This document shows, piece after piece, positions 1 through 64,000 of a stretch of 64,000 nt of DNA. Source of the DNA: Infirmifilum sp. NZ (lineage in GTDB: Archaea; Thermoproteota; Thermoprotei; Thermofilales; Thermofilaceae); the NCBI RefSeq assembly GCF_022693705.1, contig NZ_CP094288.1, forward strand, positions 1,474,451 to 1,538,450, in the 5' to 3' direction. The translations under genes and the position numbers were made by a program. A model generated the notes under the pieces. It was given only the letters and a program-made list of their open reading frames with translations. It made no database searches and was not told the origin of the DNA. How positions within the stretch are numbered: position 1 is the first letter of the stretch; each line of letters begins with the position of its first letter.

Positions 1-510
1 CGGGACCGTGACGCTGTGACCGTAGAGGAAGCTCGCCGAGGTGCCGAGCTCAATCCCGCATACGATCCCGGCGAGGGTGATGCTCAGCCAGCCTGCTAGG
101 AAGCTGGCCAAGACCCTGTGTCTCTCCGGGAAAGCCTTGTAGACCGCGTAGCCTGTGAACACGGCTACGACAGCCATGTTGAGCACGTTTGCCCCGAGGG
201 TCGTGATCCCCCCGTCGTGGAACACGAGCGCCTGCGTGATCAGAACGAGGGTGAGCGCGAGGTAGCCCAGCCAGGGCCCCATTAAGATGGCCGCGAGCGC
301 GCCTCCGACGAGGTGGAGCGAGGTCCCGCCAGGTATGGGCCAGTTCAGCATCTGCGCGACGAATATCGCAGCTGCCATAACCGGTAGTAGTGTCTTCGCC
401 TCCTCCGGTGCGCTACGGGCTTTCTTAACCGCGAGAAGGCCTACGGCAAGCGAGATGATGTACGTCACAGCACACGTCAAAGGGTCAAGGTACCCGTCGG
501 GTATGTGCAT
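1..510 (-). CDS. cbiM: CbiM/NikM-type cobalt/nickel ECF transporter permease (incomplete at window edge)
   Basis: Reading the minus strand from the ATG at 510 gives an open frame of 170 codons that runs off position 1, so the C-terminus is missing. The protein begins MHIPDGYLDP, the hallmark N-terminus of the CbiM/NikM family, in which the amino-terminal Met-His region binds the metal ion. Several hydrophobic segments follow, with family-like glycine-rich motifs such as GTSLHLVGGALAAILMGPW. In this family the protein is the substrate-specific membrane component that works with CbiQ/CbiO-type energising subunits; those are not in the window. Nickel supply would serve the [NiFe] hydrogenase encoded at 38.4-45.8 kb, but cobalt cannot be excluded. 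A TATA-like box at 537-550 on the minus strand places the transcript start near the ATG. The family call is firm; the choice of metal is inference. Confidence 0.9.
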   Translation of the reverse strand, partial: MHIPDGYLDPLTCAVTYIISLAVGLLAVKKARSAPEEAKTLLPVMAAAIFVAQMLNWPIPGGTSLHLVGGALAAILMGPWLGYLALTLVLITQALVFHDGGITTLGANVLNMAVVAVFTGYAVYKAFPERHRVLASFLAGWLSITLAGIVCGIELGTSASFLYGHSVTVP

Positions 511-536
511 GAAGGTCAGTGTAAGATTTGTTGCAT

Positions 537-605
537 AAAGTATAAACTTTTCACCCGATAATATATTTAGGTATGCTAGTATTACCAACTCGAGAAATAT
601 TTAAA
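537..605. promoter_or_regulatory. Divergent promoters of cbiM and the MenA-like gene
   Basis: Two AT-rich boxes lie back to back. On the minus strand AAAGTTTATACTTT (537-550) sits about 30 bases before the cbiM ATG. On the plus strand AAATATTTAAA (595-605) sits about 32-42 bases before the ATG at 637. Both spacings fit archaeal TATA boxes that give very short or absent 5' leaders. Confidence 0.6.
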
Positions 606-636
606 GCTCTCGAGCGCCCTGTTCCTCTGATCTAGC

Positions 637-1533
637 ATGCCGCAACTCAAAGGCTGGTTTATGGCGACGAGACCTTGGTCGTTCGTAATGACGGTAATAT
701 CTGTCACGGCAGCTACAGCCTACGCTTACTACGTTACCGGCGTATTCAACTTGGCTTTCTACGTCGCGACGGTCTTGGGCGTAACTCTACTCCACGCCTC
801 TGCAAACGTGCTGAACGACTACTACGACACTATGAAGGGCGTTGACGTCCCAGGCGCTCCCACAACTACCTACAGACCCCACCCGCTTATAACAGGCTTC
901 ACAACCCCCAAGGGTTTGAGAAACTACGGCCTAGGGCTCCTAGCGGGAGGCCTGCTCTTCGCCCTCGCGCTCGCTGTGTACAGGACCCTAATCGTGGTCA
1001 TACTGGCGCTCGCCGGCGTCCTCTTCGTCATCGGCTACTCCGGCCCACCGGGCCTAAAGTACAGGGCGCTTGGGGAGCTGGCTGTGTTTCTCAGCTGGGG
1101 CCCCCTGATGTGGCTTGGAACATTCTACGTGCAGACAGGATTCCTCGACTGCAAGCCCGTTCTTGCGAGCATCCCAGTGGGACTCCTTGTAGCCGCGGTC
1201 CTCACGGCCAACAACCTGAGGGACATAGAGTTCGACAAGAGCAGGGGCGCAGTAACACTAGAGGTTATCCTGGGCAGGGAGAAGGGGCTCAAGTTCTTCG
1301 AGTACTTCGAGATCTACGCGGCGTACCTGGCCCTCGCTCTACTCGTCCTAGCGGGGCTCCTGCCCCTCCTCGCGCTCCTACCGCTCCTAATAATACCCCA
1401 AGCGGTCAGGCTTGTGAGAACCTTCCAACGGGAGATCCCCCCAGCAGCAGACCCCATGACAGCACAGCTAGTCCAAAACTTCGGAACGCTTTTGGTCATC
1501 GGAATAATCCTAGGAGCCCTCACAGGAATTTAA
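637..1533 (+). CDS. menA: UbiA-family prenyltransferase, MenA-like
   Basis: A 298-residue integral membrane protein with about eight or nine hydrophobic segments. The first prenyl-diphosphate/Mg-binding motif is NVLNDYYDTMKGVD and the second is NNLRDIEFDKSRGAVTL. The second closely follows the NN-RDIE-D---G--TL pattern of 1,4-dihydroxy-2-naphthoate prenyltransferases, which attach the isoprenoid tail in menaquinone synthesis. The RPWSF motif near residue 14 is also MenA-like. The gene stands alone, with no other quinone genes nearby, and converges on a heme O synthase-like UbiA paralogue. If it is a true quinone enzyme, the nuo-type complex at 46-56 kb has a candidate electron acceptor. UbiA proteins also act in archaeal lipid and chlorophyll-type pathways, so the exact acceptor is not proven. 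Confidence 0.75.
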   Translation: MPQLKGWFMATRPWSFVMTVISVTAATAYAYYVTGVFNLAFYVATVLGVTLLHASANVLNDYYDTMKGVDVPGAPTTTYRPHPLITGFTTPKGLRNYGLGLLAGGLLFALALAVYRTLIVVILALAGVLFVIGYSGPPGLKYRALGELAVFLSWGPLMWLGTFYVQTGFLDCKPVLASIPVGLLVAAVLTANNLRDIEFDKSRGAVTLEVILGREKGLKFFEYFEIYAAYLALALLVLAGLLPLLALLPLLIIPQAVRLVRTFQREIPPAADPMTAQLVQNFGTLLVIGIILGALTGI

Positions 1534-1557
1534 CCCTGCCTAAAAAGTTCGTCCTCA

Positions 1558-1578
1558 CTTAATTTTATTTTTACTTTA
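1558..1578 (+). terminator. T-rich terminator between convergent prenyltransferase genes
   Basis: Just after the MenA-like stop codon the plus strand reads TTAATTTTATTTTTACTTT, an oligo-T tract typical of archaeal termination. It overlaps the 3' end of the convergent gene, so only the first gene is clearly served. Confidence 0.4.
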
Positions 1579-2425
1579 CTACAAGGAGCAAGAAGAAGAC
1601 CGCCATGAACATGTTAACGAACTTGAACGCCTTGTACGCCCACCTGCCGTACTCGCCGCTGCGGAGGCCTTTCACCAGGTAGAAGCCCGCAACTGCTAGA
1701 AGAGCCAGCGACGCGACGAGGCCGATAGGCGAGAGAACCCCCACAGCCCACGTCACGACGGCGATGACCGCCACTAAAAGCAGCGCCACGAGGGAGCCGA
1801 GCACCCCGGCTCTCTCCCCCTTGGCAGCGGGCAGCATCGGGACCCCCGCCCTCCTGTAGTCTTCGACGTAGTAGGTAGCGAGCGTCCAGATGTGCACGTT
1901 GCTCCACAGCGCTACAAGCAGCATTAAGAGGGCTCCAGGGACGCCGAAAGAGCCTGTGGCACCTGCCCACCCGCCGAGCGCCGGCATCCCGCCGGCGAAG
2001 CCTCCGAAGATCGTGCTCCACGGGCTCCTTCGCTTCAGCAGGTACGTGTAGAGCAGAATATCTATCAGAAACCCGAGAAGCCCTGCGACGAAGACCCACA
2101 TGTTGACCATTAGGGCCAGCGCGAGGCCGGCGAGGAGCACGGCCAAGCTGAGCAGAGCCCCCTCAGCCTTGCTGAGCTTACCCGCAGGGACGGGCCTTTT
2201 GCTCGTCCTGAACATCTTAGCGTCAATGTCCGCGTCTAGAACCATGTTAAAGCCCGTCGTGCCGATGACCGTGAGCAGTATCGACAAGGTCGTTAGCGTG
2301 AACGCTAAAACGTCGACACCCGGGCCTGAGCCAGCCAGGAACGCGAAAACCCCGGTCCACAGCAGCAGCAGGCTCTGTTTTATCTTGAAGAAGTCGAGCA
2401 TCAACTCCTTAAAGCTCACCTTCAT
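1571..2425 (-). CDS. ctaB: UbiA-family prenyltransferase, heme O synthase-like (CtaB)
   Basis: The minus strand encodes a multi-pass membrane protein of the UbiA superfamily. The first catalytic motif, NMVLDADIDAKMFRTSKRP, matches the N---D-DID--M-RT--RP signature of protoheme IX farnesyltransferase, and DYRRAGVPMLP with the preceding SNVHIWTLA matches its second conserved block. Such enzymes add a farnesyl group to heme B to make heme O for heme-copper oxidases. No oxidase genes occur in the window. The frame is open back to 2470, but a TATA-like element (minus strand, 2448-2457) places the transcript start near 2426, so the ATG at 2425 (MKVSFKEL) is preferred, giving 284 residues. A related function in archaeal heme or lipid metabolism is possible. 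Confidence 0.8.
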   Translation of the reverse strand: MKVSFKELMLDFFKIKQSLLLLWTGVFAFLAGSGPGVDVLAFTLTTLSILLTVIGTTGFNMVLDADIDAKMFRTSKRPVPAGKLSKAEGALLSLAVLLAGLALALMVNMWVFVAGLLGFLIDILLYTYLLKRRSPWSTIFGGFAGGMPALGGWAGATGSFGVPGALLMLLVALWSNVHIWTLATYYVEDYRRAGVPMLPAAKGERAGVLGSLVALLLVAVIAVVTWAVGVLSPIGLVASLALLAVAGFYLVKGLRSGEYGRWAYKAFKFVNMFMAVFFLLLVVK

Positions 2426-2871
2426 AGCGTCTAGGATTTGGTGTTTAAGGAATAAAAGCATATATGTCAACTGAAATCACTACCAGCGCTGGCACGTGGT
2501 TGGCGTAAAAGCGACGAGACATGGTACAGATAGGAGAACTGGGACCATGAGAGCCTCTTCAGCCTGAGGGGGTTCTCGCTAAGATGGAGGGGCTTGAAGA
2601 TAGTGGAAATAGTGGTTGAAAAGGCTTTACTGGAAACGAGGCCGGTCTCTCAGAAGGACCCTCGGCGATTTTAATGCGGGATGGCGGGACCAGATGGTAC
2701 TCGTGGACCCCAGCGCTACAGTGAGCTATTTTCGTGGAACCAGGCCCACGCCTTTCAGAGCTAATTAGGTAAAAGTTAAGAGAGCTTCGCCACTGCTCCC
2801 AGCGTCCTGAGCGGCCCAGGTGCTTCAGAGCCCCGGGACGCCGAGCATATGGCCGCGCGCTAAATCTGGAT
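2426..2871. other. Intergenic stretch without a recognisable gene
   Basis: Apart from the ctaB promoter near 2450, about 400 bases hold no convincing gene. A short open stretch at 2549-2674 (plus strand, about 40 codons, no good start codon) could be a decayed tail of a gene but resembles nothing I recognise. No stable hairpin or tRNA-like sequence was seen. Confidence 0.4.
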
Positions 2872-3537
2872 CTATGGTCCTCTAACCTCAACCTCGGCGT
2901 TAAAGTCGAAAACTGTATAGTTGACTGCGCAGAAGCCGCTTGCACCCCTGAACACGAAAAACACCATCCTAGGGGCTCCACCGGTCAAGACTACCGAGCC
3001 GGCAACCTGCGCTGGGCTCTCGACCCTCGAACCCGCCAGCGTGGCAAGGCTGTTAAAGAGGGCAGTGCACTCCGAAGAGCACGTACCGTTGAACAGCAAC
3101 CTGACCTCCGCGTTGCTCCTGCGCACGTAAACCTCCTGGGCCTGAGAAGCCAGCTCAAGGAGCCTGACGAGGACCGTTTCCTCGACCCTCCAGCCGCCCC
3201 CGCTTCTAACCCACGCGCCTTCCAGGCTTACGAACGAGGCGGTTTTGTTGGCATAGAAGAAGTACGCTTGAGGCGCCCCCGTTTTAGGCAAGACGGTGAC
3301 GCTTGTCCACAGCCTGTGCTCCTTGAGGCTAACGTTACCCGTTACGAGCGCGAAGCTATCGGAGCAGTTAACACCCTCGACGAACCTCCACCCGGTAGAG
3401 TTAAGGACCCTCCCCCTCGCCTCGTCGAGGAGCGCACGGTGGTCCCTGCTCGGCGCGGTGAGGAGAAGGAGGAGCAAGCCCGCTAGCGTGATAAGCCCGC
3501 CGGCAGCGAGCAGGAGCTTTAGCCTAGGGCCGCGCAT
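2872..3537 (-). CDS. Membrane-anchored extracytoplasmic protein of unknown function
   Basis: About 221 residues if translation starts at the ATG at 3537 (MRGPRLKLLL). A longer start at 3561 lies too close to the TATA box at 3562-3574 to be transcribed. The N-terminus has a basic stretch followed by a long leucine-rich hydrophobic segment (about residues 8-28), which fits a signal anchor. The rest is soluble and contains several NxS/T sequons (for example NSTG, NCS, NVS, NKT, NGT) and a few cysteines that could form disulfides (TCSSEC). I do not recognise a family. It is probably held on the outer face of the membrane. It shares a bidirectional promoter with the MFS gene, which is the only functional hint. 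Confidence 0.6.
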   Translation of the reverse strand: MRGPRLKLLLAAGGLITLAGLLLLLLTAPSRDHRALLDEARGRVLNSTGWRFVEGVNCSDSFALVTGNVSLKEHRLWTSVTVLPKTGAPQAYFFYANKTASFVSLEGAWVRSGGGWRVEETVLVRLLELASQAQEVYVRRSNAEVRLLFNGTCSSECTALFNSLATLAGSRVESPAQVAGSVVLTGGAPRMVFFVFRGASGFCAVNYTVFDFNAEVEVRGP

Positions 3538-3561
3538 TCCAGTGCTATACGAAAGGCTCAT

Positions 3562-3574
3562 AAATAAAATTTAA
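3562..3574. promoter_or_regulatory. Shared bidirectional TATA region
   Basis: The AT-rich run AAATAAAATTTAA can act as a TATA box for both strands. Counting 25-30 bases outward reaches the ATG at 3537 on the minus strand and a short leader before the ATG at 3610 on the plus strand. This decided both starts. Confidence 0.55.
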
Positions 3575-3609
3575 GTGTGTACACGCCTGAGCTCTCAGTT
3601 GAGTTGCGC

Positions 3610-4857
3610 ATGGCGGGCAGGCTCTCACAACTCGCATCATCGCTGAAGCGAATCCACAGGAACATATGGGTTCTTGCAACAGGGTGGCTTTTCTGGTCAC
3701 CAGTCCAGTCGATGGCCGGGCCTTACGTGCAACTGTACCTCAGCAGGCTCGGAGCCGCGCCCGAGGATCTATCGCTAGTGCAGTCCCTCCAGCAATACGC
3801 GAATGCGGCGGCGAGGATAGTTGGAGGCTACTTCGCCGACAGGCACGGCAGGAAGAAGATAATATGGGTGGGCACCCTGCTCGTGGCGGCCACCTACCTG
3901 CTCATGGCTATAGCGGAGGACTGGCGCTTCTACGCCTTCGCCTCAAGCCTCAACAGCCTCTCCCTGTTCTACCAACCCGCGCTGGAAAGCATACAGGCGG
4001 ACTCCGTGCTTCTAGAGGCGAGGGGCAGAACGTACGCCTTCATCCAGTTCGCAAGCGGCCTTGTATCCTCCGTCGCGCCGCTCGGGGGCGCTGCGGTGGT
4101 GAACACCCTTGGACTGGTCGACGGTGTCAGGTTAAGCTTTGTGCTCAGCGGGCTAGTCGGCTTCGTCATAGCGTGGATCAGGTTCAAGTACATGGTGGAA
4201 ACCCTCCCACCGAACACCAACGGTGAGGGCTTCCTGGAAGCATACCGCAGCAGCTTGAGGATTTTGAGAGGTAACATCATGTACCTGCTGGTCATCGACG
4301 TTATCCAAAACCTGGTGGGTGCGATGACATTTCTCGGAAACTACTACATGTTCTACTACCTCGGAATAGACAATACGGGGCTAGGAGTGCTGGCTACCCT
4401 GGGAGGGGTCACAGGCCTCCTATTCACTTTGCCCGCTGGCTACATAGTGGACAAGCGCGGGAGAGGTCCCTCCCTCACATGGGGGTACCTCCTCGGCACG
4501 ATAAGCCTCCTTGTATTCGTCGCTACACCGCCCAGAGCGCCAACCGCTCTACCACTGCTAGCGCTGTCGTCCGTGATAGGGTCGCTAGGGGGCCCCCTCT
4601 ACGGGTTAGCTTGGGGCTCGCTGCGCGCAGACCTCGTGCCTAAGGAGCACAGGGGGAGGATATACGCTCTCCTAGGAATACCGCCAACCATCGCGTGGAG
4701 CATCGGCGCGATGATAGGAGGCTGGATGTACAGCTCCCTTGGCCCCCAGACCCCCTTCACCGCAAGCCTCCTGCTGAGAGTCCTCTTGACCCCCCTGCTC
4801 CTGGCGCTCTTCAGGGAGATGACCCTGCGCGTTGACGCTCAGCTTAAAGGTAAGTAG
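3610..4857 (+). CDS. Major facilitator superfamily transporter
   Basis: A 415-residue protein with about twelve predicted membrane segments. The MFS signature loop between segments 2 and 3 is clear (GGYFADRHGRKK), and a weaker second copy follows segment 8 (GYIVDKRGRGPSL), reflecting the two-fold repeat of the family. The frame is open upstream to a GTG at 3577, but the TATA box at 3562-3574 predicts transcription from about 3598, so the ATG at 3610 (MAGRLSQLA) is preferred. Substrate cannot be read from sequence; the family moves sugars, drugs and anions. The divergent neighbour encodes a secreted-type protein of unknown role. Confidence 0.85.
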   Translation: MAGRLSQLASSLKRIHRNIWVLATGWLFWSPVQSMAGPYVQLYLSRLGAAPEDLSLVQSLQQYANAAARIVGGYFADRHGRKKIIWVGTLLVAATYLLMAIAEDWRFYAFASSLNSLSLFYQPALESIQADSVLLEARGRTYAFIQFASGLVSSVAPLGGAAVVNTLGLVDGVRLSFVLSGLVGFVIAWIRFKYMVETLPPNTNGEGFLEAYRSSLRILRGNIMYLLVIDVIQNLVGAMTFLGNYYMFYYLGIDNTGLGVLATLGGVTGLLFTLPAGYIVDKRGRGPSLTWGYLLGTISLLVFVATPPRAPTALPLLALSSVIGSLGGPLYGLAWGSLRADLVPKEHRGRIYALLGIPPTIAWSIGAMIGGWMYSSLGPQTPFTASLLLRVLLTPLLLALFREMTLRVDAQLKGK

Positions 4858-4991
4858 CGATGATGCTTTTAAGCTATCCCTAGCTTCCTCCTGTGTTCGA
4901 CCCACGCTTTGTCTTACTCCCTGCGGGTTTGGAGAAGGGTTGAGGGTGGATGTTCGAGCAACATCTATGCGACTCTCGACTCTTCTTAACA

Positions 4992-5019
4992 TTCACAATA
5001 TGTGTGAAGAATTATAACC
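4992..5019 (+). promoter_or_regulatory. Inverted repeat and TATA box before a dead winged-helix gene
   Basis: TTCACA (4992-4997) and TGTGAA (5003-5008) form a perfect six-base inverted repeat. It lies directly upstream of a TATA-like ATTATAACC (5011-5019), which is about 20-26 bases before the GTG at 5037. The layout suggests an operator abutting the promoter, possibly for autoregulation by the encoded winged-helix protein before it decayed. Confidence 0.45.
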
Positions 5020-5036
5020 ACCTCTTACATTTAACC

Positions 5037-5338
5037 GTGACGGTCAAGGTAGACAGAGAGGTCTGGATTGCGTCGCCAGGTGGCTAGAGGCGACGGGCCT
5101 CGTAAAGGTGCTGTGGCGCTTCAGGCATCCTACACCCATCACTAAGGCCTCTGCCACGAGGAATATGAGGTACACCACTGGCGTTCTAAAGAGGTTGCGC
5201 GTAGCCGGCTTCGCGAAAAAGGTTGTGGGCAACTTGAGGTACCCCCACCTGACTGAGAGGGCACGGCTTTCAGTACCGCTCGGCCGCAGCGGCGGGAAGC
5301 TGGCGTGCAGCGAGCAGATGCTTAAGCTCATGGCGTGA
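5037..5338 (+). pseudogene. Frameshifted winged-helix DNA-binding protein (paralogue of the gene at 11609-11944)
   Basis: The frame from GTG 5037 encodes MTVKVDREVWI and then stops. From about 5068 a different frame continues as CVARWLEATGLVKVLWRF and runs to a stop at 5338. Joined, these parts align along their length with the intact protein encoded on the minus strand at 11609-11944. The intact protein begins MVEVDREVW, and the two share blocks such as RLRVAGF/RLRSAGF and VGNLRYPHLTE/VGDVRYVYLTE, and finally AC-E--L. The DNA start regions are also alike. The helix-turn-helix and wing are visible in the second frame. A single frameshift near 5065-5070 explains the break; a sequencing error is possible, but the convergent partner at 5343-5565 is also damaged, which argues for true decay. 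Confidence 0.7.
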
Positions 5339-5342
5339 AGCC

Positions 5343-5565
5343 TCAGTTGCCTCCGGACAGCATCACTGTAACGATGTGGCTGCTCATCTGGCCTTACGGA
5401 CGTAGCCGTAGGCTGGAGAGGCAGTCGCACCTGCATTTTCCATCACTCACCCAGACGTTGTACGACGGGCACGTGTCGCTAGCTTCTCGAGGTCCCTTAC
5501 CAGCTGGTGCCTGCTCTAAGCCCTCTCCACCCTCCTGGGAGGTGCTCGAGTTGCTAACTTTCAGC
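5343..5565 (-). pseudogene. Broken SWIM zinc-finger gene (paralogue of the gene at 11245-11649)
   Basis: On the minus strand, DNA from about 5560 down to 5343 aligns base by base with the 3' half of the intact SWIM gene at 11245-11649. Fragments in different frames read VERA (then a stop), QLVRDLEKL, YNVWVSDGKCRCDC, YGYVRKAR and SHIVTVML. They match VERV, WLVKGLAEL, YNVWVHEGRYRCDC, YGYVRKAR and THIATVML of the intact protein. At least one in-frame stop and two or more frameshifts are present, so no functional protein is expected. Similarity fades upstream of about 5565. The gene converges on the dead winged-helix gene at 5037-5338, the same arrangement as the intact pair, so the two genes appear to have been duplicated, or inherited, as a unit. 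Confidence 0.7.
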
Positions 5566-5623
5566 GTTCACAGCGAAAGGGAGATAAACTCCTGAAGCAC
5601 CGCCTGTAACGGGTAGGGCGGTT

Positions 5624-5726
5624 GGCCGCCGCTGCCGGCGAGGCGTGGCGGCCGCCGGACGCTCCTCCCCGGAAGCCCCGAGAGGGGCAGGCCCGAAGAG
5701 GGCGATGCCTCGCCCCCGTGGGGCGA
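5624..5726 (+). ncRNA. Candidate structured RNA: four consecutive GC-rich stem-loops
   Basis: Four hairpins follow one another. GGCCGCC (5624-5630) pairs with GGCGGCC (5647-5653). GCCCC-GAGA-GGGGC (5675-5688) has a GNRA-type loop. GCCC-GAAGA-GGGC spans 5691-5703. TCGCCCC-CGT-GGGGCGA spans 5710-5726. The GNRA loop favours the plus strand. It may be a remnant of an omega RNA (compare the hairpin array at 9412-9488) or an independent small RNA. It could also be a 3' structure of nadE, which ends at 5792 on the other strand. It does not match RNase P or SRP RNA signatures that I can recall. Confidence 0.35.
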
Positions 5727-5791
5727 CCCCGAGGCCGACCAAGGATGACGAAGATTTAAGGGGGGGCCAGTGGGGGCAGAAAAGGAGGAGC

Positions 5792-6589
5792 TTAAAGGTA
5801 GCGTATAGCTGGCTTGATCACCTTGGGTGGCTCGCGCTTGTGCGAGCTCTTCCTGTGCATCTCAACCACCCTCTCGACAATCTTCCTGTCCACCCCGGCG
5901 ACTGAGCTAACCTCCTCGGGCTCCAGACCCACGTCGAAGAGCCAGTAGAGGACCTCGTCTAGGACCTCGTAGCTGAGCCCAAGCTCCTTCTCGGCCTCGT
6001 GGCCCGGCCAGAGGCGCGGGCTACTCGGCTTGAGTGCTATGCTTTCGGGTAGCCCAAGGTGGAGGGCGAGCTGCCTGACGTAGGTCTTGTAGAGGCCACC
6101 TATAGGCAGGACATCCACGCCCCCGTCGCCGTACTTCGTGAAGTAGCCTATCAGGATCTCGCTTCTGTCCCCCGTGCCCACCACGAGGCTGTTGAGCCTG
6201 TAGGCCCGCTGATGAAGGATAGCCATCCTGACGCGCGCGGCTAGGTTCCCCCTCTCCACGTTGCTCATGCTCCCAAGCGCCTTGTCGAAGCAGGCCAGTA
6301 TGGGCTCGATCTCTATCAGCTCGACATTCGAGTCCGGTATACCGGCTTTCTCAACGACCGTGAAAGCGTCCCTCACGTCAGCCTCCGGCGTTGAGGCGCT
6401 GGGCAGGATCAGGGCGTGGACGTTCTCGGGACCCAGGGCCTGCGAAGCCAGCACCGCGACCACGGCGCTGTCAACACCCCCGCTGACACCCACAACGCCG
6501 CCCCTCTTCCCGGCCGTCTCGAGCACGTAGCTTCTGAGGCCCCTTACAATCGAGGCGCGCGCGAGCTCGAGGTCTATCTTGGGAAGCAT
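5792..6589 (-). CDS. nadE: NH3-dependent NAD+ synthetase
   Basis: A 265-residue protein of the PP-loop ATP pyrophosphatase family. It converts deamido-NAD and ammonia to NAD with ATP in the cytoplasm. The ATP-binding loop GVSGGVDSAV lies near residue 43, and the family block GTGDRSEILIGYFTKYGDGG, which binds deamido-NAD and magnesium, is intact. There is no glutaminase domain, so it is the short ammonia-dependent form usual in archaea. The frame stays open far upstream, but the ATG at 6589 (MLPKIDLELA) gives the family length. It lies 15-25 bases downstream of a minus-strand TATA box within 6601-6612, which fits a nearly leaderless message. A small gene is transcribed divergently from the same AT-rich element. 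Confidence 0.92.
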   Translation of the reverse strand: MLPKIDLELARASIVRGLRSYVLETAGKRGGVVGVSGGVDSAVVAVLASQALGPENVHALILPSASTPEADVRDAFTVVEKAGIPDSNVELIEIEPILACFDKALGSMSNVERGNLAARVRMAILHQRAYRLNSLVVGTGDRSEILIGYFTKYGDGGVDVLPIGGLYKTYVRQLALHLGLPESIALKPSSPRLWPGHEAEKELGLSYEVLDEVLYWLFDVGLEPEEVSSVAGVDRKIVERVVEMHRKSSHKREPPKVIKPAIRYL

Positions 6590-6599
6590 ACGCTCAAAT

Positions 6600-6613
6600 C
6601 CTTTAAATACGAT
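6600..6613. promoter_or_regulatory. Bidirectional TATA element between nadE and a small gene
   Basis: CTTTAAATACGA reads as a TATA box on both strands. It points to the ATG at 6589 on the minus strand and to a start site near 6635, just before the ATG at 6642, on the plus strand. Confidence 0.55.
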
Positions 6614-6641
6614 CCACGCGATAAATGAGTTTCGAAGACGG

Positions 6642-6926
6642 ATGCTGGTGAGCTTGGAGAAGCTGCTCTCTTTCACGCGTCGGAGCGGCTTGTACTCCAT
6701 CGAGGAGAGCGGGGACAGGGTGACGATCACCTTCTCGTCCGTGGTGCTGGAGGAAGTGCTCGGCGAGAACGCGGAGATCGTCGTGTCTGGACGGGTGGTT
6801 GGGGGGAATCTAGACGTGGACCGCGTCGCCGTCGGGCGAGGAGGCGTCCGGGAGGAGGTGGACCCCAAGGTCCTGGAAGGCTGGCTGAAGTACATTGAAT
6901 CGACGGAGCGTAGTAACACGAGTTAG
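6642..6926 (+). CDS. Small conserved-looking protein of unknown function
   Basis: A 94-residue soluble protein beginning MLVSLEKLLSFTRRSGLYS. The middle alternates strand-like and charged segments (DRVTITFSS, AEIVVSGRVVGGNLDVDRVAV) and the end is helical (KVLEGWLKYIES). This could be a small beta-barrel followed by a helix, but I recognise no family. The frame extends upstream to 6579; however, the shared TATA element at 6600-6613 places the transcript start near 6635, so the ATG at 6642 is preferred. It is divergent from nadE and ends 40 bases before apgM, so it may be cotranscribed with apgM. Confidence 0.55.
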   Translation: MLVSLEKLLSFTRRSGLYSIEESGDRVTITFSSVVLEEVLGENAEIVVSGRVVGGNLDVDRVAVGRGGVREEVDPKVLEGWLKYIESTERSNTS

Positions 6927-6966
6927 CAAAAAACACAATATAACCGGCGATCACCCTTTACTGTGT

Positions 6967-8244
6967 ATGAAGCTCATATACCTCGTTCTAGACGGTGTAG
7001 CCGACAACCCTGCTGACGGGGTTACGTCTCTCGAGGCCTCCAACCACCCGGCCCTAGACGAGCTTGCCAGGAAGTCCAGGGCGGGGCTGATGTACACTAT
7101 AGGCAGGGGGGTGGCGCCCGAGAGCGACGCCGCGGTGATATCGATTCTAGGCTACAACCCCCACGAGGAGTACACTGGGCGCGGACCACTGGAGGCCATG
7201 GGGGCGGGCCTCAGCATAAGGGAGGGCTACGAGGTGGCGTTCCGCGCGAACTTCGCTACCGTCGACCCCGACACCTTGAGGATCATAGACAGGAGGTGCG
7301 GGCGGAACCTCACGAGCGAGGAGGCCCGCGAGCTGGCCAGGGCGCTCGACGGGGTCGAGCTCGGCGCCTACGACGCTTACGCCAGGGTCGTCGCCACGGT
7401 TGGCCACAGAGCTGTCGTCGTCATCGGGAGCAGGAGCTTCAAGCTGAGCGACGCTGTGGACAACACGGACCCAGCGTACTCAAAGCAGGGCTACGTTTCG
7501 GTGGCCAGGCGCGAGTTCGAGCCCTTCATAGCCAAAGCCAAGCCCCTCGAGCCCACGGAGGAGGCCATGAGGACGGCGGAGCTCGTTGACGCGTTCACAA
7601 GGCTAGCCGTCTCGACCCTTCGCGACCACCCCGTCAACGTCAGGAGACAGAGGGAGGGCAAGCTACCGGCGAACGCCATCCTACTCCGCGACTCCGGCGG
7701 CAGGCTCCCCAGGCTGCAGCCGATAAGCGAGCGGTACGGCTTAAGGTTCGGGGCCGTCGCGGAGATGCCCGTGGAGATAGGGATAGCTCGAGTCCTCAAG
7801 ATGGACGTCGAAGCCGTGCCTCCACCGACCGGCGACAAGAAGGCGGACTACAGGGCTAGGCTCGAGGCCACAAGGAGGCTCCTGGAGCGCAACGACGCCG
7901 TCTACGTTCACCTGAAGGGCCCCGACGAGCCGGGCCACGACGGCGACTTCAAAGCCAAGGTTGAGAGCATAGAGGCGATAGACGCCTACTACGTCTCCCC
8001 CCTCCTCGAGCTCGTCGAGGAGGAGCAAGCAGCTGTGATAGTCACCGCCGATCACGCGACACCGTACACGAGGAAGACACACACCGACGACCCCGTCCCG
8101 CTGATCCTCTACCACCACCGGCTAAGGCCCGACGGCCTGGAAAGGTTCACCGAGAAAGAGTGCTCGAAGGGCAGCCTGGGAGTGCTCCAGCACGGCTGGG
8201 AAATGCTACCCAGGGTCATGAGAGAGCTGAGAGAAAAGGCCTAG
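6967..8244 (+). CDS. apgM: Archaeal 2,3-bisphosphoglycerate-independent phosphoglycerate mutase
   Basis: A 425-residue enzyme of the alkaline phosphatase superfamily that interconverts 3- and 2-phosphoglycerate in glycolysis and gluconeogenesis. The first metal-binding aspartate is in LVLDGVADNP. The phosphorylated serine lies in ESDAAVISILGYNP, and the C-terminal metal site is VTADHATPYTRKTHTDDPVP. These match the archaeal ApgM branch rather than bacterial GpmI. The frame is open from 6895, but a TATA-like AATATAA near 6938 predicts transcription from about 6964. The ATG at 6967 (MKLIYLVLDG) also begins exactly at the conserved N-terminus. The 3' end overlaps by four bases the convergent V4R gene. 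Confidence 0.92.
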   Translation: MKLIYLVLDGVADNPADGVTSLEASNHPALDELARKSRAGLMYTIGRGVAPESDAAVISILGYNPHEEYTGRGPLEAMGAGLSIREGYEVAFRANFATVDPDTLRIIDRRCGRNLTSEEARELARALDGVELGAYDAYARVVATVGHRAVVVIGSRSFKLSDAVDNTDPAYSKQGYVSVARREFEPFIAKAKPLEPTEEAMRTAELVDAFTRLAVSTLRDHPVNVRRQREGKLPANAILLRDSGGRLPRLQPISERYGLRFGAVAEMPVEIGIARVLKMDVEAVPPPTGDKKADYRARLEATRRLLERNDAVYVHLKGPDEPGHDGDFKAKVESIEAIDAYYVSPLLELVEEEQAAVIVTADHATPYTRKTHTDDPVPLILYHHRLRPDGLERFTEKECSKGSLGVLQHGWEMLPRVMRELREKA

Positions 8245-9056
8245 GATTTCCTTTCAACCCGGATCTCGCAGAAGCGGTCGCCTCTTCGAACACAGCGCGT
8301 CTCCCTCACGGCAACCTTCCCGTATGGAAGCCCCCAGACACCAGACATGAAACCCGCGATAAGCCCGCGCGTGGCGAACTCCGCCTCCACGTCGCTCCCC
8401 CGCAGAATGTTTGCCTCGAGGCCATCGTAGACGTGGAAAACCGCCTCGTTCCCGAAGAAGCCCCTGAAGTCCAGCACGCCCCACCCGTGCAGCCTGAACA
8501 CCTCAGCGAACAGCGCCACCTGGTCCTCGACTCTCCGGGCGAGCTTGCCGACCCACTCCTCGAACATGGCGCGACCCGTCATGTAGAATATATAGAAAAG
8601 CACACCCCCAAAGCCATCCCCAAGCTTGCCGAACCCCTCCATGAGGAGGCTCTTGAAGAAGTGCTCGTCCAGGATCACGGCCCTCGCACCTGCGAAGACC
8701 AGGGGGTGGCTCCACGCGTCCACGGCAACGCCGTTGAACAGCGGGGGAGCGTACCTGACCTCCACCACGCCCTCCACAGACTCCAGGTCCCTCACGATGC
8801 TCTTGACTAGGCTCTCAGCCGCGCTGAGATCCGCTGACACGAGGACTCTGACCTCCTCCCCCCTCGAGGGAGCGGAAACCCTCAGCGTCAGCACGTTTGT
8901 CCCATACGACTTGAAAACCGCGAGAATTCGATGCAGAAGCTCCGGGTTATCAAGCGCGTATGGCGAAAGCGTAACTTCGAAGAAGTAAGGCTTCCCCTTC
9001 TCCGCGAACACCACTCTGCCGAGGTTATACTTCCTGTAGAACTCCAACTTTTTCAT
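8241..9056 (-). CDS. V4R-domain protein with ACT-like N-terminus (paralogue of 58121-58930)
   Basis: A 271-residue soluble protein. Residues about 20-105 have a repeated strand-helix-strand pattern and hydrophobic spacing like an ACT ligand-binding fold (ILAVFKSYGTNVLTLRVS). Residues about 150-270 are a V4R (4-vinyl reductase) domain, including the C-terminal cysteine pair of a metal or small-molecule site (RCVRRGDRFCEI). V4R domains bind hydrocarbon-like ligands or metals and often act as sensors. A paralogue with the same two-part architecture is encoded at 58121-58930, sharing the linker block GVAVDAW and the ending ET-C--RGD-(F/Y)CE. There is no obvious DNA-binding domain. It converges on apgM with a four-base overlap. 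Confidence 0.75.
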   Translation of the reverse strand: MKKLEFYRKYNLGRVVFAEKGKPYFFEVTLSPYALDNPELLHRILAVFKSYGTNVLTLRVSAPSRGEEVRVLVSADLSAAESLVKSIVRDLESVEGVVEVRYAPPLFNGVAVDAWSHPLVFAGARAVILDEHFFKSLLMEGFGKLGDGFGGVLFYIFYMTGRAMFEEWVGKLARRVEDQVALFAEVFRLHGWGVLDFRGFFGNEAVFHVYDGLEANILRGSDVEAEFATRGLIAGFMSGVWGLPYGKVAVRETRCVRRGDRFCEIRVERKS

Positions 9057-9142
9057 CGCATGCCGTACTTGAGGAAGAAGGTCTAATAAACTTATCGTGA
9101 AACTAAACTAATTACGAAAAAATAAAGAGACCGCACTCGATC

Positions 9143-9400
9143 TTATTCCTTTTTATGGAAAACACAAACGAGCACTACGAGCGCGGCTGCAAGGATGAAA
9201 AGGGCGCCCGCGAGCTCGAGCATCGCGACGCTAGGCCATCCGACGACCATCTCTACCGCTTGGGCTAGGGGTATCGGGAGAGCCCCCAGGGCGAGAAGCG
9301 CCGCTCCGCACGAGGTTTTCCTCTCGAGAAGAAGGCCCAGGCCTAGCGCGCACATGCCAATGTAGCTCTGGCCGCGCCTGGCCTCATCCGCCCCCCTCAC
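9143..9400 (-). CDS. Small membrane protein, possibly truncated by the neighbouring TnpB element
   Basis: Up to 85 residues with about three hydrophobic segments and a basic tail (HKKE). No family is recognised. The first 15 codons (from GTG 9400) lie in the GC-rich end of the TnpB element and do not look like a natural N-terminus. An in-frame ATG at 9355 (MCALGLGLLL) is an alternative start. One reading is that the element inserted into the 5' part of an older gene and the rest survives as a fragment. Confidence 0.4.
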   Translation of the reverse strand: MRGADEARRGQSYIGMCALGLGLLLERKTSCGAALLALGALPIPLAQAVEMVVGWPSVAMLELAGALFILAAALVVLVCVFHKKE

Positions 9401-9600
9401 TGATCCAAGGGCCCCCTCTTCGGGGTGTCATGGGTCCCCTTGCGGGGTGGCCGCATTCTAGCGGCCTTCTGCCCGCGTCGCCGCGGGCACATACCCTCCT
9501 CGCGCCGCGCGCGGCACCCGGCGGGCGGCCGTGCGGCCGTGCCGGGAACTGAGGCCGGGGCCTGCTGGCCTTTCTCTAGTGCCCTGACCTTTCTCTAGTG
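9400..9600 (-). ncRNA. Candidate omega RNA (reRNA) at the 3' end of tnpB
   Basis: Downstream of the tnpB stop, on the same strand, lie several perfect stem-loops. They include GCCCGCG-TCGC-CGCGGGC (9471-9488), GGCCGC-ATTCTA-GCGGCC (9449-9466), CCCC-TTGC-GGGG (9436-9447) and a C-rich/G-rich pair around 9412-9425. TnpB proteins are known to use an RNA that overlaps the gene's 3' end and runs to the right end of the element, with the guide formed by flanking DNA; this stretch has the right place and shape. A 15-base direct repeat (GGCACTAGAGAAAGG on the minus strand, copies near 9587-9601 and 9569-9583) straddles the stop codon. Confidence 0.5.
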
Positions 9601-10973
9601 CCGTGGGTCGGGGCTCTGGGGTGCTGGCTGAGCCAGCTCTGCAGCGCCTCTAGCTGCTTCTTCGCATCGCAGACCTTTAGGAAGAGCTTCGCGGCGTTGA
9701 AAGCTGCGGCCCAGTCCCTGGTCCACTCGAGGTTGCACTTCGGGCAGCGGTAGTAGCGCTTCCTCACCTCTACTCCCCAGGCCCCGCACATGGGGCACTG
9801 CTTGCCGCTGACGTTGTTTCTCAACTCGAACCACCTGGCGCCCTCGTAGAGCGCTAGGTTCTCAAGCCGCCTTGCCGCTCTGAGCAGCGTCCTCTGCAGC
9901 TGTGAGCCCCTGAGGGACTCGGCCCTGGGCACGTCCGCTACGATGACGACAAGGTAGCCCTCTTCCATGAGCTTTCTGATCAGGGCCCTTAGCTCCCTGA
10001 GCACGCCTCTGACCCAGTCCTCGTTCACCTTCTTCACCTTCCTCGAAGCCTGCCCCGCAACCCTCTCGGCGCGCTCCGGCGTCAAGTTTACCTTCGCCCT
10101 CAGCCTCTCCGCCAGCCTCAGCGCCACCTCCACCGCGAACTCTCTCCTTGCTCTCCGCAACCTCCTCACGTCCCTCCTCTCCCTGAACCTCTCGACGGCT
10201 TGGTCCCAGCTACCCAGCTTGGAATAGCTGGTCATAATGGCGGCGAGGAGCCTCAGCAGAGCGGTGTTGGGAGGCTTAAGCACTCTCTGCGCCACCAGCC
10301 TTACCTTGTCGTCGAAGGCGAAGGCCATCAAGTACAAACCGTGGGAGCTGTTCACGTCCACCGCTACGACAGCCAGCTTGCCCTCGCCGTCCCACCACGC
10401 AGGCCTCGCCTTGCGGTGCGCCACCAGCCTCAGCCTACCCTTAGCCGTCAGCCATAGCGTCAGCTTCGCATCGCCGAAGCGCTCCAGGTCTTCCAGCACA
10501 GCCCTGACCAGCGAGGGCCTCAGCCTCACCGCGATGTTAGCGCTTGGAATGCGGAGCTCGCCCCTAGAGGCGTCGAGGACTGCTATAGCGCTACTGTTGC
10601 CGTGAAGCCTATTGCCGTTGCCGACCACCTTGACCAGTAGCGGTACTGGTGGCGGGGTGAACCTGCTACGCATCTTGCTCTGCCTCCTCGCCTCCGCGAC
10701 CATCCTGCGCCACTCCACGGCGTACCAGAACAGCCCCTTAGGCAGCCCAGCCGTCTTCGAGGCCTCCCTGATTAACTCTTCGCTGAACTTCTTTGGATCT
10801 TCTCTGAAATCCTTGCCGAGCCTCTCTTCGAGGGCCTTGCAGGCCTGCCTGACTGCGCTCGACAGCCTGAGGTAGAGTCGCTGTAGCCTCTGCCTCTCCT
10901 CCCTGTTAGCCTTTATCTCCCACACCCTGTAGGCGTCGGCGAGCCCCTCGCCGTCTTTGCCCTCCCAGCTCAC
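9576..10973 (-). CDS. tnpB: TnpB-like RNA-guided nuclease homologue (IS605 OrfB family)
   Basis: A 465-residue protein with the TnpB layout: a basic helical N-terminal half, then a split RuvC fold with a zinc ribbon. RuvC-I is AVDVNSSHGLYL with its aspartate. The four zinc cysteines are CPMCG and CPKC. RuvC-III is TRDWAAAFNAAK with its aspartate. In the RuvC-II strand, VVIVADVPRAE, an alanine stands where most homologues have the catalytic glutamate of the (V/I)-EDVP pattern. If that by-eye alignment holds, nuclease activity may be lost or altered. The GTG start at 10973 follows a strong Shine-Dalgarno-like GGAGGTG, and a TATA box lies near 11061. Family knowledge: TnpB cuts DNA guided by omega RNA and helps its element persist. 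Confidence 0.85.
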   Translation of the reverse strand: MSWEGKDGEGLADAYRVWEIKANREERQRLQRLYLRLSSAVRQACKALEERLGKDFREDPKKFSEELIREASKTAGLPKGLFWYAVEWRRMVAEARRQSKMRSRFTPPPVPLLVKVVGNGNRLHGNSSAIAVLDASRGELRIPSANIAVRLRPSLVRAVLEDLERFGDAKLTLWLTAKGRLRLVAHRKARPAWWDGEGKLAVVAVDVNSSHGLYLMAFAFDDKVRLVAQRVLKPPNTALLRLLAAIMTSYSKLGSWDQAVERFRERRDVRRLRRARREFAVEVALRLAERLRAKVNLTPERAERVAGQASRKVKKVNEDWVRGVLRELRALIRKLMEEGYLVVIVADVPRAESLRGSQLQRTLLRAARRLENLALYEGARWFELRNNVSGKQCPMCGAWGVEVRKRYYRCPKCNLEWTRDWAAAFNAAKLFLKVCDAKKQLEALQSWLSQHPRAPTHGTRERSGH

Positions 10974-11081
10974 GCTCCCACCTCCAGGGAGCCTGGCATG
11001 CGTCGCGGCCCCGAGCCCTCCTGAGCTTGAGCCTCGCGTTTGAATGCGCTACGCGGCCTTATATCCCTGCGCCGAAAATGA

Positions 11082-11264
11082 ACGCCGAAACTGAAAACAC
11101 AGCAAACAGGGGGCAACCGCCGACTCAGGGTAGCTGAGCTGGGCGACTACCTGAGACTGCTGGACTACGGATTCCTGAGGAGAAGCCCGCACCCCGCCGG
11201 CGTGACGGTCTCCCTCACGGAGAAAGCTCTCTGGGTGCTGGCAGTTGGCGAGAGCGAAGAGTGA
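11082..11264 (+). pseudogene. Truncated winged-helix gene fragment next to the TnpB element
   Basis: An open stretch of 61 codons follows a stop at 11079-11081 and has no usable start codon. From about 11130 it reads RVAELGDYLRLLDYGFLRR and then VTVSLTEKALWVLA, which looks like the recognition helix, wing and C-terminal helix of a winged-helix protein. The N-terminal part is missing. Its stop codon overlaps the start of the SWIM gene by about 20 bases, so it may once have been the first gene of that transcript. Loss of the 5' part fits insertion of the TnpB element immediately upstream. Confidence 0.45.
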
Positions 11265-11649
11265 GGAGAGCAGGCTCGCCTGGGCTTTAGTGAGGTGCGC
11301 GCTCTACGGCTACTGCAGCGATAAGGTGGTCGAGGAGCACGGGGACCTCCTCGACGCATTAAGCGAGCTGCAAACCTCATTCCCCGACAAGCCCGCGGAG
11401 TGGTTCTACCGCGCGACCTACAGGCTTTTAGCGGGGAAGGTTGAGAGGGTTGGGAGCGAGCACTGGCTCGTCAAGGGGCTGGCGGAGCTGGGCGACACGT
11501 ACCCCTGGTACAACGTGTGGGTCCACGAGGGCAGGTACCGCTGTGACTGCTTCTTCCGCGCTTACGGCTACGTGAGGAAGGCGAGGATCTGCACGCACAT
11601 AGCAACAGTCATGCTGCACCGGAGGCAGCTCCGGCTGCGCGCCGAATAA
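11245..11649 (+). CDS. SWIM zinc-finger protein
   Basis: A 134-residue protein with a SWIM motif in its C-terminal third. The pattern is C-x-C followed by C-x-H, with cysteines in YRCDCFF and the second pair in ICTHIATVML. The first 60 residues are helical. SWIM domains bind zinc and occur in proteins that touch DNA or partner proteins; in archaea and eukaryotes some work with RecA-family recombination factors. The TTG start at 11245 overlaps the 3' end of a winged-helix fragment. The 3' end overlaps by 41 bases the convergent winged-helix gene at 11609-11944. A decayed copy of the same convergent pair exists at 5037-5565, which suggests the two proteins belong together. Confidence 0.75.
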   Translation: MARAKSEESRLAWALVRCALYGYCSDKVVEEHGDLLDALSELQTSFPDKPAEWFYRATYRLLAGKVERVGSEHWLVKGLAELGDTYPWYNVWVHEGRYRCDCFFRAYGYVRKARICTHIATVMLHRRQLRLRAE

Positions 11650-11944
11650 ACCTCAATGCCGACTCGCCGCACGCCGCTTCCTCGACGCTGTAGCCGAGCA
11701 AGGCGAGGAGGGCGCAGGCCTGCTCGGTGAGGTAGACGTACCTCACGTCGCCGACCACCGCCTCCCTGACGAAGCCCGCTGAGCGTAGCCTCTCAAAGGC
11801 CGACGCGATGTGCCTCGAATCCCGGGTGCCAAAGGCCCTGCTGAGCGGCTTCGGCTCGCGGAGGCGACACAGCGCCCCTGTGAGGCCGGTCAGCCCGAGC
11901 CACCCCGCAACGCTCTCCCAGACCTCCCTGTCTACCTCGACCAT
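11609..11944 (-). CDS. Winged-helix DNA-binding protein
   Basis: A 111-residue protein beginning MVEVDREVWESVAGWL. Residues about 25-90 have the helix-turn-helix and wing pattern of MarR/ArsR-like regulators, ending in the typical VRYVYLTEQACALL wing and helix. The ATG at 11944 coincides with the start of similarity to the frameshifted paralogue at 5037. The 3' end overlaps the SWIM zinc-finger gene by 41 bases, tail to tail, so the transcripts would be antisense to each other there. The target is unknown. Confidence 0.7.
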   Translation of the reverse strand: MVEVDREVWESVAGWLGLTGLTGALCRLREPKPLSRAFGTRDSRHIASAFERLRSAGFVREAVVGDVRYVYLTEQACALLALLGYSVEEAACGESALRFIRRAAGAASGAA

Positions 11945-12092
11945 CAGGGCTAAACGCGAGAGGAGGGTTGTAAGCGTTCACATAAGCTATGCCGGCCAAG
12001 AGCCTGAGCCGCCGAGCCCGCGCTCGAACACCCTCCCACAGCTTCCTCCAAACCCACAGGGGAGTAAGGGAAAGCGTGAGTCGACACGGGAA

Positions 12093-12113
12093 AAACTAGG
12101 GAAAAGCTAAAAA
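12093..12113 (+). repeat. 21-base promoter-like repeat, copy 1
   Basis: Twenty-one bases running from AAACTAGGGA to AGCTAAAAA are identical to 16453-16473. The run contains a purine-rich BRE-like part and an AT-rich part. Copy 2 lies 47 bases before the TTG of moeA. This copy lies 49 bases before a GTG at 12142 that opens an 18-codon frame ending at 12198. Confidence 0.5.
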
Positions 12114-12184
12114 TAGCATTGCTACCCCCCGGCAAACAGCAGTGCGTGGAATACTCTCTCTGGCTTCATCGGCTAGATTAAGCC

Positions 12185-12200
12185 GTTTAACCTGTTAAAC
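12185..12200 (+). promoter_or_regulatory. Perfect inverted repeat at the promoter of the ECF/pantoate kinase operon
   Basis: GTTTAAC-CT-GTTAAAC is a perfect 7-2-7 inverted repeat that overlaps the AT-rich element expected to serve as TATA box for the GTG at 12236. The position suits an operator for a repressor that reads the cell's pantothenate or CoA state, but no regulator is identified. Confidence 0.4.
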
Positions 12201-12235
12201 TTAACTTTCTTAAACAGCGGGAGCCTTCAAGCCGC

Positions 12236-12970
12236 GTGAGAAGCAAGCCCAGATCCCTCCAGCTGTCATTGGTGGCGATCAACGCCGCACTGTATGCGGT
12301 GACGGGCTATTTAACCTTCCTAGGGATATTCGCCCCCGCCATCGGAACAGTCAGGTTCTGGCCCAGCGTCTTCATCCCAGCGGTTTTCGCGGTCACTTTC
12401 TCGCCGCTCGTCGGCGGGCTCGGAGCCGCGATAGGCATCTTCATCAGCGACATGCTGATACACGGCAACGCCCTGCTGAGCCTCAGCGTGGGGGTCCCGG
12501 CGAACTTCCTCGGCTTCTACACCGTCGGCCTGACGTACAGAAAGGTCAGGGACGCCAGGCTCGCATTAGCCCTGACCGCCGCAGAGATCCTGGTCGCATC
12601 TTTCCTCCTCGCCCTCTCGGCGCAGAACAGCTTGGTCGACCAGGCTTTCCTGTACGCCGCCTCGATAGCCATAGCCGCAACACTGGGGCTAACCCTGGCA
12701 TTTGCCCTAGTTTTTAAGGGCGAGTCATTCAGAGTGGTGTTCGCGGGCTCAACCGGGCTACTCCTCGGCTCGGCGATCATCGGCGTCGGGGTGTGGCTCT
12801 TCAGCCAGTACTTCACGCTGCCAAGCGGCCAGCAGGCCCTGCCGACGTGGGCCGCCCTGGTTTGGTTCCTCTGGACCTACCTCACAGAGGTGCCCTTCAT
12901 AGCGCTCCTAGCTCCGCCCCTGGTCAAAGCGCTCAAGAGGGTTGGCCTCGCGTGGGGTGACCGGGACTGA
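12236..12970 (+). CDS. ECF-transporter S-component-like membrane protein, likely for a pantothenate precursor
   Basis: A 244-residue hydrophobic protein with about six membrane segments and the character of an energy-coupling-factor substrate-binding (S) subunit. There is an N-terminal LVAINAALYAVTGYL helix, short loops, and a GLGAAIGIFISDMLIHGN segment resembling those of vitamin S components. S components bind a vitamin or its precursor and dock on a shared ATPase/EcfT module, which is not in the window. The stop codon overlaps the probable start of pantoate kinase, so the two genes are translationally coupled. From this context I infer that the substrate may be pantoate, pantothenate or a related compound. 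The GTG start fits the AT-rich promoter near 12195-12206. Confidence 0.7.
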   Translation: MRSKPRSLQLSLVAINAALYAVTGYLTFLGIFAPAIGTVRFWPSVFIPAVFAVTFSPLVGGLGAAIGIFISDMLIHGNALLSLSVGVPANFLGFYTVGLTYRKVRDARLALALTAAEILVASFLLALSAQNSLVDQAFLYAASIAIAATLGLTLAFALVFKGESFRVVFAGSTGLLLGSAIIGVGVWLFSQYFTLPSGQQALPTWAALVWFLWTYLTEVPFIALLAPPLVKALKRVGLAWGDRD

Positions 12971-13857
12971 AGTGCGCGAAGGCCTGGAGCCCTGCCGGAC
13001 TCTCAGCCCTCTTCGAGGCGTGCGTAGTTGAAGGAGACCCGCTGAAGTCCGGCGCCAGGGGGGCTGGCCTAGCTCTAGAGAAGGGGGTTACGGTCGAGGT
13101 TTGCACCTCAGACGGGGGTGTGGAGACCCTCCTGAACGGCGTTAGAGGCGACTACGAGGTCGCCCGCAGAGCCGCCCTAGAGGTTGCGCGGCTAGCGGGC
13201 TACACCGGAGGCCTCACGGTTAGGCAGACGGTGGAGGTCCCCATCGGAGGGGGCCTCGGCACTAGCGGTGCAAGCGCCCTCGCAACGGTGCTGGCGACCG
13301 CCGGCCTACTGGGCGTGAAGCTCAGCTACACTTCTCTCGCGAGGATAGCCCACAAGGTGGAGGTCGAGGCCGGCACCGGGCTGGGGACAGTTTCAGGCCT
13401 AGCGGTGGGAGGAGCCTGCATAGTCGCGGAGCCCGGCCCCCCGGGCTCAGACAGGGTGGACAGAATACCCGTCGGCCAGGACCGCGTCGTCGTAGTCGGC
13501 TTCTTCGGGCCGGTGCGGAAAAGCAGCGTTCTGAGATCCACCAGCCTAGCGGAGATAAACAGGAGGGGTCGCTTCTACGTGGAAGCCCTTCTCGGAGAGC
13601 CCACGATCGAGAACCTCCTAGCCTTCTCGAAGAGCTTCTCGCTGGAGACAGGCCTCGCGACCCCCAACGTGAGGAAGGCTTACGAGGAGCTCGAGAGGAG
13701 AGGCTTCCGCCTCGCGGGGCAGGCCATGGTCGGCGACACCGTCTTCACCGTTGTTCCCGTCGAGGAAGCCGACGCGGTCTCCAGCATTCTGAGGAACCTA
13801 GGGGCGCACGTCACCGTCACGGGAATATCGTGGAAGCCAGCTGTTCTGCTCCTCTAA
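12967..13857 (+). CDS. Pantoate kinase (GHMP kinase family), apparently with a CTG start
   Basis: A GHMP-family kinase of about 296 residues. Archaeal pantoate kinase phosphorylates pantoate in the archaeal route to coenzyme A. The ATP-binding glycine/serine loop is VPIGGGLGTSGASALA. The conserved N-terminal Ala-x-x-Pro block (AKAWSPAGLSALFEA) lies upstream of the first standard start codon, the GTG at 13120. Between the in-frame stop at 12958-12960 and this block the only near-cognate start is CTG at 12967, which overlaps the ECF stop codon as CTGA. A non-standard CTG start or a sequence error must be assumed. Translational coupling to the ECF gene would aid initiation at such a codon. Confidence 0.8.
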   Translation: MKCAKAWSPAGLSALFEACVVEGDPLKSGARGAGLALEKGVTVEVCTSDGGVETLLNGVRGDYEVARRAALEVARLAGYTGGLTVRQTVEVPIGGGLGTSGASALATVLATAGLLGVKLSYTSLARIAHKVEVEAGTGLGTVSGLAVGGACIVAEPGPPGSDRVDRIPVGQDRVVVVGFFGPVRKSSVLRSTSLAEINRRGRFYVEALLGEPTIENLLAFSKSFSLETGLATPNVRKAYEELERRGFRLAGQAMVGDTVFTVVPVEEADAVSSILRNLGAHVTVTGISWKPAVLLL

Positions 13858-14128
13858 CCCAAAGCCCACAGCCCCTTGAAGACAAAGCCTCCTACTCGGC
13901 CTCAAACTTATCCACGTTCCTCTGCGCGGCTCTCTCGAGCTCACAGACCGAGCGCCGGGAAACCTCCCGCCGAGGATGCTTCATGATCTCGCTTGGAGAG
14001 GTGAGACGTTCTCTCTTCTCGCTTGCAACCTCAGTAAAAGAAGTGTACGGATGTTTGCCCGGTCTAAACCGTGGGGGAAGAGATGCTACAGCTAAAGTTT
14101 ATACTTAAAATGCGAGCAAAGTTATGGT
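13858..14128. other. Intergenic stretch with a promoter and a possible decayed frame
   Basis: About 270 bases. The right end holds a TATA box, GTTTATACTTAAA (14097-14109), that gives a leaderless start at GTG 14129. On the minus strand a short frame without a good start ends near 13892 and encodes a helical, charged tail (ELERAAQRNVDKFEAE). It could be the end of a lost small gene. Nothing else is recognised. Confidence 0.4.
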
Positions 14129-14338
14129 GTGAGGATACTCAGACGGCTCAGGGAGAAGCTCGGGAAGCGTGGAGTAGATGCTGCTGAAATGCTTAGGAGA
14201 AGCTTCCTGGTAGGGGCTCGAAGACTCGAGCTGGAAGAGGTTGGGATGCAACTAGATGCCCTAAGGGAGAGGTTAAAGGGTAAGGTAGAACCCTACGAGC
14301 TTGCGAGAATAGTCGACGAAGAACGTAGGGAGAGGTAA
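14129..14338 (+). CDS. Small helical protein resembling VapB-type antitoxins
   Basis: Sixty-nine residues, strongly charged and helical (LRRLREKLGKRGVDAAEMLRRS; YELARIVDEERRER). The C-terminal part resembles tails of archaeal VapB antitoxins, which often end in an acidic-basic helix that plugs a PIN toxin. The GTG start lies about 25 bases after a clear TATA box, giving a leaderless message. No PIN-domain toxin follows; the next frame (from 14339) stops after 17 codons. It may be an orphan antitoxin or an unrelated small protein. Confidence 0.45.
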   Translation: MRILRRLREKLGKRGVDAAEMLRRSFLVGARRLELEEVGMQLDALRERLKGKVEPYELARIVDEERRER

Positions 14339-14599
14339 TGCAAGCATACATTCTCGGCGAGGTTGCAATATCGCACGATTTGATTAAATGAGAGAATAAT
14401 AGTCACCAAGGCTACAATACGTAAGCCAACCCTCAAGGGAGTTAAAGATGAGGGAAGACCAAGGTGGACTGCTTCCGGTTTTCTACAAGATTTTTCGAGA
14501 TGGACGAGAAAGTCGTGTACTAGGGGTCGCTACGTTACGGGGCACCGCACCGCAACCGATAAATCTTCCCGTAGCGTGTTAAAGTGCTCGGTGTCGGGC

Positions 14600-14881
14600 G
14601 TGGCAAAGCTCGTAAGGGCGCACATCTACGTCTCAGGCCTCGTCCAGGGCGTCTTCTTCCGGGCGTCCATGCAGGAGGTCGCGAGGAGCCTCGGCGTCAC
14701 GGGGTGGGTGAGGAACCTGCCCGACGGCAGGGTGGAGGCAGTGGTTGAGGGCGACGAGGACAAGGTTCGGAAACTGATCGAGTGGGCTTGGCGCGGCCCC
14801 CCGCTTGCGAGAGTAGAGAACGTCGAGGTCAAGTGGGAGGAGTACAGGGGAGAGTTCCACGACTTCCACATACGCAGGTAA
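14600..14881 (+). CDS. acyP: Acylphosphatase
   Basis: A 93-residue protein that matches acylphosphatase along its whole length. This small ferredoxin-like enzyme hydrolyses carboxyl-phosphate bonds such as those of acetyl phosphate or carbamoyl phosphate. The active-site arginine is in the loop [14 protein letters not shown], and the catalytic asparagine lies in [17 protein letters not shown]. Several GTG codons could start the gene. The one at 14600 ([10 protein letters not shown]) gives the usual length and lies about 40 bases after the TATA-like CGATAAATCTT (14557-14567). It is monocistronic. Confidence 0.9.
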
Positions 14882-15533
14882 TAGCCCCCTACCCCTCTCC
14901 AGGCGCATCCCCCCCATCTTGCTGCGAAATCCATCCGCTCCGGAAGGATCAAGATGCGAGGAGCCGTAGCTAAAGCCCAGCCCCTACAGGAGAGGGACGG
15001 CGTCGCACGCTACGAGACGCGGGTCCCAGAGCTCATATTGTGAGCCCGTATCCAAGGCGAAGAGGAACAGAGTCACAGGTAGCTGAAGCCTCGCGGGTTG
15101 AACGTTATTTTCAACAGTGGAAAAATTCAAGGTATTTGAAGTTTTTCTAGGGAGAGCCCAGCTGGAACATAACCAAAACAATGGAACTTTTAAAATACAG
15201 GGAAGGTTAGAAATCACAACCGCGGGAAAAGGCACCACGTAAAACGCGTGTTCGCAGGAGAAGAGGAAACCGGGCGAAAAGGAACGCTTAAATACCCCTC
15301 CCACACCGTTTAACGGAAAATGTCAAGAGACGATTGAAAGAAAACACCGCAGATGATAGACAACCCCGACGTCAAGCAGTCGTATTGCAGAAAATCAATA
15401 GATGATTGACAGTGTTATGAGGCTTGGGCTGACATTGCAAGTCTATGGTTTTGGAAAGATGAACACGGGTAGCTTCTGCGGAATTGCTAGCAATTGGTAA
15501 ACCCGCAAAAACGGGTTGGAACTTAAGCGGGGC
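14882..15533. other. 650-base intergenic stretch, relatively AT-rich, no gene recognised
   Basis: This stretch is visibly richer in A+T than its neighbours. A bidirectional TATA-like CGCTTAAATACC lies at 15284-15295. Downstream of it, the frame from ATG 15320 (MSRDD) is broken by in-frame TGA codons, though reading resumes for 20-25 codons after each, so a decayed gene is possible. Two imperfect copies of a 23-25-base repeat are listed separately. No tRNA or CRISPR array was found. Confidence 0.4.
15316..15412 (+). repeat. Two imperfect direct repeats, 74 bases apart
   Basis: The segment at 15316-15340 and the segment at 15390-15412 both begin GAAAAT, contain CAA-AGA-GATTGA and end A-AG. About 19 of 23 positions agree. 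With only two copies and a long spacing they are not a convincing CRISPR array. Confidence 0.3.
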
Positions 15534-16208
15534 TCACGCCGGCTTCAGCAGGCCGTCTTCAATTAGTAGCTGTCTCGCAACGTTATTGTAGTGCTCCTTC
15601 GCTCTTTCATTTGCGAGTGACTTGTACGACCTTATCTCCTCTAAGTACATCTCTCTTTCGTATCTATCCATCCTACGCTTACGTTTCTCATAATGCTTGA
15701 TGATGTCGCGCCACTCCCTCAACTCATTGCCTTTTAACCACTTCTCGACATTACGCCTGTCGACATCATAGCTGGTATGAGCATGCCTATAATGGGCTAT
15801 CATGAAAATGGTTTTAGCGGTGTCGACACCTAACGCATCATCGACAAGCTCACTAAGCGTGCGGGAGTCGCGTGGGGGGTACACCATGCGACCGCATCTA
15901 GGACAGTAGAAAGCAAGCTCCTCAAGCGCCTTCTTCCTTCTCCTATACCTTCTCTGATAATTCTTCCTTCTGGTCTTCTCCTCCTCAGAGTACCTGGGGA
16001 AAGACCTTATGGTCTCGAGATTCACTTCAATATCTTGCACGCTTAGCAACGCGGCATCGGGAGCTGAGCTGTAGTGGGGGTTTCGGACAACTCTATACCT
16101 GACGATGTTTTTCTCGATAGCAAGTCTAATTTGATTATCGGTCAGACCGTATTTCTTCTTAGCTGTAGTTTTGTAGATCCATGCTCTCTCTGTATTCGTT
16201 TCTGACAC
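15534..16208 (-). CDS. Unfamiliar basic protein with a probable zinc site
   Basis: A 224-residue, strongly charged protein. An N-terminal helical region (TAKKKYGLTDNQIRLAIEKN) could be a DNA-binding helix-turn-helix. A very basic stretch (NYQRRYRRRKK) is followed by CPRCGRMV, and about 40 residues later HYRHAHTSYD supplies several histidines, so a Cys2/His-type zinc site is plausible. The His block and the following basic helix resemble DUF2293-like domains, but this is a weak by-eye match. Base composition is lower in G+C than that of the neighbours, and AT-rich flanks surround it, suggesting acquisition by transfer. The GTG at 16208 lies about 25 bases after a minus-strand TATA-like ACTTTATCC near 16233. 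Function unknown. Confidence 0.6.
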   Translation of the reverse strand: MSETNTERAWIYKTTAKKKYGLTDNQIRLAIEKNIVRYRVVRNPHYSSAPDAALLSVQDIEVNLETIRSFPRYSEEEKTRRKNYQRRYRRRKKALEELAFYCPRCGRMVYPPRDSRTLSELVDDALGVDTAKTIFMIAHYRHAHTSYDVDRRNVEKWLKGNELREWRDIIKHYEKRKRRMDRYEREMYLEEIRSYKSLANERAKEHYNNVARQLLIEDGLLKPA

Positions 16209-16499
16209 CGCTACTCAAAATTCTAAAGGATAAAGTGAATTAAAATTGTTATCTCTCCATCGAGTCGCGATGAGACGTGCTTGATCTTTCAAGCCTAGGG
16301 GAGAAAGCGTGAAATTACTTTAACTTGTGCGGTGGAGAGGCAGGGACTTGCAGAAGCCTGACCGAAAAGCGGAATGAGTATTGCACGAACATCCACTATA
16401 ACGCTCTTTGTAGCCTTCGAGAGTTAGTGGTCGGTTGGCTGAGCGCGGTAAGAAACTAGGGAAAAGCTAAAAAGCACCATTGCAGGAACCGAAGCAAGG
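16209..16499. other. Intergenic region holding divergent promoters
   Basis: The left side carries the TATA-like box of the minus-strand gene ending at 15534. The right side carries copy 2 of the 21-base promoter-like repeat (16453-16473), which places the transcript start at about the TTG of moeA (16500). Nothing else is recognised in between. Confidence 0.45.
16453..16473 (+). repeat. 21-base promoter-like repeat, copy 2 (moeA promoter)
   Basis: Identical to 12093-12113. The AT-rich part (AAGCTAAAAAG) acts plausibly as TATA box, since it lies about 27-35 bases before the TTG start of moeA. A related 12-base core, AAAGCTAAAAAG, occurs near 38370 upstream of the hydrogenase operon. Confidence 0.5.
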
Positions 16500-17708
16500 T
16501 TGACGGCTTTGAGGGAGTTGCACAGCGTGTCGGTGGTCCTGCGCGATGTGCGGAGGTACCTTAAGCTCCCTGGAGAGGTGGAGGTGCCTGTTGAGGGCGC
16601 GCTGGGCTTGTACTCGGCTGAGACCGTTGTCTCGACCTTCAAGCTGCCCCCTAAGCCGAAGAGCGTGGTGGACGGCTACGCTGTCCGGGCCTCGGACGTG
16701 GAGCCGGCTTCGCCCAGCTCCCCCGTCCCCCTGAAGCTCTCGGGGGGCGTTCTCAGGCCAACGGGTGAGGCTTCTGTCAGGCTGGCCCCAGGCGAGGCTG
16801 TAAGGATTGAAACCGGCGCCCTGCTGCCGGAGGGCGCCGACGCGGTCGTGCCGGTTGAGGACGCCTTCGAGGAGGATGGCAGGGTCTACGTGCTCAGGCG
16901 GGTGGCGGTGTACGAGAACGTCTCCCTGCCGGGCGAGGAGTACGATGAGGGCTTAGTGGTGGTGAGGAGGGGGGAGAGGATCAGGCCCCAGTCCGTCGCC
17001 GGCTTGATCCTGGAGGGCAGGGAATCGGTCAGGGTCTTCGACGCCACGGTAGGGATTCTGAACGTGGGGGACGAGATAGTCTCGGGGACATTCTTCAAGC
17101 CCTTCACCCACGTTTTCGTCAAGGGCTGGTTCGAGCAGCACGGCTTCAGGGTTCAAGAGCTCTCGCTTGCCCGCGACGACATCGAGGAGATCGCGGCCTG
17201 GCTGAACAGGAGCGGGGCGTACATGAGCGTACTGCTGGGCGGGACGTCGATGGGCGGGCACGACTTCACCGTAAGGGCCGTGGAGGGCCTCAGCCCCGAG
17301 TACATGGTGCACGGCTTTGCCGTGCAGCCCGGGAAGACGGCCTGCCTCGCTGTAAAGGACGGGAAGCCCATCGTGGCCATGAGCGGGCTACCCGTGGCGG
17401 CGCTGTCGACGCTCGAGGTCGTGGTGAAGCCTATGCTCCGCGACCTAGGACTGGATGTGCCGGACTACCCGAGGGTCAAGGCCGTGCTGACGAGGAGGAT
17501 CACGGTGAAGATGGGCGTCGTGGGCTTCGCCAGGGTCAGGGTTTACCGGTGCTCCGAGGGACTGTGCGCTGAGCCGCTGATGGTCGGGGGCTCGGGCTCC
17601 CTCACGAGCCTGCTGCGCGGGAACGGCTTCGTTATCGTGCCAGAGGGGGTGGAGGGCTACGAGGAGGGTGAAGAGGTTGAGGTCCACCTCATAAGGGGTG
17701 TTGTCTAA
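16500..17708 (+). CDS. moeA: Molybdopterin molybdenumtransferase MoeA (first copy)
   Basis: A 402-residue MoeA. The enzyme inserts molybdate (or tungstate in many hyperthermophiles) into adenylylated molybdopterin. The substrate-binding block KSVVDGYAVRASDV is near residue 55, RIETGALLPEGADAVVPVED follows, and the MoaB-like domain carries LGGTSMGGHDFT and AMSGLPVAALSTLEV. The TTG start coincides with the predicted transcript start and seems leaderless. Its stop codon overlaps the ATG of a second moeA by one base (TAATG), so the pair is one operon. Two MoeA proteins per archaeal genome are common and have been proposed to handle Mo and W separately; which is which cannot be told here. Confidence 0.9.
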   Translation: MTALRELHSVSVVLRDVRRYLKLPGEVEVPVEGALGLYSAETVVSTFKLPPKPKSVVDGYAVRASDVEPASPSSPVPLKLSGGVLRPTGEASVRLAPGEAVRIETGALLPEGADAVVPVEDAFEEDGRVYVLRRVAVYENVSLPGEEYDEGLVVVRRGERIRPQSVAGLILEGRESVRVFDATVGILNVGDEIVSGTFFKPFTHVFVKGWFEQHGFRVQELSLARDDIEEIAAWLNRSGAYMSVLLGGTSMGGHDFTVRAVEGLSPEYMVHGFAVQPGKTACLAVKDGKPIVAMSGLPVAALSTLEVVVKPMLRDLGLDVPDYPRVKAVLTRRITVKMGVVGFARVRVYRCSEGLCAEPLMVGGSGSLTSLLRGNGFVIVPEGVEGYEEGEEVEVHLIRGVV

Positions 17709-19663
17709 TGCCGGAGAGGAAAATCTACCGTAGCTTGGTCTCAGTCGACGACGTCCTTAAAATCCTCGAGTCGCACCGGAGGCTGGAGCCCCTCGGGGAG
17801 GAGGAGGTCCCCCTACCGGAAGCCGTGGGTAGAGTCCTGAGCAGGAACGTGTTCTCCCCCATGGACTACCCGCCCTACACCAGGGCACTCGTGGACGGCT
17901 TCGCGGTCATCAGCTCCGACCTCGTGGGCGTTTACGAGGACAGGCCGCGCGCGCTGAAGCTTGTCGACAAGCTGTCCACGGGCGAGACGAGGCTGATCAG
18001 GATAAGCAGGGGGGAGACCGTCGAGGTCTCTACGGGTGCCATCGTGCCCTACCCCGCGGACGCCGTCGTGCCGGTTGAGTACACGCACCAGTCCGAGGGG
18101 CAGGTCGTGTTCTACAGGAGCGTGGCCCACGGCGAGAACGTGGACGTGGCCGGCTCGGACATCGCGCTCGGGGAGATACTGGCTTGGAGAGGCGACGTCG
18201 TGACACCCCTCCTCGTCTCCCTTCTCGCTACCACCGGGGTTGACAGGGTCTGGGTCTACAGGCGGGTTAGGGTGGGGATAATACCCACGGGCAACGAGGT
18301 GAGGCCCCCGGGGCAACGCCTCGAGTACGGGCAGGTCTACGACTCGAACTCCTACATGGTGTACAGCTTCATGAAGCTCCTGGGGGCTCAGCCGAGGATC
18401 TATGAACGGGTCCCGGACGACTCCTCCCTGATAGAGGAGTCCATACACAGGGCGCTGGAGGAGAACGATGTCGTGGTCACTATCGGCGGCACGAGCGCGG
18501 GCCTCGAGGACTACACCTTCCGCGCTATGTCGAAGCTGAACCCAGGCATACTGGTCCACGGCGTGCGCGAGAAGCCAGGCCGCCCCCTCGTCGTCGCGCT
18601 CCACGGGGACAAGATCCTCCTCGGCCTCCCCGGCTTCCCCATGTCCTGCCTCTTGACGGTGTACCTCTACCTCATCCCCGTGGTCTCGAAGCTTCAAGGT
18701 CTCCGGACCCCACCCGTCAAAAGTCTGAGCGCCGAGGTTGCGCTCCCGCTGAGGGGGGAGCCGGGTATACGCGTCTTCGTTCCAGCGATCCTCACCAGCG
18801 ACGGGGAGAGGCTGAGAGCCTTCCCCCTACCGGGACACAGCGGGCGCGTGTCCTCCATGGCTCTCTTCGACGGCTTCATAGTCGTCCGTGAGAGCGAGGA
18901 GTTCAAGCCCCAGGGCGCGGTCGCAGAGGTCATACCGAACCCCTTCGCCAGGCCCTACGCGGTGAACATCATAGGGAGCCACGACCCCCTGCTTCAGGAT
19001 CTCGTTCGAGACGTCATAGGCGAGGCCGCGAGGCTCGTGAACGTGGGCAGCACAGGCGGGCTCCAGGCGGTGAAGAGCGGCGTAGCCGACTTGGCTGGCA
19101 CGCACCTCCTGGATCCCGAGACGGGCGAGTACAACGTACCGTACGTGAGGAGGTACGAGATCAGGGAAGCTGTCCTGCTGAGGGGTTACCTGAGAGAGCA
19201 GGGCTTCGTCTACAGAAAGGAGTTCGGGGAAGTGGCCTCGCTATCAGACGTAATCGATCGAGGCCTGAAGTTCGTTAACCGCAACCCGGGGAGCGGCACG
19301 CGGGTGCTCGTCGACAAGATGCTCGAGGACGAGGCGGCGAAGAGAGGAGTGCCGGTCGAGGAGCTCAAGTCCAAGCTCAACGGCTACACATTCGAGGTGA
19401 AAACGCACGAGGCCGTCGCCTACCTTGTAGCCAAGGGTGTCGCGGACGTCGGTGTCGCGCTGAGGCTGGTAGCCGAGAAGTACGGCTTAGGGTTCGTGAG
19501 TATCGCCTGGGAGAGGTACGACGTACTTTTGAGGAAAGACTCTCTCAGGAAGCCCGAGGTCGCGCGGCTAGTGGAGGCCCTGAAGAGCCTCTCGCAGAAG
19601 AGCCTCGACGCGTACCCCGGCTACAAGGTTGACGGTGAGACAGGTTCTATGATCAGCCTATAA
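17708..19663 (+). CDS. moeA: MoeA with C-terminal periplasmic-binding-protein-like domain (second copy)
   Basis: A 651-residue two-part protein. Residues 1-410 form MoeA, with TRALVDGFAVISSDL, VSTGAIVPYPADAVVPVEYT and TIGGTSAGLEDYTFRAM. Residues about 425-651 form a PBP-like domain (LysR-substrate/molybdate-binding type), with GSTGGLQAVKSGVADLAGTH and NRNPGSGTRVLVDKM. Archaeal MoeA-PBP fusions are known; the extra domain is thought to sense or hold the oxyanion or cofactor. It is the second gene of the moeA pair and converges on pstB. Tungsten or molybdenum enzymes such as aldehyde:ferredoxin oxidoreductases, outside this window, would be the customers. Confidence 0.9.
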   Translation: MPERKIYRSLVSVDDVLKILESHRRLEPLGEEEVPLPEAVGRVLSRNVFSPMDYPPYTRALVDGFAVISSDLVGVYEDRPRALKLVDKLSTGETRLIRISRGETVEVSTGAIVPYPADAVVPVEYTHQSEGQVVFYRSVAHGENVDVAGSDIALGEILAWRGDVVTPLLVSLLATTGVDRVWVYRRVRVGIIPTGNEVRPPGQRLEYGQVYDSNSYMVYSFMKLLGAQPRIYERVPDDSSLIEESIHRALEENDVVVTIGGTSAGLEDYTFRAMSKLNPGILVHGVREKPGRPLVVALHGDKILLGLPGFPMSCLLTVYLYLIPVVSKLQGLRTPPVKSLSAEVALPLRGEPGIRVFVPAILTSDGERLRAFPLPGHSGRVSSMALFDGFIVVRESEEFKPQGAVAEVIPNPFARPYAVNIIGSHDPLLQDLVRDVIGEAARLVNVGSTGGLQAVKSGVADLAGTHLLDPETGEYNVPYVRRYEIREAVLLRGYLREQGFVYRKEFGEVASLSDVIDRGLKFVNRNPGSGTRVLVDKMLEDEAAKRGVPVEELKSKLNGYTFEVKTHEAVAYLVAKGVADVGVALRLVAEKYGLGFVSIAWERYDVLLRKDSLRKPEVARLVEALKSLSQKSLDAYPGYKVDGETGSMISL

Positions 19664-19696
19664 CCGTAGCGATAGTATTTACTCGCTCTGCGGTTG

Positions 19697-20482
19697 CTAC
19701 GAGGTGGCCGGAACGCGAAGCGCCGCTTGCCGGGCCTCGAGGGTTAGCTTTTGTATCAGCTTGCGGTACTGCTCCGCGTAATGGCTACCTATAGCCCCCT
19801 CCCAGACGATCCTACCGGAGAAGAGCACCACCCCCCTGTCTGCCAGCCTCTCCGCCTGACCGGGGTCGTGCGTGACCAGGATCACCGTCACCTCCTCTTT
19901 CAGCTCCTTCACGACCTCCTCCACCTTACTGGCGCTCACGGGGTCGAGGCTGGCGGTGGGCTCGTCCAGCAGAAGGACCTTCGGCTTCAACGCGAGGGCC
20001 CTTGCGATGCACAGGCGTTGCTGCTGCCCGCCGCTAAGCCTGGAAGCCGGTTCGCGGAGGCGATCCTTAACCTCATCCCACAGCGCAGCCCTCTCGAGAG
20101 CCCACCTCACGAGCTGCTCGAGCTCCCTTCCCCTAGCGAGGCCATGGAGCCTCGGGCCGATGACGACGTTGTCGTAGATGCTGAGGTGTGGGAAGGGGTT
20201 CGGGGTCTGGAAGACCATCCCGGTCAGGCGTGCTAGCGTGTCGGGACTGGTGGAGTTGTACACGTCATGGCCCATTACCTCTACTTTGCCGCTGACCCGC
20301 GCTCCGTCTCTCAAGAGCACGAGCCTGTTGACGGTCCGAAGGAGAGTAGACTTCCCGCTGCCGGACGGCCCCATCACGGCGAAGATCGTCCTCTCGGGGA
20401 CCTCTAGGTTCACGTCCCACAGGATGCGAGTTTCCCCGTACCAAACGCTCACGTTGCTAAACCTTACAGCGACGCCGCTCAT
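19697..20482 (-). CDS. pstB: Phosphate ABC transporter ATP-binding protein PstB
   Basis: A 261-residue ABC ATPase. Walker A is GPSGSGKST, the signature is RLSGGQQQRLCIARAL, and Walker B is VLLLDEPTASLDPVSA. The phosphate-family feature is the LLRTVNRL segment after Walker A. It powers uptake of phosphate through PstC/PstA. The frame is open far upstream inside pstA, but the ATG at 20482 (MSGVAVRFSNVSVWYG) starts exactly at the family N-terminus. It overlaps the pstA stop by one base (TGATG). Confidence 0.92.
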   Translation of the reverse strand: MSGVAVRFSNVSVWYGETRILWDVNLEVPERTIFAVMGPSGSGKSTLLRTVNRLVLLRDGARVSGKVEVMGHDVYNSTSPDTLARLTGMVFQTPNPFPHLSIYDNVVIGPRLHGLARGRELEQLVRWALERAALWDEVKDRLREPASRLSGGQQQRLCIARALALKPKVLLLDEPTASLDPVSASKVEEVVKELKEEVTVILVTHDPGQAERLADRGVVLFSGRIVWEGAIGSHYAEQYRKLIQKLTLEARQAALRVPATS

Positions 20483-21327
20483 CAGAACTTCACCTCGCCC
20501 GCGAGCCTCCCAACAAGGTACGTAAGCGCGACGGAGGCGATGAGGAGGAGACCCGATGCGGCCCACGCCAGCGACCTGAGGTTCTCGTAGGGCATCATCG
20601 CGAAGCGGTAGACGACCAGGGATAGTGTGCTTGAGGGCCCCGTAAGGCCGTAGAAGCCGTAGAGCGCGAAGCCCGCGGTGAGCAGAACAGGCGCCGTCTC
20701 GCCTAGAGCCTTCGTGTAGCCCAGCAGGACGCCCGAGGCGATGCCGGTCCTGCACATGGGGACGAGCACGAGCCAGACTGTTTTCCAGCGGGGGAGGTCG
20801 AGCGCGTAGGCCGCCTCCCGGTACTCCTCCGGTATCGAGGTGACAGCCTCCTTGACCTGCTCGATTACGAAGGGAAGAACCGTTATGGCCAGGCTGACTG
20901 CGCCGGCGAGTAGCGAGTAGCTTTTCAGCGACAAGCAGATAGTCGCGAAAACGAAGAGCCCGATAATCACGGTAGGGATCTCCGCGAGCATCTGCACCGT
21001 AGCGGAAGCAATGCTAGCGAGCCTCGACATCCTCTCCTCGCCGAGGTACACCCCCACAGCCACCCCGACGGGTGCGGAAAAGGCTAGGGCTAGAGCCGTC
21101 ATAATCGCCGTGTTCAGGATCACGGGGCCAAGTCCCCCGACACTCCCTCCGGGCTCGCCTGGAGGCAGGACGAAAAACCCTAAACCCTCGGCCACTAGGA
21201 CGCGCGCCAGGCTCAGGATCGAGGAAAACGCTATGTGTAAGATTACCGCGAGGAGGGTAACGGCTGTAACCAGCGAGTAGACGAGGAAAGCCCTGTCGGC
21301 TACGGCTCTCCTCAACCTCATCGCCAA
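20482..21327 (-). CDS. pstA: Phosphate ABC transporter permease PstA
   Basis: A 281-residue inner-membrane permease with about six membrane segments. The cytoplasmic EAA-type loop that contacts PstB is visible (EEYREAAYALDLPRWKTVWL), followed by GIASGVLLGYTKALGETAPV, a strong PstA/PstC signature. It pairs with PstC to form the phosphate channel. The 5' end overlaps the end of pstC by ten bases, and the 3' end overlaps pstB, so the three genes are tightly coupled. Confidence 0.92.
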   Translation of the reverse strand: MAMRLRRAVADRAFLVYSLVTAVTLLAVILHIAFSSILSLARVLVAEGLGFFVLPPGEPGGSVGGLGPVILNTAIMTALALAFSAPVGVAVGVYLGEERMSRLASIASATVQMLAEIPTVIIGLFVFATICLSLKSYSLLAGAVSLAITVLPFVIEQVKEAVTSIPEEYREAAYALDLPRWKTVWLVLVPMCRTGIASGVLLGYTKALGETAPVLLTAGFALYGFYGLTGPSSTLSLVVYRFAMMPYENLRSLAWAASGLLLIASVALTYLVGRLAGEVKF

Positions 21328-22187
21328 CCACCAGCCTTCCTGGCAAGCCAGAGGCCAACAGCCACAAACAGCGCGTTTACCAGGAGCATTACTAGAGCGG
21401 CGCTGAAGAGGGTGCTCAGCATGTAGCTGTAGAGAGAGGCCTCCGTGACGTAGTTCACAATTAGGCTCGAAACCGTAATCCCCGGCTCGAGGGGGCAGAG
21501 GGGTATATTGAAAGAGTTACCCACTACCAAGCTCACGGCTGTTGTTTCGCCGACGCTCTTGCCGAACGTGAGGAGGAGGGCGCCCAGGAACGCTCCCTTA
21601 ATGAGACCCCACAGGACTCTGAACCTCTCGTAGCCTGTGGCCCCCAGGCTGAATAGAGCCTCGCGGTAAGTGAATGGCACGAACCTGTACGCCTCGTAGA
21701 GGATCAAGGAGGCGAAGGGCGCGTTCATCAGGGCTAGCACCACGGCTCCAGTCAGGATCGACTGGCCTGTCGGCGAAGCGTTCTCGCACACCCCAGGTAC
21801 TTTTAGACTGCGCAACAGCGGCGCCACGTAGTCGAGCCCCCACAACCCGAACACGACGGTTGGTAGCGCAGTTCCGTAGAACATCAAGCCACGCAGTAAC
21901 CCCCGCAAGCTAGCCGGCGCATACTCCCAAGCTAAGGCCACAACTCCGGGTACAATCAGCGCGACCAGCCCCGTGGCCAAGGCGGAGACGTAAAGGGTTC
22001 CCAGCAGGGCTGGTAGAAGGCCGTACACTTCCTCACTGGGCGACCACCCAGAAGTTGTGATAAGGTTGAGGCCGTAGCGGAGTATCGCTGGGGCAGAGTT
22101 TACGGCCAGGGTGGCTACCAAGGCTGCTAAAGCGAGTAGAACGATGGCGACGAACGGGATCGACACCTTGATGAAGCTGTCCACGTG
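21318..22187 (-). CDS. pstC: Phosphate ABC transporter permease PstC
   Basis: About 289 residues with six or more membrane segments. It has the PstC features SGWSPSEEVYGLLPALLGTLYVS near the N-terminus, the EAA loop (TYREALFSLGATGYERF) and GALLLTFGKSVGETTAVSLV. The frame is open to a TTG at 22223, but a TATA-like TTTATATTGA lies at about 22227-22236, so transcription should begin near 22203. A GGTGAT Shine-Dalgarno-like sequence precedes GTG 22187, chosen here; TTG 22193 is an alternative. A separate promoter from pstS is therefore likely, which would let the binding protein be made in excess. Confidence 0.88.
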   Translation of the reverse strand, partial: HVDSFIKVSIPFVAIVLLALAALVATLAVNSAPAILRYGLNLITTSGWSPSEEVYGLLPALLGTLYVSALATGLVALIVPGVVALAWEYAPASLRGLLRGLMFYGTALPTVVFGLWGLDYVAPLLRSLKVPGVCENASPTGQSILTGAVVLALMNAPFASLILYEAYRFVPFTYREALFSLGATGYERFRVLWGLIKGAFLGALLLTFGKSVGETTAVSLVVGNSFNIPLCPLEPGITVSSLIVNYVTEASLYSYMLSTLFSAALVMLLVNALFVAVGLWLARKAGGWR

Positions 22188-22258
22188 CAAATCATCACCT
22201 AGCGTTTGAAAACTATGTATCAATATAAATTTAACCTCAGCCGTATATAGAAAGAAGG

Positions 22259-22270
22259 CTATTTTAATAG
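22259..22270. promoter_or_regulatory. Palindrome between pstS and pstC
   Basis: CTATTTTAATAG is a perfect 12-base palindrome immediately after the pstS stop codon and about 25 bases before the pstC TATA box. It may be a binding site for a phosphate regulator or a weak terminator. Confidence 0.3.
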
Positions 22271-22271
22271 T

Positions 22272-23384
22272 CTATGGACCCGAGAGCAGCTTCGCGACGC
22301 TCCTGCCTGCCTCGAGGAAGGTGCCTGCTACGGGTGCATAGCCCTCGGCGATGTACCTCTGGCCCTCTGTGAAAACCCACTCGAGGAAAAGCGAAAGCGC
22401 CTTAGCCTTCTCCCGAGGGTAGGCGCTCGGGCTCTTCACGATAAGGTAGCTGACGGAGACTATTGGGTACGCGCCGCTCGCCTTCACGTTCAGCGTTTGG
22501 TCGAGGAGGTTTAGCTTGCTCACGTCTGAGGCGGGATCCAGCTTCACGCTCACCCCTTCCAGTGCCTTCGCCACAGACTCAGGGGTGGGAATAATGTACT
22601 CGCTGAGAGCGTTTTCGAGCGCGACCACCCCGAGGTTTTTCGTGTACGCGAGCTCGACGTAACCGAGCGAGTACGGTGTATTCCTAACAGTCTGCGCTAC
22701 GCCCTGGTTGCCCTGCGCGCCAACCCCCCTGCCTACAGAGTCTAGAGGCCACTGAACAGTGAGACCGGCTCCTACCCGCTCCCTCCACTCCTGGGATACC
22801 TTTGACAGGAAGGCCGTCACGACGTTGGTCGTTCCGCTGGCATCACTCCTGTGAACGAAGATTATCTTCTGGTGTGGTAGCTTTAATCCAGGGTTGAGGC
22901 TGGCAATGCTCGGGTCGTCCCAGTACTCTACCCTACCGAGAAGCACGTTCACCAGTACACTCTGGGAAAGCCTCAGGGTGGCGTTGCCCAGCTCCGGGAT
23001 GTTGAACACGAACGCCACACCCCCTGCAACCCACGGGATCTGGTACACCGCGCCGTAAGCGCTTCTGGCTTTCTCCCAGTCAGCGGTCTTTAGCGGGACG
23101 TCGCTACAGGCGAAGTCGACGACGCCCTGAATGAAGTCTGACTGGCCTTTGCCGCTACCGCCGCCGGCGTACTCCACCTTGATCGTAGGGTACTTCTTGC
23201 TGAACTCCGAGACCCAGACGTTTATCTGGGCTTGCGGGAAGGTCGCGCCGCTCCCCGACAGCGTTGCGCTAGGGTAGTTGGGTTGCGCGGTTTGGCTTGT
23301 AACGGTGGGCCGGAGGAGCAGACCGAGCAACGCTAAGGCCACTGCCGCCAGCACGACCGATCCGATTGCTACCAGTTTTTTCAT
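22272..23384 (-). CDS. pstS: Phosphate-binding protein PstS
   Basis: A 370-residue extracytoplasmic phosphate-binding protein. The N-terminus is a signal or anchor (MKKLVAIGSVVLAAVALALL). The phosphate-binding loops are LSGSGATFPQAQ, GGGSGKGQSDFIQGVVDFA and HRSDASGTTNVVTAFL. In archaea it is tethered outside the membrane and delivers phosphate to PstC/PstA. A TATA-like TTTATATAGAGG near 23410-23421 lies about 30 bases before the ATG. It is the first gene of the pst cluster. The two AbrB-PhoU genes at 33.6 and 37.1 kb may be linked in function. Confidence 0.92.
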   Translation of the reverse strand: MKKLVAIGSVVLAAVALALLGLLLRPTVTSQTAQPNYPSATLSGSGATFPQAQINVWVSEFSKKYPTIKVEYAGGGSGKGQSDFIQGVVDFACSDVPLKTADWEKARSAYGAVYQIPWVAGGVAFVFNIPELGNATLRLSQSVLVNVLLGRVEYWDDPSIASLNPGLKLPHQKIIFVHRSDASGTTNVVTAFLSKVSQEWRERVGAGLTVQWPLDSVGRGVGAQGNQGVAQTVRNTPYSLGYVELAYTKNLGVVALENALSEYIIPTPESVAKALEGVSVKLDPASDVSKLNLLDQTLNVKASGAYPIVSVSYLIVKSPSAYPREKAKALSLFLEWVFTEGQRYIAEGYAPVAGTFLEAGRSVAKLLSGP

Positions 23385-23506
23385 GCTGGTCGTGCCTACA
23401 ACTAAATACCTCTATATAAATCTACCCCCTATCTACATAGAAATATATATGGAACGACGGGGCGGAAACCTTTTAGCTCTGCGTACCAACTTCTTCTTCG
23501 AAGAGC

Positions 23507-24283
23507 GTGGAGAGGCTCTCCACAGGCATCAAAGGGCTCGACGACATACTTGCCGGCGGTGTACCCGAGGGTTTCTTCGTGGCCTTGGTCGGCATGCCCG
23601 GAACAGGGAAGACGATCGCCTGCCTGCACTTCGTCAACGCCGGTCTCCTGCGCGGCGAGAAGGCGATCTACGTGACGACGGAGGAGAGCAGGGAGAGCAT
23701 AATAAGGCAGGCATCCCAGTTCGGGATGGACTTCGACAAAGCCTACCGTGAGGGCAGGCTCATAATAATCGACGCGCTCATGCGGAGCACCAGCGACGAG
23801 TGGAACCTGAACCTCGTCACCGTCGAGGAGATGCTGGACAAGGTGATAGAGGCCAAGAAGAGGCTCGGCTCAAAGGCTAGAAGGCTGGTGATCGACTCGA
23901 TGAGCGCCTTCTGGCTGAGGGCCCCTGTGAAGGCAAGGGAGGAGAGCTACACAGTGAAGAGGATCCTCGCCAAGTGGGACCTCACAGTCTACGCCACGTC
24001 CCAGTACGCCATAACCACGGGAGGCGCATTCGGCTGGGGCCTCGAGCACATCGCCGACGGCATCATACACTTCAAGCGCAGGGTGATCAACGGCGTTCTC
24101 ACAAGGTACATCATTGTCGAGAAGATGCGGCAAACCCCCCACGACCTCCGAGCCTGGGAGATCGCCGTAATCGACGGCAAAGGCCTGGTTCTGCTGAACC
24201 CCCTGTCGCGCAGGATGGAGGACGAAGCCCTGCCTGAGAGCGTCTCCAAGAGGATCAAGAAGGTTTTAAGCGAGGAAGAGTGA
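23507..24283 (+). CDS. RadA/KaiC-like ATPase
   Basis: A 258-residue single-domain KaiC/RecA-type ATPase. It starts with the KaiC-family N-terminus (RLSTGIKGLDDILAGGVPEG), followed by Walker A (GMPGTGKTI) and Walker B (RRLVIDSMSAFW). The catalytic glutamates are in YVTTEESRESI. Such archaeal proteins act as signalling or recombination-linked ATPases (archaeal KaiC, Rad55-like). This one has no second domain and no obvious DNA-binding extension. It is divergent from pstS. SWIM proteins can pair with RecA paralogues in other systems, so a link with the SWIM gene at 11245 is conceivable but unproven. Confidence 0.82.
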   Translation: MERLSTGIKGLDDILAGGVPEGFFVALVGMPGTGKTIACLHFVNAGLLRGEKAIYVTTEESRESIIRQASQFGMDFDKAYREGRLIIIDALMRSTSDEWNLNLVTVEEMLDKVIEAKKRLGSKARRLVIDSMSAFWLRAPVKAREESYTVKRILAKWDLTVYATSQYAITTGGAFGWGLEHIADGIIHFKRRVINGVLTRYIIVEKMRQTPHDLRAWEIAVIDGKGLVLLNPLSRRMEDEALPESVSKRIKKVLSEEE

Positions 24284-24480
24284 GAAAAACCCCTCTCCCT
24301 GCAGTTATTATGCCTTCTCAGTTTACCTGTGCTCAATCTATGCTCCTGTTCCCACCGGGTTGGCGAGGTAATTGTGAGTCAGTGTTTGCCATCTCCGCTA
24401 ACCTCCACCAGCCACTTCGTGCTCAAGCCGAAATCGGCACAGGCTACTTCTGGTAGTGCACTGCTGGGATCGGGCGCGTC

Positions 24481-24490
24481 GCTTAAATAG
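24481..24490 (+). promoter_or_regulatory. TATA box of the epimerase gene
   Basis: GCTTAAATAG lies about 26 bases before the GTG at 24511, giving a leaderless message and fixing that start. Confidence 0.6.
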
Positions 24491-24510
24491 CTCTGCGGGC
24501 AACCCTTCGC

Positions 24511-25437
24511 GTGGGCTCGGTAGTAATCACCGGGGGCGCTGGCTTCATTGGGCACAACCTTGGGCTTTTCCTTAAAGAGAGGGGGCACACCGTCACTCTC
24601 GTGGACACGCTCGAGAGAGCCTCACCGCTCGCCCTCGAGAGGCTTAGGCGCGCGGGCCTGCCCGTGATCCGTGCGGATGTGAGGAATAGGGCGGCTGTGG
24701 CCTATGTTGCGCGCGGCGCGGACCTCGTCGTCCACGCGGCGGCGTACGTGAGCGTGGAGGAGTCTGTCGAGAAACCTGAGCTATACATGGAGAACAACGT
24801 CCTCGGAGCGTTATCGGTAGCTAGGGCATGCCTCGAATCGGGCGTGCCCTTGCTCTACTTCAGCTCGGCCTCTGTGTACGGCGAGCCGCAGCGCCTACCC
24901 ATCGACGAGAGCCACCCCACTAAGCCCCTCTCACCTTACGGGCTGAGCAAGCTGTTCGGCGAGCAAATACTCGAGCTCTACCGCGGGCAGGGTCTGAAGT
25001 ACACCATCTTTAGGCTCTTCAACGTTTACGGCCCCGGCCAGACCAGCAGCTACGCTGGAGTGGTAACCAGGTTTATCGAAAGAGCGCTAGCGGGCGAAAA
25101 GCTCACCATATACGGGGACGGGACTCAGACACGGGACTTCGTGCACGTGACAGACGTGGCCAGGGCTGTGGAGCTGGTTCTCGAGAAGGGGGCGTCGGGT
25201 GAGGTTTTCAACATAGCTAGCGGTAAGCCGACCACGATCAACGAGCTAGCCCTCCTGGTCAGGAAGCTGGCTTGCCCCGATTGCGGCGTCGAGTACCAGC
25301 CGCCCAGGCCGGGAGACATCAAGCACAGCTACGCCGACATCAGCAAGGCGCGGAAAACGCTCGGCTTCGAACCGAAAATAGGGCTAGAGGATGGCCTGAG
25401 AGACCTGATACTCCTGGCCAGAGCAAAGCAATGGTAG
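24511..25437 (+). CDS. NAD-dependent sugar-nucleotide epimerase/dehydratase (GalE-like)
   Basis: A 308-residue extended short-chain dehydrogenase. The Rossmann motif is ITGGAGFIGHNLG, the catalytic Ser is in YFSSASVYGE, and the YxxxK pair is in SPYGLSKLFGEQ. Conserved substrate-side blocks FRLFNVYGPGQ and IYGDGTQTRDFVHVTDVA place it among UDP-glucose/GlcNAc 4-epimerases and related enzymes. It would supply sugar nucleotides for surface glycans or protein glycosylation. It precedes the biotin ligase gene by 50 bases on the same strand. Exact substrate unknown. Confidence 0.88.
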   Translation: MGSVVITGGAGFIGHNLGLFLKERGHTVTLVDTLERASPLALERLRRAGLPVIRADVRNRAAVAYVARGADLVVHAAAYVSVEESVEKPELYMENNVLGALSVARACLESGVPLLYFSSASVYGEPQRLPIDESHPTKPLSPYGLSKLFGEQILELYRGQGLKYTIFRLFNVYGPGQTSSYAGVVTRFIERALAGEKLTIYGDGTQTRDFVHVTDVARAVELVLEKGASGEVFNIASGKPTTINELALLVRKLACPDCGVEYQPPRPGDIKHSYADISKARKTLGFEPKIGLEDGLRDLILLARAKQW

Positions 25438-25486
25438 CCGCGCGAAAACGTTCAAGTGACCCCTCGCACCTCTTCCACAAGCACGT

Positions 25487-26263
25487 ATGGGCGGGAAACC
25501 TACCTTTGAGGATCTTCCGTCGGTGTGGCCAGGCCTCGAAGTACACCGCTTCGAGACTTGCTCCGCCTCCTCGCAGGACCTCGCGCGCGGCCTTCACCGC
25601 CCGGGCACCCCCTGCCTCGTGATCTGCGAGGAAATCCTGAACGCGCGCGGCAGGCTCGGGAGAAAGTGGTACGCTCCCAGAGGGGGCCTCTGGTTCACCC
25701 TGGCGCTAGGACCCCTCCGACTAGAGAACCCCTGGCTCCTGGCGCTTGCTGGGGGCCTCTCAGTAGCGAAGGCCTTAACGAAGCTCGCAGGGGTTGAGGC
25801 CAGGATTAAGTGGCCCAACGACGTTCTCGTGGGGGGAAAGAAGGTGGCCGGTGTGCTTCTCGAGGCATCCCAGCTCGGGGAGGGGCTTGAGCTACTCCTG
25901 GGTGTGGGGGTCAACGTCAGCAACCCGTTGCCCAGCGAGCTGCGCGCGACCGCTACCACCCTCCTCGAGGAGACTGGTAAGGCCTTTGACCCTCAAGCAC
26001 TACTCGTGGAGATCCTACGGGAGCTCAGAGGGTATCTTGGCTTCCTAGCTGAGGCGCGGAGCGAAGGCATCATCAGTGAGGTGAGGGCGCTGTCCGCTAC
26101 CATCGGGCGAAGAGTCAGGGTGGCGTTGCCTGGAGGAGGGGAGGTGAAGGGCTATGCTGTCGACGTCGACAGCCTCGGGCGCTTAATCGTGAAAACCGAG
26201 GACGAGAGAGTGGTGGTGCTGGAGGCGGGGGACGTCGAGCACCTCTTCCATGACGCAAAGTAG
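25487..26263 (+). CDS. birA: Biotin--protein ligase (BirA, no DNA-binding domain)
   Basis: A 258-residue ligase that makes biotinyl-AMP and attaches biotin to a carrier protein. The biotinyl-AMP loop is ARGRLGRKWYAPRGGLW, KWPNDVLVGGKKVAGVLLE is the catalytic lysine block, and a small C-terminal SH3-like domain follows (IGRRVRVALPGGGEVKGYAV). It lacks the N-terminal winged helix of bifunctional BirA, so it should not regulate transcription. No biotin carboxylase genes lie in the window. Confidence 0.92.
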   Translation: MGGKPTFEDLPSVWPGLEVHRFETCSASSQDLARGLHRPGTPCLVICEEILNARGRLGRKWYAPRGGLWFTLALGPLRLENPWLLALAGGLSVAKALTKLAGVEARIKWPNDVLVGGKKVAGVLLEASQLGEGLELLLGVGVNVSNPLPSELRATATTLLEETGKAFDPQALLVEILRELRGYLGFLAEARSEGIISEVRALSATIGRRVRVALPGGGEVKGYAVDVDSLGRLIVKTEDERVVVLEAGDVEHLFHDAK

Positions 26264-26290
26264 AAATCCGATGGAACCGATACAGGCACA

Positions 26291-27121
26291 ATGCTGAAGA
26301 TAACGGTTCTCGTGGACGACTCCGCCTTCGGAAGCAGGGGCCTGCTCGCGGAGCACGGCTTCTCGATGCTCGTGTACTACAAGGGCAACCTAGTTCTCCT
26401 CGACACGGGGCAGACCGGAATGCCTCTCCTGCTAAACGCGCAGCAACTCGGAGCAGACCTGGCGCGCCTCACCGCCGTGGTGCTCTCGCACGGGCACTAC
26501 GACCACACAGGCGGCATCTACGCTTTAACCCGTGTGCTGAAGACAAAACCGCTCCTGGTAGCACACCCGCTCGCGTTAAAGCCCGCAGTAAAGCTCGAGG
26601 AGGGCTCGAGGAGGTACATCGGCATCCCCTACTCTCAGAGCTTCCTGGAGGAGCACTTCAGCCTGACGCTTGAGAAGGGGGTCCTGGAAGTGTCGCCGGG
26701 CGTATTCTTCCTTGGGGAGGTTCCCAGGTACTACCCGGAGCTGACCAGCCACCTCCCTGACACCTACGTGCTGGAAGGCGGTAGGCTCGCGCCCCACACC
26801 TTCACCGATGACACGGCGTTGGCGGTGGATCTCGGTGAGGAGCTGCTGGTGGCGACGGGGTGCGGCCACAGCGGCTTGGTAAACGTTACTCTGCACGCCG
26901 AGAAGGCTCTGGGTAAGCCGGTGACAGCAGTTCTCGGCGGCTTCCACCTCGCGGGGAAGCCATTAGACTACCTCAGGGTCGTCGAGGAAAAGCTACGCGA
27001 GCTGGGCGTTGTCAGAGTTTACCCGGGTCACTGCACCGGGCGCGTGGCGGCGACGAGGCTGCTGGAGGCGTTCCAGGGGGAGGAGCTGCGGGTGGGCTTC
27101 ATGCTCGAGGTCGATCATTAA
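26291..27121 (+). CDS. Metallo-beta-lactamase-fold hydrolase (COG1237 type)
   Basis: A 276-residue MBL-fold protein. The metal motif is LSHGHYDHTGG near residue 66, preceded by the strand LVLLDTGQTG, and further ligands lie in TGCGHSGLVN and LGGFHLAG. The overall shape matches the branch that includes the archaeal dihydropterin/RFA-P synthase-like proteins, which act in methanopterin-type cofactor synthesis. That specific role is not certain in this organism. It follows birA by 27 bases and may be cotranscribed. Confidence 0.82.
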   Translation: MLKITVLVDDSAFGSRGLLAEHGFSMLVYYKGNLVLLDTGQTGMPLLLNAQQLGADLARLTAVVLSHGHYDHTGGIYALTRVLKTKPLLVAHPLALKPAVKLEEGSRRYIGIPYSQSFLEEHFSLTLEKGVLEVSPGVFFLGEVPRYYPELTSHLPDTYVLEGGRLAPHTFTDDTALAVDLGEELLVATGCGHSGLVNVTLHAEKALGKPVTAVLGGFHLAGKPLDYLRVVEEKLRELGVVRVYPGHCTGRVAATRLLEAFQGEELRVGFMLEVDH

Positions 27122-27133
27122 TAACTTAAGTTA
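27122..27133 (+). promoter_or_regulatory. Palindromic TATA element before the radical SAM operon
   Basis: TAACTTAAGTTA is a perfect 12-base palindrome directly after the hydrolase stop codon and about 50-60 bases before ATG 27184. It can serve as TATA box and may also bind a dimeric regulator, for instance the winged-helix protein encoded just downstream. Confidence 0.45.
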
Positions 27134-27183
27134 CTAAGCAAATGTTTTGGATTTACAGTTTTTCCAGATCTCTGTGGAAAGCT

Positions 27184-27639
27184 ATGATTCCCGTTGATCT
27201 ACCGGGTGGTGTTCTCCATGAGGCCTTGTCCGTGCTGTCGGGGGCGTTTTCACCCCTCAACCTGCCTAAGTCGAGCGCCATGGTTCTCGCTCTGCTCTAC
27301 ACCTTGGGGAAGCCCCTCGACTGCGTCGAGATCCAGCGCGTCACAGGCTACAGCAAGTCAGCGGTTTCGGCGGCTCTACGCGTCCTCGAGAGCCACAGGC
27401 TGGTCCACAGGTTTAGAAGCGGGCGGAGGAACTTCTACGCTCCCTCGATCCCGCTCGGGAGGCTTGTGGCTGAGGCGCATATAAGGATGCTTAAGACAGC
27501 CAGGGAGAGGCTCAGGGAGATATCGGCTCGCGCCCCAGAGCTCGGGGAGCGCGTTGCGCTCCTCGACTCGGAGCTCTTTAAAGCTATACGCTCACTCGAG
27601 GCTGGTCTCCATGGAGGTAAGAGTGAGAGTAGCATCTAA
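27184..27639 (+). CDS. Winged-helix transcription regulator (MarR/GbsR-like)
   Basis: A 151-residue regulator. The helix-turn-helix is visible at about residues 40-75 (CVEIQRVTGYSKSAVSAALRVLESHRLVHRF), followed by a wing (GRRNFYAPS) and a long C-terminal helical dimerisation region. The frame opens at 27142, but the TATA-like palindrome at 27122-27133 and the GGAAAG before ATG 27184 favour the shorter form. Its 3' end overlaps the next small gene by 29 bases, and a radical SAM gene follows, so it probably controls this operon. Confidence 0.7.
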   Translation: MIPVDLPGGVLHEALSVLSGAFSPLNLPKSSAMVLALLYTLGKPLDCVEIQRVTGYSKSAVSAALRVLESHRLVHRFRSGRRNFYAPSIPLGRLVAEAHIRMLKTARERLREISARAPELGERVALLDSELFKAIRSLEAGLHGGKSESSI

Positions 27640-27805
27640 GAGCGAGGCGGTAGAGGCGGTCAACGCGGCCATCAAGAACAGGGCTAAAAGGCTTGTGCTC
27701 GAGGTAGTCGCCCAAAGCCCTGCAGAGGCCGCCGAGGTCGTGAGGGAGGCGCTGGGCGAAATCATACCCTTCACGGTTGAGGTGAGGGTGGTTAGGAGTG
27801 CTTGA
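27611..27805 (+). CDS. Small alpha/beta protein of unknown function
   Basis: Sixty-four residues starting at ATG 27611 (MEVRVRVASKSEAVEAV). The pattern strand-helix-strand-helix-strand is clear, ending FTVEVRVVRSA. It is reminiscent in shape of small dimeric proteins such as Pcc1, but the Pcc1 signature is absent, so I make no family call. It overlaps the regulator gene upstream and the radical SAM gene downstream (8 bases), which suggests it is translated with them and may be a partner of the radical SAM enzyme. Confidence 0.5.
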   Translation: MEVRVRVASKSEAVEAVNAAIKNRAKRLVLEVVAQSPAEAAEVVREALGEIIPFTVEVRVVRSA

Positions 27806-29348
27806 CGTCGTAATAACCACCGACCGCTCCATGATGACGAACCACCACAGGAAGGAGTTCATCGGCTTCTTCACGACCGCTCCCCCCGTCGGGTTGCCGG
27901 AGTGGGCTTGGATGTGGCTCAGCGCTCCGAGGCCAAAGGTCGACAAGTTCGGTAGGCCGCTGGAGGCGCCCTACGGTCTGCGGAAGGTTGAGGCGAAGCT
28001 CCTGGAGGAGGGCTTCAACGCGGCCGTAGTGGACCCGGACTACATCGACCGCTACCTGAAGAGCGCGAAAGTGCTCATGGTGGGGCACCACGACTACTTC
28101 GCCATGAACTCCCCCAGCGTCGAGTGGTGGGCAATAACCGGGCAGGAGCCTGTGAACAGCAGGAGCTTCAAGAGGCTCATGCGCAGGCCAAGCATACGAG
28201 AGGCTAAGAGCAGGGGGCTTAGGATCATAGCAGGAGGGCCGGCGGCGTGGCAGTGGCTCTGGAGGACCGAGTACTGGAGGGAGTTCGGCGTGGACACGGT
28301 TATCGACGGTGAGGCTGAGAGGGTTATAGGAGATATCGTGCGCAAGGCGCTGGAAGGCGAGGAGCTCCCAGCCTACGTTTACGTCGGCCCAGAGGACGCC
28401 CCCAGCCTCGACGAGATACCCGAGATTAGAGGCGCGAGCATCAACGGTCTAGTTGAGGTGATGAGGGGGTGCCCCAGGAGGTGCAGGTTCTGCCCCGTGA
28501 CCCTGAGGCCCGTGAGGTACTACCCGCTGGAGAAGATAGAGAGGGAGTTGCAGGTCAACGTGAAGGCAGGCATAAGGTCCGGGGTCATACACTCGGAGGA
28601 CATCCTCCTCTATGGCGCTAGGGGCATCGAGCCCAACCCAGATGCGCTCCTAAAGCTTCACAGCCTCGTAAAAAGGTACTACAGGACGATGGCGTGGAGC
28701 CACGTGACGCTGGCCGGAGTGAAGTACGCGGAGGAGAAGTACAGGCTGGTATCGAAGCTAACAGAAATCATCTACGACGACCACCAGGACTGGATCGGCG
28801 CGCAGGTCGGCCTCGAGACGGGCTCCAGGAGGCTCGCCAGGATCATAATGCCCGGGAAAGCCGCCCCCTACCCGCTCGACAGATGGCACGAGGTGGTGGA
28901 GGACGCTCTGGCGATAATGCACGACTACCGCATTGTCCCAGCGCTCACGCTGATCCTCGGCGTGCCCGGCGAGACCGAGGATGACCTCATGGAGACAGCC
29001 GAGCTCCTTGACAGGATAAAGGGCTACAGGAGCCTCGTAGTGCCCATGTTCTTCGTGCCTATGGGCTACCTCAAGGACCAGCAGGGCTTCATCAGGGAGA
29101 GGATCACGGAAGCCCACGTCGAAGTGATGTGGCGCGCGCTTCAGCACTCCCTGCATTGGGGTGAGGACATAGCCTTCAAGATGTACCTCAGGTCGCCGAA
29201 GCACCTGCCGCTAAGACTGCTCCTCAGAGTGTTCCTCCTCTACGTGAAGTCAAAGACCAGGGAGATCGAAAGAACCATGCGCGAAGCAGGCCCCTCAGCC
29301 CTACTTGCGCAGGGGCAGGTCGCTGAAGCTAAAGTAGCAAATTTATAG
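27798..29348 (+). CDS. B12-binding-type radical SAM protein
   Basis: A 516-residue protein. The radical SAM cluster motif CxxxCxxC is in MRGCPRRCRFCPV at about residue 226. Upstream, residues about 50-190 resemble the cobalamin-binding Rossmann-like domain found in this class (GLRIIAGGPAAWQWLW; DTVIDGEAERV). Downstream, VGLETGSRRLARIIMPGK and LTLILGVPGETEDDL are typical TIM-barrel blocks. The reaction is unknown; relatives include methylthiotransferases, B12-dependent methylases and ring-modifying enzymes. The GTG start overlaps the 64-residue gene upstream. Confidence 0.82.
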   Translation: MLDVVITTDRSMMTNHHRKEFIGFFTTAPPVGLPEWAWMWLSAPRPKVDKFGRPLEAPYGLRKVEAKLLEEGFNAAVVDPDYIDRYLKSAKVLMVGHHDYFAMNSPSVEWWAITGQEPVNSRSFKRLMRRPSIREAKSRGLRIIAGGPAAWQWLWRTEYWREFGVDTVIDGEAERVIGDIVRKALEGEELPAYVYVGPEDAPSLDEIPEIRGASINGLVEVMRGCPRRCRFCPVTLRPVRYYPLEKIERELQVNVKAGIRSGVIHSEDILLYGARGIEPNPDALLKLHSLVKRYYRTMAWSHVTLAGVKYAEEKYRLVSKLTEIIYDDHQDWIGAQVGLETGSRRLARIIMPGKAAPYPLDRWHEVVEDALAIMHDYRIVPALTLILGVPGETEDDLMETAELLDRIKGYRSLVVPMFFVPMGYLKDQQGFIRERITEAHVEVMWRALQHSLHWGEDIAFKMYLRSPKHLPLRLLLRVFLLYVKSKTREIERTMREAGPSALLAQGQVAEAKVANL

Positions 29349-29429
29349 CCCTCTTCTAGGTTTCTTCCTCAGATGATGAGTGACTCCAATTCCGAAAAAT
29401 AATGAAGAATGGTGACAAGTCTGATTTCC

Positions 29430-29750
29430 CTACGGTGCAATGATAATCGGCCTCCCCTCGACTAAGGCCTGAACCAGCTTCCTCCTGGCAGCCTCGACGA
29501 TCCGCCAGAGTGTTCCACGCGAAACCCCCATCTTCGCCGCGGCCTCATCCTGGGTGAGGTCCTCCAAGTACACGAGCCGGAGAGCCTCCACTTCATCCGG
29601 CGTGAGCACGATGGGCTCCCCCTGCACCTCCACCCCGTTCTCGTCGACGGGTATGAAGGTGAGCTTTGGGACTGGCCCCCAGATCCACCTGCTTTTCGGC
29701 GGCCTGCCCCTACGGCAACCTCTCCTCCAGACCCACGGTGGTCCATGCAC
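29430..29750 (-). CDS. UPF0251/DUF134-family DNA-binding protein
   Basis: A 106-residue protein. The N-terminal half has the RGRPPKSRWI block of the DUF134 family. The middle carries IVLTPDEVEALRLVYLEDLTQ, and the helix-turn-helix is EAAAKMGVSRGTLWRIVEAARRK, sigma-70 region 4-like. These are probably small regulators with a metal-binding variant region; here the N-terminus holds one cysteine. The GTG start at 29750 lies downstream of an AT-rich promoter (about 29772-29795). It is monocistronic, between the radical SAM gene and guaA. Confidence 0.82.
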   Translation of the reverse strand: MHGPPWVWRRGCRRGRPPKSRWIWGPVPKLTFIPVDENGVEVQGEPIVLTPDEVEALRLVYLEDLTQDEAAAKMGVSRGTLWRIVEAARRKLVQALVEGRPIIIAP

Positions 29751-29813
29751 AGGCCCTCTGCCTCTCGGATGTCTAATTACATAAAATACTACATAAAGCG
29801 TTCGTTTCAGCCC

Positions 29814-31376
29814 TCACTCGAACTCGATCGTTGCCGGCGGCTTGTGGGTGACGTCGTAAAGGACCCTATTCACCCCCTCGACCTCGTTCACCAGCCTCTC
29901 GGCAAGCCTCTCGAGGAAGTCCCAGGGTAGCTTCGCGAAGCTCGCCGTCATAGCGTCCTCGCTCTCAACAACCCTGAGGGCCAAAGCGTACTCGTAACTC
30001 CTCTCGTCGCCCTTAACTCCAACCGTCTTGACCGAGAGCAGCACGGGGAATGCCTGCCACACCTTCTCGTACAGGCCCGCCTTCCTGAACTCCTCCTCAA
30101 CGATCACCGTCGCCTTGCGGAGTATCCTCAGCTTCTCCTCCGTGACCTCCCCCACAATCCTGACCGCGAGGCCGGGACCCGGGAAGGGGTGCTGGGTGAT
30201 GACCTCCTCCGGCAGTCCAAGGCTCCTCGCGATCCTCCTAACCTCGTCCTTGTAGAACTCCGCCAGCGGCTCAACGATCTCCAGCCCCGGGATAGCCTCC
30301 ATGACGACGTTGTGATGGCTCTTTATCTTCGCGGTAGCCTTCCCCGTCGCGCCGCTCTCAACCCTGTCAGGGTATATGGTGCCCTGAACCAGGTACCTGA
30401 ACCCGCCGACCTCCCTGTTCAGCTCAAGAGCCTTCTCCGCGAAGACGTCCGCAAAGGTCTTAGCGACCACCCTCCTCTTCTCCTCCGGGTCCGTCACACC
30501 CCTCAGCCGGTCGAGGAAAAGGCCGCTCGCGTCCACGTAGAATACGTTCTTGAACCCCATCTTCCTCAAAACCTCGAGTGTTCTCTCGCTCTCCCCCTCG
30601 CGGAGCAGCCCTGTGTTAACGTGGATCACGTAGATGTTATCGCTGCCCACAGCCCTCTGCACCATAACGGCGGCTGTCAGGGAGTCGACGCCCCCGCTTA
30701 CGGCTGTCAGGGCCTTCCCGCGTAGCTCCTTTTTTAGGCGCGAGATCACCTCAGCTGCCACGTCCTCGACGAACCAGTTGGGCTCGAGCCCAGCCACTCT
30801 CTTCAGGAAGTTCTCGAGGATCGCTCTCCCGTACTCGGTGTGCCGGACCTCCGGGTGGAACTGGACGCCGTAGATTGGCAGCGATCTGTGCCTGAAAGCC
30901 GCCACCTCAGAGTACTCTGTGGAGGCCAGGGTCACGAACTCCTCTGGGAGCCAATCGACGGCGTCCCGGTGAGACATCCACACAACCTGGGTCTCAGGGG
31001 TTCCGCTGAAGAGGGGGTCGTTTCTTAAGACCCTTAGAACGCTAAGGCCGTACTCGGCCTTCTCCTTGCGCGAGACGCGCCCGCCGAGCAAGCTGGCGAT
31101 GAGCTGGTGCCCGTAGCATATCCCTAGTAAGGGTATCCTGCTTCGGATAATGTAGTTGAACACCTCTATTTCCGGCTTAGGGCTGTTCTCGACGTATATG
31201 CTGGAAGGCCCGCCCGAGAATATGACGGCGACCGGGTTTAAGCGCAGGAATTCCTCGAGGGAAACGCTGTAAGGCGCAAGGACGGAGTAGAAGTTCAGCT
31301 CCCTAACCCTCCTGGCGATGAGGTGGGCGTACTGCCCGCCGAAGTCGAATACTACCACGCTCCGCCTAGATTCCAT
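29814..31376 (-). CDS. guaA: GMP synthase (glutamine-hydrolysing), fused single chain
   Basis: A 520-residue enzyme that turns XMP into GMP with glutamine and ATP. Residues 1-195 are a class I amidotransferase with catalytic cysteine in GICYGHQLIASLLGG and histidine in YGVQFHPEVRHTEYG. Residues about 205-400 are the ATP pyrophosphatase with PP-loop TAVSGGVDSLTAAV. The C-terminal dimerisation domain ends KPPATIEFE. Many archaea split this enzyme in two genes; here it is one chain as in bacteria. The start overlaps the end of the amidohydrolase gene by 11 bases, so it is the third gene of the operon guaB-amidohydrolase-guaA. Confidence 0.95.
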   Translation of the reverse strand: MESRRSVVVFDFGGQYAHLIARRVRELNFYSVLAPYSVSLEEFLRLNPVAVIFSGGPSSIYVENSPKPEIEVFNYIIRSRIPLLGICYGHQLIASLLGGRVSRKEKAEYGLSVLRVLRNDPLFSGTPETQVVWMSHRDAVDWLPEEFVTLASTEYSEVAAFRHRSLPIYGVQFHPEVRHTEYGRAILENFLKRVAGLEPNWFVEDVAAEVISRLKKELRGKALTAVSGGVDSLTAAVMVQRAVGSDNIYVIHVNTGLLREGESERTLEVLRKMGFKNVFYVDASGLFLDRLRGVTDPEEKRRVVAKTFADVFAEKALELNREVGGFRYLVQGTIYPDRVESGATGKATAKIKSHHNVVMEAIPGLEIVEPLAEFYKDEVRRIARSLGLPEEVITQHPFPGPGLAVRIVGEVTEEKLRILRKATVIVEEEFRKAGLYEKVWQAFPVLLSVKTVGVKGDERSYEYALALRVVESEDAMTASFAKLPWDFLERLAERLVNEVEGVNRVLYDVTHKPPATIEFE

Positions 31377-32460
31377 ACTTCTCGAACGCCAGCCTCACAG
31401 CCTCCTCTTTAAACCTTTCAACGTCCCTTTTGCCCAGGCCCATCTGAACAACAGTGCCCTCATCCACCACGAGTTTGCTGTCGATGAAGACAGCCTTAGC
31501 TTCAGCATCCCCTGCGATGACTTTCTCGAGGCTCCGGTCGAAGGCTACGAGGTCGCCCGAGCCCCTCATGCCGAAAACTGCGTATCCTCCCACAGTCGCT
31601 TTCTCGAGGAGGCGTACGTTCGGGCCGTGCACCGCGACGGCATCCCTGTATGTGTGGAGCACTGTGCCCGTGATTAGAGGCCAGTCGCTCCCAAGTGAGT
31701 CGAAGAACTCAAGCCCCCGCAGGGTTCTGCCGTAGAGGTAGAGGTTGGAGGTCGGGCAGTGGACAACCTTGAGCCCCATCCGCTTGCACTTCTCAGCCCC
31801 CTCGATGCAGTGCACCGCTACGACGTTCCTCGGAGCATCCCCCAGAAGCTCGACGAGCGTCTCGCTCTCGTCGATGCCCTCGGAGAGGTGTAGGGCGAAG
31901 GGCACGCCGAGCTTAGACGCGGTCTTGTACGATGCCACCAGGTAGGACTGCCCGGCTTTCCTGAGAGAGTGCACGAAGAACCCCATGTTAAAGAAGCCAT
32001 TCCACTTCGCGAGGTTACGCACGTACTCCGCGAAGACGCGCTCAGGCGTGCTCCACCCCTCCGCCTCCATAACCGTAGGAAGCAGCACGACGCGCGGTGA
32101 AACAGGCAGGGTGAGTAGCGCAGAGACGTTCCCTTCAAGGCTGCCGGTCAGTGCGAGGAGGGTAACACCGTCTATAAGAGACCGCAGTATCGTCGCCTTA
32201 GCCAGCATGGACGAAAGCTCCTTGTCCCTCCTCAAGCCAGCCTCGTCGATCCTGAGCCTCCTCTCTTCAAGCCACTCGTAAGAGTGCCTCCAGATCCTCC
32301 GCTCGCCGACGTCCACGACTTGAGGGTGCGCGTGGGCGTCGGAGAAGCCCGGGGACACGGCGCTCTCGAAGTAAAAGTCCTCAGACCCCTCGTAGCGGAT
32401 CTTAACCCCTCTCCTGACCGCGCCGTGGTCCAGAAGCTCCCCTACCTCGATAACCCCCAT
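31366..32460 (-). CDS. Amidohydrolase-superfamily deaminase-like protein
   Basis: A 364-residue TIM-barrel metallohydrolase of the ATZ/TRZ-guanine deaminase-like branch. Metal ligands are visible as HxH in SPGFSDAHAHPQ, His in FALHLSEG, His in VVAVHCIEG, and Asp in LGSDWPLITGT. The TSNLYLYGR segment before the last motif is typical of purine and triazine deaminases. It sits between guaB and guaA, overlapping both (TGATG at 32460 and an 11-base overlap at 31366). From this context guanine or another purine is an attractive substrate, but this is inference. Confidence 0.78.
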   Translation of the reverse strand: MGVIEVGELLDHGAVRRGVKIRYEGSEDFYFESAVSPGFSDAHAHPQVVDVGERRIWRHSYEWLEERRLRIDEAGLRRDKELSSMLAKATILRSLIDGVTLLALTGSLEGNVSALLTLPVSPRVVLLPTVMEAEGWSTPERVFAEYVRNLAKWNGFFNMGFFVHSLRKAGQSYLVASYKTASKLGVPFALHLSEGIDESETLVELLGDAPRNVVAVHCIEGAEKCKRMGLKVVHCPTSNLYLYGRTLRGLEFFDSLGSDWPLITGTVLHTYRDAVAVHGPNVRLLEKATVGGYAVFGMRGSGDLVAFDRSLEKVIAGDAEAKAVFIDSKLVVDEGTVVQMGLGKRDVERFKEEAVRLAFEKYGI

Positions 32461-33509
32461 CAGTACCTCACCTCGTACAGCCCCCTGGGTCCGCTCTCCC
32501 TCACGCCGGCTCCGGTTAGCCTAACGAAGACGCTCTTCTCCCTCAGCTCCGCCAGGCTCCTAGCCCCGACGTAGCCCATCCCCTGCTTTATTCCGCCCAC
32601 GATCCACTCAACCACCTTTGAAACGCTACCGCGGCACTCGACGAGCCCCTCCACCCCCTCAGGCACCCTCTTGAACTCCCCGTACCTCGCGGACCCGCTG
32701 GCCAGAGCCCCCCGGCTACCCATCCCGCGGTAGACTTTAAAGCACCTCCCCTCGCGCAGGACGAGGGCGCCAGGAGCCTCATCGGTACCCGCCAGCAGGT
32801 ACCCCAGCATGACCGCGTCGGCTCCAGCGGCCAGCGCCTTGACGGCGTCGGCTGGCTTCTCGATACCGCCGTCCGCAACCACTGATACGCCGTAGCTTCT
32901 CGCAGTGTCCGCCACAGCTGCCACGGCGGTTAGCTGGGGGCACCCGACGCCTGCTACTTCGCGCGTGGTGCAGGCGTGTCCAGGCCCCACACCGACCCTG
33001 AGCGAGGACGCACCGGCCGCGATCAAAGCCTCAGCCGCCTCCCCTGTGACGATGTTCCCGGCCATCACCTCAGCCCCCATCGAGGCAAACCTCTTCGTCG
33101 CCTCGATAACGTTCTTGCTGTGGCCGTGCGCCGTGTCAATGACGATTAGAGAGACCCCGGCACTAACGAGCTTCCCCACTCTCTCATCGTCGAAAGGCCC
33201 CACAGCCACGCCGACCGGGATTTTCGCCTCGACAGCCTCGCGCACGACTGCTATTGCTTTGTCTAGGGGCATGTTTCTGGGAAGAACGCCCAAGCCGCCG
33301 AGCCTTCCAAGCGCGAGGACCATCTCTCTGCCCGTGACGGTGTCCATGGGAGAACTCACGATTGGTATTTTAAGCGTCAGGCGGGGGCTCAGACGCGTGG
33401 AGACGTTGACCTCCTCAATCCTCACGTCTGAGTACCTGGGAAGTATCAGGACGTCGTCGAAGCTCAGCGCGAGCTCAGAGCCCTTAAGCTTCTCTAGGAA
33501 CAACCCCAT
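32460..33509 (-). CDS. guaB: IMP dehydrogenase-like protein without CBS domains
   Basis: A 349-residue (beta/alpha)8 enzyme. Blocks include [27 protein letters not shown], the catalytic-cysteine loop [44 protein letters not shown] spread over two segments, and YRGMGSRGA. The C-terminal RESGPRG corresponds to the monovalent-cation region. IMPDH oxidises IMP to XMP, the step before GuaA. The usual tandem CBS regulatory insert (about 120 residues) is absent, so it resembles GMP reductase in length, while local motifs such as AGTDEAPG look IMPDH-like. The operon with guaA also supports IMPDH. A TATA-like box near 33531-33540 predicts a leaderless ATG. Confidence 0.85.
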
Positions 33510-33570
33510 ATCAAAGCTACGCAGCGCTTAGCCTATATGTGTAATCTCTATACAAAACTTATTTATTCAA

Positions 33571-33586
33571 GCATGTATATACATGC
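33571..33586 (+). promoter_or_regulatory. 16-base palindrome at the start of the AbrB-PhoU gene
   Basis: GCATGTATATACATGC is a perfect palindrome. It lies between a TATA-like CTTATTTATT (33558-33567) and the ATG at 33592, so a bound dimer would block transcription. The encoded protein begins with a swapped-hairpin (AbrB) domain that binds such palindromes, making autoregulation the simplest idea. The guaB promoter is less than 50 bases away on the other strand. Confidence 0.55.
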
Positions 33587-33591
33587 TATGT

Positions 33592-34599
33592 ATGAGCCAG
33601 GCTAGGAGGATCGTGAGGCTCGGGAAGAGTAGCTTGTCCGTGACCCTGCCCAGAAAGTGGGTTGAGAAGAACAACCTGAAGGAGGGAGACACCGTCTTTG
33701 TCGAGGACTACGACACCTACCTTCTTATAACCTCTGCTCGCCCGCGCGAGGAGTTCCGGGAAGAGGTCAAGGTGCTGGAGGCTACTCAGGGTGACGAGGA
33801 CTCGGTTGAGAGGATGATCATCGCGCTGTACCAGGCAGGCTACGCCTCGATAAAAGTCGTCTCGAGGTCAGGGAGGGTGACTCCGGAGCTGCGCGAAACA
33901 ATACGCAGGACGCTGAAGAGGCTCGTGGGTCTGGAGGTGTTCGAGGAGGGCTCCGACTACATACTCCTACAGATGATCGCAGACGCATCAACGGTTGAGA
34001 TACCAAAGGTGCTAAGCAGGATGGAGGTGCTCATCCTCAACAGCATCAAGGATCTGGAGGAGTTCGCTGCTACCGGCGACACCTCCTATCTAAAGGACAT
34101 AATCGAGAGAGACGAAGAGATAGACAAGTTCTACTTCCTCCTTAGCCGCCAGGTAGCCCTCTCTATCATGTACAGCTGGTATTCCTCTAAGGTCGGTGTC
34201 CAGGACAGAACCCTGCTCATGCCTCTCTTCAACTACGGGAAAACCCTTGAGCGCGTGGGGGACGTGATAGCCAGCCTCGCTAGAATAGCGCACCTCGTCG
34301 ACATCACCAAGGAGCACGTGCAGCTGATCAGAGCATCCTTCGAGAGCGCGGTAAGAGCGTTTAAAACCGGAGACCAAGAGGCCAAAATGGAGATAACGAA
34401 AACCTACAGAGAGTACTTCGACCGCTTCGACCCCTCGAGCCTCCTCGACCACCTGCTAGGGAACATCTTGTCGCTGGCACTAGACATGCTGGAGTCAAGA
34501 GTAGAGCTGGAGGTTTTCAAAGAATTCTCCTCCAGGTCCCTCCACCACCTCGATGCAACCCTGCCCAAAAATAAACTTATTTTAAACCGGTCTGCCTGA
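33592..34599 (+). CDS. AbrB-PhoU fusion, phosphate-type regulator (first copy)
   Basis: A 335-residue protein. Residues 1-48 form a SpoVT/AbrB swapped-hairpin DNA-binding domain (RRIVRLGKSSLSVTLPRKWVE). Residues about 130-330 form helical PhoU-like repeats (ERDEEIDKFYFLLSRQ; YGKTLERVGDVIASLARIA). Archaeal AbrB-PhoU proteins are presumed regulators of phosphate or related transport. A second copy is encoded at 37127-38140. The start at 33592 (MSQARRIVRL) is preferred over an ATG inside the palindrome at 33583. It precedes the alternative glmU gene by 18 bases, perhaps in one transcript. Confidence 0.8.
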   Translation: MSQARRIVRLGKSSLSVTLPRKWVEKNNLKEGDTVFVEDYDTYLLITSARPREEFREEVKVLEATQGDEDSVERMIIALYQAGYASIKVVSRSGRVTPELRETIRRTLKRLVGLEVFEEGSDYILLQMIADASTVEIPKVLSRMEVLILNSIKDLEEFAATGDTSYLKDIIERDEEIDKFYFLLSRQVALSIMYSWYSSKVGVQDRTLLMPLFNYGKTLERVGDVIASLARIAHLVDITKEHVQLIRASFESAVRAFKTGDQEAKMEITKTYREYFDRFDPSSLLDHLLGNILSLALDMLESRVELEVFKEFSSRSLHHLDATLPKNKLILNRSA

Positions 34600-34617
34600 G
34601 CTTCTGGGATTGAGCTC

Positions 34618-35877
34618 ATGCAGGCGGAAAACAGGGTAATCATAGTTTTCGAGAGCCCAGATGACGTCGTGAACCTCCAGCCCTTGACGCTCACGCGCCC
34701 AGTTTTCCTCCTCAAGGTCGGCCCGAGGACAATACTTGAGGAGATAGAGGCGGCTGTCGGCGCTCCCAGAGCCCTCTACACGAGGGCGTACCTCGCTGAG
34801 CACGTCCAGTCACTGACAGGTATCCCTGTGAACCCGAAGGGCCTGTACAAGAACGTCCTCGTGGTCAACGCTAGCTACCTCCCGCAACAGGGTGTAGCGT
34901 GCGGCAACGACGAGGCGTACTTCCACAGGGGCAAGCTGGTCTACGCGTGCCTGAGGGAGCTCAGCGTCGGCGACCCGCTCTCACTCGCGGAGACTGTTGA
35001 GAAGGTTGCAGCGGGCCTAGGAAGGCAGGAGCTCAGCAACGCTCTGACTGTAGGCAGGCTCTGGGACCTTCCTAAGCTCCCCCACGTCACGATACCCCGG
35101 GAAGCTGCCAGGCTCACGTGGGCGAGCGCTCCTCCCCACGGCGTTAACGTGATCGGCGAACTCTCGCGGCTGCTCTTGCACCCCGAGAGCAGGGTAATAC
35201 CACCTGTCACCGTAGACACCACCAAGGGCCCCGTTATAGTCGAGGCGAGAGCGGTAGTAGGCCCCTTCACATACATCGAGGGACCAGCCTACATAGGGTC
35301 CGAGACAAGGGTTAGGGCCTCAACAGTCATCAGGGCCGGATCCAGCATCGGAGAGGCCTGCAGGGTAGGCGGAGAAGTCTCAGAGAGCATCATGCACGGG
35401 TACAGCAACAAGGCCCACGACGGCTTCCTGGGAAACTCCTACGTGGGAGAGTGGGTGAACATCGCCGCTGGCGCGATAACCGGGAACCTGCGTAACGACT
35501 ACGGGGAGATAGTGGTTTACACACCCAGGGGACCTACTAAAACCGGCGAGACAAAGGTCGGTTCCTTCATAGGCGACCACGCGCGGGTAAGCATCGGCAC
35601 CATGCTGAACGCCGGGACGATTGTCGGCGTCGCCGCAAACGTCGTAGCGCCCGAGATGGCGCCCAAGTACATCCCAAGCTTCACGCGCTTCCACAGGATG
35701 AAACTCGAGGAGATCCCGCTGAAGGAGGCGCTCAGCGCCATAGACAGGATGATGGGGAGGAGGGGGAGAAAGCTCACCAGCGGCGAGGTTGCTATCCTGC
35801 GCCACGTTTACGAGGCCACAGCTGAGGAGCGGAGCTACTACGCGAAGTTCTACTCCGACCGCTACGGCAGGCGATAG
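34618..35877 (+). CDS. Alternative GlmU-like nucleotidyltransferase/acyltransferase
   Basis: A 419-residue two-domain protein. Residues 1-160 are a divergent nucleotidyltransferase domain that lacks the usual GxGTR(L) loop (VIIVFESPDDVVNLQPL). Residues about 215-360 form a left-handed beta-helix of hexapeptide repeats (AVVGPFTYIEGPAYIGSET), with the block SNKAHDGFLGNSYVGEWVNI. This combination matches the alternative GlmU family described in Bacteroidetes, proposed to make UDP-GlcNAc from glucosamine-1-phosphate. In archaea related Sat/GlmU proteins do this for glycan synthesis. Substrate is inferred from the family only. Confidence 0.72.
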   Translation: MQAENRVIIVFESPDDVVNLQPLTLTRPVFLLKVGPRTILEEIEAAVGAPRALYTRAYLAEHVQSLTGIPVNPKGLYKNVLVVNASYLPQQGVACGNDEAYFHRGKLVYACLRELSVGDPLSLAETVEKVAAGLGRQELSNALTVGRLWDLPKLPHVTIPREAARLTWASAPPHGVNVIGELSRLLLHPESRVIPPVTVDTTKGPVIVEARAVVGPFTYIEGPAYIGSETRVRASTVIRAGSSIGEACRVGGEVSESIMHGYSNKAHDGFLGNSYVGEWVNIAAGAITGNLRNDYGEIVVYTPRGPTKTGETKVGSFIGDHARVSIGTMLNAGTIVGVAANVVAPEMAPKYIPSFTRFHRMKLEEIPLKEALSAIDRMMGRRGRKLTSGEVAILRHVYEATAEERSYYAKFYSDRYGRR

Positions 35878-35887
35878 CTTTATAAAC
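35878..35887 (+). promoter_or_regulatory. TATA box overlapping the end of the GlmU-like gene
   Basis: CTTTATAAAC begins right at the stop codon of the upstream gene. Counting 25-30 bases gives a start near 35910, which rules out the GTG at 35891 and favours the TTG at 35921. Confidence 0.5.
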
Positions 35888-35920
35888 ATCGTGAATGAGA
35901 AGGCAAAACCTGAGCACGCT

Positions 35921-36328
35921 TTGGTTAAAGTCAGGATAGCGGGGGAGCTTCACAAGCGGGTCCGCGCCGGGAGGAAGGTCTACCGGGGCTTCTTCGTCCT
36001 AATGGCTGACGGCAAGATGCTGCTAAACCTCGGGAAGAGGAACAGCAGAGGGGGCTTCGACGGGGAAAGGGAGATAACATTCGAGAGAACACTCGCGATA
36101 GTGGCGAAATCCGGCCCCAGCGGGCTCGAGGGAAGCCTCCCAGACGGGGGCAGGTGGTTCGTACTGCACCTCTCCCCCTCGAGCAGAGAGAGGAGAGTGG
36201 TTTTGAAGCTGCCGATCGTGGGGGAAGAGTCCTTAAAGCTAGAAGTCAGGGGGGCGTTCGACATCAAAGAACTAGAGCTCTGCAGGAACTGCGATTACAG
36301 AGAGCTCATCGAACTTCGACCCACTTGA
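35921..36328 (+). CDS. Conserved-looking protein of unknown function
   Basis: About 135 residues from TTG 35921 (MVKVRIAGELHKRVRAGRK). The sequence alternates strands and turns (GFFVLMADGKMLLNLGKRN; WFVLHLSPSSRERRVVLKLP), as in an all-beta fold. It ends with a cysteine pair (LCRNCDYRELIEL) that might bind metal. I recognise no family. The 3' end overlaps by 23 bases the convergent SerK-like gene. Confidence 0.5.
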   Translation: MVKVRIAGELHKRVRAGRKVYRGFFVLMADGKMLLNLGKRNSRGGFDGEREITFERTLAIVAKSGPSGLEGSLPDGGRWFVLHLSPSSRERRVVLKLPIVGEESLKLEVRGAFDIKELELCRNCDYRELIELRPT

Positions 36329-36749
36329 CGGCCGCGAGCCTCGAGAGGCTCACATTCACAATGGGAGCAACTTCCGAGATGTGCCTCTCGACTCCACCCT
36401 CTATAAACACGTGGCGAGTGGTTTTCGGGGGAAAGAGCTCCCCCTTAACAGCCCTCCTTAAGACTTCCCGTTTGTCAAACACAACTCCATCCCTCCAGCT
36501 CTTCACGACGATCCTCGGATCCCAGTAGTCCACCAGAACCGCTGGTATAACCTTCAGACGAAGCCTCCTGAAAGCCTCGAAACGGTGGTGGCCGTCAAGG
36601 AGAACGAGCTTCTCCCGCTCGACAACGACGGGTTTGACGAGGACTCCTCTACTCTTCAAGTCCTCGATAATAAGCCTCACGTGGTCTTCCATATACATTT
36701 CATGTGGTTTTATCGATGAAATGTCCACTAAAGTAACTTTTAGATCATT
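36306..36749 (-). CDS. ParB/Srx-fold protein similar to free serine kinase SerK (short form)
   Basis: A 147-residue protein with the ParB/sulfiredoxin-type nucleotide-binding core. Key blocks are ISSIKPHE, LVKPVVVEREKLVLLDGHHRFEAF split around the GHHR loop, and GELFPPKTTRHVF near residue 115. The first and last also occur in the archaeal ADP-dependent free L-serine kinase SerK (IKPHE, GHHR, PKTTRHV). SerK makes O-phosphoserine for cysteine synthesis. This protein is clearly shorter than the roughly 240-residue Thermococcus enzyme and may be a compact version or a relative with another substrate. A TATA-like AAGTATATATGC at 36773-36784 sets the leaderless ATG at 36749. Confidence 0.7.
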   Translation of the reverse strand, partial: NDLKVTLVDISSIKPHEMYMEDHVRLIIEDLKSRGVLVKPVVVEREKLVLLDGHHRFEAFRRLRLKVIPAVLVDYWDPRIVVKSWRDGVVFDKREVLRRAVKGELFPPKTTRHVFIEGGVERHISEVAPIVNVSLSRLAAVKWVEVR

Positions 36750-36779
36750 CATGCACATAAAATGCCAACACTGATGCAT

Positions 36780-37126
36780 ATATACTTTTCCAGGGGCGGG
36801 TCACCATAACTCGACAGATACCCCTCCCCTGAATGAACGGTGGGGAGTACGAACAATAGTGGTTCCGCTTTAACGCTGGTCACGTGGTATCCACACACGG
36901 AAGGAACTGTAATGTCATTCCACTTTCAGTATGGGGCAGAATACACATGCATCTCCATGAAATTAAAAAGGGCATAACAAAGAACCCGATGTACTACCTT
37001 AGCGGGACCAAAAGCCAACTTACTTAGTGGAAAAGATAGTGTCTCGCCAGGAGCAGTTGAAAGAGCCACACACTGGAAAAAGGAGAGGAGAAGCAAACCC
37101 CCGGAGATTTTTGGGAACACTTAGGT
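36780..37126. other. Intergenic stretch without a recognised gene
   Basis: About 350 bases. It contains the TATA box of the SerK-like gene at its left end. Possible frames in it are short and have no promoter at the right distance. No hairpin array or tRNA-like sequence was seen. Confidence 0.4.
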
Positions 37127-38140
37127 TCAGATGTCGTGCAGGTCTATCGTCGCTTCAAGGATGTCGGAGCTGTAGTCGGCTATACGCCTGTAGCTCCCAA
37201 TAATCATCCTTAGCGTGGTGAGGAGGAGGGCGTCGCTCACAGTGTACACAGTTGAAAGCTTCTTTTCAATCTCTTTCAATTCTTCAACCTTGCCGTCAAG
37301 CAGGTCATTGGCGAGCTTCTTGTTTCTCTCGAGGAACGTTTTAACGCTTTCTTCAAATATCTCAGATACTTTTTCACCGTAGGATACCATCTCCTCAAAG
37401 CCGGGGAACTCGCCGGTGATTTTCATAGCCTGTGTAGCGATGCTGGCCGCGTGGTCTCCGATGCGCTCCAGGTTCTTTAAAACCATCCCGTACGACAAGA
37501 CCTCCTCAGGCCTTGAAAGCCCAATCTCGTCTAAGCCAATGTAGCCTTTGAGTGCGGTGTTCAGCTGTCTGAGACCGTAGAGGTACAGCTTGTCGACGAT
37601 GTCATCGCGGGCGAAAATCTCTTCGGTGCTCAGCGAGCCGGAGGCCCCTTTCCTTAGAGCATCGATCGTGTCGTAAAGCGTGCTCTTGTTCGTGTCCCTC
37701 ATCTTGAGGATTATGTTCGAGATAGGTAGATCCTCGACGTTAACGAGAACCTGTATCGTCATCTCGTGAGAGCTCTCGTGCAGCACCTCGGCACCTATCA
37801 GCTTCCTGACGGCCACCTCCTTAAGCTTCCTCCTAAGCTCCGGGTCATCGTGGGAGAACTTCAGGTGGATGGTTTTATACCCCACGAGGTACTTCGACAT
37901 GACTTCGCGCAAAACAGCGCCGTGAGAGGTGTTCTTCGTCACCACAACCTCCGCCGAGGTAATTGCCTGAGGCTTCTTAACGCTGGGTATAACGCGGATC
38001 GTACCGTCATGTTCAAGAGTGAGCGTCACGAGGCTACCCTTGGTTATTCCAACGCTCGCAGCCCACTCCTTAGGTATAGAGACTATAAACGTGGAGCCGC
38101 CTGTAAGCTGAACCCTTCTGACAAGCTTCATCATGCTCAT
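37127..38140 (-). CDS. AbrB-PhoU fusion, phosphate-type regulator (second copy)
   Basis: A 337-residue paralogue of the protein at 33592-34599. Residues 1-50 form the AbrB-type domain (RRVQLTGGSTFIVSIPKEWA). Residues about 140-330 form PhoU-like helical repeats (ARDDIVDKLYLYGLRQLN; YGMVLKNLERIGDHAASIATQ). The ExIGDHA/E-VGD pattern, which in PhoU proteins binds metal clusters, is well kept. The ATG at 38140 lies 30-38 bases after a minus-strand TATA box (AACTATATATTCG, about 38168-38180). An inverted repeat lies between. Its position next to the hydrogenase operon promoter may be accidental or may mean control of that operon. Confidence 0.8.
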   Translation of the reverse strand: MSMMKLVRRVQLTGGSTFIVSIPKEWAASVGITKGSLVTLTLEHDGTIRVIPSVKKPQAITSAEVVVTKNTSHGAVLREVMSKYLVGYKTIHLKFSHDDPELRRKLKEVAVRKLIGAEVLHESSHEMTIQVLVNVEDLPISNIILKMRDTNKSTLYDTIDALRKGASGSLSTEEIFARDDIVDKLYLYGLRQLNTALKGYIGLDEIGLSRPEEVLSYGMVLKNLERIGDHAASIATQAMKITGEFPGFEEMVSYGEKVSEIFEESVKTFLERNKKLANDLLDGKVEELKEIEKKLSTVYTVSDALLLTTLRMIIGSYRRIADYSSDILEATIDLHDI

Positions 38141-38156
38141 TTTCTATCAATCTTCT

Positions 38157-38171
38157 TTCGCAAAACGCGAA
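38157..38171. promoter_or_regulatory. Inverted repeat at the promoter of the second AbrB-PhoU gene
   Basis: TTCGC-AAAAC-GCGAA has perfect five-base arms and lies between the TATA box and the ATG of the minus-strand AbrB-PhoU gene. The arrangement copies that of the first AbrB-PhoU gene (palindrome 33571-33586), though the sequence differs. Confidence 0.4.
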
Positions 38172-38185
38172 TATATAGTTTATGA

Positions 38186-38445
38186 TAAGTCTCCGTATCC
38201 TATATCGCACTAGATTACACTTGGAACCTCGTCAACGACCGGAAAACAGAAGGGTCTCCCTCTTTGTCCAATATCGTGGAAAAAGAGTTCTTTTATTCAA
38301 TCGAGAAACAACTGCAAACTGATGGTTTTTGTTAGCTCTGGATACCCCATCTGACCTATGTAAAGAGAAAGCTAAAAAGTTAATAATCGTACTGTTTAAT
38401 GAAGCTTGATATGTAGTTTTTTCGATAAGTAAATTGTGGGACTAT
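38186..38445. other. Upstream region of the hydrogenase operon
   Basis: About 260 AT-rich bases between the divergent AbrB-PhoU gene and the hydrogenase small subunit. A promoter-like AAAGCTAAAAAG core near 38369-38381 resembles the moeA promoter element and would give a leader of about 40 bases. No gene is seen. The unusual length suggests regulatory sites. Confidence 0.4.
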
Positions 38446-38868
38446 ATGATAAGCGGTGTAAGGCGTAGAAGTCTGTGGCTTTACCACTTCAATTCAGGAG
38501 GCTGCAACGGTTGCGACATAGAGTTCGTTGCCTCCCTAACCCCGCGCTACGACCTCGAAAGGCTAGGCATCCAATTAGTCCCAAGCCCAAGGCATGCAGA
38601 CGTCCTGGTAGTGACGGGGCCCGTAACCGCACTCTCCGCCAGCCCCCTCAAAACCGTGTACGATCAGATGCCTGAGCCGAAAATCGTCATAGCACTTGGA
38701 ACCTGCGCGTGCACGGGCGGCATTTTCTCGAACTGCTACAACGTCATTGGCGGCGCCGACAAGGTCGTTCCCGTAGACGTCAAGATCCCCGGGTGCCCAG
38801 CCAACCCTGGTACACTTCTCTCTTACTTGTCGAGGCTCCGAGGGGTGAACACGAATGGGAAGCGCTAG
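38446..38868 (+). CDS. Group 4 [NiFe] hydrogenase small subunit (NuoB-like)
   Basis: A 140-residue electron-transfer subunit with the proximal [4Fe-4S] cluster ligands: NSGGCNGCDIE (Cys20 and Cys23), GTCACTGG and KIPGCPANP. The CxxC spacing of the first motif is that of hydrogenase small subunits, unlike the Cys-Cys of complex I NuoB. It passes electrons to the NiFe site of the next gene product on the cytoplasmic face. ATG 38446 is preferred; a TTG at 38434 is also possible. It overlaps the large subunit gene by 14 bases and heads an eight-gene operon. Confidence 0.9.
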   Translation: MISGVRRRSLWLYHFNSGGCNGCDIEFVASLTPRYDLERLGIQLVPSPRHADVLVVTGPVTALSASPLKTVYDQMPEPKIVIALGTCACTGGIFSNCYNVIGGADKVVPVDVKIPGCPANPGTLLSYLSRLRGVNTNGKR

Positions 38869-40483
38869 ACTGCAGGAAAAGCACAGGGTAACGCCAAACG
38901 AGTTCAACCAGAGGCTCAAGGATTTCATGGGCTACGGCTACACTCACCTGATAGCGATAACGGCTGTCGACAGGGGGAGCTACATCGAGGCCCTGTACCA
39001 TCTTGGAGATCTGTCTGGAAGAGTCGAGCACCTCTCAGTGGAGTTGCCCAAGGGTAACCCCGTCCTACCGGACATCTCGCCCTTAGTCCCAGGGGCGGCT
39101 TTCTACGAGCGAGAAGTCTCCGATCTCTTCGGAGTAAGGTTCGAGGGCCTAGGCGAGCAGGGCAGGTTCATACTGCCGGACTGCTATCCACGAGAGGCTC
39201 CGCCACCCCTCCTCAAGGACACAAAGCCAGAGACTGTAAGAGAGTACCTGTCGAAAGCGACCACATGCGAGGTCCAAGCCGTTACAATGCAGGCACCTCT
39301 ATCCCCCGAAAGCGTCGTCGTCCCCTTTGGGCCCTACCACCCTGCCCTGAAGGAGCCAGAGCACCTCAGCCTGGTGGTTGAGGGAGAAGTAATTAAGAAG
39401 GCTTTCGTCAGGATAGGCTTTGTACACAGGGGCATCGAGAAAGCGGCCGAGTCGAGAACGTTCCTCAGGGACGTCTTCTTACTTGAACGCGTCTGCGGGA
39501 TCTGTAGCACCCACCACGCTTGGACTTTCGTTGAGGCTGTCGAAAGGCTTCTCGGCATCGATCCCCCCAAGAGAGCGCACTACCTCCGCACACTCGTAGC
39601 TGAGCTCGAGAGGATGCACTCTCACTCCCTGTGGCTCGGTCTAGTGGGTTACTGGATGGGCTTCGAGTCAATGTTCATGTGGGTTTGGGGAATGCGTGAG
39701 ACAATAATGGACATACTGGAAGAGCTGACCGGTAACAGGGTGCACAAGTCTTTCGTCACAATCGGTGGGGTGAGGAGGGATGTCGGCGACGAGAAGCTGA
39801 AAAGCGTCGCTCAGAGGGTCGCGGAGTTCGAGAAATCGGTGAGCAGGGTACTTGAAGAGATTGTGAGCGTCGACGAGTTTATCGAACGGACGAGGAATGT
39901 GGGCTCCTACAATGTAGACCAGGCCCGGAGCTACGTGACCGTCGGCCCTGTAAGGCGCGCAGCAGGTGACCCTTACGATGTAAGGAGGATTGAGCCCTAC
40001 GGAGCATACGGGGAGCTGGACTTCGAGGTTGTAATGAGCAACAAGGGTGATGTCTTCAACCTAGTTCTCGTAAGGCTCAAAGAGCTGGAAGAGTCAGCCG
40101 GGCTAGTCGGGCAAATCGTGGCCAAGATGCCCTCCGGAAACCCTGTACCACAGAGGTACTTCATGGGGACTGTTCCAGAAGGCGAGGCTTACGCCAGAAC
40201 TGAGGCTCCCAGAGGGGAGCTCTTCTACTACGTCAACTCGAACAACACGCACTCACCATACAGGGTTAAGATTAGAACACCCACGCTTCCTAACATCCAG
40301 CTAGCGGCGAGCATACTGGAAGGGGCAACTCTTTCGGACTTACCCCTAATCGTGACGAGCATAGACCCATGCTTCAGCTGCATGGACCGAGTTCAGGTCT
40401 ATGACACGGGTAGTGGAGCTCCGCGCGTTTTAACGCTAGACGATTTTGTTCGGAAAACTAGAGGAAGAAGGGTGATGGGATGA
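38855..40483 (+). CDS. Group 4 [NiFe] hydrogenase large subunit fused to NuoC-like domain (HycE-like)
   Basis: A 542-residue fusion. Residues 1-140 resemble NuoC/30-kDa subunit (AAFYEREVSDLFGVRFEG). Residues about 150-510 are the catalytic subunit. All four nickel-binding cysteines are present: Cys214 and Cys217 in ERVCGICSTHH, and Cys506 and Cys509 in SIDPCFSCMDR. So this is a real hydrogenase, unlike the NuoD at 47308. After Arg512 there is a 30-residue tail, as in E. coli HycE, whose tail is removed by a protease after nickel insertion. No such protease or Hyp maturation gene is in the window. The enzyme would make H2 with electrons from ferredoxin, or run in reverse. Confidence 0.93.
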   Translation: MGSARLQEKHRVTPNEFNQRLKDFMGYGYTHLIAITAVDRGSYIEALYHLGDLSGRVEHLSVELPKGNPVLPDISPLVPGAAFYEREVSDLFGVRFEGLGEQGRFILPDCYPREAPPPLLKDTKPETVREYLSKATTCEVQAVTMQAPLSPESVVVPFGPYHPALKEPEHLSLVVEGEVIKKAFVRIGFVHRGIEKAAESRTFLRDVFLLERVCGICSTHHAWTFVEAVERLLGIDPPKRAHYLRTLVAELERMHSHSLWLGLVGYWMGFESMFMWVWGMRETIMDILEELTGNRVHKSFVTIGGVRRDVGDEKLKSVAQRVAEFEKSVSRVLEEIVSVDEFIERTRNVGSYNVDQARSYVTVGPVRRAAGDPYDVRRIEPYGAYGELDFEVVMSNKGDVFNLVLVRLKELEESAGLVGQIVAKMPSGNPVPQRYFMGTVPEGEAYARTEAPRGELFYYVNSNNTHSPYRVKIRTPTLPNIQLAASILEGATLSDLPLIVTSIDPCFSCMDRVQVYDTGSGAPRVLTLDDFVRKTRGRRVMG

Positions 40484-41172
40484 AGGCAAACAGCTCTCTG
40501 AAGGTTGTAGTGATGTCGCTTAGGAGCCTCCTCGGTAAACCCGTAACTTTAGACTTGGCGCGCGCGGCTCGAAACGGGGCAGCACGCGGCTACCCTAAGG
40601 TAAACCCGGGGAAGTGTCTCGGGTGCGGCCTGTGTGCGCGTTCATGCCCGCCAGGGGCAATAGCGATGAGGAGCGTCGGAAAGAGGGTTGTTGGCGGAAG
40701 GGAGGTTGACAAGCAAGCCCCAGAGTTCGACTACTACAGGTGCATATACTGTGGCCTCTGCGCGGACGTTTGCCCGGCGAAAGCGATTGAGATGGCTAAA
40801 GGCTCCCCTCTAGAAGTGTTGCCCGCACTAGCTCTAGCCACAACCCAGCTTGACCCCCGCGTGGGAGCAGTGGTAGCCTTCCTCTCAATCTTCCTTGTCG
40901 CGTTAGCGGTATATGTCGTAGCCGGTGCTCTGGCGCCGCGGGGTGTGCACTCAGAGAAGGCGCGGGAGCCCTTCACGGGCGGTGTGCCTGTAGCCCCCCG
41001 CTGGGAAAAATACTACGTTCCCAGTATCTTCGCCTTCATACTCTTCTTCTTGGTCGTGGAGTCTGTAGCCTTCATGCTTGTGCTGAAGCCGCAGCCGCAA
41101 GTAGCCCTACTCGCGATCACCGTACTACTCGCGATCCTCGTGGAGGGCCTGAACCTACTCCGAGAGGGGTGA
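40480..41172 (+). CDS. Ferredoxin (NuoI-like) fused to a NuoA-like membrane domain
   Basis: A 230-residue protein. Residues about 45-110 carry two [4Fe-4S] motifs, CLGCGLCARSCP and CIYCGLCADVCP, as in NuoI/HycF/HyfH. The C-terminal part has three hydrophobic segments. It includes a loop (SEKAREPFTGGVPVAPRWEKY) followed by YVPSIFAFILFFLVVESVAF, which resembles NuoA, in which the loop reads Y(E)CG and is followed by a similar helix. I therefore read it as an NuoI-NuoA fusion, which would tether the ferredoxin-like arm directly to the membrane part. It overlaps the large subunit gene by four bases (ATGA). Confidence 0.78.
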   Translation: MKANSSLKVVVMSLRSLLGKPVTLDLARAARNGAARGYPKVNPGKCLGCGLCARSCPPGAIAMRSVGKRVVGGREVDKQAPEFDYYRCIYCGLCADVCPAKAIEMAKGSPLEVLPALALATTQLDPRVGAVVAFLSIFLVALAVYVVAGALAPRGVHSEKAREPFTGGVPVAPRWEKYYVPSIFAFILFFLVVESVAFMLVLKPQPQVALLAITVLLAILVEGLNLLREG

Positions 41173-41178
41173 TCAGCC

Positions 41179-42153
41179 GTGCTGGAGGCGTTGCTTCAGG
41201 CGCTGGTGTTCCCTGGGCTCTTTTTCTCGGTGACCATGGCTTTCTGGTTCGAGTACATTGAGAGGAAAATCACAGCAAGAGTGCAGACGCGCGTAGGCCC
41301 CCTTTACGCTGGGCCGAAGGGGCTCTTGCAGCCCGTGTACGACTTCCTGAAGCTCCTCGGGAAAGAGGAGCTTATCCCGCGGAACGCGGACCCGTTGCTG
41401 TTCCAGCTGGCCCCGGTCATAGCGGTTACAATCCCCGTATTCGGAATGACGTACATCCCCGTAGCCTCGACGTCCATGCCGCTGAGCTTCCAGGGAGATG
41501 TCCTCCTCGTCCTCCTGCTTTTAGCGCTGTCGGCGTTCACGATAGCGCTAGCCGGATACAGCGCGACTACCCCGTACACCTCCCTGGGCGTCGGGAGACT
41601 CCTTATACAGTACTCCATGTACGAGAGTGTTTTCGCCCTATGCATTGCAGCGGCAGCGGTTCAGGCCTCGGCTCTAAGCCTCGAAGGCATAGTGACCTAC
41701 CAGGCCCTTCACGGCCCCCTCGCGCTGTACCAGCCTATTGGCTTCGCGGTGGCCCTGATAGCCCTCCTGGCTAAACTGGAGAAGAGGCCCTTCGACCTCC
41801 CCCACGCCAAGCAGGAGATCGCAGCAGGGTGGCAAACGGAGTTCTCCGGAAGAAGCCTCGCGTACCTCAGGCTGTACAGCGACTTAAGCATGACTTGGGG
41901 CATCTCGCTCGTCACAACATTTTACCTAGGCGGGCCGCTCGGGCCGGGGTACCCGGAGCTAGGCCCTGTTGCAGGCTTCCTGTGGTTCGGCCTGAAAGCC
42001 CTCCTGGTGAGCATTGCAATCACCTTGGTCAGTGCCTCGAGCGGCCGTATAAGGGCAGTGGGGCTTGCCAGGCGCTTTTGGGGTAGGCTGTTCCCCCTCA
42101 CTCTTATCCAGCTGGTTCTAGCTTTTCTCCTAAGGTGGTTTGTATGCTGGTAG
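41179..42153 (+). CDS. Hydrogenase membrane subunit, NuoH/HycD-like
   Basis: A 324-residue membrane protein with about eight segments. The NuoH signature loops are clear: YIERKITARVQTRVGPLYAG near residue 27, GLLQPVYDFLKLLGKEEL, and KRPFDLPHAKQEI with the following TEFSG near residue 195. In complex I and hydrogenases this subunit links the catalytic arm to the ion-pumping arm and lines the quinone or interface cavity. GTG 41179 lies six bases after the previous stop. The 3' end overlaps the NuoJ-like gene. Confidence 0.92.
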   Translation: MLEALLQALVFPGLFFSVTMAFWFEYIERKITARVQTRVGPLYAGPKGLLQPVYDFLKLLGKEELIPRNADPLLFQLAPVIAVTIPVFGMTYIPVASTSMPLSFQGDVLLVLLLLALSAFTIALAGYSATTPYTSLGVGRLLIQYSMYESVFALCIAAAAVQASALSLEGIVTYQALHGPLALYQPIGFAVALIALLAKLEKRPFDLPHAKQEIAAGWQTEFSGRSLAYLRLYSDLSMTWGISLVTTFYLGGPLGPGYPELGPVAGFLWFGLKALLVSIAITLVSASSGRIRAVGLARRFWGRLFPLTLIQLVLAFLLRWFVCW

Positions 42154-42581
42154 AGGTTTTCTGCCTACTGGGCCTCGCCTTCGTGCTCTGGGGACTTTTC
42201 TCTAGGAGAACAACGTTCAGCCTGCTTTCGCTTTCAGCCGGGAGCATAATGGTGGCCTTCGCCATCTCAGAGCTGGCGGGATGGGTTCCCGCAATGCTGG
42301 TGGCATCGCTGTACGCTGGTGCTCTCGTGGCGCTGATGACTGTCTGGGTTATAGTAGTCGCAGGGGAGAAGGCAAGGATAGACACGATCTACACGCTCGC
42401 TCTAGTGTTCATGTTCCTCATAGTGCTCGCAGCGTTGCTCCTCATTTCCAGCAATCAGGCTAGCCTCGCTGGTAGAGCTGTCTTGAGGGAAGCCGACTAC
42501 CGTGACTTCTCACTTCTCACAATCCTTTTGCTGGTTGCGCTTCTCGGGGGTGTTCACACGGTCCGAGGTGGTGGAGAATGA
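42144..42581 (+). CDS. Hydrogenase membrane subunit, NuoJ-like
   Basis: A 145-residue protein with about four to five membrane segments. The middle segment, MLVASLYAGALVALMTVWVIV, corresponds to the conserved third helix of NuoJ, whose pi-bulge region is important in complex I. Overlaps of ten bases with the NuoH-like gene and four with the NuoK-like gene keep it in the operon. A longer start at GTG 42135 is possible. Presence of J- and K-type subunits is more complex I-like than is usual for small Ech-type hydrogenases. Confidence 0.8.
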   Translation: MLVEVFCLLGLAFVLWGLFSRRTTFSLLSLSAGSIMVAFAISELAGWVPAMLVASLYAGALVALMTVWVIVVAGEKARIDTIYTLALVFMFLIVLAALLLISSNQASLAGRAVLREADYRDFSLLTILLLVALLGGVHTVRGGGE

Positions 42582-42877
42582 GTGGTGAGCTTGTGATCGT
42601 GAGTACGGCTCTCACACTGGTAACAGCGGGCCTCGCGGCTATAGCTGCCACGAGAAACATGATGAAGGTGATAATGGGGCTCCAGTCCATGGTCCTCGGC
42701 TCGCTCCTCCTCCTGGGCCTTGCCTGCGCGAACTCCGGGGCTACGGCTCAGGACATTTTCCTTCTCGTCGCAATAGCAGCCGCGGCGACTGAAGCCCTCG
42801 CCATGGCCATCATCATACTCGTCTGGGAGCGCTTCAGGACCATCGATCCGCAGGAGGTCTCTGAGCTGAGGTGGTGA
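42578..42877 (+). CDS. Hydrogenase membrane subunit, NuoK/HyfE-like
   Basis: Ninety-nine residues with three membrane segments, the size and layout of NuoK. Buried acids typical of the family can be seen in AAAATEALAMAIIIL (third segment). NuoK/MrpC-type subunits form the link between the H/J part and the antiporter-like subunits and help carry protons or sodium. It overlaps the upstream NuoJ-like gene by four bases. Confidence 0.85.
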   Translation: MSGELVIVSTALTLVTAGLAAIAATRNMMKVIMGLQSMVLGSLLLLGLACANSGATAQDIFLLVAIAAAATEALAMAIIILVWERFRTIDPQEVSELRW

Positions 42878-42879
42878 GC

Positions 42880-44550
42880 ATGCTCGCGGACTCCCTGGTA
42901 TTTGAGCTGTTTGCGGCGTCAGCGCTCGTGACCATTCTAGGTAGGAGCAGGAAGGCGGTGGAAGCCCTCAGCGTAGTCTCTTCGCTCGCTGCGGCCGCGC
43001 TGTCAGTTCTATATGCGTTTTCCTCCGATCAGCCTTCACTGCTTGGGCTCCAGCTCTACGATGACCCCCTGTCGAAGCTGATGCTGTGCGTGGTAAACAT
43101 CCTTGGGTCGCTGATCATCGTGTACAGCCTCGGCTACATGGAGCACGACCCAGGGTACGTGAGGTACTACTCCCTGATGCTCTTCTTTATAGCATCGATG
43201 AGCCTACTGGTGCTCTCAACTGACCTCATTATCCTCTACATGTCCTGGGAGCTCGTCGGCGTGTGCAGCGCGCTCCTGATCTCGTTCTGGTGGGAGAAGC
43301 CCGAGGCCAGGAGGGCTGGCCTAAAAGCCTTCACGGTCACGAGGATCGGGGACATCGGCTTCATAGTGGCCGCGGCGATCATCCTCTCAGCTGTGGGTAC
43401 AACGCAGATTCCATCCATCCTATCGTCCTCCACTAGGCTCGGCGGGCAGATCACACCGGTTGCACTCCTGCTCCTCCTCGCTGCTGTAGGCAAATCGGCC
43501 CAGTTCCCGCTCTTCGTGTGGCTTCCCGACGCGATGGAGGGGCCAACCTCCGTCAGCGCGCTCATACACGCTGCAACAATGGTCAAAGCGGGAGTCTACC
43601 TGATCTCCAGGTTCTACCCGCTCATCGCCTCAAGCGAAGTAGTGCTATCGACGATTGTGTGGCTCTCAACGATCACCGCCTTGCTGTCCGCCCTGTCCGC
43701 TCTAGGAGCATCCGACGTGAAGAAAGTCCTGGCTTACAGCACCATTAACCACCTTGCACTCATGTTCCTCGCTCTCGGCCTAGGAGCGTGGACAGCCGCC
43801 CAGCTCCACCTGGTCTCCCACTCGCTATTCAAGGCCCTGCTCTTCCTCTGCGCAGGCCTCATCATACACGAGGTCGGAACGCGTGACTTGGACAAAGTGT
43901 GGGGCTTGTGGGGCAGCGGGATGAAAGTAACGGGGGTGGCCTTCCTCATCGGAGCGCTCAGCCTTGCAGGTGTCCCACCTTTACCGGGCTTCTTCACGAA
44001 AGAGCTCATATTCACGGCTCTCGAGGAGAAGTACCCAGGCTTACCGGGAGAAGTGCTAGTCTTCACGGTTTCACTTCTCTCAGCTATGTATATTTTCAGG
44101 CTGTTCTTCAGGCTGTTCTCCGGTTGCTGCGGTGCCCGAAGGATTCACGAGCATAACCTGCCTATGTTGCTACCTATAGTGCTTCTGGCCTCCTTAACGC
44201 TCGGTGGGTACCTTGTTCTCGTCGAGGTCTCTAAGCTACTCGGGGCTGAGCCGGAGTTCTACGATGTAAACCCCCTTGCGCTCCTAGCGCTCGTCGCGGG
44301 CCTGCTGCTGTCCTATGCCGTCTGGGACAGGGCGAAGGGATGGAGTCTCAGGAAAGCTATGTTGCCGATTGCACGCATAGCCGATAGGGGCTTCTACGTT
44401 GACGCCGCCTACACAGCTCTCGCCTCCTGGTTGACTGGAACCCTCTCCAGTATCTCTGTTAAGCTTCAGAGAGGCATCCCATCGGTCAACACCCTGTGGC
44501 TTATGGGCTTGCTCCTAGTTCTTCTGATGGTTGTCCTGGGGGTGACGTAG
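42880..44550 (+). CDS. Hydrogenase antiporter-like subunit, NuoL-like
   Basis: A 556-residue membrane protein with about 15 or 16 segments. The pump residues are kept: the TM5-type glutamate in YMSWELVGVCSALLISFWW, and the TM7 lysine in AVGKSAQFPLFVWLPDAMEG. The block TSVSALIHAATMVKAGVYL is the classic NuoL/MrpA signature. The C-terminal region is shorter than the long lateral helix of bacterial NuoL, although an amphipathic stretch follows (residues 480-520). GTG 42871 is an alternative start; ATG 42880 follows the previous stop more neatly. Confidence 0.92.
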   Translation: MLADSLVFELFAASALVTILGRSRKAVEALSVVSSLAAAALSVLYAFSSDQPSLLGLQLYDDPLSKLMLCVVNILGSLIIVYSLGYMEHDPGYVRYYSLMLFFIASMSLLVLSTDLIILYMSWELVGVCSALLISFWWEKPEARRAGLKAFTVTRIGDIGFIVAAAIILSAVGTTQIPSILSSSTRLGGQITPVALLLLLAAVGKSAQFPLFVWLPDAMEGPTSVSALIHAATMVKAGVYLISRFYPLIASSEVVLSTIVWLSTITALLSALSALGASDVKKVLAYSTINHLALMFLALGLGAWTAAQLHLVSHSLFKALLFLCAGLIIHEVGTRDLDKVWGLWGSGMKVTGVAFLIGALSLAGVPPLPGFFTKELIFTALEEKYPGLPGEVLVFTVSLLSAMYIFRLFFRLFSGCCGARRIHEHNLPMLLPIVLLASLTLGGYLVLVEVSKLLGAEPEFYDVNPLALLALVAGLLLSYAVWDRAKGWSLRKAMLPIARIADRGFYVDAAYTALASWLTGTLSSISVKLQRGIPSVNTLWLMGLLLVLLMVVLGVT

Positions 44551-45849
44551 ATGACGCTTGAAGAAACTGTTATTATCACTACTCTCGCAGGGGAACTGTC
44601 GCTGATCTTGACCAGAGTCAAAAGCGGGGAGGCTCGACGAGTAGCCTCGACGATAGCTGCCGCCAGCGTGCTGGCCTACCTTCTTCTCTGCTCCGCCTCT
44701 GAAAGATCGCTGGCGGGCTTCATCGGCTTAACCTCAACGGCGATAGGGCTGGTTGCAGTCCTGGCGGCCTATAGCCTGCTCAGCGAGGATGTTTCAGCCC
44801 ACAACGCGTTAACAGTGGCTCTCTGCTCCTCCGCCACACTGCTCGCGGCTTCGACGGACCTCATAAGGCTCTTCATCGCCTGGGAGGTTCTCAGCGTCTC
44901 CGTCGTAGCCCTCACTGCCTACCATAGGGACAAGGAGGGTGCCGAAGCCGCCCTGAAGTACATAATGCTGTGCGGAGCTGGAACAGCGCTAGCGCTGGCG
45001 GGAATCGCGCTTACAGTGGTGGAGACCGGCAACACGTCGATCGAGGCAGCCCGATCCGCAAGCCCGCTGGCGAAAACGCTCTTGCTTGCAGGCTTCGGCG
45101 TCGAAGCCGCGCTCTTCCCCCTGCACTTCTGGCTCCCAGATGCGCACATGGCTGCACCCAGCACCGCGAGCGCAGTCCTGTCAGGCATAGCTATAGAGTC
45201 GGCGGCCGTCCTCGTGTACAGGCTCGTGGGCGGAGACCAGCTCATGAGGACCATTATCGCGCCGCTCGCGCTAGCGGGGGCGCTGGTAGGGAACCTGTCG
45301 GCACTCAGGCAGGACGACCTAAAAAGGCTCCTAGCCTACAGCAGCGTGGCGAACGTGAACTACATCCTGCTCGCGTGGTCAACAGGGAACGCGCTCGCCA
45401 CAAGATACGCCTTCCTCCACATACTAGCCCACGGCCTCCTGAAGGCCTCGCTTTTCATCGTTTCAGGTGTGCTCCTAGCCGTCTACGGCACGAGGTCGCT
45501 CTCAAGGCTGTCGGGCACGGCCTCGAGGGACAATATCCTGAAGTTCACAGTGGTGCTGGCGGCAATGGGCCTAACCGGAGCCCCACCACTCCCGACTTTC
45601 TGGAGCGAGCTTTACATGGGTGTCGGGCTGTTCCAGAGCAGTCTCGCTCTCGGGCTAGGCTTCCTGGCCTCCGTCGTGATCTCCTTCGCGTACTACCTCA
45701 GAGTAGTGTACACCCTAGCTGCGGGAAGCGGGGAACCTCTGCACGGGAAGCGTTTACCCTCCATTCTAGCACTGAGCCTGGTGTCCGCGAGCATCCTCGT
45801 TTTCCTCCTCTACGCCAAGGTGCTTGAGAATTTTTTACCATCTCTTTAA
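44551..45849 (+). CDS. Hydrogenase antiporter-like subunit, NuoN/MrpD-like, with TM7 Lys replaced by Glu
   Basis: A 432-residue membrane protein with about 13 segments, last gene of the hydrogenase operon. The TM5 glutamate is present (Glu112 in FIAWEVLSVSVV). In the TM7 motif GFGVEAALFPLHFWLPDAH, position 185 is glutamate where the family almost always has lysine (GFG(I/V)K). That lysine pairs with the TM5 glutamate in proton transfer, so this channel may be altered or silent. The later lysine/histidine helix is present (LKRLLAYSSVANVNYILL, HGLLKASLFI). A T-rich tract spans its stop codon. Confidence 0.9.
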   Translation: MTLEETVIITTLAGELSLILTRVKSGEARRVASTIAAASVLAYLLLCSASERSLAGFIGLTSTAIGLVAVLAAYSLLSEDVSAHNALTVALCSSATLLAASTDLIRLFIAWEVLSVSVVALTAYHRDKEGAEAALKYIMLCGAGTALALAGIALTVVETGNTSIEAARSASPLAKTLLLAGFGVEAALFPLHFWLPDAHMAAPSTASAVLSGIAIESAAVLVYRLVGGDQLMRTIIAPLALAGALVGNLSALRQDDLKRLLAYSSVANVNYILLAWSTGNALATRYAFLHILAHGLLKASLFIVSGVLLAVYGTRSLSRLSGTASRDNILKFTVVLAAMGLTGAPPLPTFWSELYMGVGLFQSSLALGLGFLASVVISFAYYLRVVYTLAAGSGEPLHGKRLPSILALSLVSASILVFLLYAKVLENFLPSL

Positions 45850-45942
45850 CTTTGTAAAGGCAATACTGATACATGTAAAAGAAAGGTGTTCTGAGTTCAT
45901 TGTCTAACTTAAAAAGTGTATATATGTCTAGTAACTTAAGGT

Positions 45943-45953
45943 TTATATACGCG
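45943..45953 (+). promoter_or_regulatory. TATA box of the nuo-type operon
   Basis: GGTTTATATAC lies about 25-35 bases before the ATG at 45978. It predicts a leaderless nuoA message and shows that the second complex has its own promoter, separate from the hydrogenase operon. Confidence 0.65.
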
Positions 45954-45977
45954 GCGCGGGAGTATGAAGGGAGCTTC

Positions 45978-46334
45978 ATGCCTAGCCCCGCTACGACGCT
46001 ATTCCTCGTCACGTCGGTAGGTCTTCTTGCGGGCGCGTTAGTTGTACTGCTAGCGTTGCTCCTCGAGAGGGGTCCAGAGGGCAGGTTCAAGCGCGTCAGG
46101 TACGAGGCAGGCAACCCGCCCTCGGGGGAGGCCAAGACCAGGCTGCCTTTCCAGTACTACGGTTACGTGATCCTGTACCTCGGGGTCGAGCCCCTGGTCG
46201 TGCTTCTCTACTTGCTCCCCTTCTCCAGCTCCAGGGCCTCTCTCATCCCCGTAGCCTCGGTCCTGGCTCTGCTCCTCCCCGTCGTCGCCTGGGGTGTCGC
46301 CATGTCTGACAAGATCGAGGATTGGAGGATTTAG
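45978..46334 (+). CDS. nuoA: Complex I-like subunit NuoA
   Basis: A 118-residue protein with three membrane segments, the length and layout of NuoA. The loop between segments 1 and 2 reads VRYEAGNPPSG, matching the Y(E)(C/A)G-P-G motif. The second segment contains the family's acidic residue (YLGVEPLVVLLY). The frame opens upstream at 45900, but the TATA box at 45943-45953 fixes ATG 45978 (MPSPATTLFL). It is the first gene of an eleven-gene operon in the order A-B-C-D-H-I-J-K-M-L-N. Confidence 0.88.
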   Translation: MPSPATTLFLVTSVGLLAGALVVLLALLLERGPEGRFKRVRYEAGNPPSGEAKTRLPFQYYGYVILYLGVEPLVVLLYLLPFSSSRASLIPVASVLALLLPVVAWGVAMSDKIEDWRI

Positions 46335-46348
46335 CCGAGGATGAGCCT

Positions 46349-46867
46349 ATGTCGTGCCCCTTCGGGTTCGTGCTTGTGGGGAACATCGAGGAGTCCGCCA
46401 GGAAGGCCACAAAGTGGCTCGTGGAGAAAACCCCGATCAGGTCCCTGCGCGACTGGGCTATAGCGTTCAGCCTCTGGCCCGTCCACTTCACCACTTCCTG
46501 CTGCGGAGCCGAGTTCGCCGCGGCTAGCGCGCCACGCTTCGACGCGGAGCGCTTCGGATTCCTACCATTCAACTCCCCACGGCAGACCAACCTGCTTGTG
46601 ATCGAGGGAACGCTCACGAGGAAGATGGGTGAAGCCGCGAAGATAGTCTACGACCAGATGCCTTGGCCCAAGTTCGTGATAGCCATGGGCGCGTGCGCTA
46701 TCGACGGGGGGCTGTTCTACAACAGCTACAACATCGTGAAGCCCAAGGACATTTTACCCGTCGAGTACTTCATACCCGGTTGCCCGCCCAGGCCTGAAGC
46801 AGTCGCCCGTGCGATTTTGATGCTCCAGGAGAAGGTGAGGAAGGGTGAGTGGAGCAGAACCCGTTAG
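46349..46867 (+). CDS. nuoB: Complex I-like subunit NuoB (cluster N2)
   Basis: A 172-residue iron-sulfur subunit. All four ligands of the terminal [4Fe-4S] cluster N2 are present: the tandem cysteines in FTTSCCGAEFAA, the cysteine in MGACAIDGG, and the cysteine in PGCPPRPEA. The adjacent-cysteine form distinguishes it from the hydrogenase small subunit at 38446. It hands electrons to the acceptor site formed with NuoD. An upstream in-frame TTG (46322) would overlap nuoA; ATG 46349 is preferred but uncertain. Confidence 0.92.
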   Translation: MSCPFGFVLVGNIEESARKATKWLVEKTPIRSLRDWAIAFSLWPVHFTTSCCGAEFAAASAPRFDAERFGFLPFNSPRQTNLLVIEGTLTRKMGEAAKIVYDQMPWPKFVIAMGACAIDGGLFYNSYNIVKPKDILPVEYFIPGCPPRPEAVARAILMLQEKVRKGEWSRTR

Positions 46868-47324
46868 CCTGGTTGAGCAGAAGCTGAGGGAAAAGGGGTT
46901 CGAGGCAGCCGCTGCGCGCGGAGTAGTCAAGGTGAGAGCGACCCCTGATAGGCTGCGCGAGCTCGCGGAGGAGACAGTTAACCTGGGCTTCGACCACCTC
47001 GCCTCCGTTGAGGGTGTAGACTGGCCTCAGGAGGGGGTCGTAGAGGTCGTCTACCACGCTGAAAGCTACCGCGAGGACCTGAGAGGCGTGCTCGTCGAGA
47101 TAAGGGTGCGCGTTCCCCGCGACGACCCGAAGCTCCCGAGCCTCATCGACGTTTGGCCAAACGCCATACTCCTGGAGAGGGAGACGTGGGAGATGCTCGG
47201 GGTGGTTTTCGAGGGGAACCCGGACCTGCGCAGGCTACTACTACCCCCAGACTGGTCCGGGCCCCCGCCGCTAAGGAAGGATTTCAAGGTGGTGGAGGAG
47301 GGTACCTATGTTGAGGTCGAGTGA
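46845..47324 (+). CDS. nuoC: Complex I-like subunit NuoC
   Basis: A 159-residue soluble peripheral-arm subunit. The 30-kDa family signature is ERETWEMLGVVFEGNPDLRR near residue 107, followed by LLPPDWSGPPPLRKDF. It is separate from NuoD, unlike in the hydrogenase cluster where the two are fused. It overlaps nuoB by 23 bases and nuoD by 17 bases, using a GTG start. Confidence 0.9.
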   Translation: MSGAEPVSLVEQKLREKGFEAAAARGVVKVRATPDRLRELAEETVNLGFDHLASVEGVDWPQEGVVEVVYHAESYREDLRGVLVEIRVRVPRDDPKLPSLIDVWPNAILLERETWEMLGVVFEGNPDLRRLLLPPDWSGPPPLRKDFKVVEEGTYVEVE

Positions 47325-48528
47325 GGCAGGCGGAGTGGTTTACAGCAGGCTCATTGCTAAGGAGGGAGACGAGTCGACGTACGAGCTCTTCATAGGTCCT
47401 CAGCACCCCGCTTCAGGGCATATGCGCTTCATAGTACGCCTTGAGGGGGACATCATAGTGAGCGTGGACCCGGACATAGGCTATGTCCACCGCACCATGG
47501 AGAAGCTGGCCGAGGGCCGCGAGGTCATCAAGTCCATACCGCTCCTCGAGAGGATGACGATAATCGACAGCCACAACGTGACGTTAGGCCTGGTACGCGC
47601 GCTCGAGAAGCTGCTGGACGTGGAGCCGCCCCCACGAGCCAGGTACCTGCGCACCCTGCTCAGCGAGATCAACAGGATCGCCAGCCACCTCTACGGGATG
47701 GGGATAGCCGGGATCATGCTCAACCACTCAACCATGTTCATGTGGGCTTTCGGGGACAGAGAGGTGTGGATACAGCTAGCGGAGGACCTGAGCGGCTCGA
47801 GGCTAACCCACACGTACAGCGTGCCCGGCGGGGTGAGGCGCGACCTACCCCAGGGCTTCGCGGATAAGGCTGAGAAGGCGATAAGGTACATGGAAAAGAG
47901 GCTCAGAGACTACATGGCGATATTCCTCGACAACCCCCAGGTTCGGGCGAGGTACGAGGGTGTTGGTGTTCTGAGGAAGAGCGAGGCCAGCAGGCTCGGG
48001 ATAGTCGGGCCGAACCTGAGGGCCAGCGGCATCAGGTACGACGCGAGGCTAGCCGAGGACTACGCCGCCTACAGCGAGCTGGAGTTCGAGGTGCCGGTGC
48101 GCGAGGAGGGCGACGCCCTCGCCAGGATGCTCGTGAGGGTCGAGGAGATAAAGCAGAGCATGAGCATCATACGACAGGTTTTGAGGAAGATCCCCGACGG
48201 GCCATTCTTCTCGGAAAAGTACCTGCGCCTCCTCCCGCCTCCTCTCCGCGAGCAGGTTGCGAAGACCGGGAGGGTGAAGTTCCCCGGAGTGTTCGCTTCA
48301 CTCAAGCTGCCGGAGGGTGACGCGGTTAGCCGGGTGGAGATGGGCCACGGGGAGATATTCTACCACGTGACCGGGAACGGCTCCACGAAGCCCTACAGGC
48401 TCCGCGTCGTAACCCCCTCCTTCCGCAACGTCATACTCTTCAGGTACCTGATGCCCGGGCACAGGTTTATGGACTTCCCGGCGATTTACGGTAGCCTAGA
48501 CTACTTCCCGCCTGAGGCGGACAGGTGA
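47308..48528 (+). CDS. nuoD: Complex I-like subunit NuoD without nickel ligands
   Basis: A 406-residue homologue of hydrogenase large subunits. Neither nickel-binding CxxC pair is present (the N-terminal site reads PLLERMTIIDS and the C-terminus ends GSLDYFPPEADR), so it cannot hold a NiFe centre. The loop that carries the quinone-contacting histidine of complex I is HPASGHMRF here instead of HP-(S/A)-THGVLR. By-eye alignment also puts isoleucine where bacterial NuoD has the quinone-contacting tyrosine. The GSGH-like loop may be usual in archaeal homologues. The acceptor could be a menaquinone-type quinone, or something else. Confidence 0.92.
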   Translation: MLRSSEAGGVVYSRLIAKEGDESTYELFIGPQHPASGHMRFIVRLEGDIIVSVDPDIGYVHRTMEKLAEGREVIKSIPLLERMTIIDSHNVTLGLVRALEKLLDVEPPPRARYLRTLLSEINRIASHLYGMGIAGIMLNHSTMFMWAFGDREVWIQLAEDLSGSRLTHTYSVPGGVRRDLPQGFADKAEKAIRYMEKRLRDYMAIFLDNPQVRARYEGVGVLRKSEASRLGIVGPNLRASGIRYDARLAEDYAAYSELEFEVPVREEGDALARMLVRVEEIKQSMSIIRQVLRKIPDGPFFSEKYLRLLPPPLREQVAKTGRVKFPGVFASLKLPEGDAVSRVEMGHGEIFYHVTGNGSTKPYRLRVVTPSFRNVILFRYLMPGHRFMDFPAIYGSLDYFPPEADR

Positions 48529-49556
48529 TCGGCATGAGTTGGGGAGACGCATTATCCTGGCTTTTGAGGCTTCTCCTTAGCCCGCAGGTTTTCGCGCCTC
48601 TGATATTCCCGGGCTTGCTGACAGCGCTTGTCGTTCTGCTCACGGTGATCTGGGCTGAGAGGAAGATAGCGGCACGCGTGCAGATGCGCGTGGGGCCGCT
48701 GTACGTGACAAGGAGGCTCGGCGGCGTGCTGCAGATGCTGGCTGACGGCACGCGCTACATGTTCCAGGAGTTCATAATCCCCGCCACCGCTGACAGGCTA
48801 CCTTTCCTGTTTGCACCGGTCCTGGCGTTAACCCTCGCCATAGTGCCCTTCGCCTTCATCCCAGCTGCGCCAGGCTTCTCGCCCATAAAATCACCCTACT
48901 CCCTGCCAGCCGCCCTGGCGGCGATCTCGGCTGTACCGCTCTCAGTCCTGCTCATGGGGTGGTCTTCCAACAACAAGTTCGCCATCCAGGGTGCCGTCAG
49001 GGAGGCGTTCATGGGTCTGGCCTACGAGGCCGTCGTCTTCATCAGCGCTCTCTCCATGGGCGTGCTCTACGGGACGCTGGACCTCGAGGAAGCCGTTTCC
49101 AGGCAGTGGCTCCCCGGCCTTCTCCTGAACCCCGTGGCCGCCTTCGCGTTCTTCGTGGGCATGGTCATGAGCGCGGGCAAGCTGCCCTTCGACATCGTTG
49201 AGGGCGAGCAGGAGATAGTGGCCGGCCCCTACGTGGAGTACAGCGGGATAATATTCGGCATAGGGATGGGCCTAGCGTACCTCAAGCTGTACTCCCTATC
49301 CCTCATCTACACCCTTCTCTTCCTCTCCGGCTGGGAGCCCGTGGTTGCCCCGCTCTACAGCCTCTACCCCGGCCTCGGAGGTGTCCTCCTGTTCGCCAAG
49401 GCCTACCTCCTAATGCTCTTCATCGTCTTCCTAAGGTCGGTTTACGGCAGGTACCGCCTTGACCAGGCGCTCAGAGCGGGGTGGAGGATTTACCTGCCGC
49501 TCTCTCTAATCTCCCTTTTAATATCCATACTCCTAAGGGTGGTGGGTGTTGTCTAA
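48525..49556 (+). CDS. nuoH: Complex I-like subunit NuoH
   Basis: A 343-residue membrane protein with about eight or nine segments. Signature loops are WAERKIAARVQMRVGPLYVT near residue 43 and GKLPFDIVEGEQEIVAG near residue 222, the acidic loop lining the quinone chamber in complex I. The GTG start overlaps the nuoD stop (GTGA). It overlaps nuoI by 11 bases. It is a paralogue of the hydrogenase subunit at 41179, but closer to complex I in the acidic loop. Confidence 0.93.
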   Translation: MIGMSWGDALSWLLRLLLSPQVFAPLIFPGLLTALVVLLTVIWAERKIAARVQMRVGPLYVTRRLGGVLQMLADGTRYMFQEFIIPATADRLPFLFAPVLALTLAIVPFAFIPAAPGFSPIKSPYSLPAALAAISAVPLSVLLMGWSSNNKFAIQGAVREAFMGLAYEAVVFISALSMGVLYGTLDLEEAVSRQWLPGLLLNPVAAFAFFVGMVMSAGKLPFDIVEGEQEIVAGPYVEYSGIIFGIGMGLAYLKLYSLSLIYTLLFLSGWEPVVAPLYSLYPGLGGVLLFAKAYLLMLFIVFLRSVYGRYRLDQALRAGWRIYLPLSLISLLISILLRVVGVV

Positions 49557-50025
49557 ACCCGTATCCTCATTCAAGCTGCACTTGAGAGCAGTTGCAACAG
49601 GGCTGAAGTACCTGCTCTTCCCCAACAGGATCACGGTCTACTACCCCGAGGAGTACGTCGAGCCCCCGGAGGGCTACAGGGGGCTGATCCGCTACTACCC
49701 TGAGAGGTGCATACAGTGCGGCCTCTGCGCGATGATATGCCCGGCCTCTGCAATGAAGATGTACAGGACCAAGACCGACAGGAAGGGGAGGCCGGGCGTC
49801 AACTACCAGAGGTGCATCTTCTGCGGCTTCTGCGTGGACATATGCCCCCAGAACGCCCTTGAGATGACCAAGGTCCACGACGTAGCCTACGAGTCCCTAA
49901 ACGAGCTCGTAGTGCCGCCGGAGAGGTTCTCGCAGGAGCCCGTCTCACCCGCGGTGGCGGGCGGGGCTAGGAGGCTTAAAACGGTTTTTGACGAGGAGAG
50001 GGGGTTGAGGCATGAGCTGGCTTAA
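49546..50025 (+). CDS. nuoI: Complex I-like subunit NuoI (two [4Fe-4S] clusters)
   Basis: A 159-residue ferredoxin-type subunit. Two CxxCxxCxxxCP motifs are complete: CIQCGLCAMICP and CIFCGFCVDICP. The amphipathic N-terminus (RAVATGLKYLLFPNRITVYY) lies along the membrane in the family, and YPEEYVEPPEGYRGLI is conserved. With nuoE, F and G absent, this subunit is the likely entry point for electrons, probably from reduced ferredoxin; that donor is inferred. Confidence 0.93.
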   Translation: MLSKPVSSFKLHLRAVATGLKYLLFPNRITVYYPEEYVEPPEGYRGLIRYYPERCIQCGLCAMICPASAMKMYRTKTDRKGRPGVNYQRCIFCGFCVDICPQNALEMTKVHDVAYESLNELVVPPERFSQEPVSPAVAGGARRLKTVFDEERGLRHELA

Positions 50026-50518
50026 TCTGTTTGATGTATACCTGGCCCTAGCGTCGCTCGCGGCAGTGGTGGCCGCGGGCCTTGCCGTGAAATCGCGCGA
50101 GGACTTCTACTCCGCTGTCATGCTCGGGCTGACCGGCCTCGCAACCGCGTCCTTGATCGCGCTCCTGGGCTACGGATTCGTAGGAGTTTTCCACGCGCTG
50201 GTCTACGTCGGCGCGACGGTCATGTTTGTGGTGTTTGGGGTCGTGCTGATAGGTCGCACAGGTGGGTTTGAGAGGAAGTCCCTCGCCCCCGCAGCCCTCG
50301 CGTCGCTTCTGCTGACGCTGGCGCTCTACCTGTTCCTCACAGGCATCTCGCAGGGCACCACACCCGTCGCCGCGCTGAAACCCTCGAGGGTGCAGGAGAT
50401 CCTCTTCGAGGAGCACCCGCTCGCCGTTTTCTACCTCGGGGCATCCCTGGCCGTGTTGGTCATCGCAGGGGTCATGCTCGCGTCCGGAGGCTCCTCGGAT
50501 GCACGAGAGGTGGTGTAG
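50012..50518 (+). CDS. nuoJ: Complex I-like subunit NuoJ
   Basis: A 168-residue membrane protein with five segments. The third segment, GVFHALVYVGATVMFVVFGVV, is the NuoJ hallmark (YVGA-----F). It overlaps nuoI by 14 bases and is followed directly by nuoK with no gap. Confidence 0.9.
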   Translation: MSWLNLFDVYLALASLAAVVAAGLAVKSREDFYSAVMLGLTGLATASLIALLGYGFVGVFHALVYVGATVMFVVFGVVLIGRTGGFERKSLAPAALASLLLTLALYLFLTGISQGTTPVAALKPSRVQEILFEEHPLAVFYLGASLAVLVIAGVMLASGGSSDAREVV

Positions 50519-50827
50519 ATGGAGTCGCCTGTACTGCTTGTTGTCCCCGCGGTTCTCATGGGGTTAGGCGCCCTAGGCGCCATCACAAGCAGGAGCGCGG
50601 TAAAAGCGCTGATATCGCTCGAGGTGATGTTCAACGGCGCCCTCCTGGCTCTCCTCATGCTGGCCTCCAGAGTACCTGACGAGGCCTCATCGCTCGCCCT
50701 GCTCGCGATCTCTCTCAGCGGTGTTGAAGTAGGTGTTCTGATCTCGATATTCGTCCTCCTCTTCAGGAGGACTAGGAGTGTTGATGTTTATGAGGTTCCG
50801 GGTTTAAGAGGTGGTGAAAATGAGTAG
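50519..50827 (+). CDS. nuoK: Complex I-like subunit NuoK
   Basis: A 102-residue protein with three membrane segments. The two buried glutamates of NuoK appear in KALISLEVMFNGALLAL and LLAISLSGVEVGVLISIF. These carry protons between the central axis and the antiporter-like subunits. It overlaps nuoM slightly and starts right after the nuoJ stop. Confidence 0.92.
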   Translation: MESPVLLVVPAVLMGLGALGAITSRSAVKALISLEVMFNGALLALLMLASRVPDEASSLALLAISLSGVEVGVLISIFVLLFRRTRSVDVYEVPGLRGGENE

Positions 50828-52334
50828 TGTCCCGTTTTTATGGCTGGCCGTGCTAGCGCCGCTAGCTTCAGCCGTACTGACAGTGTTCCTGGGAAACAGG
50901 AAGAAAGCCGCTGGTGTAATCAACTCCCTCGCGCTATTTACCTCGGCAGCATCCCTGCTGGCAGCTTACGCGCTCCACGCGTCTAGCAAGCCGTGGGCAG
51001 ACCCCTTAAGCTTCACAGTTGACGGGCTCGGAACATTCGGCCTACTGCTCGACGCCCCCTCCTTCCTCGTTGCGTTCTCGATAGCCATCACCACAGCGCT
51101 GATCGCTCTCTACAGCATACCGTACATGGAGCACCGCTTCGAGGAGATGGAGCACGAGGGCGTCAGGCCGCCGGGCTGGAGGTCCTACTACTTCCTGTAC
51201 ACTCTCTTCTCGCAGGCCATGATCGGGACAGTCCTGTCCACGAACATAATCGAGTTCTACGTGTTCCTGGAGCTCACGCTCATCCCGAGCTTCCTCCTGA
51301 TAGCCTTCTACGGCTACGGCGACAGGATCAGAATAGCGATAATGTACCTCCTCTGGACCCACGTCGGCGCCCTACTGTTCCTCATCGGCGCCCTGACCGT
51401 GGGCTTCCAGAGGGGCTTCGACTTCATCGACGCCATGGGTAGCTACAGGCTCGCGGCGGGCGAGGGGGTAGCGCTAGCCCAGTACGCCTTCTGGCTCATG
51501 ATCCTGGGCCTCTCCGTCAAGCTGGCGGTCCTAGGCGTCCACATGTGGCTACCATACGCCCACGCCGAGGCCCCAACCCCGATCTCAGCCCTCCTGAGCC
51601 CCAACCTCATCGGACTGGGAGGAGCCATGATGTTCAGGATAGTCTACGTCCTCTTCCCCAGCACCTTCGCCGCCAACAGCCCCATCCTCACGGTGTGGGC
51701 CCTAGCCACGATAATCTATGGGGGCCTCATGGCCCTGAGCCAGACCGACTTCAAGAGGCTCCTAGCCTACAGCAGCATCTCCCAGATGGGCTACCTGCTA
51801 CTAGGCCTCTCAACCGTGACGGCCTACGGGGTTGCAGGCACGTTCCTGCACTACATGGTCCACGCCTTCGGCAAAGCAGTCCTCTTCGGCGTCGCGGGAG
51901 CACTGATAGCGACCTACCACGGGCTGCGGGACATAACCAAGATGGGAGGACTCGCCGAGAAGATGCCCTACACGGCGGCCCTCGCCCTGCTCGGCTTCAT
52001 GCACATCACGGGTATACCCCCCACAGCCGGCATCTGGAGCGAGTACCTGATAGTGAGGGGCGCGGTCGAGCGGACGCTGCAGGCTGGCCCCGCGTGGTAC
52101 ACGGGCACAGCGCTGGCGCTTTTGGTAGGCATAGGGCTCTCAACAGCCTACGCCTTCCTCACGATGCGGAGGATATTCTACGGCCCACTGCGCTTGAGCG
52201 AGGCGCGCGAGGCGAAGAGCCAGCTCCTACTGCCCCTAGCCCTCCTAGCGGCAATGGGCATCGCCTCCTTCCTGCTTGCATCCCCCCTAATAGACCCCCT
52301 GGTGACTCAGCTATCGCAGGTGATCCGTGGCTAA
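50820..52334 (+). CDS. nuoM: Complex I-like antiporter subunit NuoM
   Basis: A 504-residue membrane protein with about 14 segments. The TM5 glutamate lies in IIEFYVFLELTLIPSFLLI and the TM7 lysine in GLSVKLAVLGVHMWLPYAHA. SQTDFKRLLAYSSISQMGYL is the NuoM/N signature around the broken TM8. All pump residues that I can place are present, in contrast to the NuoN-like subunit at 44551. ATG 50820 is chosen; GTG 50811 is an alternative. M precedes L here, the reverse of the bacterial order L-M-N. Confidence 0.93.
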   Translation: MSSVPFLWLAVLAPLASAVLTVFLGNRKKAAGVINSLALFTSAASLLAAYALHASSKPWADPLSFTVDGLGTFGLLLDAPSFLVAFSIAITTALIALYSIPYMEHRFEEMEHEGVRPPGWRSYYFLYTLFSQAMIGTVLSTNIIEFYVFLELTLIPSFLLIAFYGYGDRIRIAIMYLLWTHVGALLFLIGALTVGFQRGFDFIDAMGSYRLAAGEGVALAQYAFWLMILGLSVKLAVLGVHMWLPYAHAEAPTPISALLSPNLIGLGGAMMFRIVYVLFPSTFAANSPILTVWALATIIYGGLMALSQTDFKRLLAYSSISQMGYLLLGLSTVTAYGVAGTFLHYMVHAFGKAVLFGVAGALIATYHGLRDITKMGGLAEKMPYTAALALLGFMHITGIPPTAGIWSEYLIVRGAVERTLQAGPAWYTGTALALLVGIGLSTAYAFLTMRRIFYGPLRLSEAREAKSQLLLPLALLAAMGIASFLLASPLIDPLVTQLSQVIRG

Positions 52335-52348
52335 AAGGGTGAAGGACA

Positions 52349-54424
52349 TTGCAGGAAGCGCTACTACTAGCCTGGCTCGCACCCTACTTCGCGACCGCAA
52401 CCGTCATGGTGCTCAGCAAGTCGTCCTGGCGAGCCAAGTCACTCGTCTCCATCGCCGCGCTCCTACTGTCAGCCCTAGCCTCGACCGTCGGCCTCCTAAA
52501 GGTGGCTCAGGGCCACGAGGTCCACGTGTACTTCCAGTGGGTCAAAACCCTGGGCGTCAACATCGGCGTGCTCTTCGACGGCCTCTCCTCGATCATGGCG
52601 GCCGTGGTCTCCTGGCTCAGCTTCCTCATAGCGGTCTACAGCTACGAGTACATGCGCGGAGAAGGGGGAGAGACGAGGTACTGGCTCTTCTTCACGTTCT
52701 TCGTCGGGAGCATGATGCTCCTCGTCCTCTCAGACAACCTCCTCACCATGTTCATAGGTTGGGAGGGCACAGGCCTTGCGAGCTACGCGCTGATCGGCCA
52801 CTGGTTCACAGACGAGGAGGAGAGGTGGGTCGGAGACCCAGGCCGCAGGGCGCTAGGCGTGCCCATGTGGTTCGAGCCCAGCCACTCAGGGCTCAGAGCC
52901 CTAGTCTTCACGAGGCTAGGCGACGTCGGCATGGTATTCGGGGTCGCGACGCTGCACACGCTCCTCGGGACAACGCTCCTAAGCGAGGTCGCGCGGGGCA
53001 CGTGGGCCGCAAGCCTGCTCACCAGAGGCATTCTGCCGGCTTTCCTCTGGTTGCTCTTCCTCGGCGCCATGGCCAAGAGCGCCCAGTTCCCCTTCCACGA
53101 GTGGCTCGTCACCGCGATGACGGGCCCAACCTCTGTCAGCGCGCTGATCCACGCCGCTACGATGGTCAAGGCGGGCGTGTACTTCCTCCTCCGCTTCGCC
53201 CCAATCCTCGTGGCCGCCCACGCGGCGCTAGCGGCCGCTGGCGCGCCGCAGGCCATACCCTCTTTCCTCGAGAGCCTCGCCCTCATAGGCGCCTTCACGG
53301 CGTTCATGATGGCTACGATGGCGCTCGTCAGCAGGGAGCTGAAGCTCATCCTGGCGTTCTCGACGGCGAGCCAGCTGGGATACATGTTCATGGGCGTAGC
53401 CGTGGGCACCCTGGCCCTCGGGTCGATAGGCGGCCTCACAGCGGGTCTAGCCCACCTGATGAGCCACGCGGTTTTCAAGGCGGCGCTCTTCCTGGCGGCC
53501 GGAGCCGTGATACACGCAGTGCACAGCCGCTTCATAGACGACATGGGGGGCCTAGCCTCATCCATGAAGCTCACAGCGACGGCGTTCCTCCTCGCGGCGC
53601 TGAGCCTCTCCGGGATACCTCCCTTCGCGGGCTTCTGGACCAAGGACGAGATAATCCACCTGTCAGCCGAGGCTGGTCTGCTGGTCCCCACGCTGCTGGC
53701 CGTCGTAACCGCCGGGCTCACGGCCACCTACACGGCCCGCGTCTTCGCCAGGGTGTTCGCGGGGACGCCGCGCGAGCACCACGCCCACGAGCCCGGCCCG
53801 GCGATGCTGGCGCCCTACCTCACGCTGGGCCTGCTCAGCCTGGGGCTCGGAATAGCTTGGCCCTTCGTGAGCAAGGGCTTCGAGTCCACGCTTGAGCACA
53901 CACTAGGAGTCACCCAGAGCGCCCCGCTGTCCGAGGCGGCGCCCATAGCAGGGGCCACAGAGGCCACCTTAGCGTTAGCGCTCCTAGGCTTCCTAGCAAC
54001 CCTGTACCTGTACGCCTTCAGGGCATGGGACCCCTACGCGAGGGTTAGGGAGAGCGGGCTCCTGAGGGGAATCCACAGCTTCCTCTACGACAGGTGGCTC
54101 ATAAACCCAGTCTACTACAGGGTGATCGTCGCGGGCTTCAGGAAGCTTTCAGAGCTAACGTACAGGTTCGTAGACTCGGGCCTCGTGGACGCGCTCTACC
54201 ACAGGGTCCTGCCGGCCGCGTTCACAGGCCTCTCGAGGATAACGTACAGGCTCATCGAACCCGGCTACGACGCGCTCCTCCACACCCACCTCGTGAACCT
54301 CTTCAAGGCCCTCTGGTCAAGCTTCAGGAGGATGCAGACAGGCCGAGCCCCACACTACCTGATCTACCTCTGGCTCGGCGCCTCAATCCTCCTGCTACTC
54401 GTGCTGACGGGGTGGTTCAGGTGA
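52349..54424 (+). CDS. nuoL: Complex I-like antiporter subunit NuoL
   Basis: A 691-residue membrane protein, long enough to include the lateral amphipathic helix and final anchor of NuoL. The TM5 glutamate is in MFIGWEGTGLASYALIGHWF, the TM7 lysine in GAMAKSAQFPFHEWLVTAM, and TSVSALIHAATMVKAGVYF is intact. The C-terminal 150 residues contain repeated RLSELTYRFVD/SRITYRLIE-type amphipathic segments, then a last membrane helix. The TTG start follows nuoM by 14 bases with a GGTGAAGG Shine-Dalgarno-like sequence. The stop overlaps nuoN (TGATG). Confidence 0.93.
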   Translation: MQEALLLAWLAPYFATATVMVLSKSSWRAKSLVSIAALLLSALASTVGLLKVAQGHEVHVYFQWVKTLGVNIGVLFDGLSSIMAAVVSWLSFLIAVYSYEYMRGEGGETRYWLFFTFFVGSMMLLVLSDNLLTMFIGWEGTGLASYALIGHWFTDEEERWVGDPGRRALGVPMWFEPSHSGLRALVFTRLGDVGMVFGVATLHTLLGTTLLSEVARGTWAASLLTRGILPAFLWLLFLGAMAKSAQFPFHEWLVTAMTGPTSVSALIHAATMVKAGVYFLLRFAPILVAAHAALAAAGAPQAIPSFLESLALIGAFTAFMMATMALVSRELKLILAFSTASQLGYMFMGVAVGTLALGSIGGLTAGLAHLMSHAVFKAALFLAAGAVIHAVHSRFIDDMGGLASSMKLTATAFLLAALSLSGIPPFAGFWTKDEIIHLSAEAGLLVPTLLAVVTAGLTATYTARVFARVFAGTPREHHAHEPGPAMLAPYLTLGLLSLGLGIAWPFVSKGFESTLEHTLGVTQSAPLSEAAPIAGATEATLALALLGFLATLYLYAFRAWDPYARVRESGLLRGIHSFLYDRWLINPVYYRVIVAGFRKLSELTYRFVDSGLVDALYHRVLPAAFTGLSRITYRLIEPGYDALLHTHLVNLFKALWSSFRRMQTGRAPHYLIYLWLGASILLLLVLTGWFR

Positions 54425-55782
54425 TGGAAGTAGTCTACGCTAGCCTGGGCGTCGCGTCGGCAGCCATCGTTGCCCTGCTCTTCGCCGGTAAGCGGGGAGC
54501 CCTGGCCCACGCCACAGCCGTGGCGGCGCTAGCGTCGCTCCTAGCCCTAACGCTCTACAGCTTAACCCTCACCCCCATCCGGGAACGCGAGGTCGCGGCA
54601 GACTGGTTCTCCCTTGCGGTGGCGGCCATAGCCCTGCTCGACGCCCTGATCAGCGTCTCTGGCTTCCGGGGGCCGGCGGGCGAGTACAGGTACGAGAACG
54701 GGGCCTACATCCTCGCGATCGCGGGCGTGACGGGCCTCCTGGGGGTAGCGTGGTCGGGGAGCATACCGGTGCTCTTCACCTCGTGGACGCTATTCTCCGT
54801 CTCGAGCTACGCGCTGATAGCCATACCGCGGGACGCGTACTCCGCCTCGGGAGCCGCGAAGTACGGCCTCATGAGCCTAGCCGCCTCAAACCTCCTGCTG
54901 CTCTCGCTCGGGGTCGTAGCCGTAGCAACGGGGAGCCTGCAGCTGAGCCACCCCGTCTCAATACCGCTCGCAGCCGGCCTGGGCGCCACGGCGCTCCTGC
55001 TAGCGGCAGTCGGCTTCAAGATAGGCGTATTCCCCTTCCAGGCATGGCTACCCGACACTTACGGCTACTCAGACCCCCTCCCCGTCTCAGCAGTGGCCCC
55101 GCTCTCCAAGGCAGCCACAATACTCGCGCTCTACAAGCTCTCATCGATCCTAATACCCCAGGCCCAGGAGAAGTGGCTGCTGCTCGTAGGCGCCCTAGCC
55201 GTCCTGACCATGACGTACGGCAACGTGACCGCGCTGCTCCAGAGAGGGCTCCAGAGCCTACTCGCGTACAGCAGCATAGCCCAAGCAGGCTACCTGCTGG
55301 TGGGCCTAGCGGCCCTCGCCGCCCCCGAGGCGAGGAGGATAGCCCTCTACGGCCTTGCGCTCCAGCTACTAGCCTACTCGCTCGCGAAGACAGGCCTCTT
55401 CCTGCTCGCGAGGACGGTGCGCAGGCACGGCGGCAAGCCCCCAGCCCTCGACGAGCTGAGAGGACTCTCCCAGGCCAACCCGGCCCTCGCGGCCTCAGCG
55501 GCTATACTTACCCTGAGCCTGATGGGGCTGCCGCCGCTCGCGGGCTTCTGGGGCAAGCTGTACCTCTTCCTGGCCCCCGTGTACACGGCCCCATGGCTGA
55601 CATCCCTAGCGCTCATCAACACGGGCATCGCGGCCGCGTACTACGCCAGGCTACTGAAAGCTATCTACTTCGAGCCGGGGAGCGTGAGGCTGCAGGGCTA
55701 CAGGGCGACGGTCGCGGCGGTGGAGGCCTGCGCGGCTATTACGGTTGCAGCCGCGGTGATCCCGCTGTTCATACAGCCATAA
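54424..55782 (+). CDS. nuoN: Complex I-like antiporter subunit NuoN
   Basis: A 452-residue membrane protein with about 13 or 14 segments. The TM7 lysine is present in LAAVGFKIGVFPFQAWLPD, and LQRGLQSLLAYSSIAQAGYL and LMGLPPLAGFWGKLYLF are NuoN signatures. In TM5 the family glutamate region reads FTSWTLFSVSSYALIA, where I see threonine rather than the usual glutamate. This should be checked by alignment. ATG 54424 overlaps the nuoL stop by one base. A T-rich tract follows the gene. Confidence 0.92.
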   Translation: MEVVYASLGVASAAIVALLFAGKRGALAHATAVAALASLLALTLYSLTLTPIREREVAADWFSLAVAAIALLDALISVSGFRGPAGEYRYENGAYILAIAGVTGLLGVAWSGSIPVLFTSWTLFSVSSYALIAIPRDAYSASGAAKYGLMSLAASNLLLLSLGVVAVATGSLQLSHPVSIPLAAGLGATALLLAAVGFKIGVFPFQAWLPDTYGYSDPLPVSAVAPLSKAATILALYKLSSILIPQAQEKWLLLVGALAVLTMTYGNVTALLQRGLQSLLAYSSIAQAGYLLVGLAALAAPEARRIALYGLALQLLAYSLAKTGLFLLARTVRRHGGKPPALDELRGLSQANPALAASAAILTLSLMGLPPLAGFWGKLYLFLAPVYTAPWLTSLALINTGIAAAYYARLLKAIYFEPGSVRLQGYRATVAAVEACAAITVAAAVIPLFIQP

Positions 55783-55796
55783 AGCTGGAGGCTCGG

Positions 55797-55806
55797 AATT
55801 TTTTAC
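55797..55806 (+). terminator. Oligo-T terminator after nuoN
   Basis: AATTTTTTAC with a run of six Ts lies 15 bases after the nuoN stop, a typical archaeal termination signal ending the eleven-gene operon. Confidence 0.5.
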
Positions 55807-55853
55807 AGCTTTTCACCAGTAAAGCTTTTCAAACCTTCCGTTAGTAGGCGTAT

Positions 55854-57140
55854 ATGCGGGTAGCAGAGGCCTTTGAGCCAGAAGCCCTTGAAAGGCTCGT
55901 CCTCCGCGGCGACGTGAGGTACTTCTCAGTCATCTTCCAGGACCTAGACGGGAGGATCCACGAGAGGGTGCTCAAGGCCAAGAACCCTGAAGCGCTCACC
56001 GGGGGCTTCCGGGTAGACGGCTACTCCCTAGGCCTAGCCAGCATCGAAGACTCGGACCTCACAGTCATACCCGACCCCTCCACCCTGAGGCTGGTCAACT
56101 CGCCCCTAGGCAGAACAGCCATCCTCATTGGAGACCTCTACTACGGGTCCAAGCCCCTCCCCACCTATTCCCGCCACATCCTCAGGGAAGTTGCCGAGAA
56201 GCTAGGCTTCGACCCCCTCGTTGGCCTCGAGGTCGAGTTCTACCTCACCAGCGGGTACAAGCCCGCGGACAACGGCTACTACTGGTCACCCCTCAGCAGC
56301 ACAGCCTCCTCCTTTCTAGCCGGGGTAATAGAGGAGCTTGAGAACGCCGGCATAGGGGTGCACTCGGCGCACCACGAGGTTGGGCCGGGCCAGTACGAGC
56401 TACTCCCAGAGCCCATGAGCCCCCTAGCGGCGGCCGACGCCCTGCTCCTCATCAAGAAAGTCGTCTGGCACAAGGCCGCCCAGCACGGCCTAAGCGCGAC
56501 GTTCATGCCCAAGCCCTTCACAGGCCTACCCGGAAGCGGCCTCCACCTGCACCTCAGCGCCCACAGGAACGGGTCGAACATCCTCGTGGAGGACGGCCAG
56601 CTCACCGAGCAGGGGCTCAGCTTCATAGCAGGCCTCCTCGCCCACGCCAGGGCCAACGCGCTACTCACAAACCCCACCGTCAACTCCTACAAGCGCCTCA
56701 TCCCAGGCTTCGAGGCCCCCGTCCTCGTCGCGTGGGGTGTGGGGAACAGGTCCGTCCTCGTCCGGGTACCGAGAGGCCCAAGAGGCGCCTCGGGGACCGT
56801 CGAGTACAGGCTACCGGACTCCTCCGGGAACGTGTACCTAGCACTGGCGGCTGTGCTCTCGGCTGGTGCCGACGGGCTGAGTAGGAGCCTCAAGCCCCCG
56901 CCCCCCTGCAGCGAGAACGCCTACAAGCTGGCAGGCCTCGAAGCCGTCCCGCGGACCCTACACGAAGCCGCGAGCCTTGCTGGTAGCGCAACCCTCCCTG
57001 AAGGCGGTGGCAGGGAGGCCATAGGGCTGCTGGTCGCCTCCAAGCTGGAGGAGTGGGAGAGCTACATCAGCTCCACGGGCGCGACCCCGTCTCAGACGGA
57101 GGTGACGGAGTGGGAGCTGAAGAGGTACTTCGACAGGTAG
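55854..57140 (+). CDS. Glutamine synthetase family protein (GlnA-like)
   Basis: A 428-residue protein of the glutamine synthetase class I fold. Active-site blocks are visible: VGLEVEFYL (metal glutamate), HHEVGPGQYEL (metal glutamates and ammonium site), GSGLHLHLS (histidine), NSYKRLIPGFEAP (glutamate loop) and SGTVEYRLPD (arginine). Length and the compact N-terminal beta-grasp domain fit archaeal GlnA or a GlnA-like gamma-glutamyl ligase. The adenylylation tyrosine region is not obvious. It stands just after the nuo operon with its own AT-rich promoter (near 55820-55850) and converges on the SIS gene, leaving two bases between them. Confidence 0.82.
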   Translation: MRVAEAFEPEALERLVLRGDVRYFSVIFQDLDGRIHERVLKAKNPEALTGGFRVDGYSLGLASIEDSDLTVIPDPSTLRLVNSPLGRTAILIGDLYYGSKPLPTYSRHILREVAEKLGFDPLVGLEVEFYLTSGYKPADNGYYWSPLSSTASSFLAGVIEELENAGIGVHSAHHEVGPGQYELLPEPMSPLAAADALLLIKKVVWHKAAQHGLSATFMPKPFTGLPGSGLHLHLSAHRNGSNILVEDGQLTEQGLSFIAGLLAHARANALLTNPTVNSYKRLIPGFEAPVLVAWGVGNRSVLVRVPRGPRGASGTVEYRLPDSSGNVYLALAAVLSAGADGLSRSLKPPPPCSENAYKLAGLEAVPRTLHEAASLAGSATLPEGGGREAIGLLVASKLEEWESYISSTGATPSQTEVTEWELKRYFDR

Positions 57141-57142
57141 CC

Positions 57143-57886
57143 TTAGAGCGGCTTCAGCCTCTCGAGGTACTTCTCCAGGAACCTCCTGTTCGCCTCATCC
57201 CCGCCGGGGACGTTAGAGCTCATCCACACCTCAGGCTCGACGCCCTTCTCCAGGAGTATCTCCACAGCCCTAGCCACGATGGACTGCAGTATGAAGGCGC
57301 ACACGATGGTGGAAACGGGCGCGACCCTCTGCGGGAAGCCCTCCAGCTTCAGCACGGCGTCACCCGCCGGCACCTTGTTGTCGATCACGATGTCGGCCAG
57401 CTCGTACAGCCTCTTGCCGAGGGGGTTCGAGGCAGGGACGCTCCGGCTGTACTCGACGCTCGTCACGGCTATCACCTTCAGTCCCCTCCTCCTCGCCTCG
57501 TCGGCCATCTCGACGGGCACCGCGTTCTTACCCGAGTTCGACACGATAATTAGGACGGAGTTCGGGTACAGGGGGACTGAGTCGAGGATAGCCTTAGCGT
57601 AGCCCGGCGTGCGCTCGAGGAAAGTGCTCCTCAAAGCCCCACCGAGGCCCGAGAGGCTGAGGTCGAAGAGCGGGTAAACCCTGACGAGCCCACCAGCCCT
57701 GTAGAACATCTCGAGCGCCATGATCATCGAGTGGCCAGTCCCGAAGACGTAGACGAACCCGCCCCTGGCCAGCGACTCCGCGACGAGCCCAGCGGCCTTC
57801 TCGAGGTTCCCCTCCTCCGAGAAGAAAACCTGGCCCAGGAGCTCCGTAACAGCGACGTAGAACTTCTCGAGAGCAGTACCCGGCAC
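57143..57886 (-). CDS. SIS-domain phosphosugar-binding protein
   Basis: A 247-residue protein with one SIS fold. The sugar-phosphate loop is [21 protein letters not shown], and [20 protein letters not shown] holds the S-x-S/N-S-G phosphate contact. It resembles the UPF0309/COG4821 group of uncharacterised phosphosugar-binding proteins. It may isomerise, or bind, an amino-sugar phosphate. A helical N-terminal part (residues 1-38) precedes the SIS domain. It converges on the glutamine synthetase-like gene; the next gene upstream is divergent. Confidence 0.8.
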
Positions 57887-58082
57887 CGCTCACACCTCAT
57901 ACGGAAACCGCGCCCCCGGCTATTTAAAGCATCGCCACGCCTCTCAACGAAGATCGTAGGGGAAAGGACGGGTTTAGCGTATGGGCTCAAAATAGACGCA
58001 ACCTATCCCGTTTTTACTGGAAACTCGCTGCAAGAACATTATCTTTATTATGGAAAGTGCTTTCCGCATAAAATGAAAAAGA

Positions 58083-58094
58083 TAGAAATATAAG
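58083..58094 (+). promoter_or_regulatory. TATA box of the second V4R gene
   Basis: AGAAATATAAGG lies about 27-38 bases before ATG 58121 and supports that leaderless start over the upstream frame at 58100. Confidence 0.55.
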
Positions 58095-58120
58095 GAACCT
58101 TGACGAAACGAGAAAGCGAT

Positions 58121-58930
58121 ATGGATGCAGCGGGGGAATTTTTACCCTTCCATAGCGGGAGGATCGTGGTCATCCCCGGAGGCAGGCCCCACGCCTTCAG
58201 AGTAGATTTCGCGCCCGAGGCTCTGACAGCGAGGGGAGTTCTGGCGAGGATCTCCGAGTGCTTCGCGAGCAACGACACGCCCATCCTGAGCTTGCACGTG
58301 ACGGGCAGGCCCGGCGAACCCTTCTGGGCTTTCATAGCCTGCGAGCCTCCCGACAGCAAGGCAGTCGAGAGGATCAGGGAATGCCTGGCCAAGACGCCCT
58401 ACGTGAAAGGAGTCGAGCACTCCCCGCCGGTCATCGAGGGGGTTGCCGTCGACGCCTGGGGCTTCCCGCCGCTACTAGGGGGCATCCGCGCCGTTATTTT
58501 TCGGGAGCCGGTCCTCCGAGAGTTTCTCCTCTACGGCTGGAGGCACATGGGCACGGGCTTCGGCTACATCCTCTACCACACGTTCTTTGACTCTGGCGCC
58601 GCGATGCACCGCGAGTTCTACTCGAGGCTCGCTAGGAGGCGCGAGGACCAGGCGAGGCTACTCGAGCACGTGTTCAGGCTGACGGGCTACGGCGTCCTCG
58701 AGGTCGCCGAGTTCACGGACTGGAGGTTCGCGGCGAGGGTGTATGATAGCGTCGAGTGCAAGCACCTCGGCGAGATAGAGGAGGCGGAGAGCATGATGAT
58801 ACGCGGCCTGCTCGCTGGCTTCGTGGCTGCTAGCTGGGGCGTGGGCAGGGAGGGCGTCGAGCCCCGCGAGACGAAGTGCATAAAGAGGGGAGACCCCTAC
58901 TGCGAGTTCGTGATCACGAGGAGAGTGTGA
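58121..58930 (+). CDS. V4R-domain protein with ACT-like N-terminus (second copy)
   Basis: A 269-residue paralogue of the protein at 8241-9056. An ACT-like region lies at residues about 15-100 (VLARISECFASNDTPILSLHV), and a V4R domain runs from about residue 140 to the end, closing with TKCIKRGDPYCEFVI. The junction block GVAVDAWG is shared with the paralogue. The two differ in the aromatic and acidic residues of the V4R pocket (for example FFDSGAAMHREFYSRLARRR versus FYMTGRAMFEEWVGKLARRV), so they may bind different ligands. No DNA-binding domain is seen. It converges on the nucleotidyltransferase gene. Confidence 0.75.
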   Translation: MDAAGEFLPFHSGRIVVIPGGRPHAFRVDFAPEALTARGVLARISECFASNDTPILSLHVTGRPGEPFWAFIACEPPDSKAVERIRECLAKTPYVKGVEHSPPVIEGVAVDAWGFPPLLGGIRAVIFREPVLREFLLYGWRHMGTGFGYILYHTFFDSGAAMHREFYSRLARRREDQARLLEHVFRLTGYGVLEVAEFTDWRFAARVYDSVECKHLGEIEEAESMMIRGLLAGFVAASWGVGREGVEPRETKCIKRGDPYCEFVITRRV

Positions 58931-58943
58931 GGAGCCGGCCTCT

Positions 58944-59654
58944 CTAGGCTTGATCTCCGAGGAAGGCCTTGAGGTAGGGTATCACGCTTTTCTCAGCCTC
59001 CTCGATGTCCTTGTGAGTGTCGATGCTCTTCCACGCTACGCTGTCGTACTTCACGGCTCTGAGAAGCCCCTCCCTAGCCACCCTCGGGAAAGCCTCCCTC
59101 TCGATGTCCCCCCTCTCCGGCAGGTACTCGAAGACCCTCGGCGTGAAGGCGTACACTCCGGCGTTGATCCAGTACTCCCTCAGCAGGGGCTTCTCCACGA
59201 AGCTCCTCGCCACCTCACCATCTGTCTCCACGACGCCGTAGGGGCTTGGGAGGGGCACGAGGGCGATGCTGCCCACAGCGCCCCTAGCCTTCTCCACGAG
59301 CCTGGAGACGTCGAGGTTCGTCAGGACGTCGCCGTTCACCACCACGAAGACGTCCTCCCCTTTCAGCAGGGGTTCAGCGTTCTTGAGCGCGCCGCCGGTG
59401 CCGAGGGGCTCCTCCTCCACGGAGTAGTACACCTTCACGCCGAGCCTGGACCCGTTCCCCACGATCTCGAGGAACTTCTCCTTAAGGTGCCCAACGCACA
59501 TGATGAAGGTCGAGACACCCTGCCTCCTCAGCCACTCCACCTGCCAGACGACGATAGGCCTGCCAGCAACCTCCACGAGCGGCTTAGGCCTGTCATTCGT
59601 CAAGGGCCTCAGCCTCTTGCCGAGCCCGCCCGCCAGGATAACAGCCTTGAGCAT
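58944..59654 (-). CDS. Sugar nucleotidyltransferase (mannose-1-phosphate guanylyltransferase/GlmU type)
   Basis: A 236-residue nucleotidyltransferase. The nucleotide loop is AVILAGGLGKRLRPLTNDRPKPL spread from residue 4, EEEPLGTGGALKNAEPLL follows, and the magnesium aspartate is in VVNGDVLTNLD. EKPLLREYWINAGVYAF is the sugar-site block. No left-handed beta-helix follows, so it makes only the nucleotide sugar. Which NTP and sugar cannot be told. ATG 59654 (MLKAVILAGG) starts at the conserved N-terminus and follows a minus-strand TATA-like AAATTTATC near 59680. The gene is divergent from a small membrane protein. Confidence 0.88.
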   Translation of the reverse strand: MLKAVILAGGLGKRLRPLTNDRPKPLVEVAGRPIVVWQVEWLRRQGVSTFIMCVGHLKEKFLEIVGNGSRLGVKVYYSVEEEPLGTGGALKNAEPLLKGEDVFVVVNGDVLTNLDVSRLVEKARGAVGSIALVPLPSPYGVVETDGEVARSFVEKPLLREYWINAGVYAFTPRVFEYLPERGDIEREAFPRVAREGLLRAVKYDSVAWKSIDTHKDIEEAEKSVIPYLKAFLGDQA

Positions 59655-59738
59655 ACAAGTGGAGAGCGGCGCTCCCAAAGATAAATTTTTCCGGAATAGG
59701 CGACAAAAATATAAATTGTGCAATCGCTGAGTAAGCGT

Positions 59739-60014
59739 ATGTCCAGAGACCAGCTCGTCGGGGCAATCCTGCTCGTAGCGTCGATAGCCGTGATCCTCGC
59801 CTACGCGTGGCTCGTCTTCCTCACACCCTGGAGCCAGCTCGTCGTGCAGATAACCCTCTTCCTAGCCGTGGCCGGCGTCTTCGGCATCCTAGCCTGGATC
59901 GGCTACACCCTCGCAACCACCCCCCCACCCAAGCCCATAGAGGAGATCGAGAAGGAGATCGAGGAAGAGCTCAAGAAGCTCGAGCAGGAGCAGAAGCAGG
60001 AATCCCAGCAATAA
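59739..60014 (+). CDS. Small membrane protein with charged coiled tail
   Basis: A 91-residue protein. Two membrane segments (about residues 7-27 and 33-57) form a hairpin, followed by a proline-rich hinge (TTPPPKPIEEIE) and a highly charged helical tail rich in Glu and Lys. The topology leaves both ends on the same side, probably the cytoplasm. No family is named with confidence. ATG 59739 lies about 25 bases after the TATA-like AAAAATATAAATT (59703-59715), which is shared in part with the divergent nucleotidyltransferase gene. Confidence 0.65.
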   Translation: MSRDQLVGAILLVASIAVILAYAWLVFLTPWSQLVVQITLFLAVAGVFGILAWIGYTLATTPPPKPIEEIEKEIEEELKKLEQEQKQESQQ

Positions 60015-60349
60015 CATCATTATTTTTCAACGTAACTTTGTTTTACTGTAGTATAACAAGGTTATTTTCAGATACAACTACTTTATACTAGAATATAACA
60101 ATGTTCCAGGAGCACTGTGTCCCCTTTGAACTGGGTCCCGCGAACCTCCCGCACAGCACGACACCAGTGCCGGGAAGCGCTGGTTATAACGCGCCTGATG
60201 GTGAAAGTCGTTAATTAGAAACACGACCAGGACATGGGGGCTGTTCTTGCCACATTTATCTAACAAGCGGAAGGCGCTCGACGACCGTCCTCGTCGAACG
60301 GTAAAAACGCATTTAGATTGGTTTCTAGACGTATACAGTGACGAGTATA
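60015..60349. other. AT-rich intergenic stretch
   Basis: About 335 bases. The left half is A+T-rich, with two similar segments (TAGTATAACAAGG near 60049-60061 and AGAATATAACAATG near 60090-60103) that look like weak promoters. The right half is ordinary. No gene is recognised. Confidence 0.4.
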
Positions 60350-60571
60350 ATGAAGAGAGGTCTCCGCGTTAGGGTCAGCGGGAAACCGCTGAGAAGGTTC
60401 ACGGAAAAGGCTCGAAGACTAGGTTTCATAATCGGCAAAGCTCTACGCAAAGCCATGGAGCCTTTCGCAAACGCCTGAGGCCCCTCTGCGACCACGCGGA
60501 TGAGAGGCCTCGTGAAGAGCAGGCTTTCCTACGAGGAGCTAGAGGAGGCTTACTCGGCGTTTAAAGGTTGA
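60350..60571 (+). pseudogene. Small antitoxin-like gene interrupted by an in-frame stop
   Basis: From ATG 60350 a 42-codon frame encodes a basic protein (MKRGLRVRVSGKPLRRFTEK). It stops at TGA 60476-60478. The same frame continues through GPSATTRMRGLV to SYEELEEAYSAFKG and a stop at 60571. The whole, read through, is about 73 residues: a strand, a basic helix and an acidic helical tail, as in small ribbon-helix-helix or VapB-like antitoxins. Either one nonsense mutation killed it or only the short form is made. No toxin gene is adjacent. Confidence 0.35.
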
Positions 60572-60707
60572 AGACTTCCCTGGGCTCATCCGCGCCCCTC
60601 AAATGCGAGTCGGCGGTTCGCGATGAGGTCTTCAAGCACGCGTAAGGCATTAACGTCATCTCATGCCGTGCAAAAGCGGAGAGCGTTAAGTAGCTGGGGC
60701 GAGGCCT

Positions 60708-62456
60708 TTACCCGGGCCTGGCCTGAAGCCGCCTGAGCAGCCCGAGGAAGCCCCTCAGATCCTCGATGCCCACGGGGAGGATGCCGACCCTAAGCGCCTC
60801 AACCGCCCTGTACGCGTCGCCAACCACCCTGACAGGGTAGAAGCCCATCCTAAGCGCCGTCACGCAGTTGTACAGGTCATCGTCCAGCACCACCACGGGC
60901 CCACGCCACCCCAGCTCCTCCACGCAGGCCCTGAACATCTCGGACTTAAACGGCCCGTAGCCGCTGTCCCGTCCGTAGAGCCTGACGCCGCCCAGGTGCT
61001 TCCTCAGTACGGAGACGGGCTGCATGCTGGCGACGCAGAGCTCAAGCCCCTCGAGGTCCCCGCCGCCCAGCAGGCGCTCCGCAGGTGCCCTCTCCTCCAA
61101 GCTCTGCAGTAGGCGCGACGCCTCCTCGAACCTAACCCTGTCCTCCCTCCAGAGTCTCCGTAGCGTCCCCGTCACGCTCTCCCAGGGCCTCCTGAAGCCG
61201 CGCTCCTCCAGCGCTCTGTAGGCTCGCCCCCAGTCAAGCCTCAGCTTCACGATCACCCCGTCGAAGTCGAGGATCGCGAGTGGCCTCCCGGCACCCACGA
61301 GGCGCCCGTAGAATCGCCTCAGCTTGGCGTAGTCCCTCTCAAGGGAGCGCAGCCAGCCCTCCCGCTCCGCCCCGAGCCTCTCAACAGCTACAGCCAGCTG
61401 GGCCGCGACCCTAGCAGGGTCCGAGAGGCTCACGTCGCTCCGCCTAGCCCTCAAGGCCATGCGGAGCCACGTCCCGGGCAGCTTGGCCGCGTACCTGAAC
61501 CCGTCCAGAACCCAGTAGAACTCACCGGCCCCGACCCTCAGCCCCCTCGCGAACGCCCGAGCCGAGTCAACCCCCTCCAGCGCCGCCTTCACCAGAACCG
61601 CCGGGAAGTGGTAGCCGAGCGAGACGGGGAGGTCCAGGCTACCCCAGAACTTCGGGTTCAGCTCCACCACGAAGTACCTCTCCTCAGCGGGCACCCGCTT
61701 GACCTCAACCATCAGCGGCCCGGTCCACCGGAGCCTCGAGAGCGCCAGCCTGCCGACCCCGTATAGCCTAGGGTCCAGGACAGGCCCCCTCGCCCCCAGG
61801 CTCGCACCGCCCCCGGGATCGTACTCGACAACCCTCTCGTGCGTGAACTCGAGCAGAGGCTCCCCCTCAAAGGCGACCGCCTCGTACCCCCTACCCCTCC
61901 CCGGCACGTACTCCTGAACCAGGCACGGGGCCCTCGCCGCCGCTGCCTCCACGGCCCCCTCCACGTCAGGGAAGAACTCCGGGCTAGCCGCGTCGCTCAA
62001 GCCCTTCACCACGAGCGGAGGCCTAAGCCTGTAGACAGCCCCAGCCCCCGAGCCGTCCCCGACGACCACCGAAGCGGGCACGAGGCTCTCTCCCAGTAGC
62101 TCCGCGAGCCCTGCCTTGCTCGACGCGACGACGACCTGCCCGTAGTCCGGAGCGATAACAGCGACCCGCCCGCGCCCCTTAACCCGCGAGAGCGAGAGGA
62201 CGTCCAGGAAGTCCACAGGCACAACCACGTCGCCCCCAACCCCCTCAGCAACATCGAGCACAGCAAGCCCCCACTCGGCCCCGCCACGCGCAGCGCCCTC
62301 CAGCACCACAACCCTGTCGAAAAGCCGCGAGTAGGCGAAGGGGTGCCTCCTGTGGGACGCGCCCACAACCTCAGCCCCAAGAGCCGCCCTTAGGGACCGC
62401 GCAATCGCGAGAGCCTTGCGCGAGGCAATCGATGCGACGACAACCCTGTAGCCCAT
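60708..62456 (-). CDS. ATP-grasp ligase fused to a HAD-family phosphatase domain
   Basis: A 582-residue two-domain enzyme. Residues about 1-370 are an ATP-grasp fold. It has ATP-binding lysine in PPLVVKGLSDAASPEFF, LVQEYVPGRGRGYEAVAF, and the metal-binding VVELNPKFWGSLDLPVSLGY. Residues about 385-575 are a HAD domain with all motifs: AILDFDGVIVKL, the serine in CVASMQPVSV, the lysine in YGPFKSEMF, and VVVLDDDLYNCVTALRMG. The ligase could join an amine or amino acid to a carboxylated glycan or small molecule, while the phosphatase acts on a phosphorylated partner. ATG 62456 (MGYRVVVASI) follows a TATA-like ACTTTATCTTG at 62490-62500. A polysaccharide deacetylase is nearby. Confidence 0.8.
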   Translation of the reverse strand: MGYRVVVASIASRKALAIARSLRAALGAEVVGASHRRHPFAYSRLFDRVVVLEGAARGGAEWGLAVLDVAEGVGGDVVVPVDFLDVLSLSRVKGRGRVAVIAPDYGQVVVASSKAGLAELLGESLVPASVVVGDGSGAGAVYRLRPPLVVKGLSDAASPEFFPDVEGAVEAAAARAPCLVQEYVPGRGRGYEAVAFEGEPLLEFTHERVVEYDPGGGASLGARGPVLDPRLYGVGRLALSRLRWTGPLMVEVKRVPAEERYFVVELNPKFWGSLDLPVSLGYHFPAVLVKAALEGVDSARAFARGLRVGAGEFYWVLDGFRYAAKLPGTWLRMALRARRSDVSLSDPARVAAQLAVAVERLGAEREGWLRSLERDYAKLRRFYGRLVGAGRPLAILDFDGVIVKLRLDWGRAYRALEERGFRRPWESVTGTLRRLWREDRVRFEEASRLLQSLEERAPAERLLGGGDLEGLELCVASMQPVSVLRKHLGGVRLYGRDSGYGPFKSEMFRACVEELGWRGPVVVLDDDLYNCVTALRMGFYPVRVVGDAYRAVEALRVGILPVGIEDLRGFLGLLRRLQARPG

Positions 62457-62905
62457 CACGACCAAGCCTGACTCCAAACCTATCAAGATAAAGTTAACCG
62501 CACTACACTCCGGGCCGCAAGCAATACATCACCGCTCTAGGCGCCTAAACACCCATGCCCCGGCCGCGCCTGCGCATTTACCCACCCCACCGGTCAGAGG
62601 GCTCCCTTTCGAGGTTTTCATGGGTTGCCTACAGTGGGCGTGTCGCCCCGGCTGGGGTAACACTTTCCGTAAAGGAGAAGTCCCCGTGAGTGATTTCTCG
62701 CGGAAAGGCGAGGGGTGATGAAGGCAAGCTGGCCTGGACGCTGCTAGGATGCAAATATTCGGTTACAGTGGCGAGCAGCTGACCGAGTAGCCTTGGAACC
62801 CTCCTGTGTGAAGTCACTCCCCTGAAAAAATAAAGTCAGCACGGAGAGAGGGGGAGATGCACCAAGGATATAAGTACCTTAACGCAGATAGTTAGCAGGA
62901 GAGCT
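62457..62905. other. Intergenic stretch with element remnant and promoters
   Basis: The stretch includes the TATA box of the ATP-grasp/HAD gene at its left, the tnpB/omega-RNA-like remnant listed separately, and a TATA-like AAGGATATAAGT (62865-62876) about 30 bases before GTG 62906. A hairpin CTCGC-GGAAAG-GCGAG occurs around 62697-62712. No intact gene is present. Confidence 0.4.
62590..62817 (-). mobile_element. Solitary remnant of a TnpB element (gene tail plus omega-RNA-like end)
   Basis: On the minus strand a short frame (62629-62817) ends with SVTPAGATRPL, resembling the tail encoded over the structured 3' end of archaeal tnpB genes. Immediately downstream, a segment around 62594-62626 closely resembles the distal end of the candidate omega RNA at 9402-9436. 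Both read ACCCATGA, then a C-rich arm, CGAA and a GGG-GCCCT arm. No upstream tnpB body is present. It looks like a decayed element end whose RNA part has outlived the protein gene. Confidence 0.45.
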
Positions 62906-63490
62906 GTGGACATCCTCAGCGTACTTTCGGCCATCGGAGGGGTGGGAGGGCTCGCGACGATCATCGCCTTAGCCTACTGGCTGGGAGGCAAATTCCGGGA
63001 AATAGACCTGAAGTTCGCCAACATCGAGAAAAGATTCGAGCAAATCGACGAGAGGTTCACCGAGGTAGACCGGAGGTTTGAAGCCATCGACAAGAGGTTT
63101 ACCGGGGTGGACGAAAGGTTTGAGGCCGTCGAAAAACGGCTCGACGGCGTCGAGAGGGAGCTGAAGAGGCTTGAGGAGAAGCTTGACAGCAGAACCTCAG
63201 AGCTCGCCGAGAGGATCTCGGGGCTCGAAGCAATGGTGGGCAGGAAGCTCGAGAGGCTGGCCGTCTCGAACCCCTTCACTCGGGAGGGGTGGAAGAGGCT
63301 CGCCGACCTCCTAGACAAGAGCGAGAAGGAGGAGCTGAGCCTCGAGGAAGCCCAGGAGCTGCTGGAGCTGGCCAGGAAGGCCGTGAGGGAGTACGGGGAG
63401 CACCCCGAAGCCTGGAAGCTGCACATATACGCCTCGATGATGCTCGGCCTAGCCTACAAGAGGATGAAGGAGCAGAGGCAGCAGAAGTGA
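62906..63490 (+). CDS. Membrane-anchored coiled-coil protein with seven-residue repeats
   Basis: A 194-residue protein. One N-terminal membrane segment (about residues 8-27) is followed by a long coiled coil. At residues about 42-84 a seven-residue unit of the form RF-x-x-(I/V)-(D/E)-x is repeated six times (RFEQIDE, RFTEVDR, RFEAIDK, RFTGVDE, RFEAVEK, RLDGVER). The C-terminal 60 residues are helical (WKRLADLLDKSEKEELSLEEA). Its tail would lie in the cytoplasm and could scaffold other proteins. Many archaea and bacteria carry such proteins with no known role. The leaderless GTG at 62906 fits the TATA-like box near 62865-62876. Confidence 0.7.
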   Translation: MDILSVLSAIGGVGGLATIIALAYWLGGKFREIDLKFANIEKRFEQIDERFTEVDRRFEAIDKRFTGVDERFEAVEKRLDGVERELKRLEEKLDSRTSELAERISGLEAMVGRKLERLAVSNPFTREGWKRLADLLDKSEKEELSLEEAQELLELARKAVREYGEHPEAWKLHIYASMMLGLAYKRMKEQRQQK

Positions 63491-63550
63491 AGCTCGAAGC
63501 ATGGAAAGGGGCACCGGAGCCCGGCCCAAGCCTACGGGTGTCTCCCGGCG

Positions 63551-64000
63551 TCAGATCTCGTTCGAGGCAACCATCCTGTACGCAGTCGCCATGTCCACGA
63601 GCTCGTACCTCGACAGCGCCTCAAGCACCCTCGGGTACGCGCGCCCGCCTCTCATGTAGATGGAGCTGTCGTGCCACAGCAGCGTGACCAGCCTCGCGCC
63701 CCGGCCCCTAAGCCTCTCGACGCAGCCGGCGATGAAGGGCACAACCCCCTCCTCGTCCAGCCGGTCGTACGTGAACATGTACGCGTCCATGAGCGTCACG
63801 GGGAACTCCACCACCCCCTCCACCTCGAAGAAGCCCGCGTTTCGCTCGTCGCAACCGCCCTTCGCGTACGAGACGCTGGAGTCGAACCTCACGCCCAGAG
63901 AGCGCAGAGCCGCGAAATCCGGGACCCGGAGGAAGTGGCCCCGCGTCCCCTCAACCCTGAAGCCCAGCCGCTCCATGAAAGCCTTCTCCTCCGCGACGCG
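63551..64000 (-). CDS. Polysaccharide deacetylase family protein (N-terminus outside the window)
   Basis: The minus strand is open from position 64000 down to the TGA at 63551-63553, about 149 codons. The part seen is the C-terminal portion of a NodB-like deacetylase. It reads VAEEKAFMERLGFRVEGTRG, then HFLRVPDFAALRSLGVRFDSS, a common pattern in family members that act on glycans. A histidine-aspartate pair in TLLWHDSSIYMRG may belong to the active site. An internal ATG at 63976 is not the true start because family-like residues continue upstream of it. It may act with the ATP-grasp/HAD enzyme and the nucleotidyltransferase in surface glycan synthesis. Confidence 0.75.
   Translation of the reverse strand, partial: RVAEEKAFMERLGFRVEGTRGHFLRVPDFAALRSLGVRFDSSVSYAKGGCDERNAGFFEVEGVVEFPVTLMDAYMFTYDRLDEEGVVPFIAGCVERLRGRGARLVTLLWHDSSIYMRGGRAYPRVLEALSRYELVDMATAYRMVASNEI

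Follow-up and report, generated by a model that had tools for sequence, protein, structure and literature searches.

We found that two assemblies related to complex I, a [NiFe] hydrogenase (set 1) and a Nuo-type complex without NuoEFG (set 2), are encoded head to tail by 19 genes at positions 38446-55782 of a 64-kb stretch of DNA from a heat-loving archaeon (the window; positions 1474451-1538450 of a 1.83-Mb genome that is 99.9% complete). The two-set observation is real and mostly explained: each set is a variant of a known machine, and their ancient histories are separate. It is likely that a group 4-type, Hfo-like hydrogenase and an 11-subunit Nuo complex, joined by linkage, provide ferredoxin with two outlets, H+ in set 1 and probably quinone in set 2.

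Gene content of the two sets

The original prediction of 19 genes in one direction encoding two related assemblies was borne out by open reading frames and motifs. All 19 are open on the forward strand and Pfam assigned 18 of the products, the exception being a J-like protein in set 1 (42135-42581), which gave no match. Set 1 (38446-45849) holds 10 of the 11 Fpo/Nuo subunit types in eight genes, M being missing:

38446..38868, + strand: B, hydrogenase small subunit (NuoB-type, CNGC); PF01058, 116.9 bits; 70-77% identity in the genus
38855..40483, + strand: C-D fusion, [NiFe] large subunit with both Cys pairs; PF00329, PF00346, PF00374; L1 and L2 motifs
40480..41172, + strand: I-A fusion, 2x[4Fe-4S] ferredoxin plus NuoA domain (about residues 128-227); Fer4; NuoA HMM, 52 bits
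41179..42153, + strand: H, membrane anchor (NuoH-type); PF00146, 254 bits
42135..42581, + strand: J-like membrane subunit; assigned by position, five predicted TM segments and same-place counterparts in relatives
42578..42877, + strand: K (NuoK-type, Gln at the E36 equivalent); PF00420, 44.8 bits; residue alignment
42871..44550, + strand: L, pump-type; PF00361, 238.6 bits; E144, K229 and K399 equivalents kept
44551..45849, + strand: N, pump-type; PF00361, 162.7 bits; groups with Nitrososphaerales hydrogenase N

Set 2 (45978-55782) is of the 11-subunit Nuo type, with the gene order A B C D H I J K M L N:

45978..46334, + strand: A (NuoA); PF00507, 32.3 bits; start chosen from the upstream alignment, a longer TTG reading beginning at 45900
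46349..46867, + strand: B (NuoB, N2-type CC motif); PF01058; NCBIfam NuoB above cut-off
46845..47324, + strand: C (NuoC); PF00329, 124.7 bits
47308..48528, + strand: D (NuoD without Ni ligands; GPQHPASGHMR and YGSLDYFPPEADR motifs); NCBIfam NuoD, 453 bits (cut-off 360)
48525..49556, + strand: H (NuoH); NCBIfam NuoH, 348 bits (cut-off 305)
49546..50025, + strand: I (NuoI, 2x[4Fe-4S]); Fer4
50012..50518, + strand: J (NuoJ); PF00499, 53.3 bits
50519..50827, + strand: K (NuoK, E36 and E72 kept); PF00420; residue alignment
50811..52334, + strand: M (NuoM); PF00361, 205.5 bits; tree
52349..54424, + strand: L (NuoL, 691 aa); PF00361, PF00662; tree
54421..55782, + strand: N (NuoN); PF00361; inspection of the start region places the true start near 54421, not 54094

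The large subunit of set 1 carries the nickel motifs ERVCGICSTHH and DPCFSCMDR, and its closest PDB chains are HycE and MbhL. No Ni-ligand motif was found in D of set 2, in agreement with the proposal that the NiFe cysteines are kept in the first set and lost in the second. An N2-type NuoB in set 2 was likewise confirmed by the CC motif SCCGAEF, where B of set 1 has CNGC. The NCBIfam Nuo cut-offs were passed by B, D and H of set 2 and failed by D of set 1. Set 2 was described as a nuo set without nuoEFG, and we found the full A B C D H I J K L M N complement, no EFG, and no NuoF (PF01512) anywhere in the 99.9% complete genome. The H, J, K, L and N/M-type membrane subunits expected of both sets are present, with M only in set 2, leaving two pump-type subunits in set 1 (L, N) versus three in set 2 (L, M, N). 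This contrast and the C-D and I-A fusions are additions to the original prediction.

In the I-A fusion, the Pfam search missed the NuoA part. We used an HMM built from 61 hydrogenase NuoA proteins outside the family, which gave 52 bits on residues 128-227, compared with 32 for E. coli NuoA. The fusion is a single ORF in four relatives of the same genus (G002-G005), while a separate NuoA gene lies upstream of B in the sister-genus genome G007 (L038/L084) and in L085. In the closest named match to set 1, the MAG Thermofilum sp. NZ13 (97% identity), the I-A reading is interrupted, giving two overlapping ORFs, perhaps through a sequence error.

The sets are separated by 128 nt, from the set 1 stop (45849) to the set 2 ATG (45978), and this gap contains a candidate promoter element:

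45938..45950, + strand: TATA-like box of set 2, TTTATATA, about 36 nt before the ATG at 45978

Similar boxes were seen at -37/-38 in three relatives (L034, L035, L036) and none in a fourth (L037). Upstream of set 1, no clear common box was found across relatives. The suggestion that each set has its own promoter therefore holds, as a candidate, for set 2 but not clearly for set 1.

Separate histories and present linkage

To place the two sets we used a tree of concatenated B, C, D and H from 45 complexes (980 columns). Set 2 fell within thermoproteotal Nuo, inside the complex I clade that includes E. coli Nuo (100/100); it is an ordinary thermoproteotal complex of the archaeal Nuo/Fqo kind. 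Set 1 grouped with G007 and L085 (100/100) within the hydrogenases (100/100), together with other NuoA-bearing ones, and hydrogenases from Nitrososphaerales and Thermoplasmata MAGs formed the sister group of this clade (100/100). The trees of L, M and N repeated the same two histories.

Subunit trees had been proposed as a means of telling local duplication from transfer. Homologous subunits in similar order, in sets lying head to tail, are what duplication in place, of set 2 from set 1 or the reverse, would leave behind, but uniting the set 1 and set 2 complexes of the genus in one clade was rejected by the AU test under the model used (p-AU 2.6e-47, at a cost of 893 log units). Orthologues of set 2 at 54-63% identity also occur in other families that have no close relatives of set 1. 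We therefore give duplication in place virtually no credence, and an origin as duplicates or a sister pair was not borne out, the sets belonging to different, fully supported clades. The pair is best explained as two old complexes, each inherited separately, that became linked. With a HycE-type outgroup, complex I was nested among NuoA-bearing hydrogenases, the nearest being those of G008, G009 and G011 (L042/L048/L049), at only 86/88 support in the present tree. A direct sister relationship between set 1 and complex I was rejected (p-AU 0.0018). The pair had been offered as a natural one for studying how hydrogenases and complex I diverged; it is useful for this in part only, because set 1 is not the hydrogenase nearest to complex I.

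Adjacency in related genomes, a check that the original prediction called for, was found within the genus. Set 2 follows set 1 in each of the four other genomes of the genus in which both are encoded (G002-G005; identity to the window 65-80% for set 1 D and 84-92% for set 2 D) and in the NZ13 MAG. A further member of the genus, G001 (81% complete), had no match to set 2 D and matched set 1 C-D only once, weakly. G003, which holds both sets, is probably the T. pendens chromosome. A study of S. marinus lists no mbh/mbx-related operon for T. pendens (PMC2678158), and in open-licence papers on Thermofilum with hydrogenase or complex I we found no description of the pair.

Whether the neighbourhood is accidental and meaningless for function is a closer question, and we put this reading at slightly below an even chance. 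In G002-G005 the flanking genes are also kept (IMPDH, PhoU, SIS domain and, mostly, GMPS and GlnA), so adjacency inside the genus may be plain synteny and argues only weakly for coupling. In other lineages that encode both, the two complexes were not adjacent, their genes lying on different contigs or about 50 kb from each other. The sister genus points the other way. In G007 the sets lie on two contigs, which start with residues 1-245 and 267-447 of one CoA-disulfide-reductase-like gene, and in G012 this gene has an acetyl-CoA synthetase gene and set 2 as neighbours. From the split gene and the G012 layout we infer that the contigs join, which would place the G007 sets about 11 kb apart in divergent orientation, although the flanking genes tested from the window are all absent from these contigs. 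Linkage thus appears to survive rearrangement in G007, which is somewhat better evidence of coupling than adjacency inside the genus.

Proposed functions and coupling residues

In the two-outlet reading, electrons from reduced ferredoxin would pass through the I domain and B of set 1 to the NiFe site in D, where protons would be converted to H2, and the H/J/K/L/N membrane arm would export ions. In set 2 electrons, most likely from ferredoxin, would travel by way of I and B to an acceptor in the membrane, most probably quinone, with three antiporter-like subunits pumping ions. The sets would then divide the labour between H2 release and respiration, for example to sulfur. The electron paths and pumping are drawn from knowledge of the families, and we infer the donor, the acceptor and the division of labour. 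For the shared ferredoxin pool with two outlets of the original prediction, a common donor is plausible because the genome has no NuoF and five POR-gamma genes, and by analogy; the evidence inside the genus that the two sets are functionally coupled is weak.

The genome encodes HypD and a HycI-type protease. Of its four UbiA-family genes, one is heme O synthase-like and one, in the same window, is a candidate quinone gene:

637..1533, + strand: MenA-like UbiA prenyltransferase; NF004617, 309.8 bits (cut-off 239)

A search of the genome for MqnA and MqnD found neither. We also identified a TAT-type molybdoenzyme gene adjoined by genes for an Fe-S protein and an NrfD/PsrC-type subunit, and a second [NiFe] hydrogenase with a TAT signal and membrane and HdrD-like subunits. 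Judged by sequence, the NrfD-type, MenA-like and second hydrogenase genes would fit a quinone-linked chain to sulfur.

We considered whether set 2 might instead, in the manner of Mbs, reduce sulfur species or another non-quinone acceptor directly. Its D subunit scored nearly the same against MbsL (241 bits) as against Thermus Nqo4 (245 bits), ends in PPEADR where MbsL has PPDIDR, and aligns ungapped with MbsL in the loop where Nqo4 has the quinone residue His38. In the alignment with Nqo4 the equivalents of His38 and Tyr87 were absent, the His falling in a gap and the Tyr being replaced by Ile. Both are likewise missing in all thermoproteotal relatives with the SGHMR motif that were read, and their absence may be a lineage feature. 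We set aside this loss as a decisive sign of a non-quinone acceptor because the motif is common to the thermoproteotal relatives read. The same D motif occurs in relatives across the phylum, the membrane arm is of Nuo type (A, J, K, L, M, N) with the E-channel Glu residues kept, a separate NrfD-type reductase is encoded, and the tree position of MbsL is unsure, on a long branch in an open fork. Direct reduction of this kind is therefore unlikely. We hold a similarly low opinion of set 1 running mainly in reverse, with an ion gradient driving ferredoxin reduction with H2. This direction was proposed for the Hfo of Bathyarchaeia by its authors (PMC7886697), and enzymes of group 4 are considered reversible, but several 2-oxoacid:ferredoxin oxidoreductase genes would supply reduced ferredoxin here.

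The two sets differ in residues of the E-channel (numbered by alignment to E. coli NuoK and NuoH). Set 2 keeps Glu at NuoK E36 and E72 and at NuoH E157, E216, E218, E220 and E228. K of set 1 has Gln at the E36 position and Glu one place after the E72 position; H has His at 216 and Lys at 218, with the E157, E220 and E228 positions kept. The His and Lys were seen in the genus. In set 1 N, Glu occupies the K217 and K395 positions, while L keeps its three equivalents listed above. The Nitrososphaerales sisters of set 1 also have Gln at NuoK 36. It is possible, though we regard it as doubtful, that set 1 and these sisters have a rewired E-channel and link pumping to H2 formation along a path other than that of complex I, in which case set 2, with the canonical route, would be a natural control.

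Complex I is thought to have descended from ion-pumping hydrogenases. Linked sets that share one body plan, while the active site differs and the coupling channel is changed, make the question of how a hydrogenase becomes a quinone reductase askable in one cell. The result also sets right the notion that pairs of this kind are traces of local duplication.

Relation to known systems

HycE of E. coli formate hydrogenlyase is the best PDB match of set 1 C-D, and C and D are fused in both, but no formate dehydrogenase gene is present among the 19 and HycE belongs to a remote clade. Mbh of Pyrococcus furiosus (group 4d) is, like set 1, a ferredoxin-type [NiFe] hydrogenase with a membrane arm and homologous B, C, D, H and I. 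It differs in having an Mrp-type sodium module and no NuoA, whereas the NuoA, J and K of set 1 are in the Nuo style; assignment of set 1 to group 4d was rejected, no Mrp-type sodium module being found among its eight genes. D of set 2 resembles MbsL of P. furiosus in loop length and in the C-terminal PP motif, but set 2 has a Nuo membrane arm. It was rejected as a member of Mbs/Mbx, which have an Mrp-type module and no NuoA, given its NuoA and Nuo-type J, K, L, M and N.

Set 2 is closer to the fqo cluster of Thermoproteus tenax, an archaeal Nuo/Fqo-type complex I without NuoEFG (PMC3189178), with which it shares the 11-subunit type, the lack of an NADH module and the thermoproteotal NuoD motif. 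The T. tenax cluster contains 2-oxoacid oxidoreductase genes, whereas set 2 has none and adjoins a hydrogenase set.

For set 1, the closest published kind is Hfo, the Fpo-like 11-subunit [NiFe] hydrogenase of Bathyarchaeia (subgroup 4g; Loh, Herve and Brune 2021, PMC7886697). Hfo is defined by L1 C[GS][ILV]C[AGNS]xxH, L2 [DE][PL]Cx[AGST]Cx[DE][RL] and the same 11 subunits as Fpo/Nuo. CGICSTHH and DPCFSCMDR of set 1 match these motifs, and set 1 has NuoA, J, K, L and N types with no EFG or FpoFO and no Mrp module seen. It differs from Hfo in having no M, in the C-D and I-A fusions, in the position of I ahead of H, in its changed channel residues, among them Gln for NuoK E36, and in belonging to another hydrogenase clade, with Nitrososphaerales MAGs. 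With 10 of the 11 types, set 1 is predicted to work like Hfo while not being a strict 11-subunit Hfo.

Other genes in the window

The host, a presumed anaerobe, encodes a heme O synthase-like UbiA protein, which matched TIGR01473 above cut-off. Inspection of translations by eye picked out a TnpB-like protein and a paralogue-like pair, in which the N-terminal half looked unusual. Among the phosphate-related genes, matches to PF01895 and PF04014 underlie the PhoU assignment, and the others were judged by eye. Both PhoU proteins carry a MazE-like N-terminus, and one of them (window 37127) lies a short way upstream of set 1, the [NiFe] hydrogenase genes.

1571-2470 (-), heme O synthase-like UbiA protein
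8241-9056 (-) and 58100-58930 (+), paralogue-like protein pair
9576-10973 (-), TnpB-like protein with CxxC zinc ribbon
19697-23384, 33583-34599 and 37127-38140, ABC-like genes of the phosphate-uptake type, together with the PhoU pair

Hydrogenases of relatives and complex I

Sets with nickel motifs were found in other Thermofilaceae genomes, and their gene order is that of a near-complete Nuo. In the tree of concatenated B, C, D and H from 45 complexes, they were the hydrogenases closest to complex I (support 86/88), and in the pump-subunit trees their L and M clustered with archaeal complex I.

L042:4035-13300 (G008), L048:3139-12366 (G011) and L049 (G009), Thermofilaceae hydrogenase sets with nickel motifs
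L207:1602 (G081 C6), large subunit with altered nickel motif
L144:3120-12500 and L151:2261-12800, hydrogenase sets of Wolframiiraptoraceae/Thaumarchaeota MAGs

The L207 large subunit has RVFGIC in place of RVCGIC, so that one nickel-ligand cysteine is absent; its C-terminal cysteine pair is present.

For L144 and L151, pump subunits L and M fell with archaeal complex I in the trees but B, C, D and H did not, a mosaic make-up.
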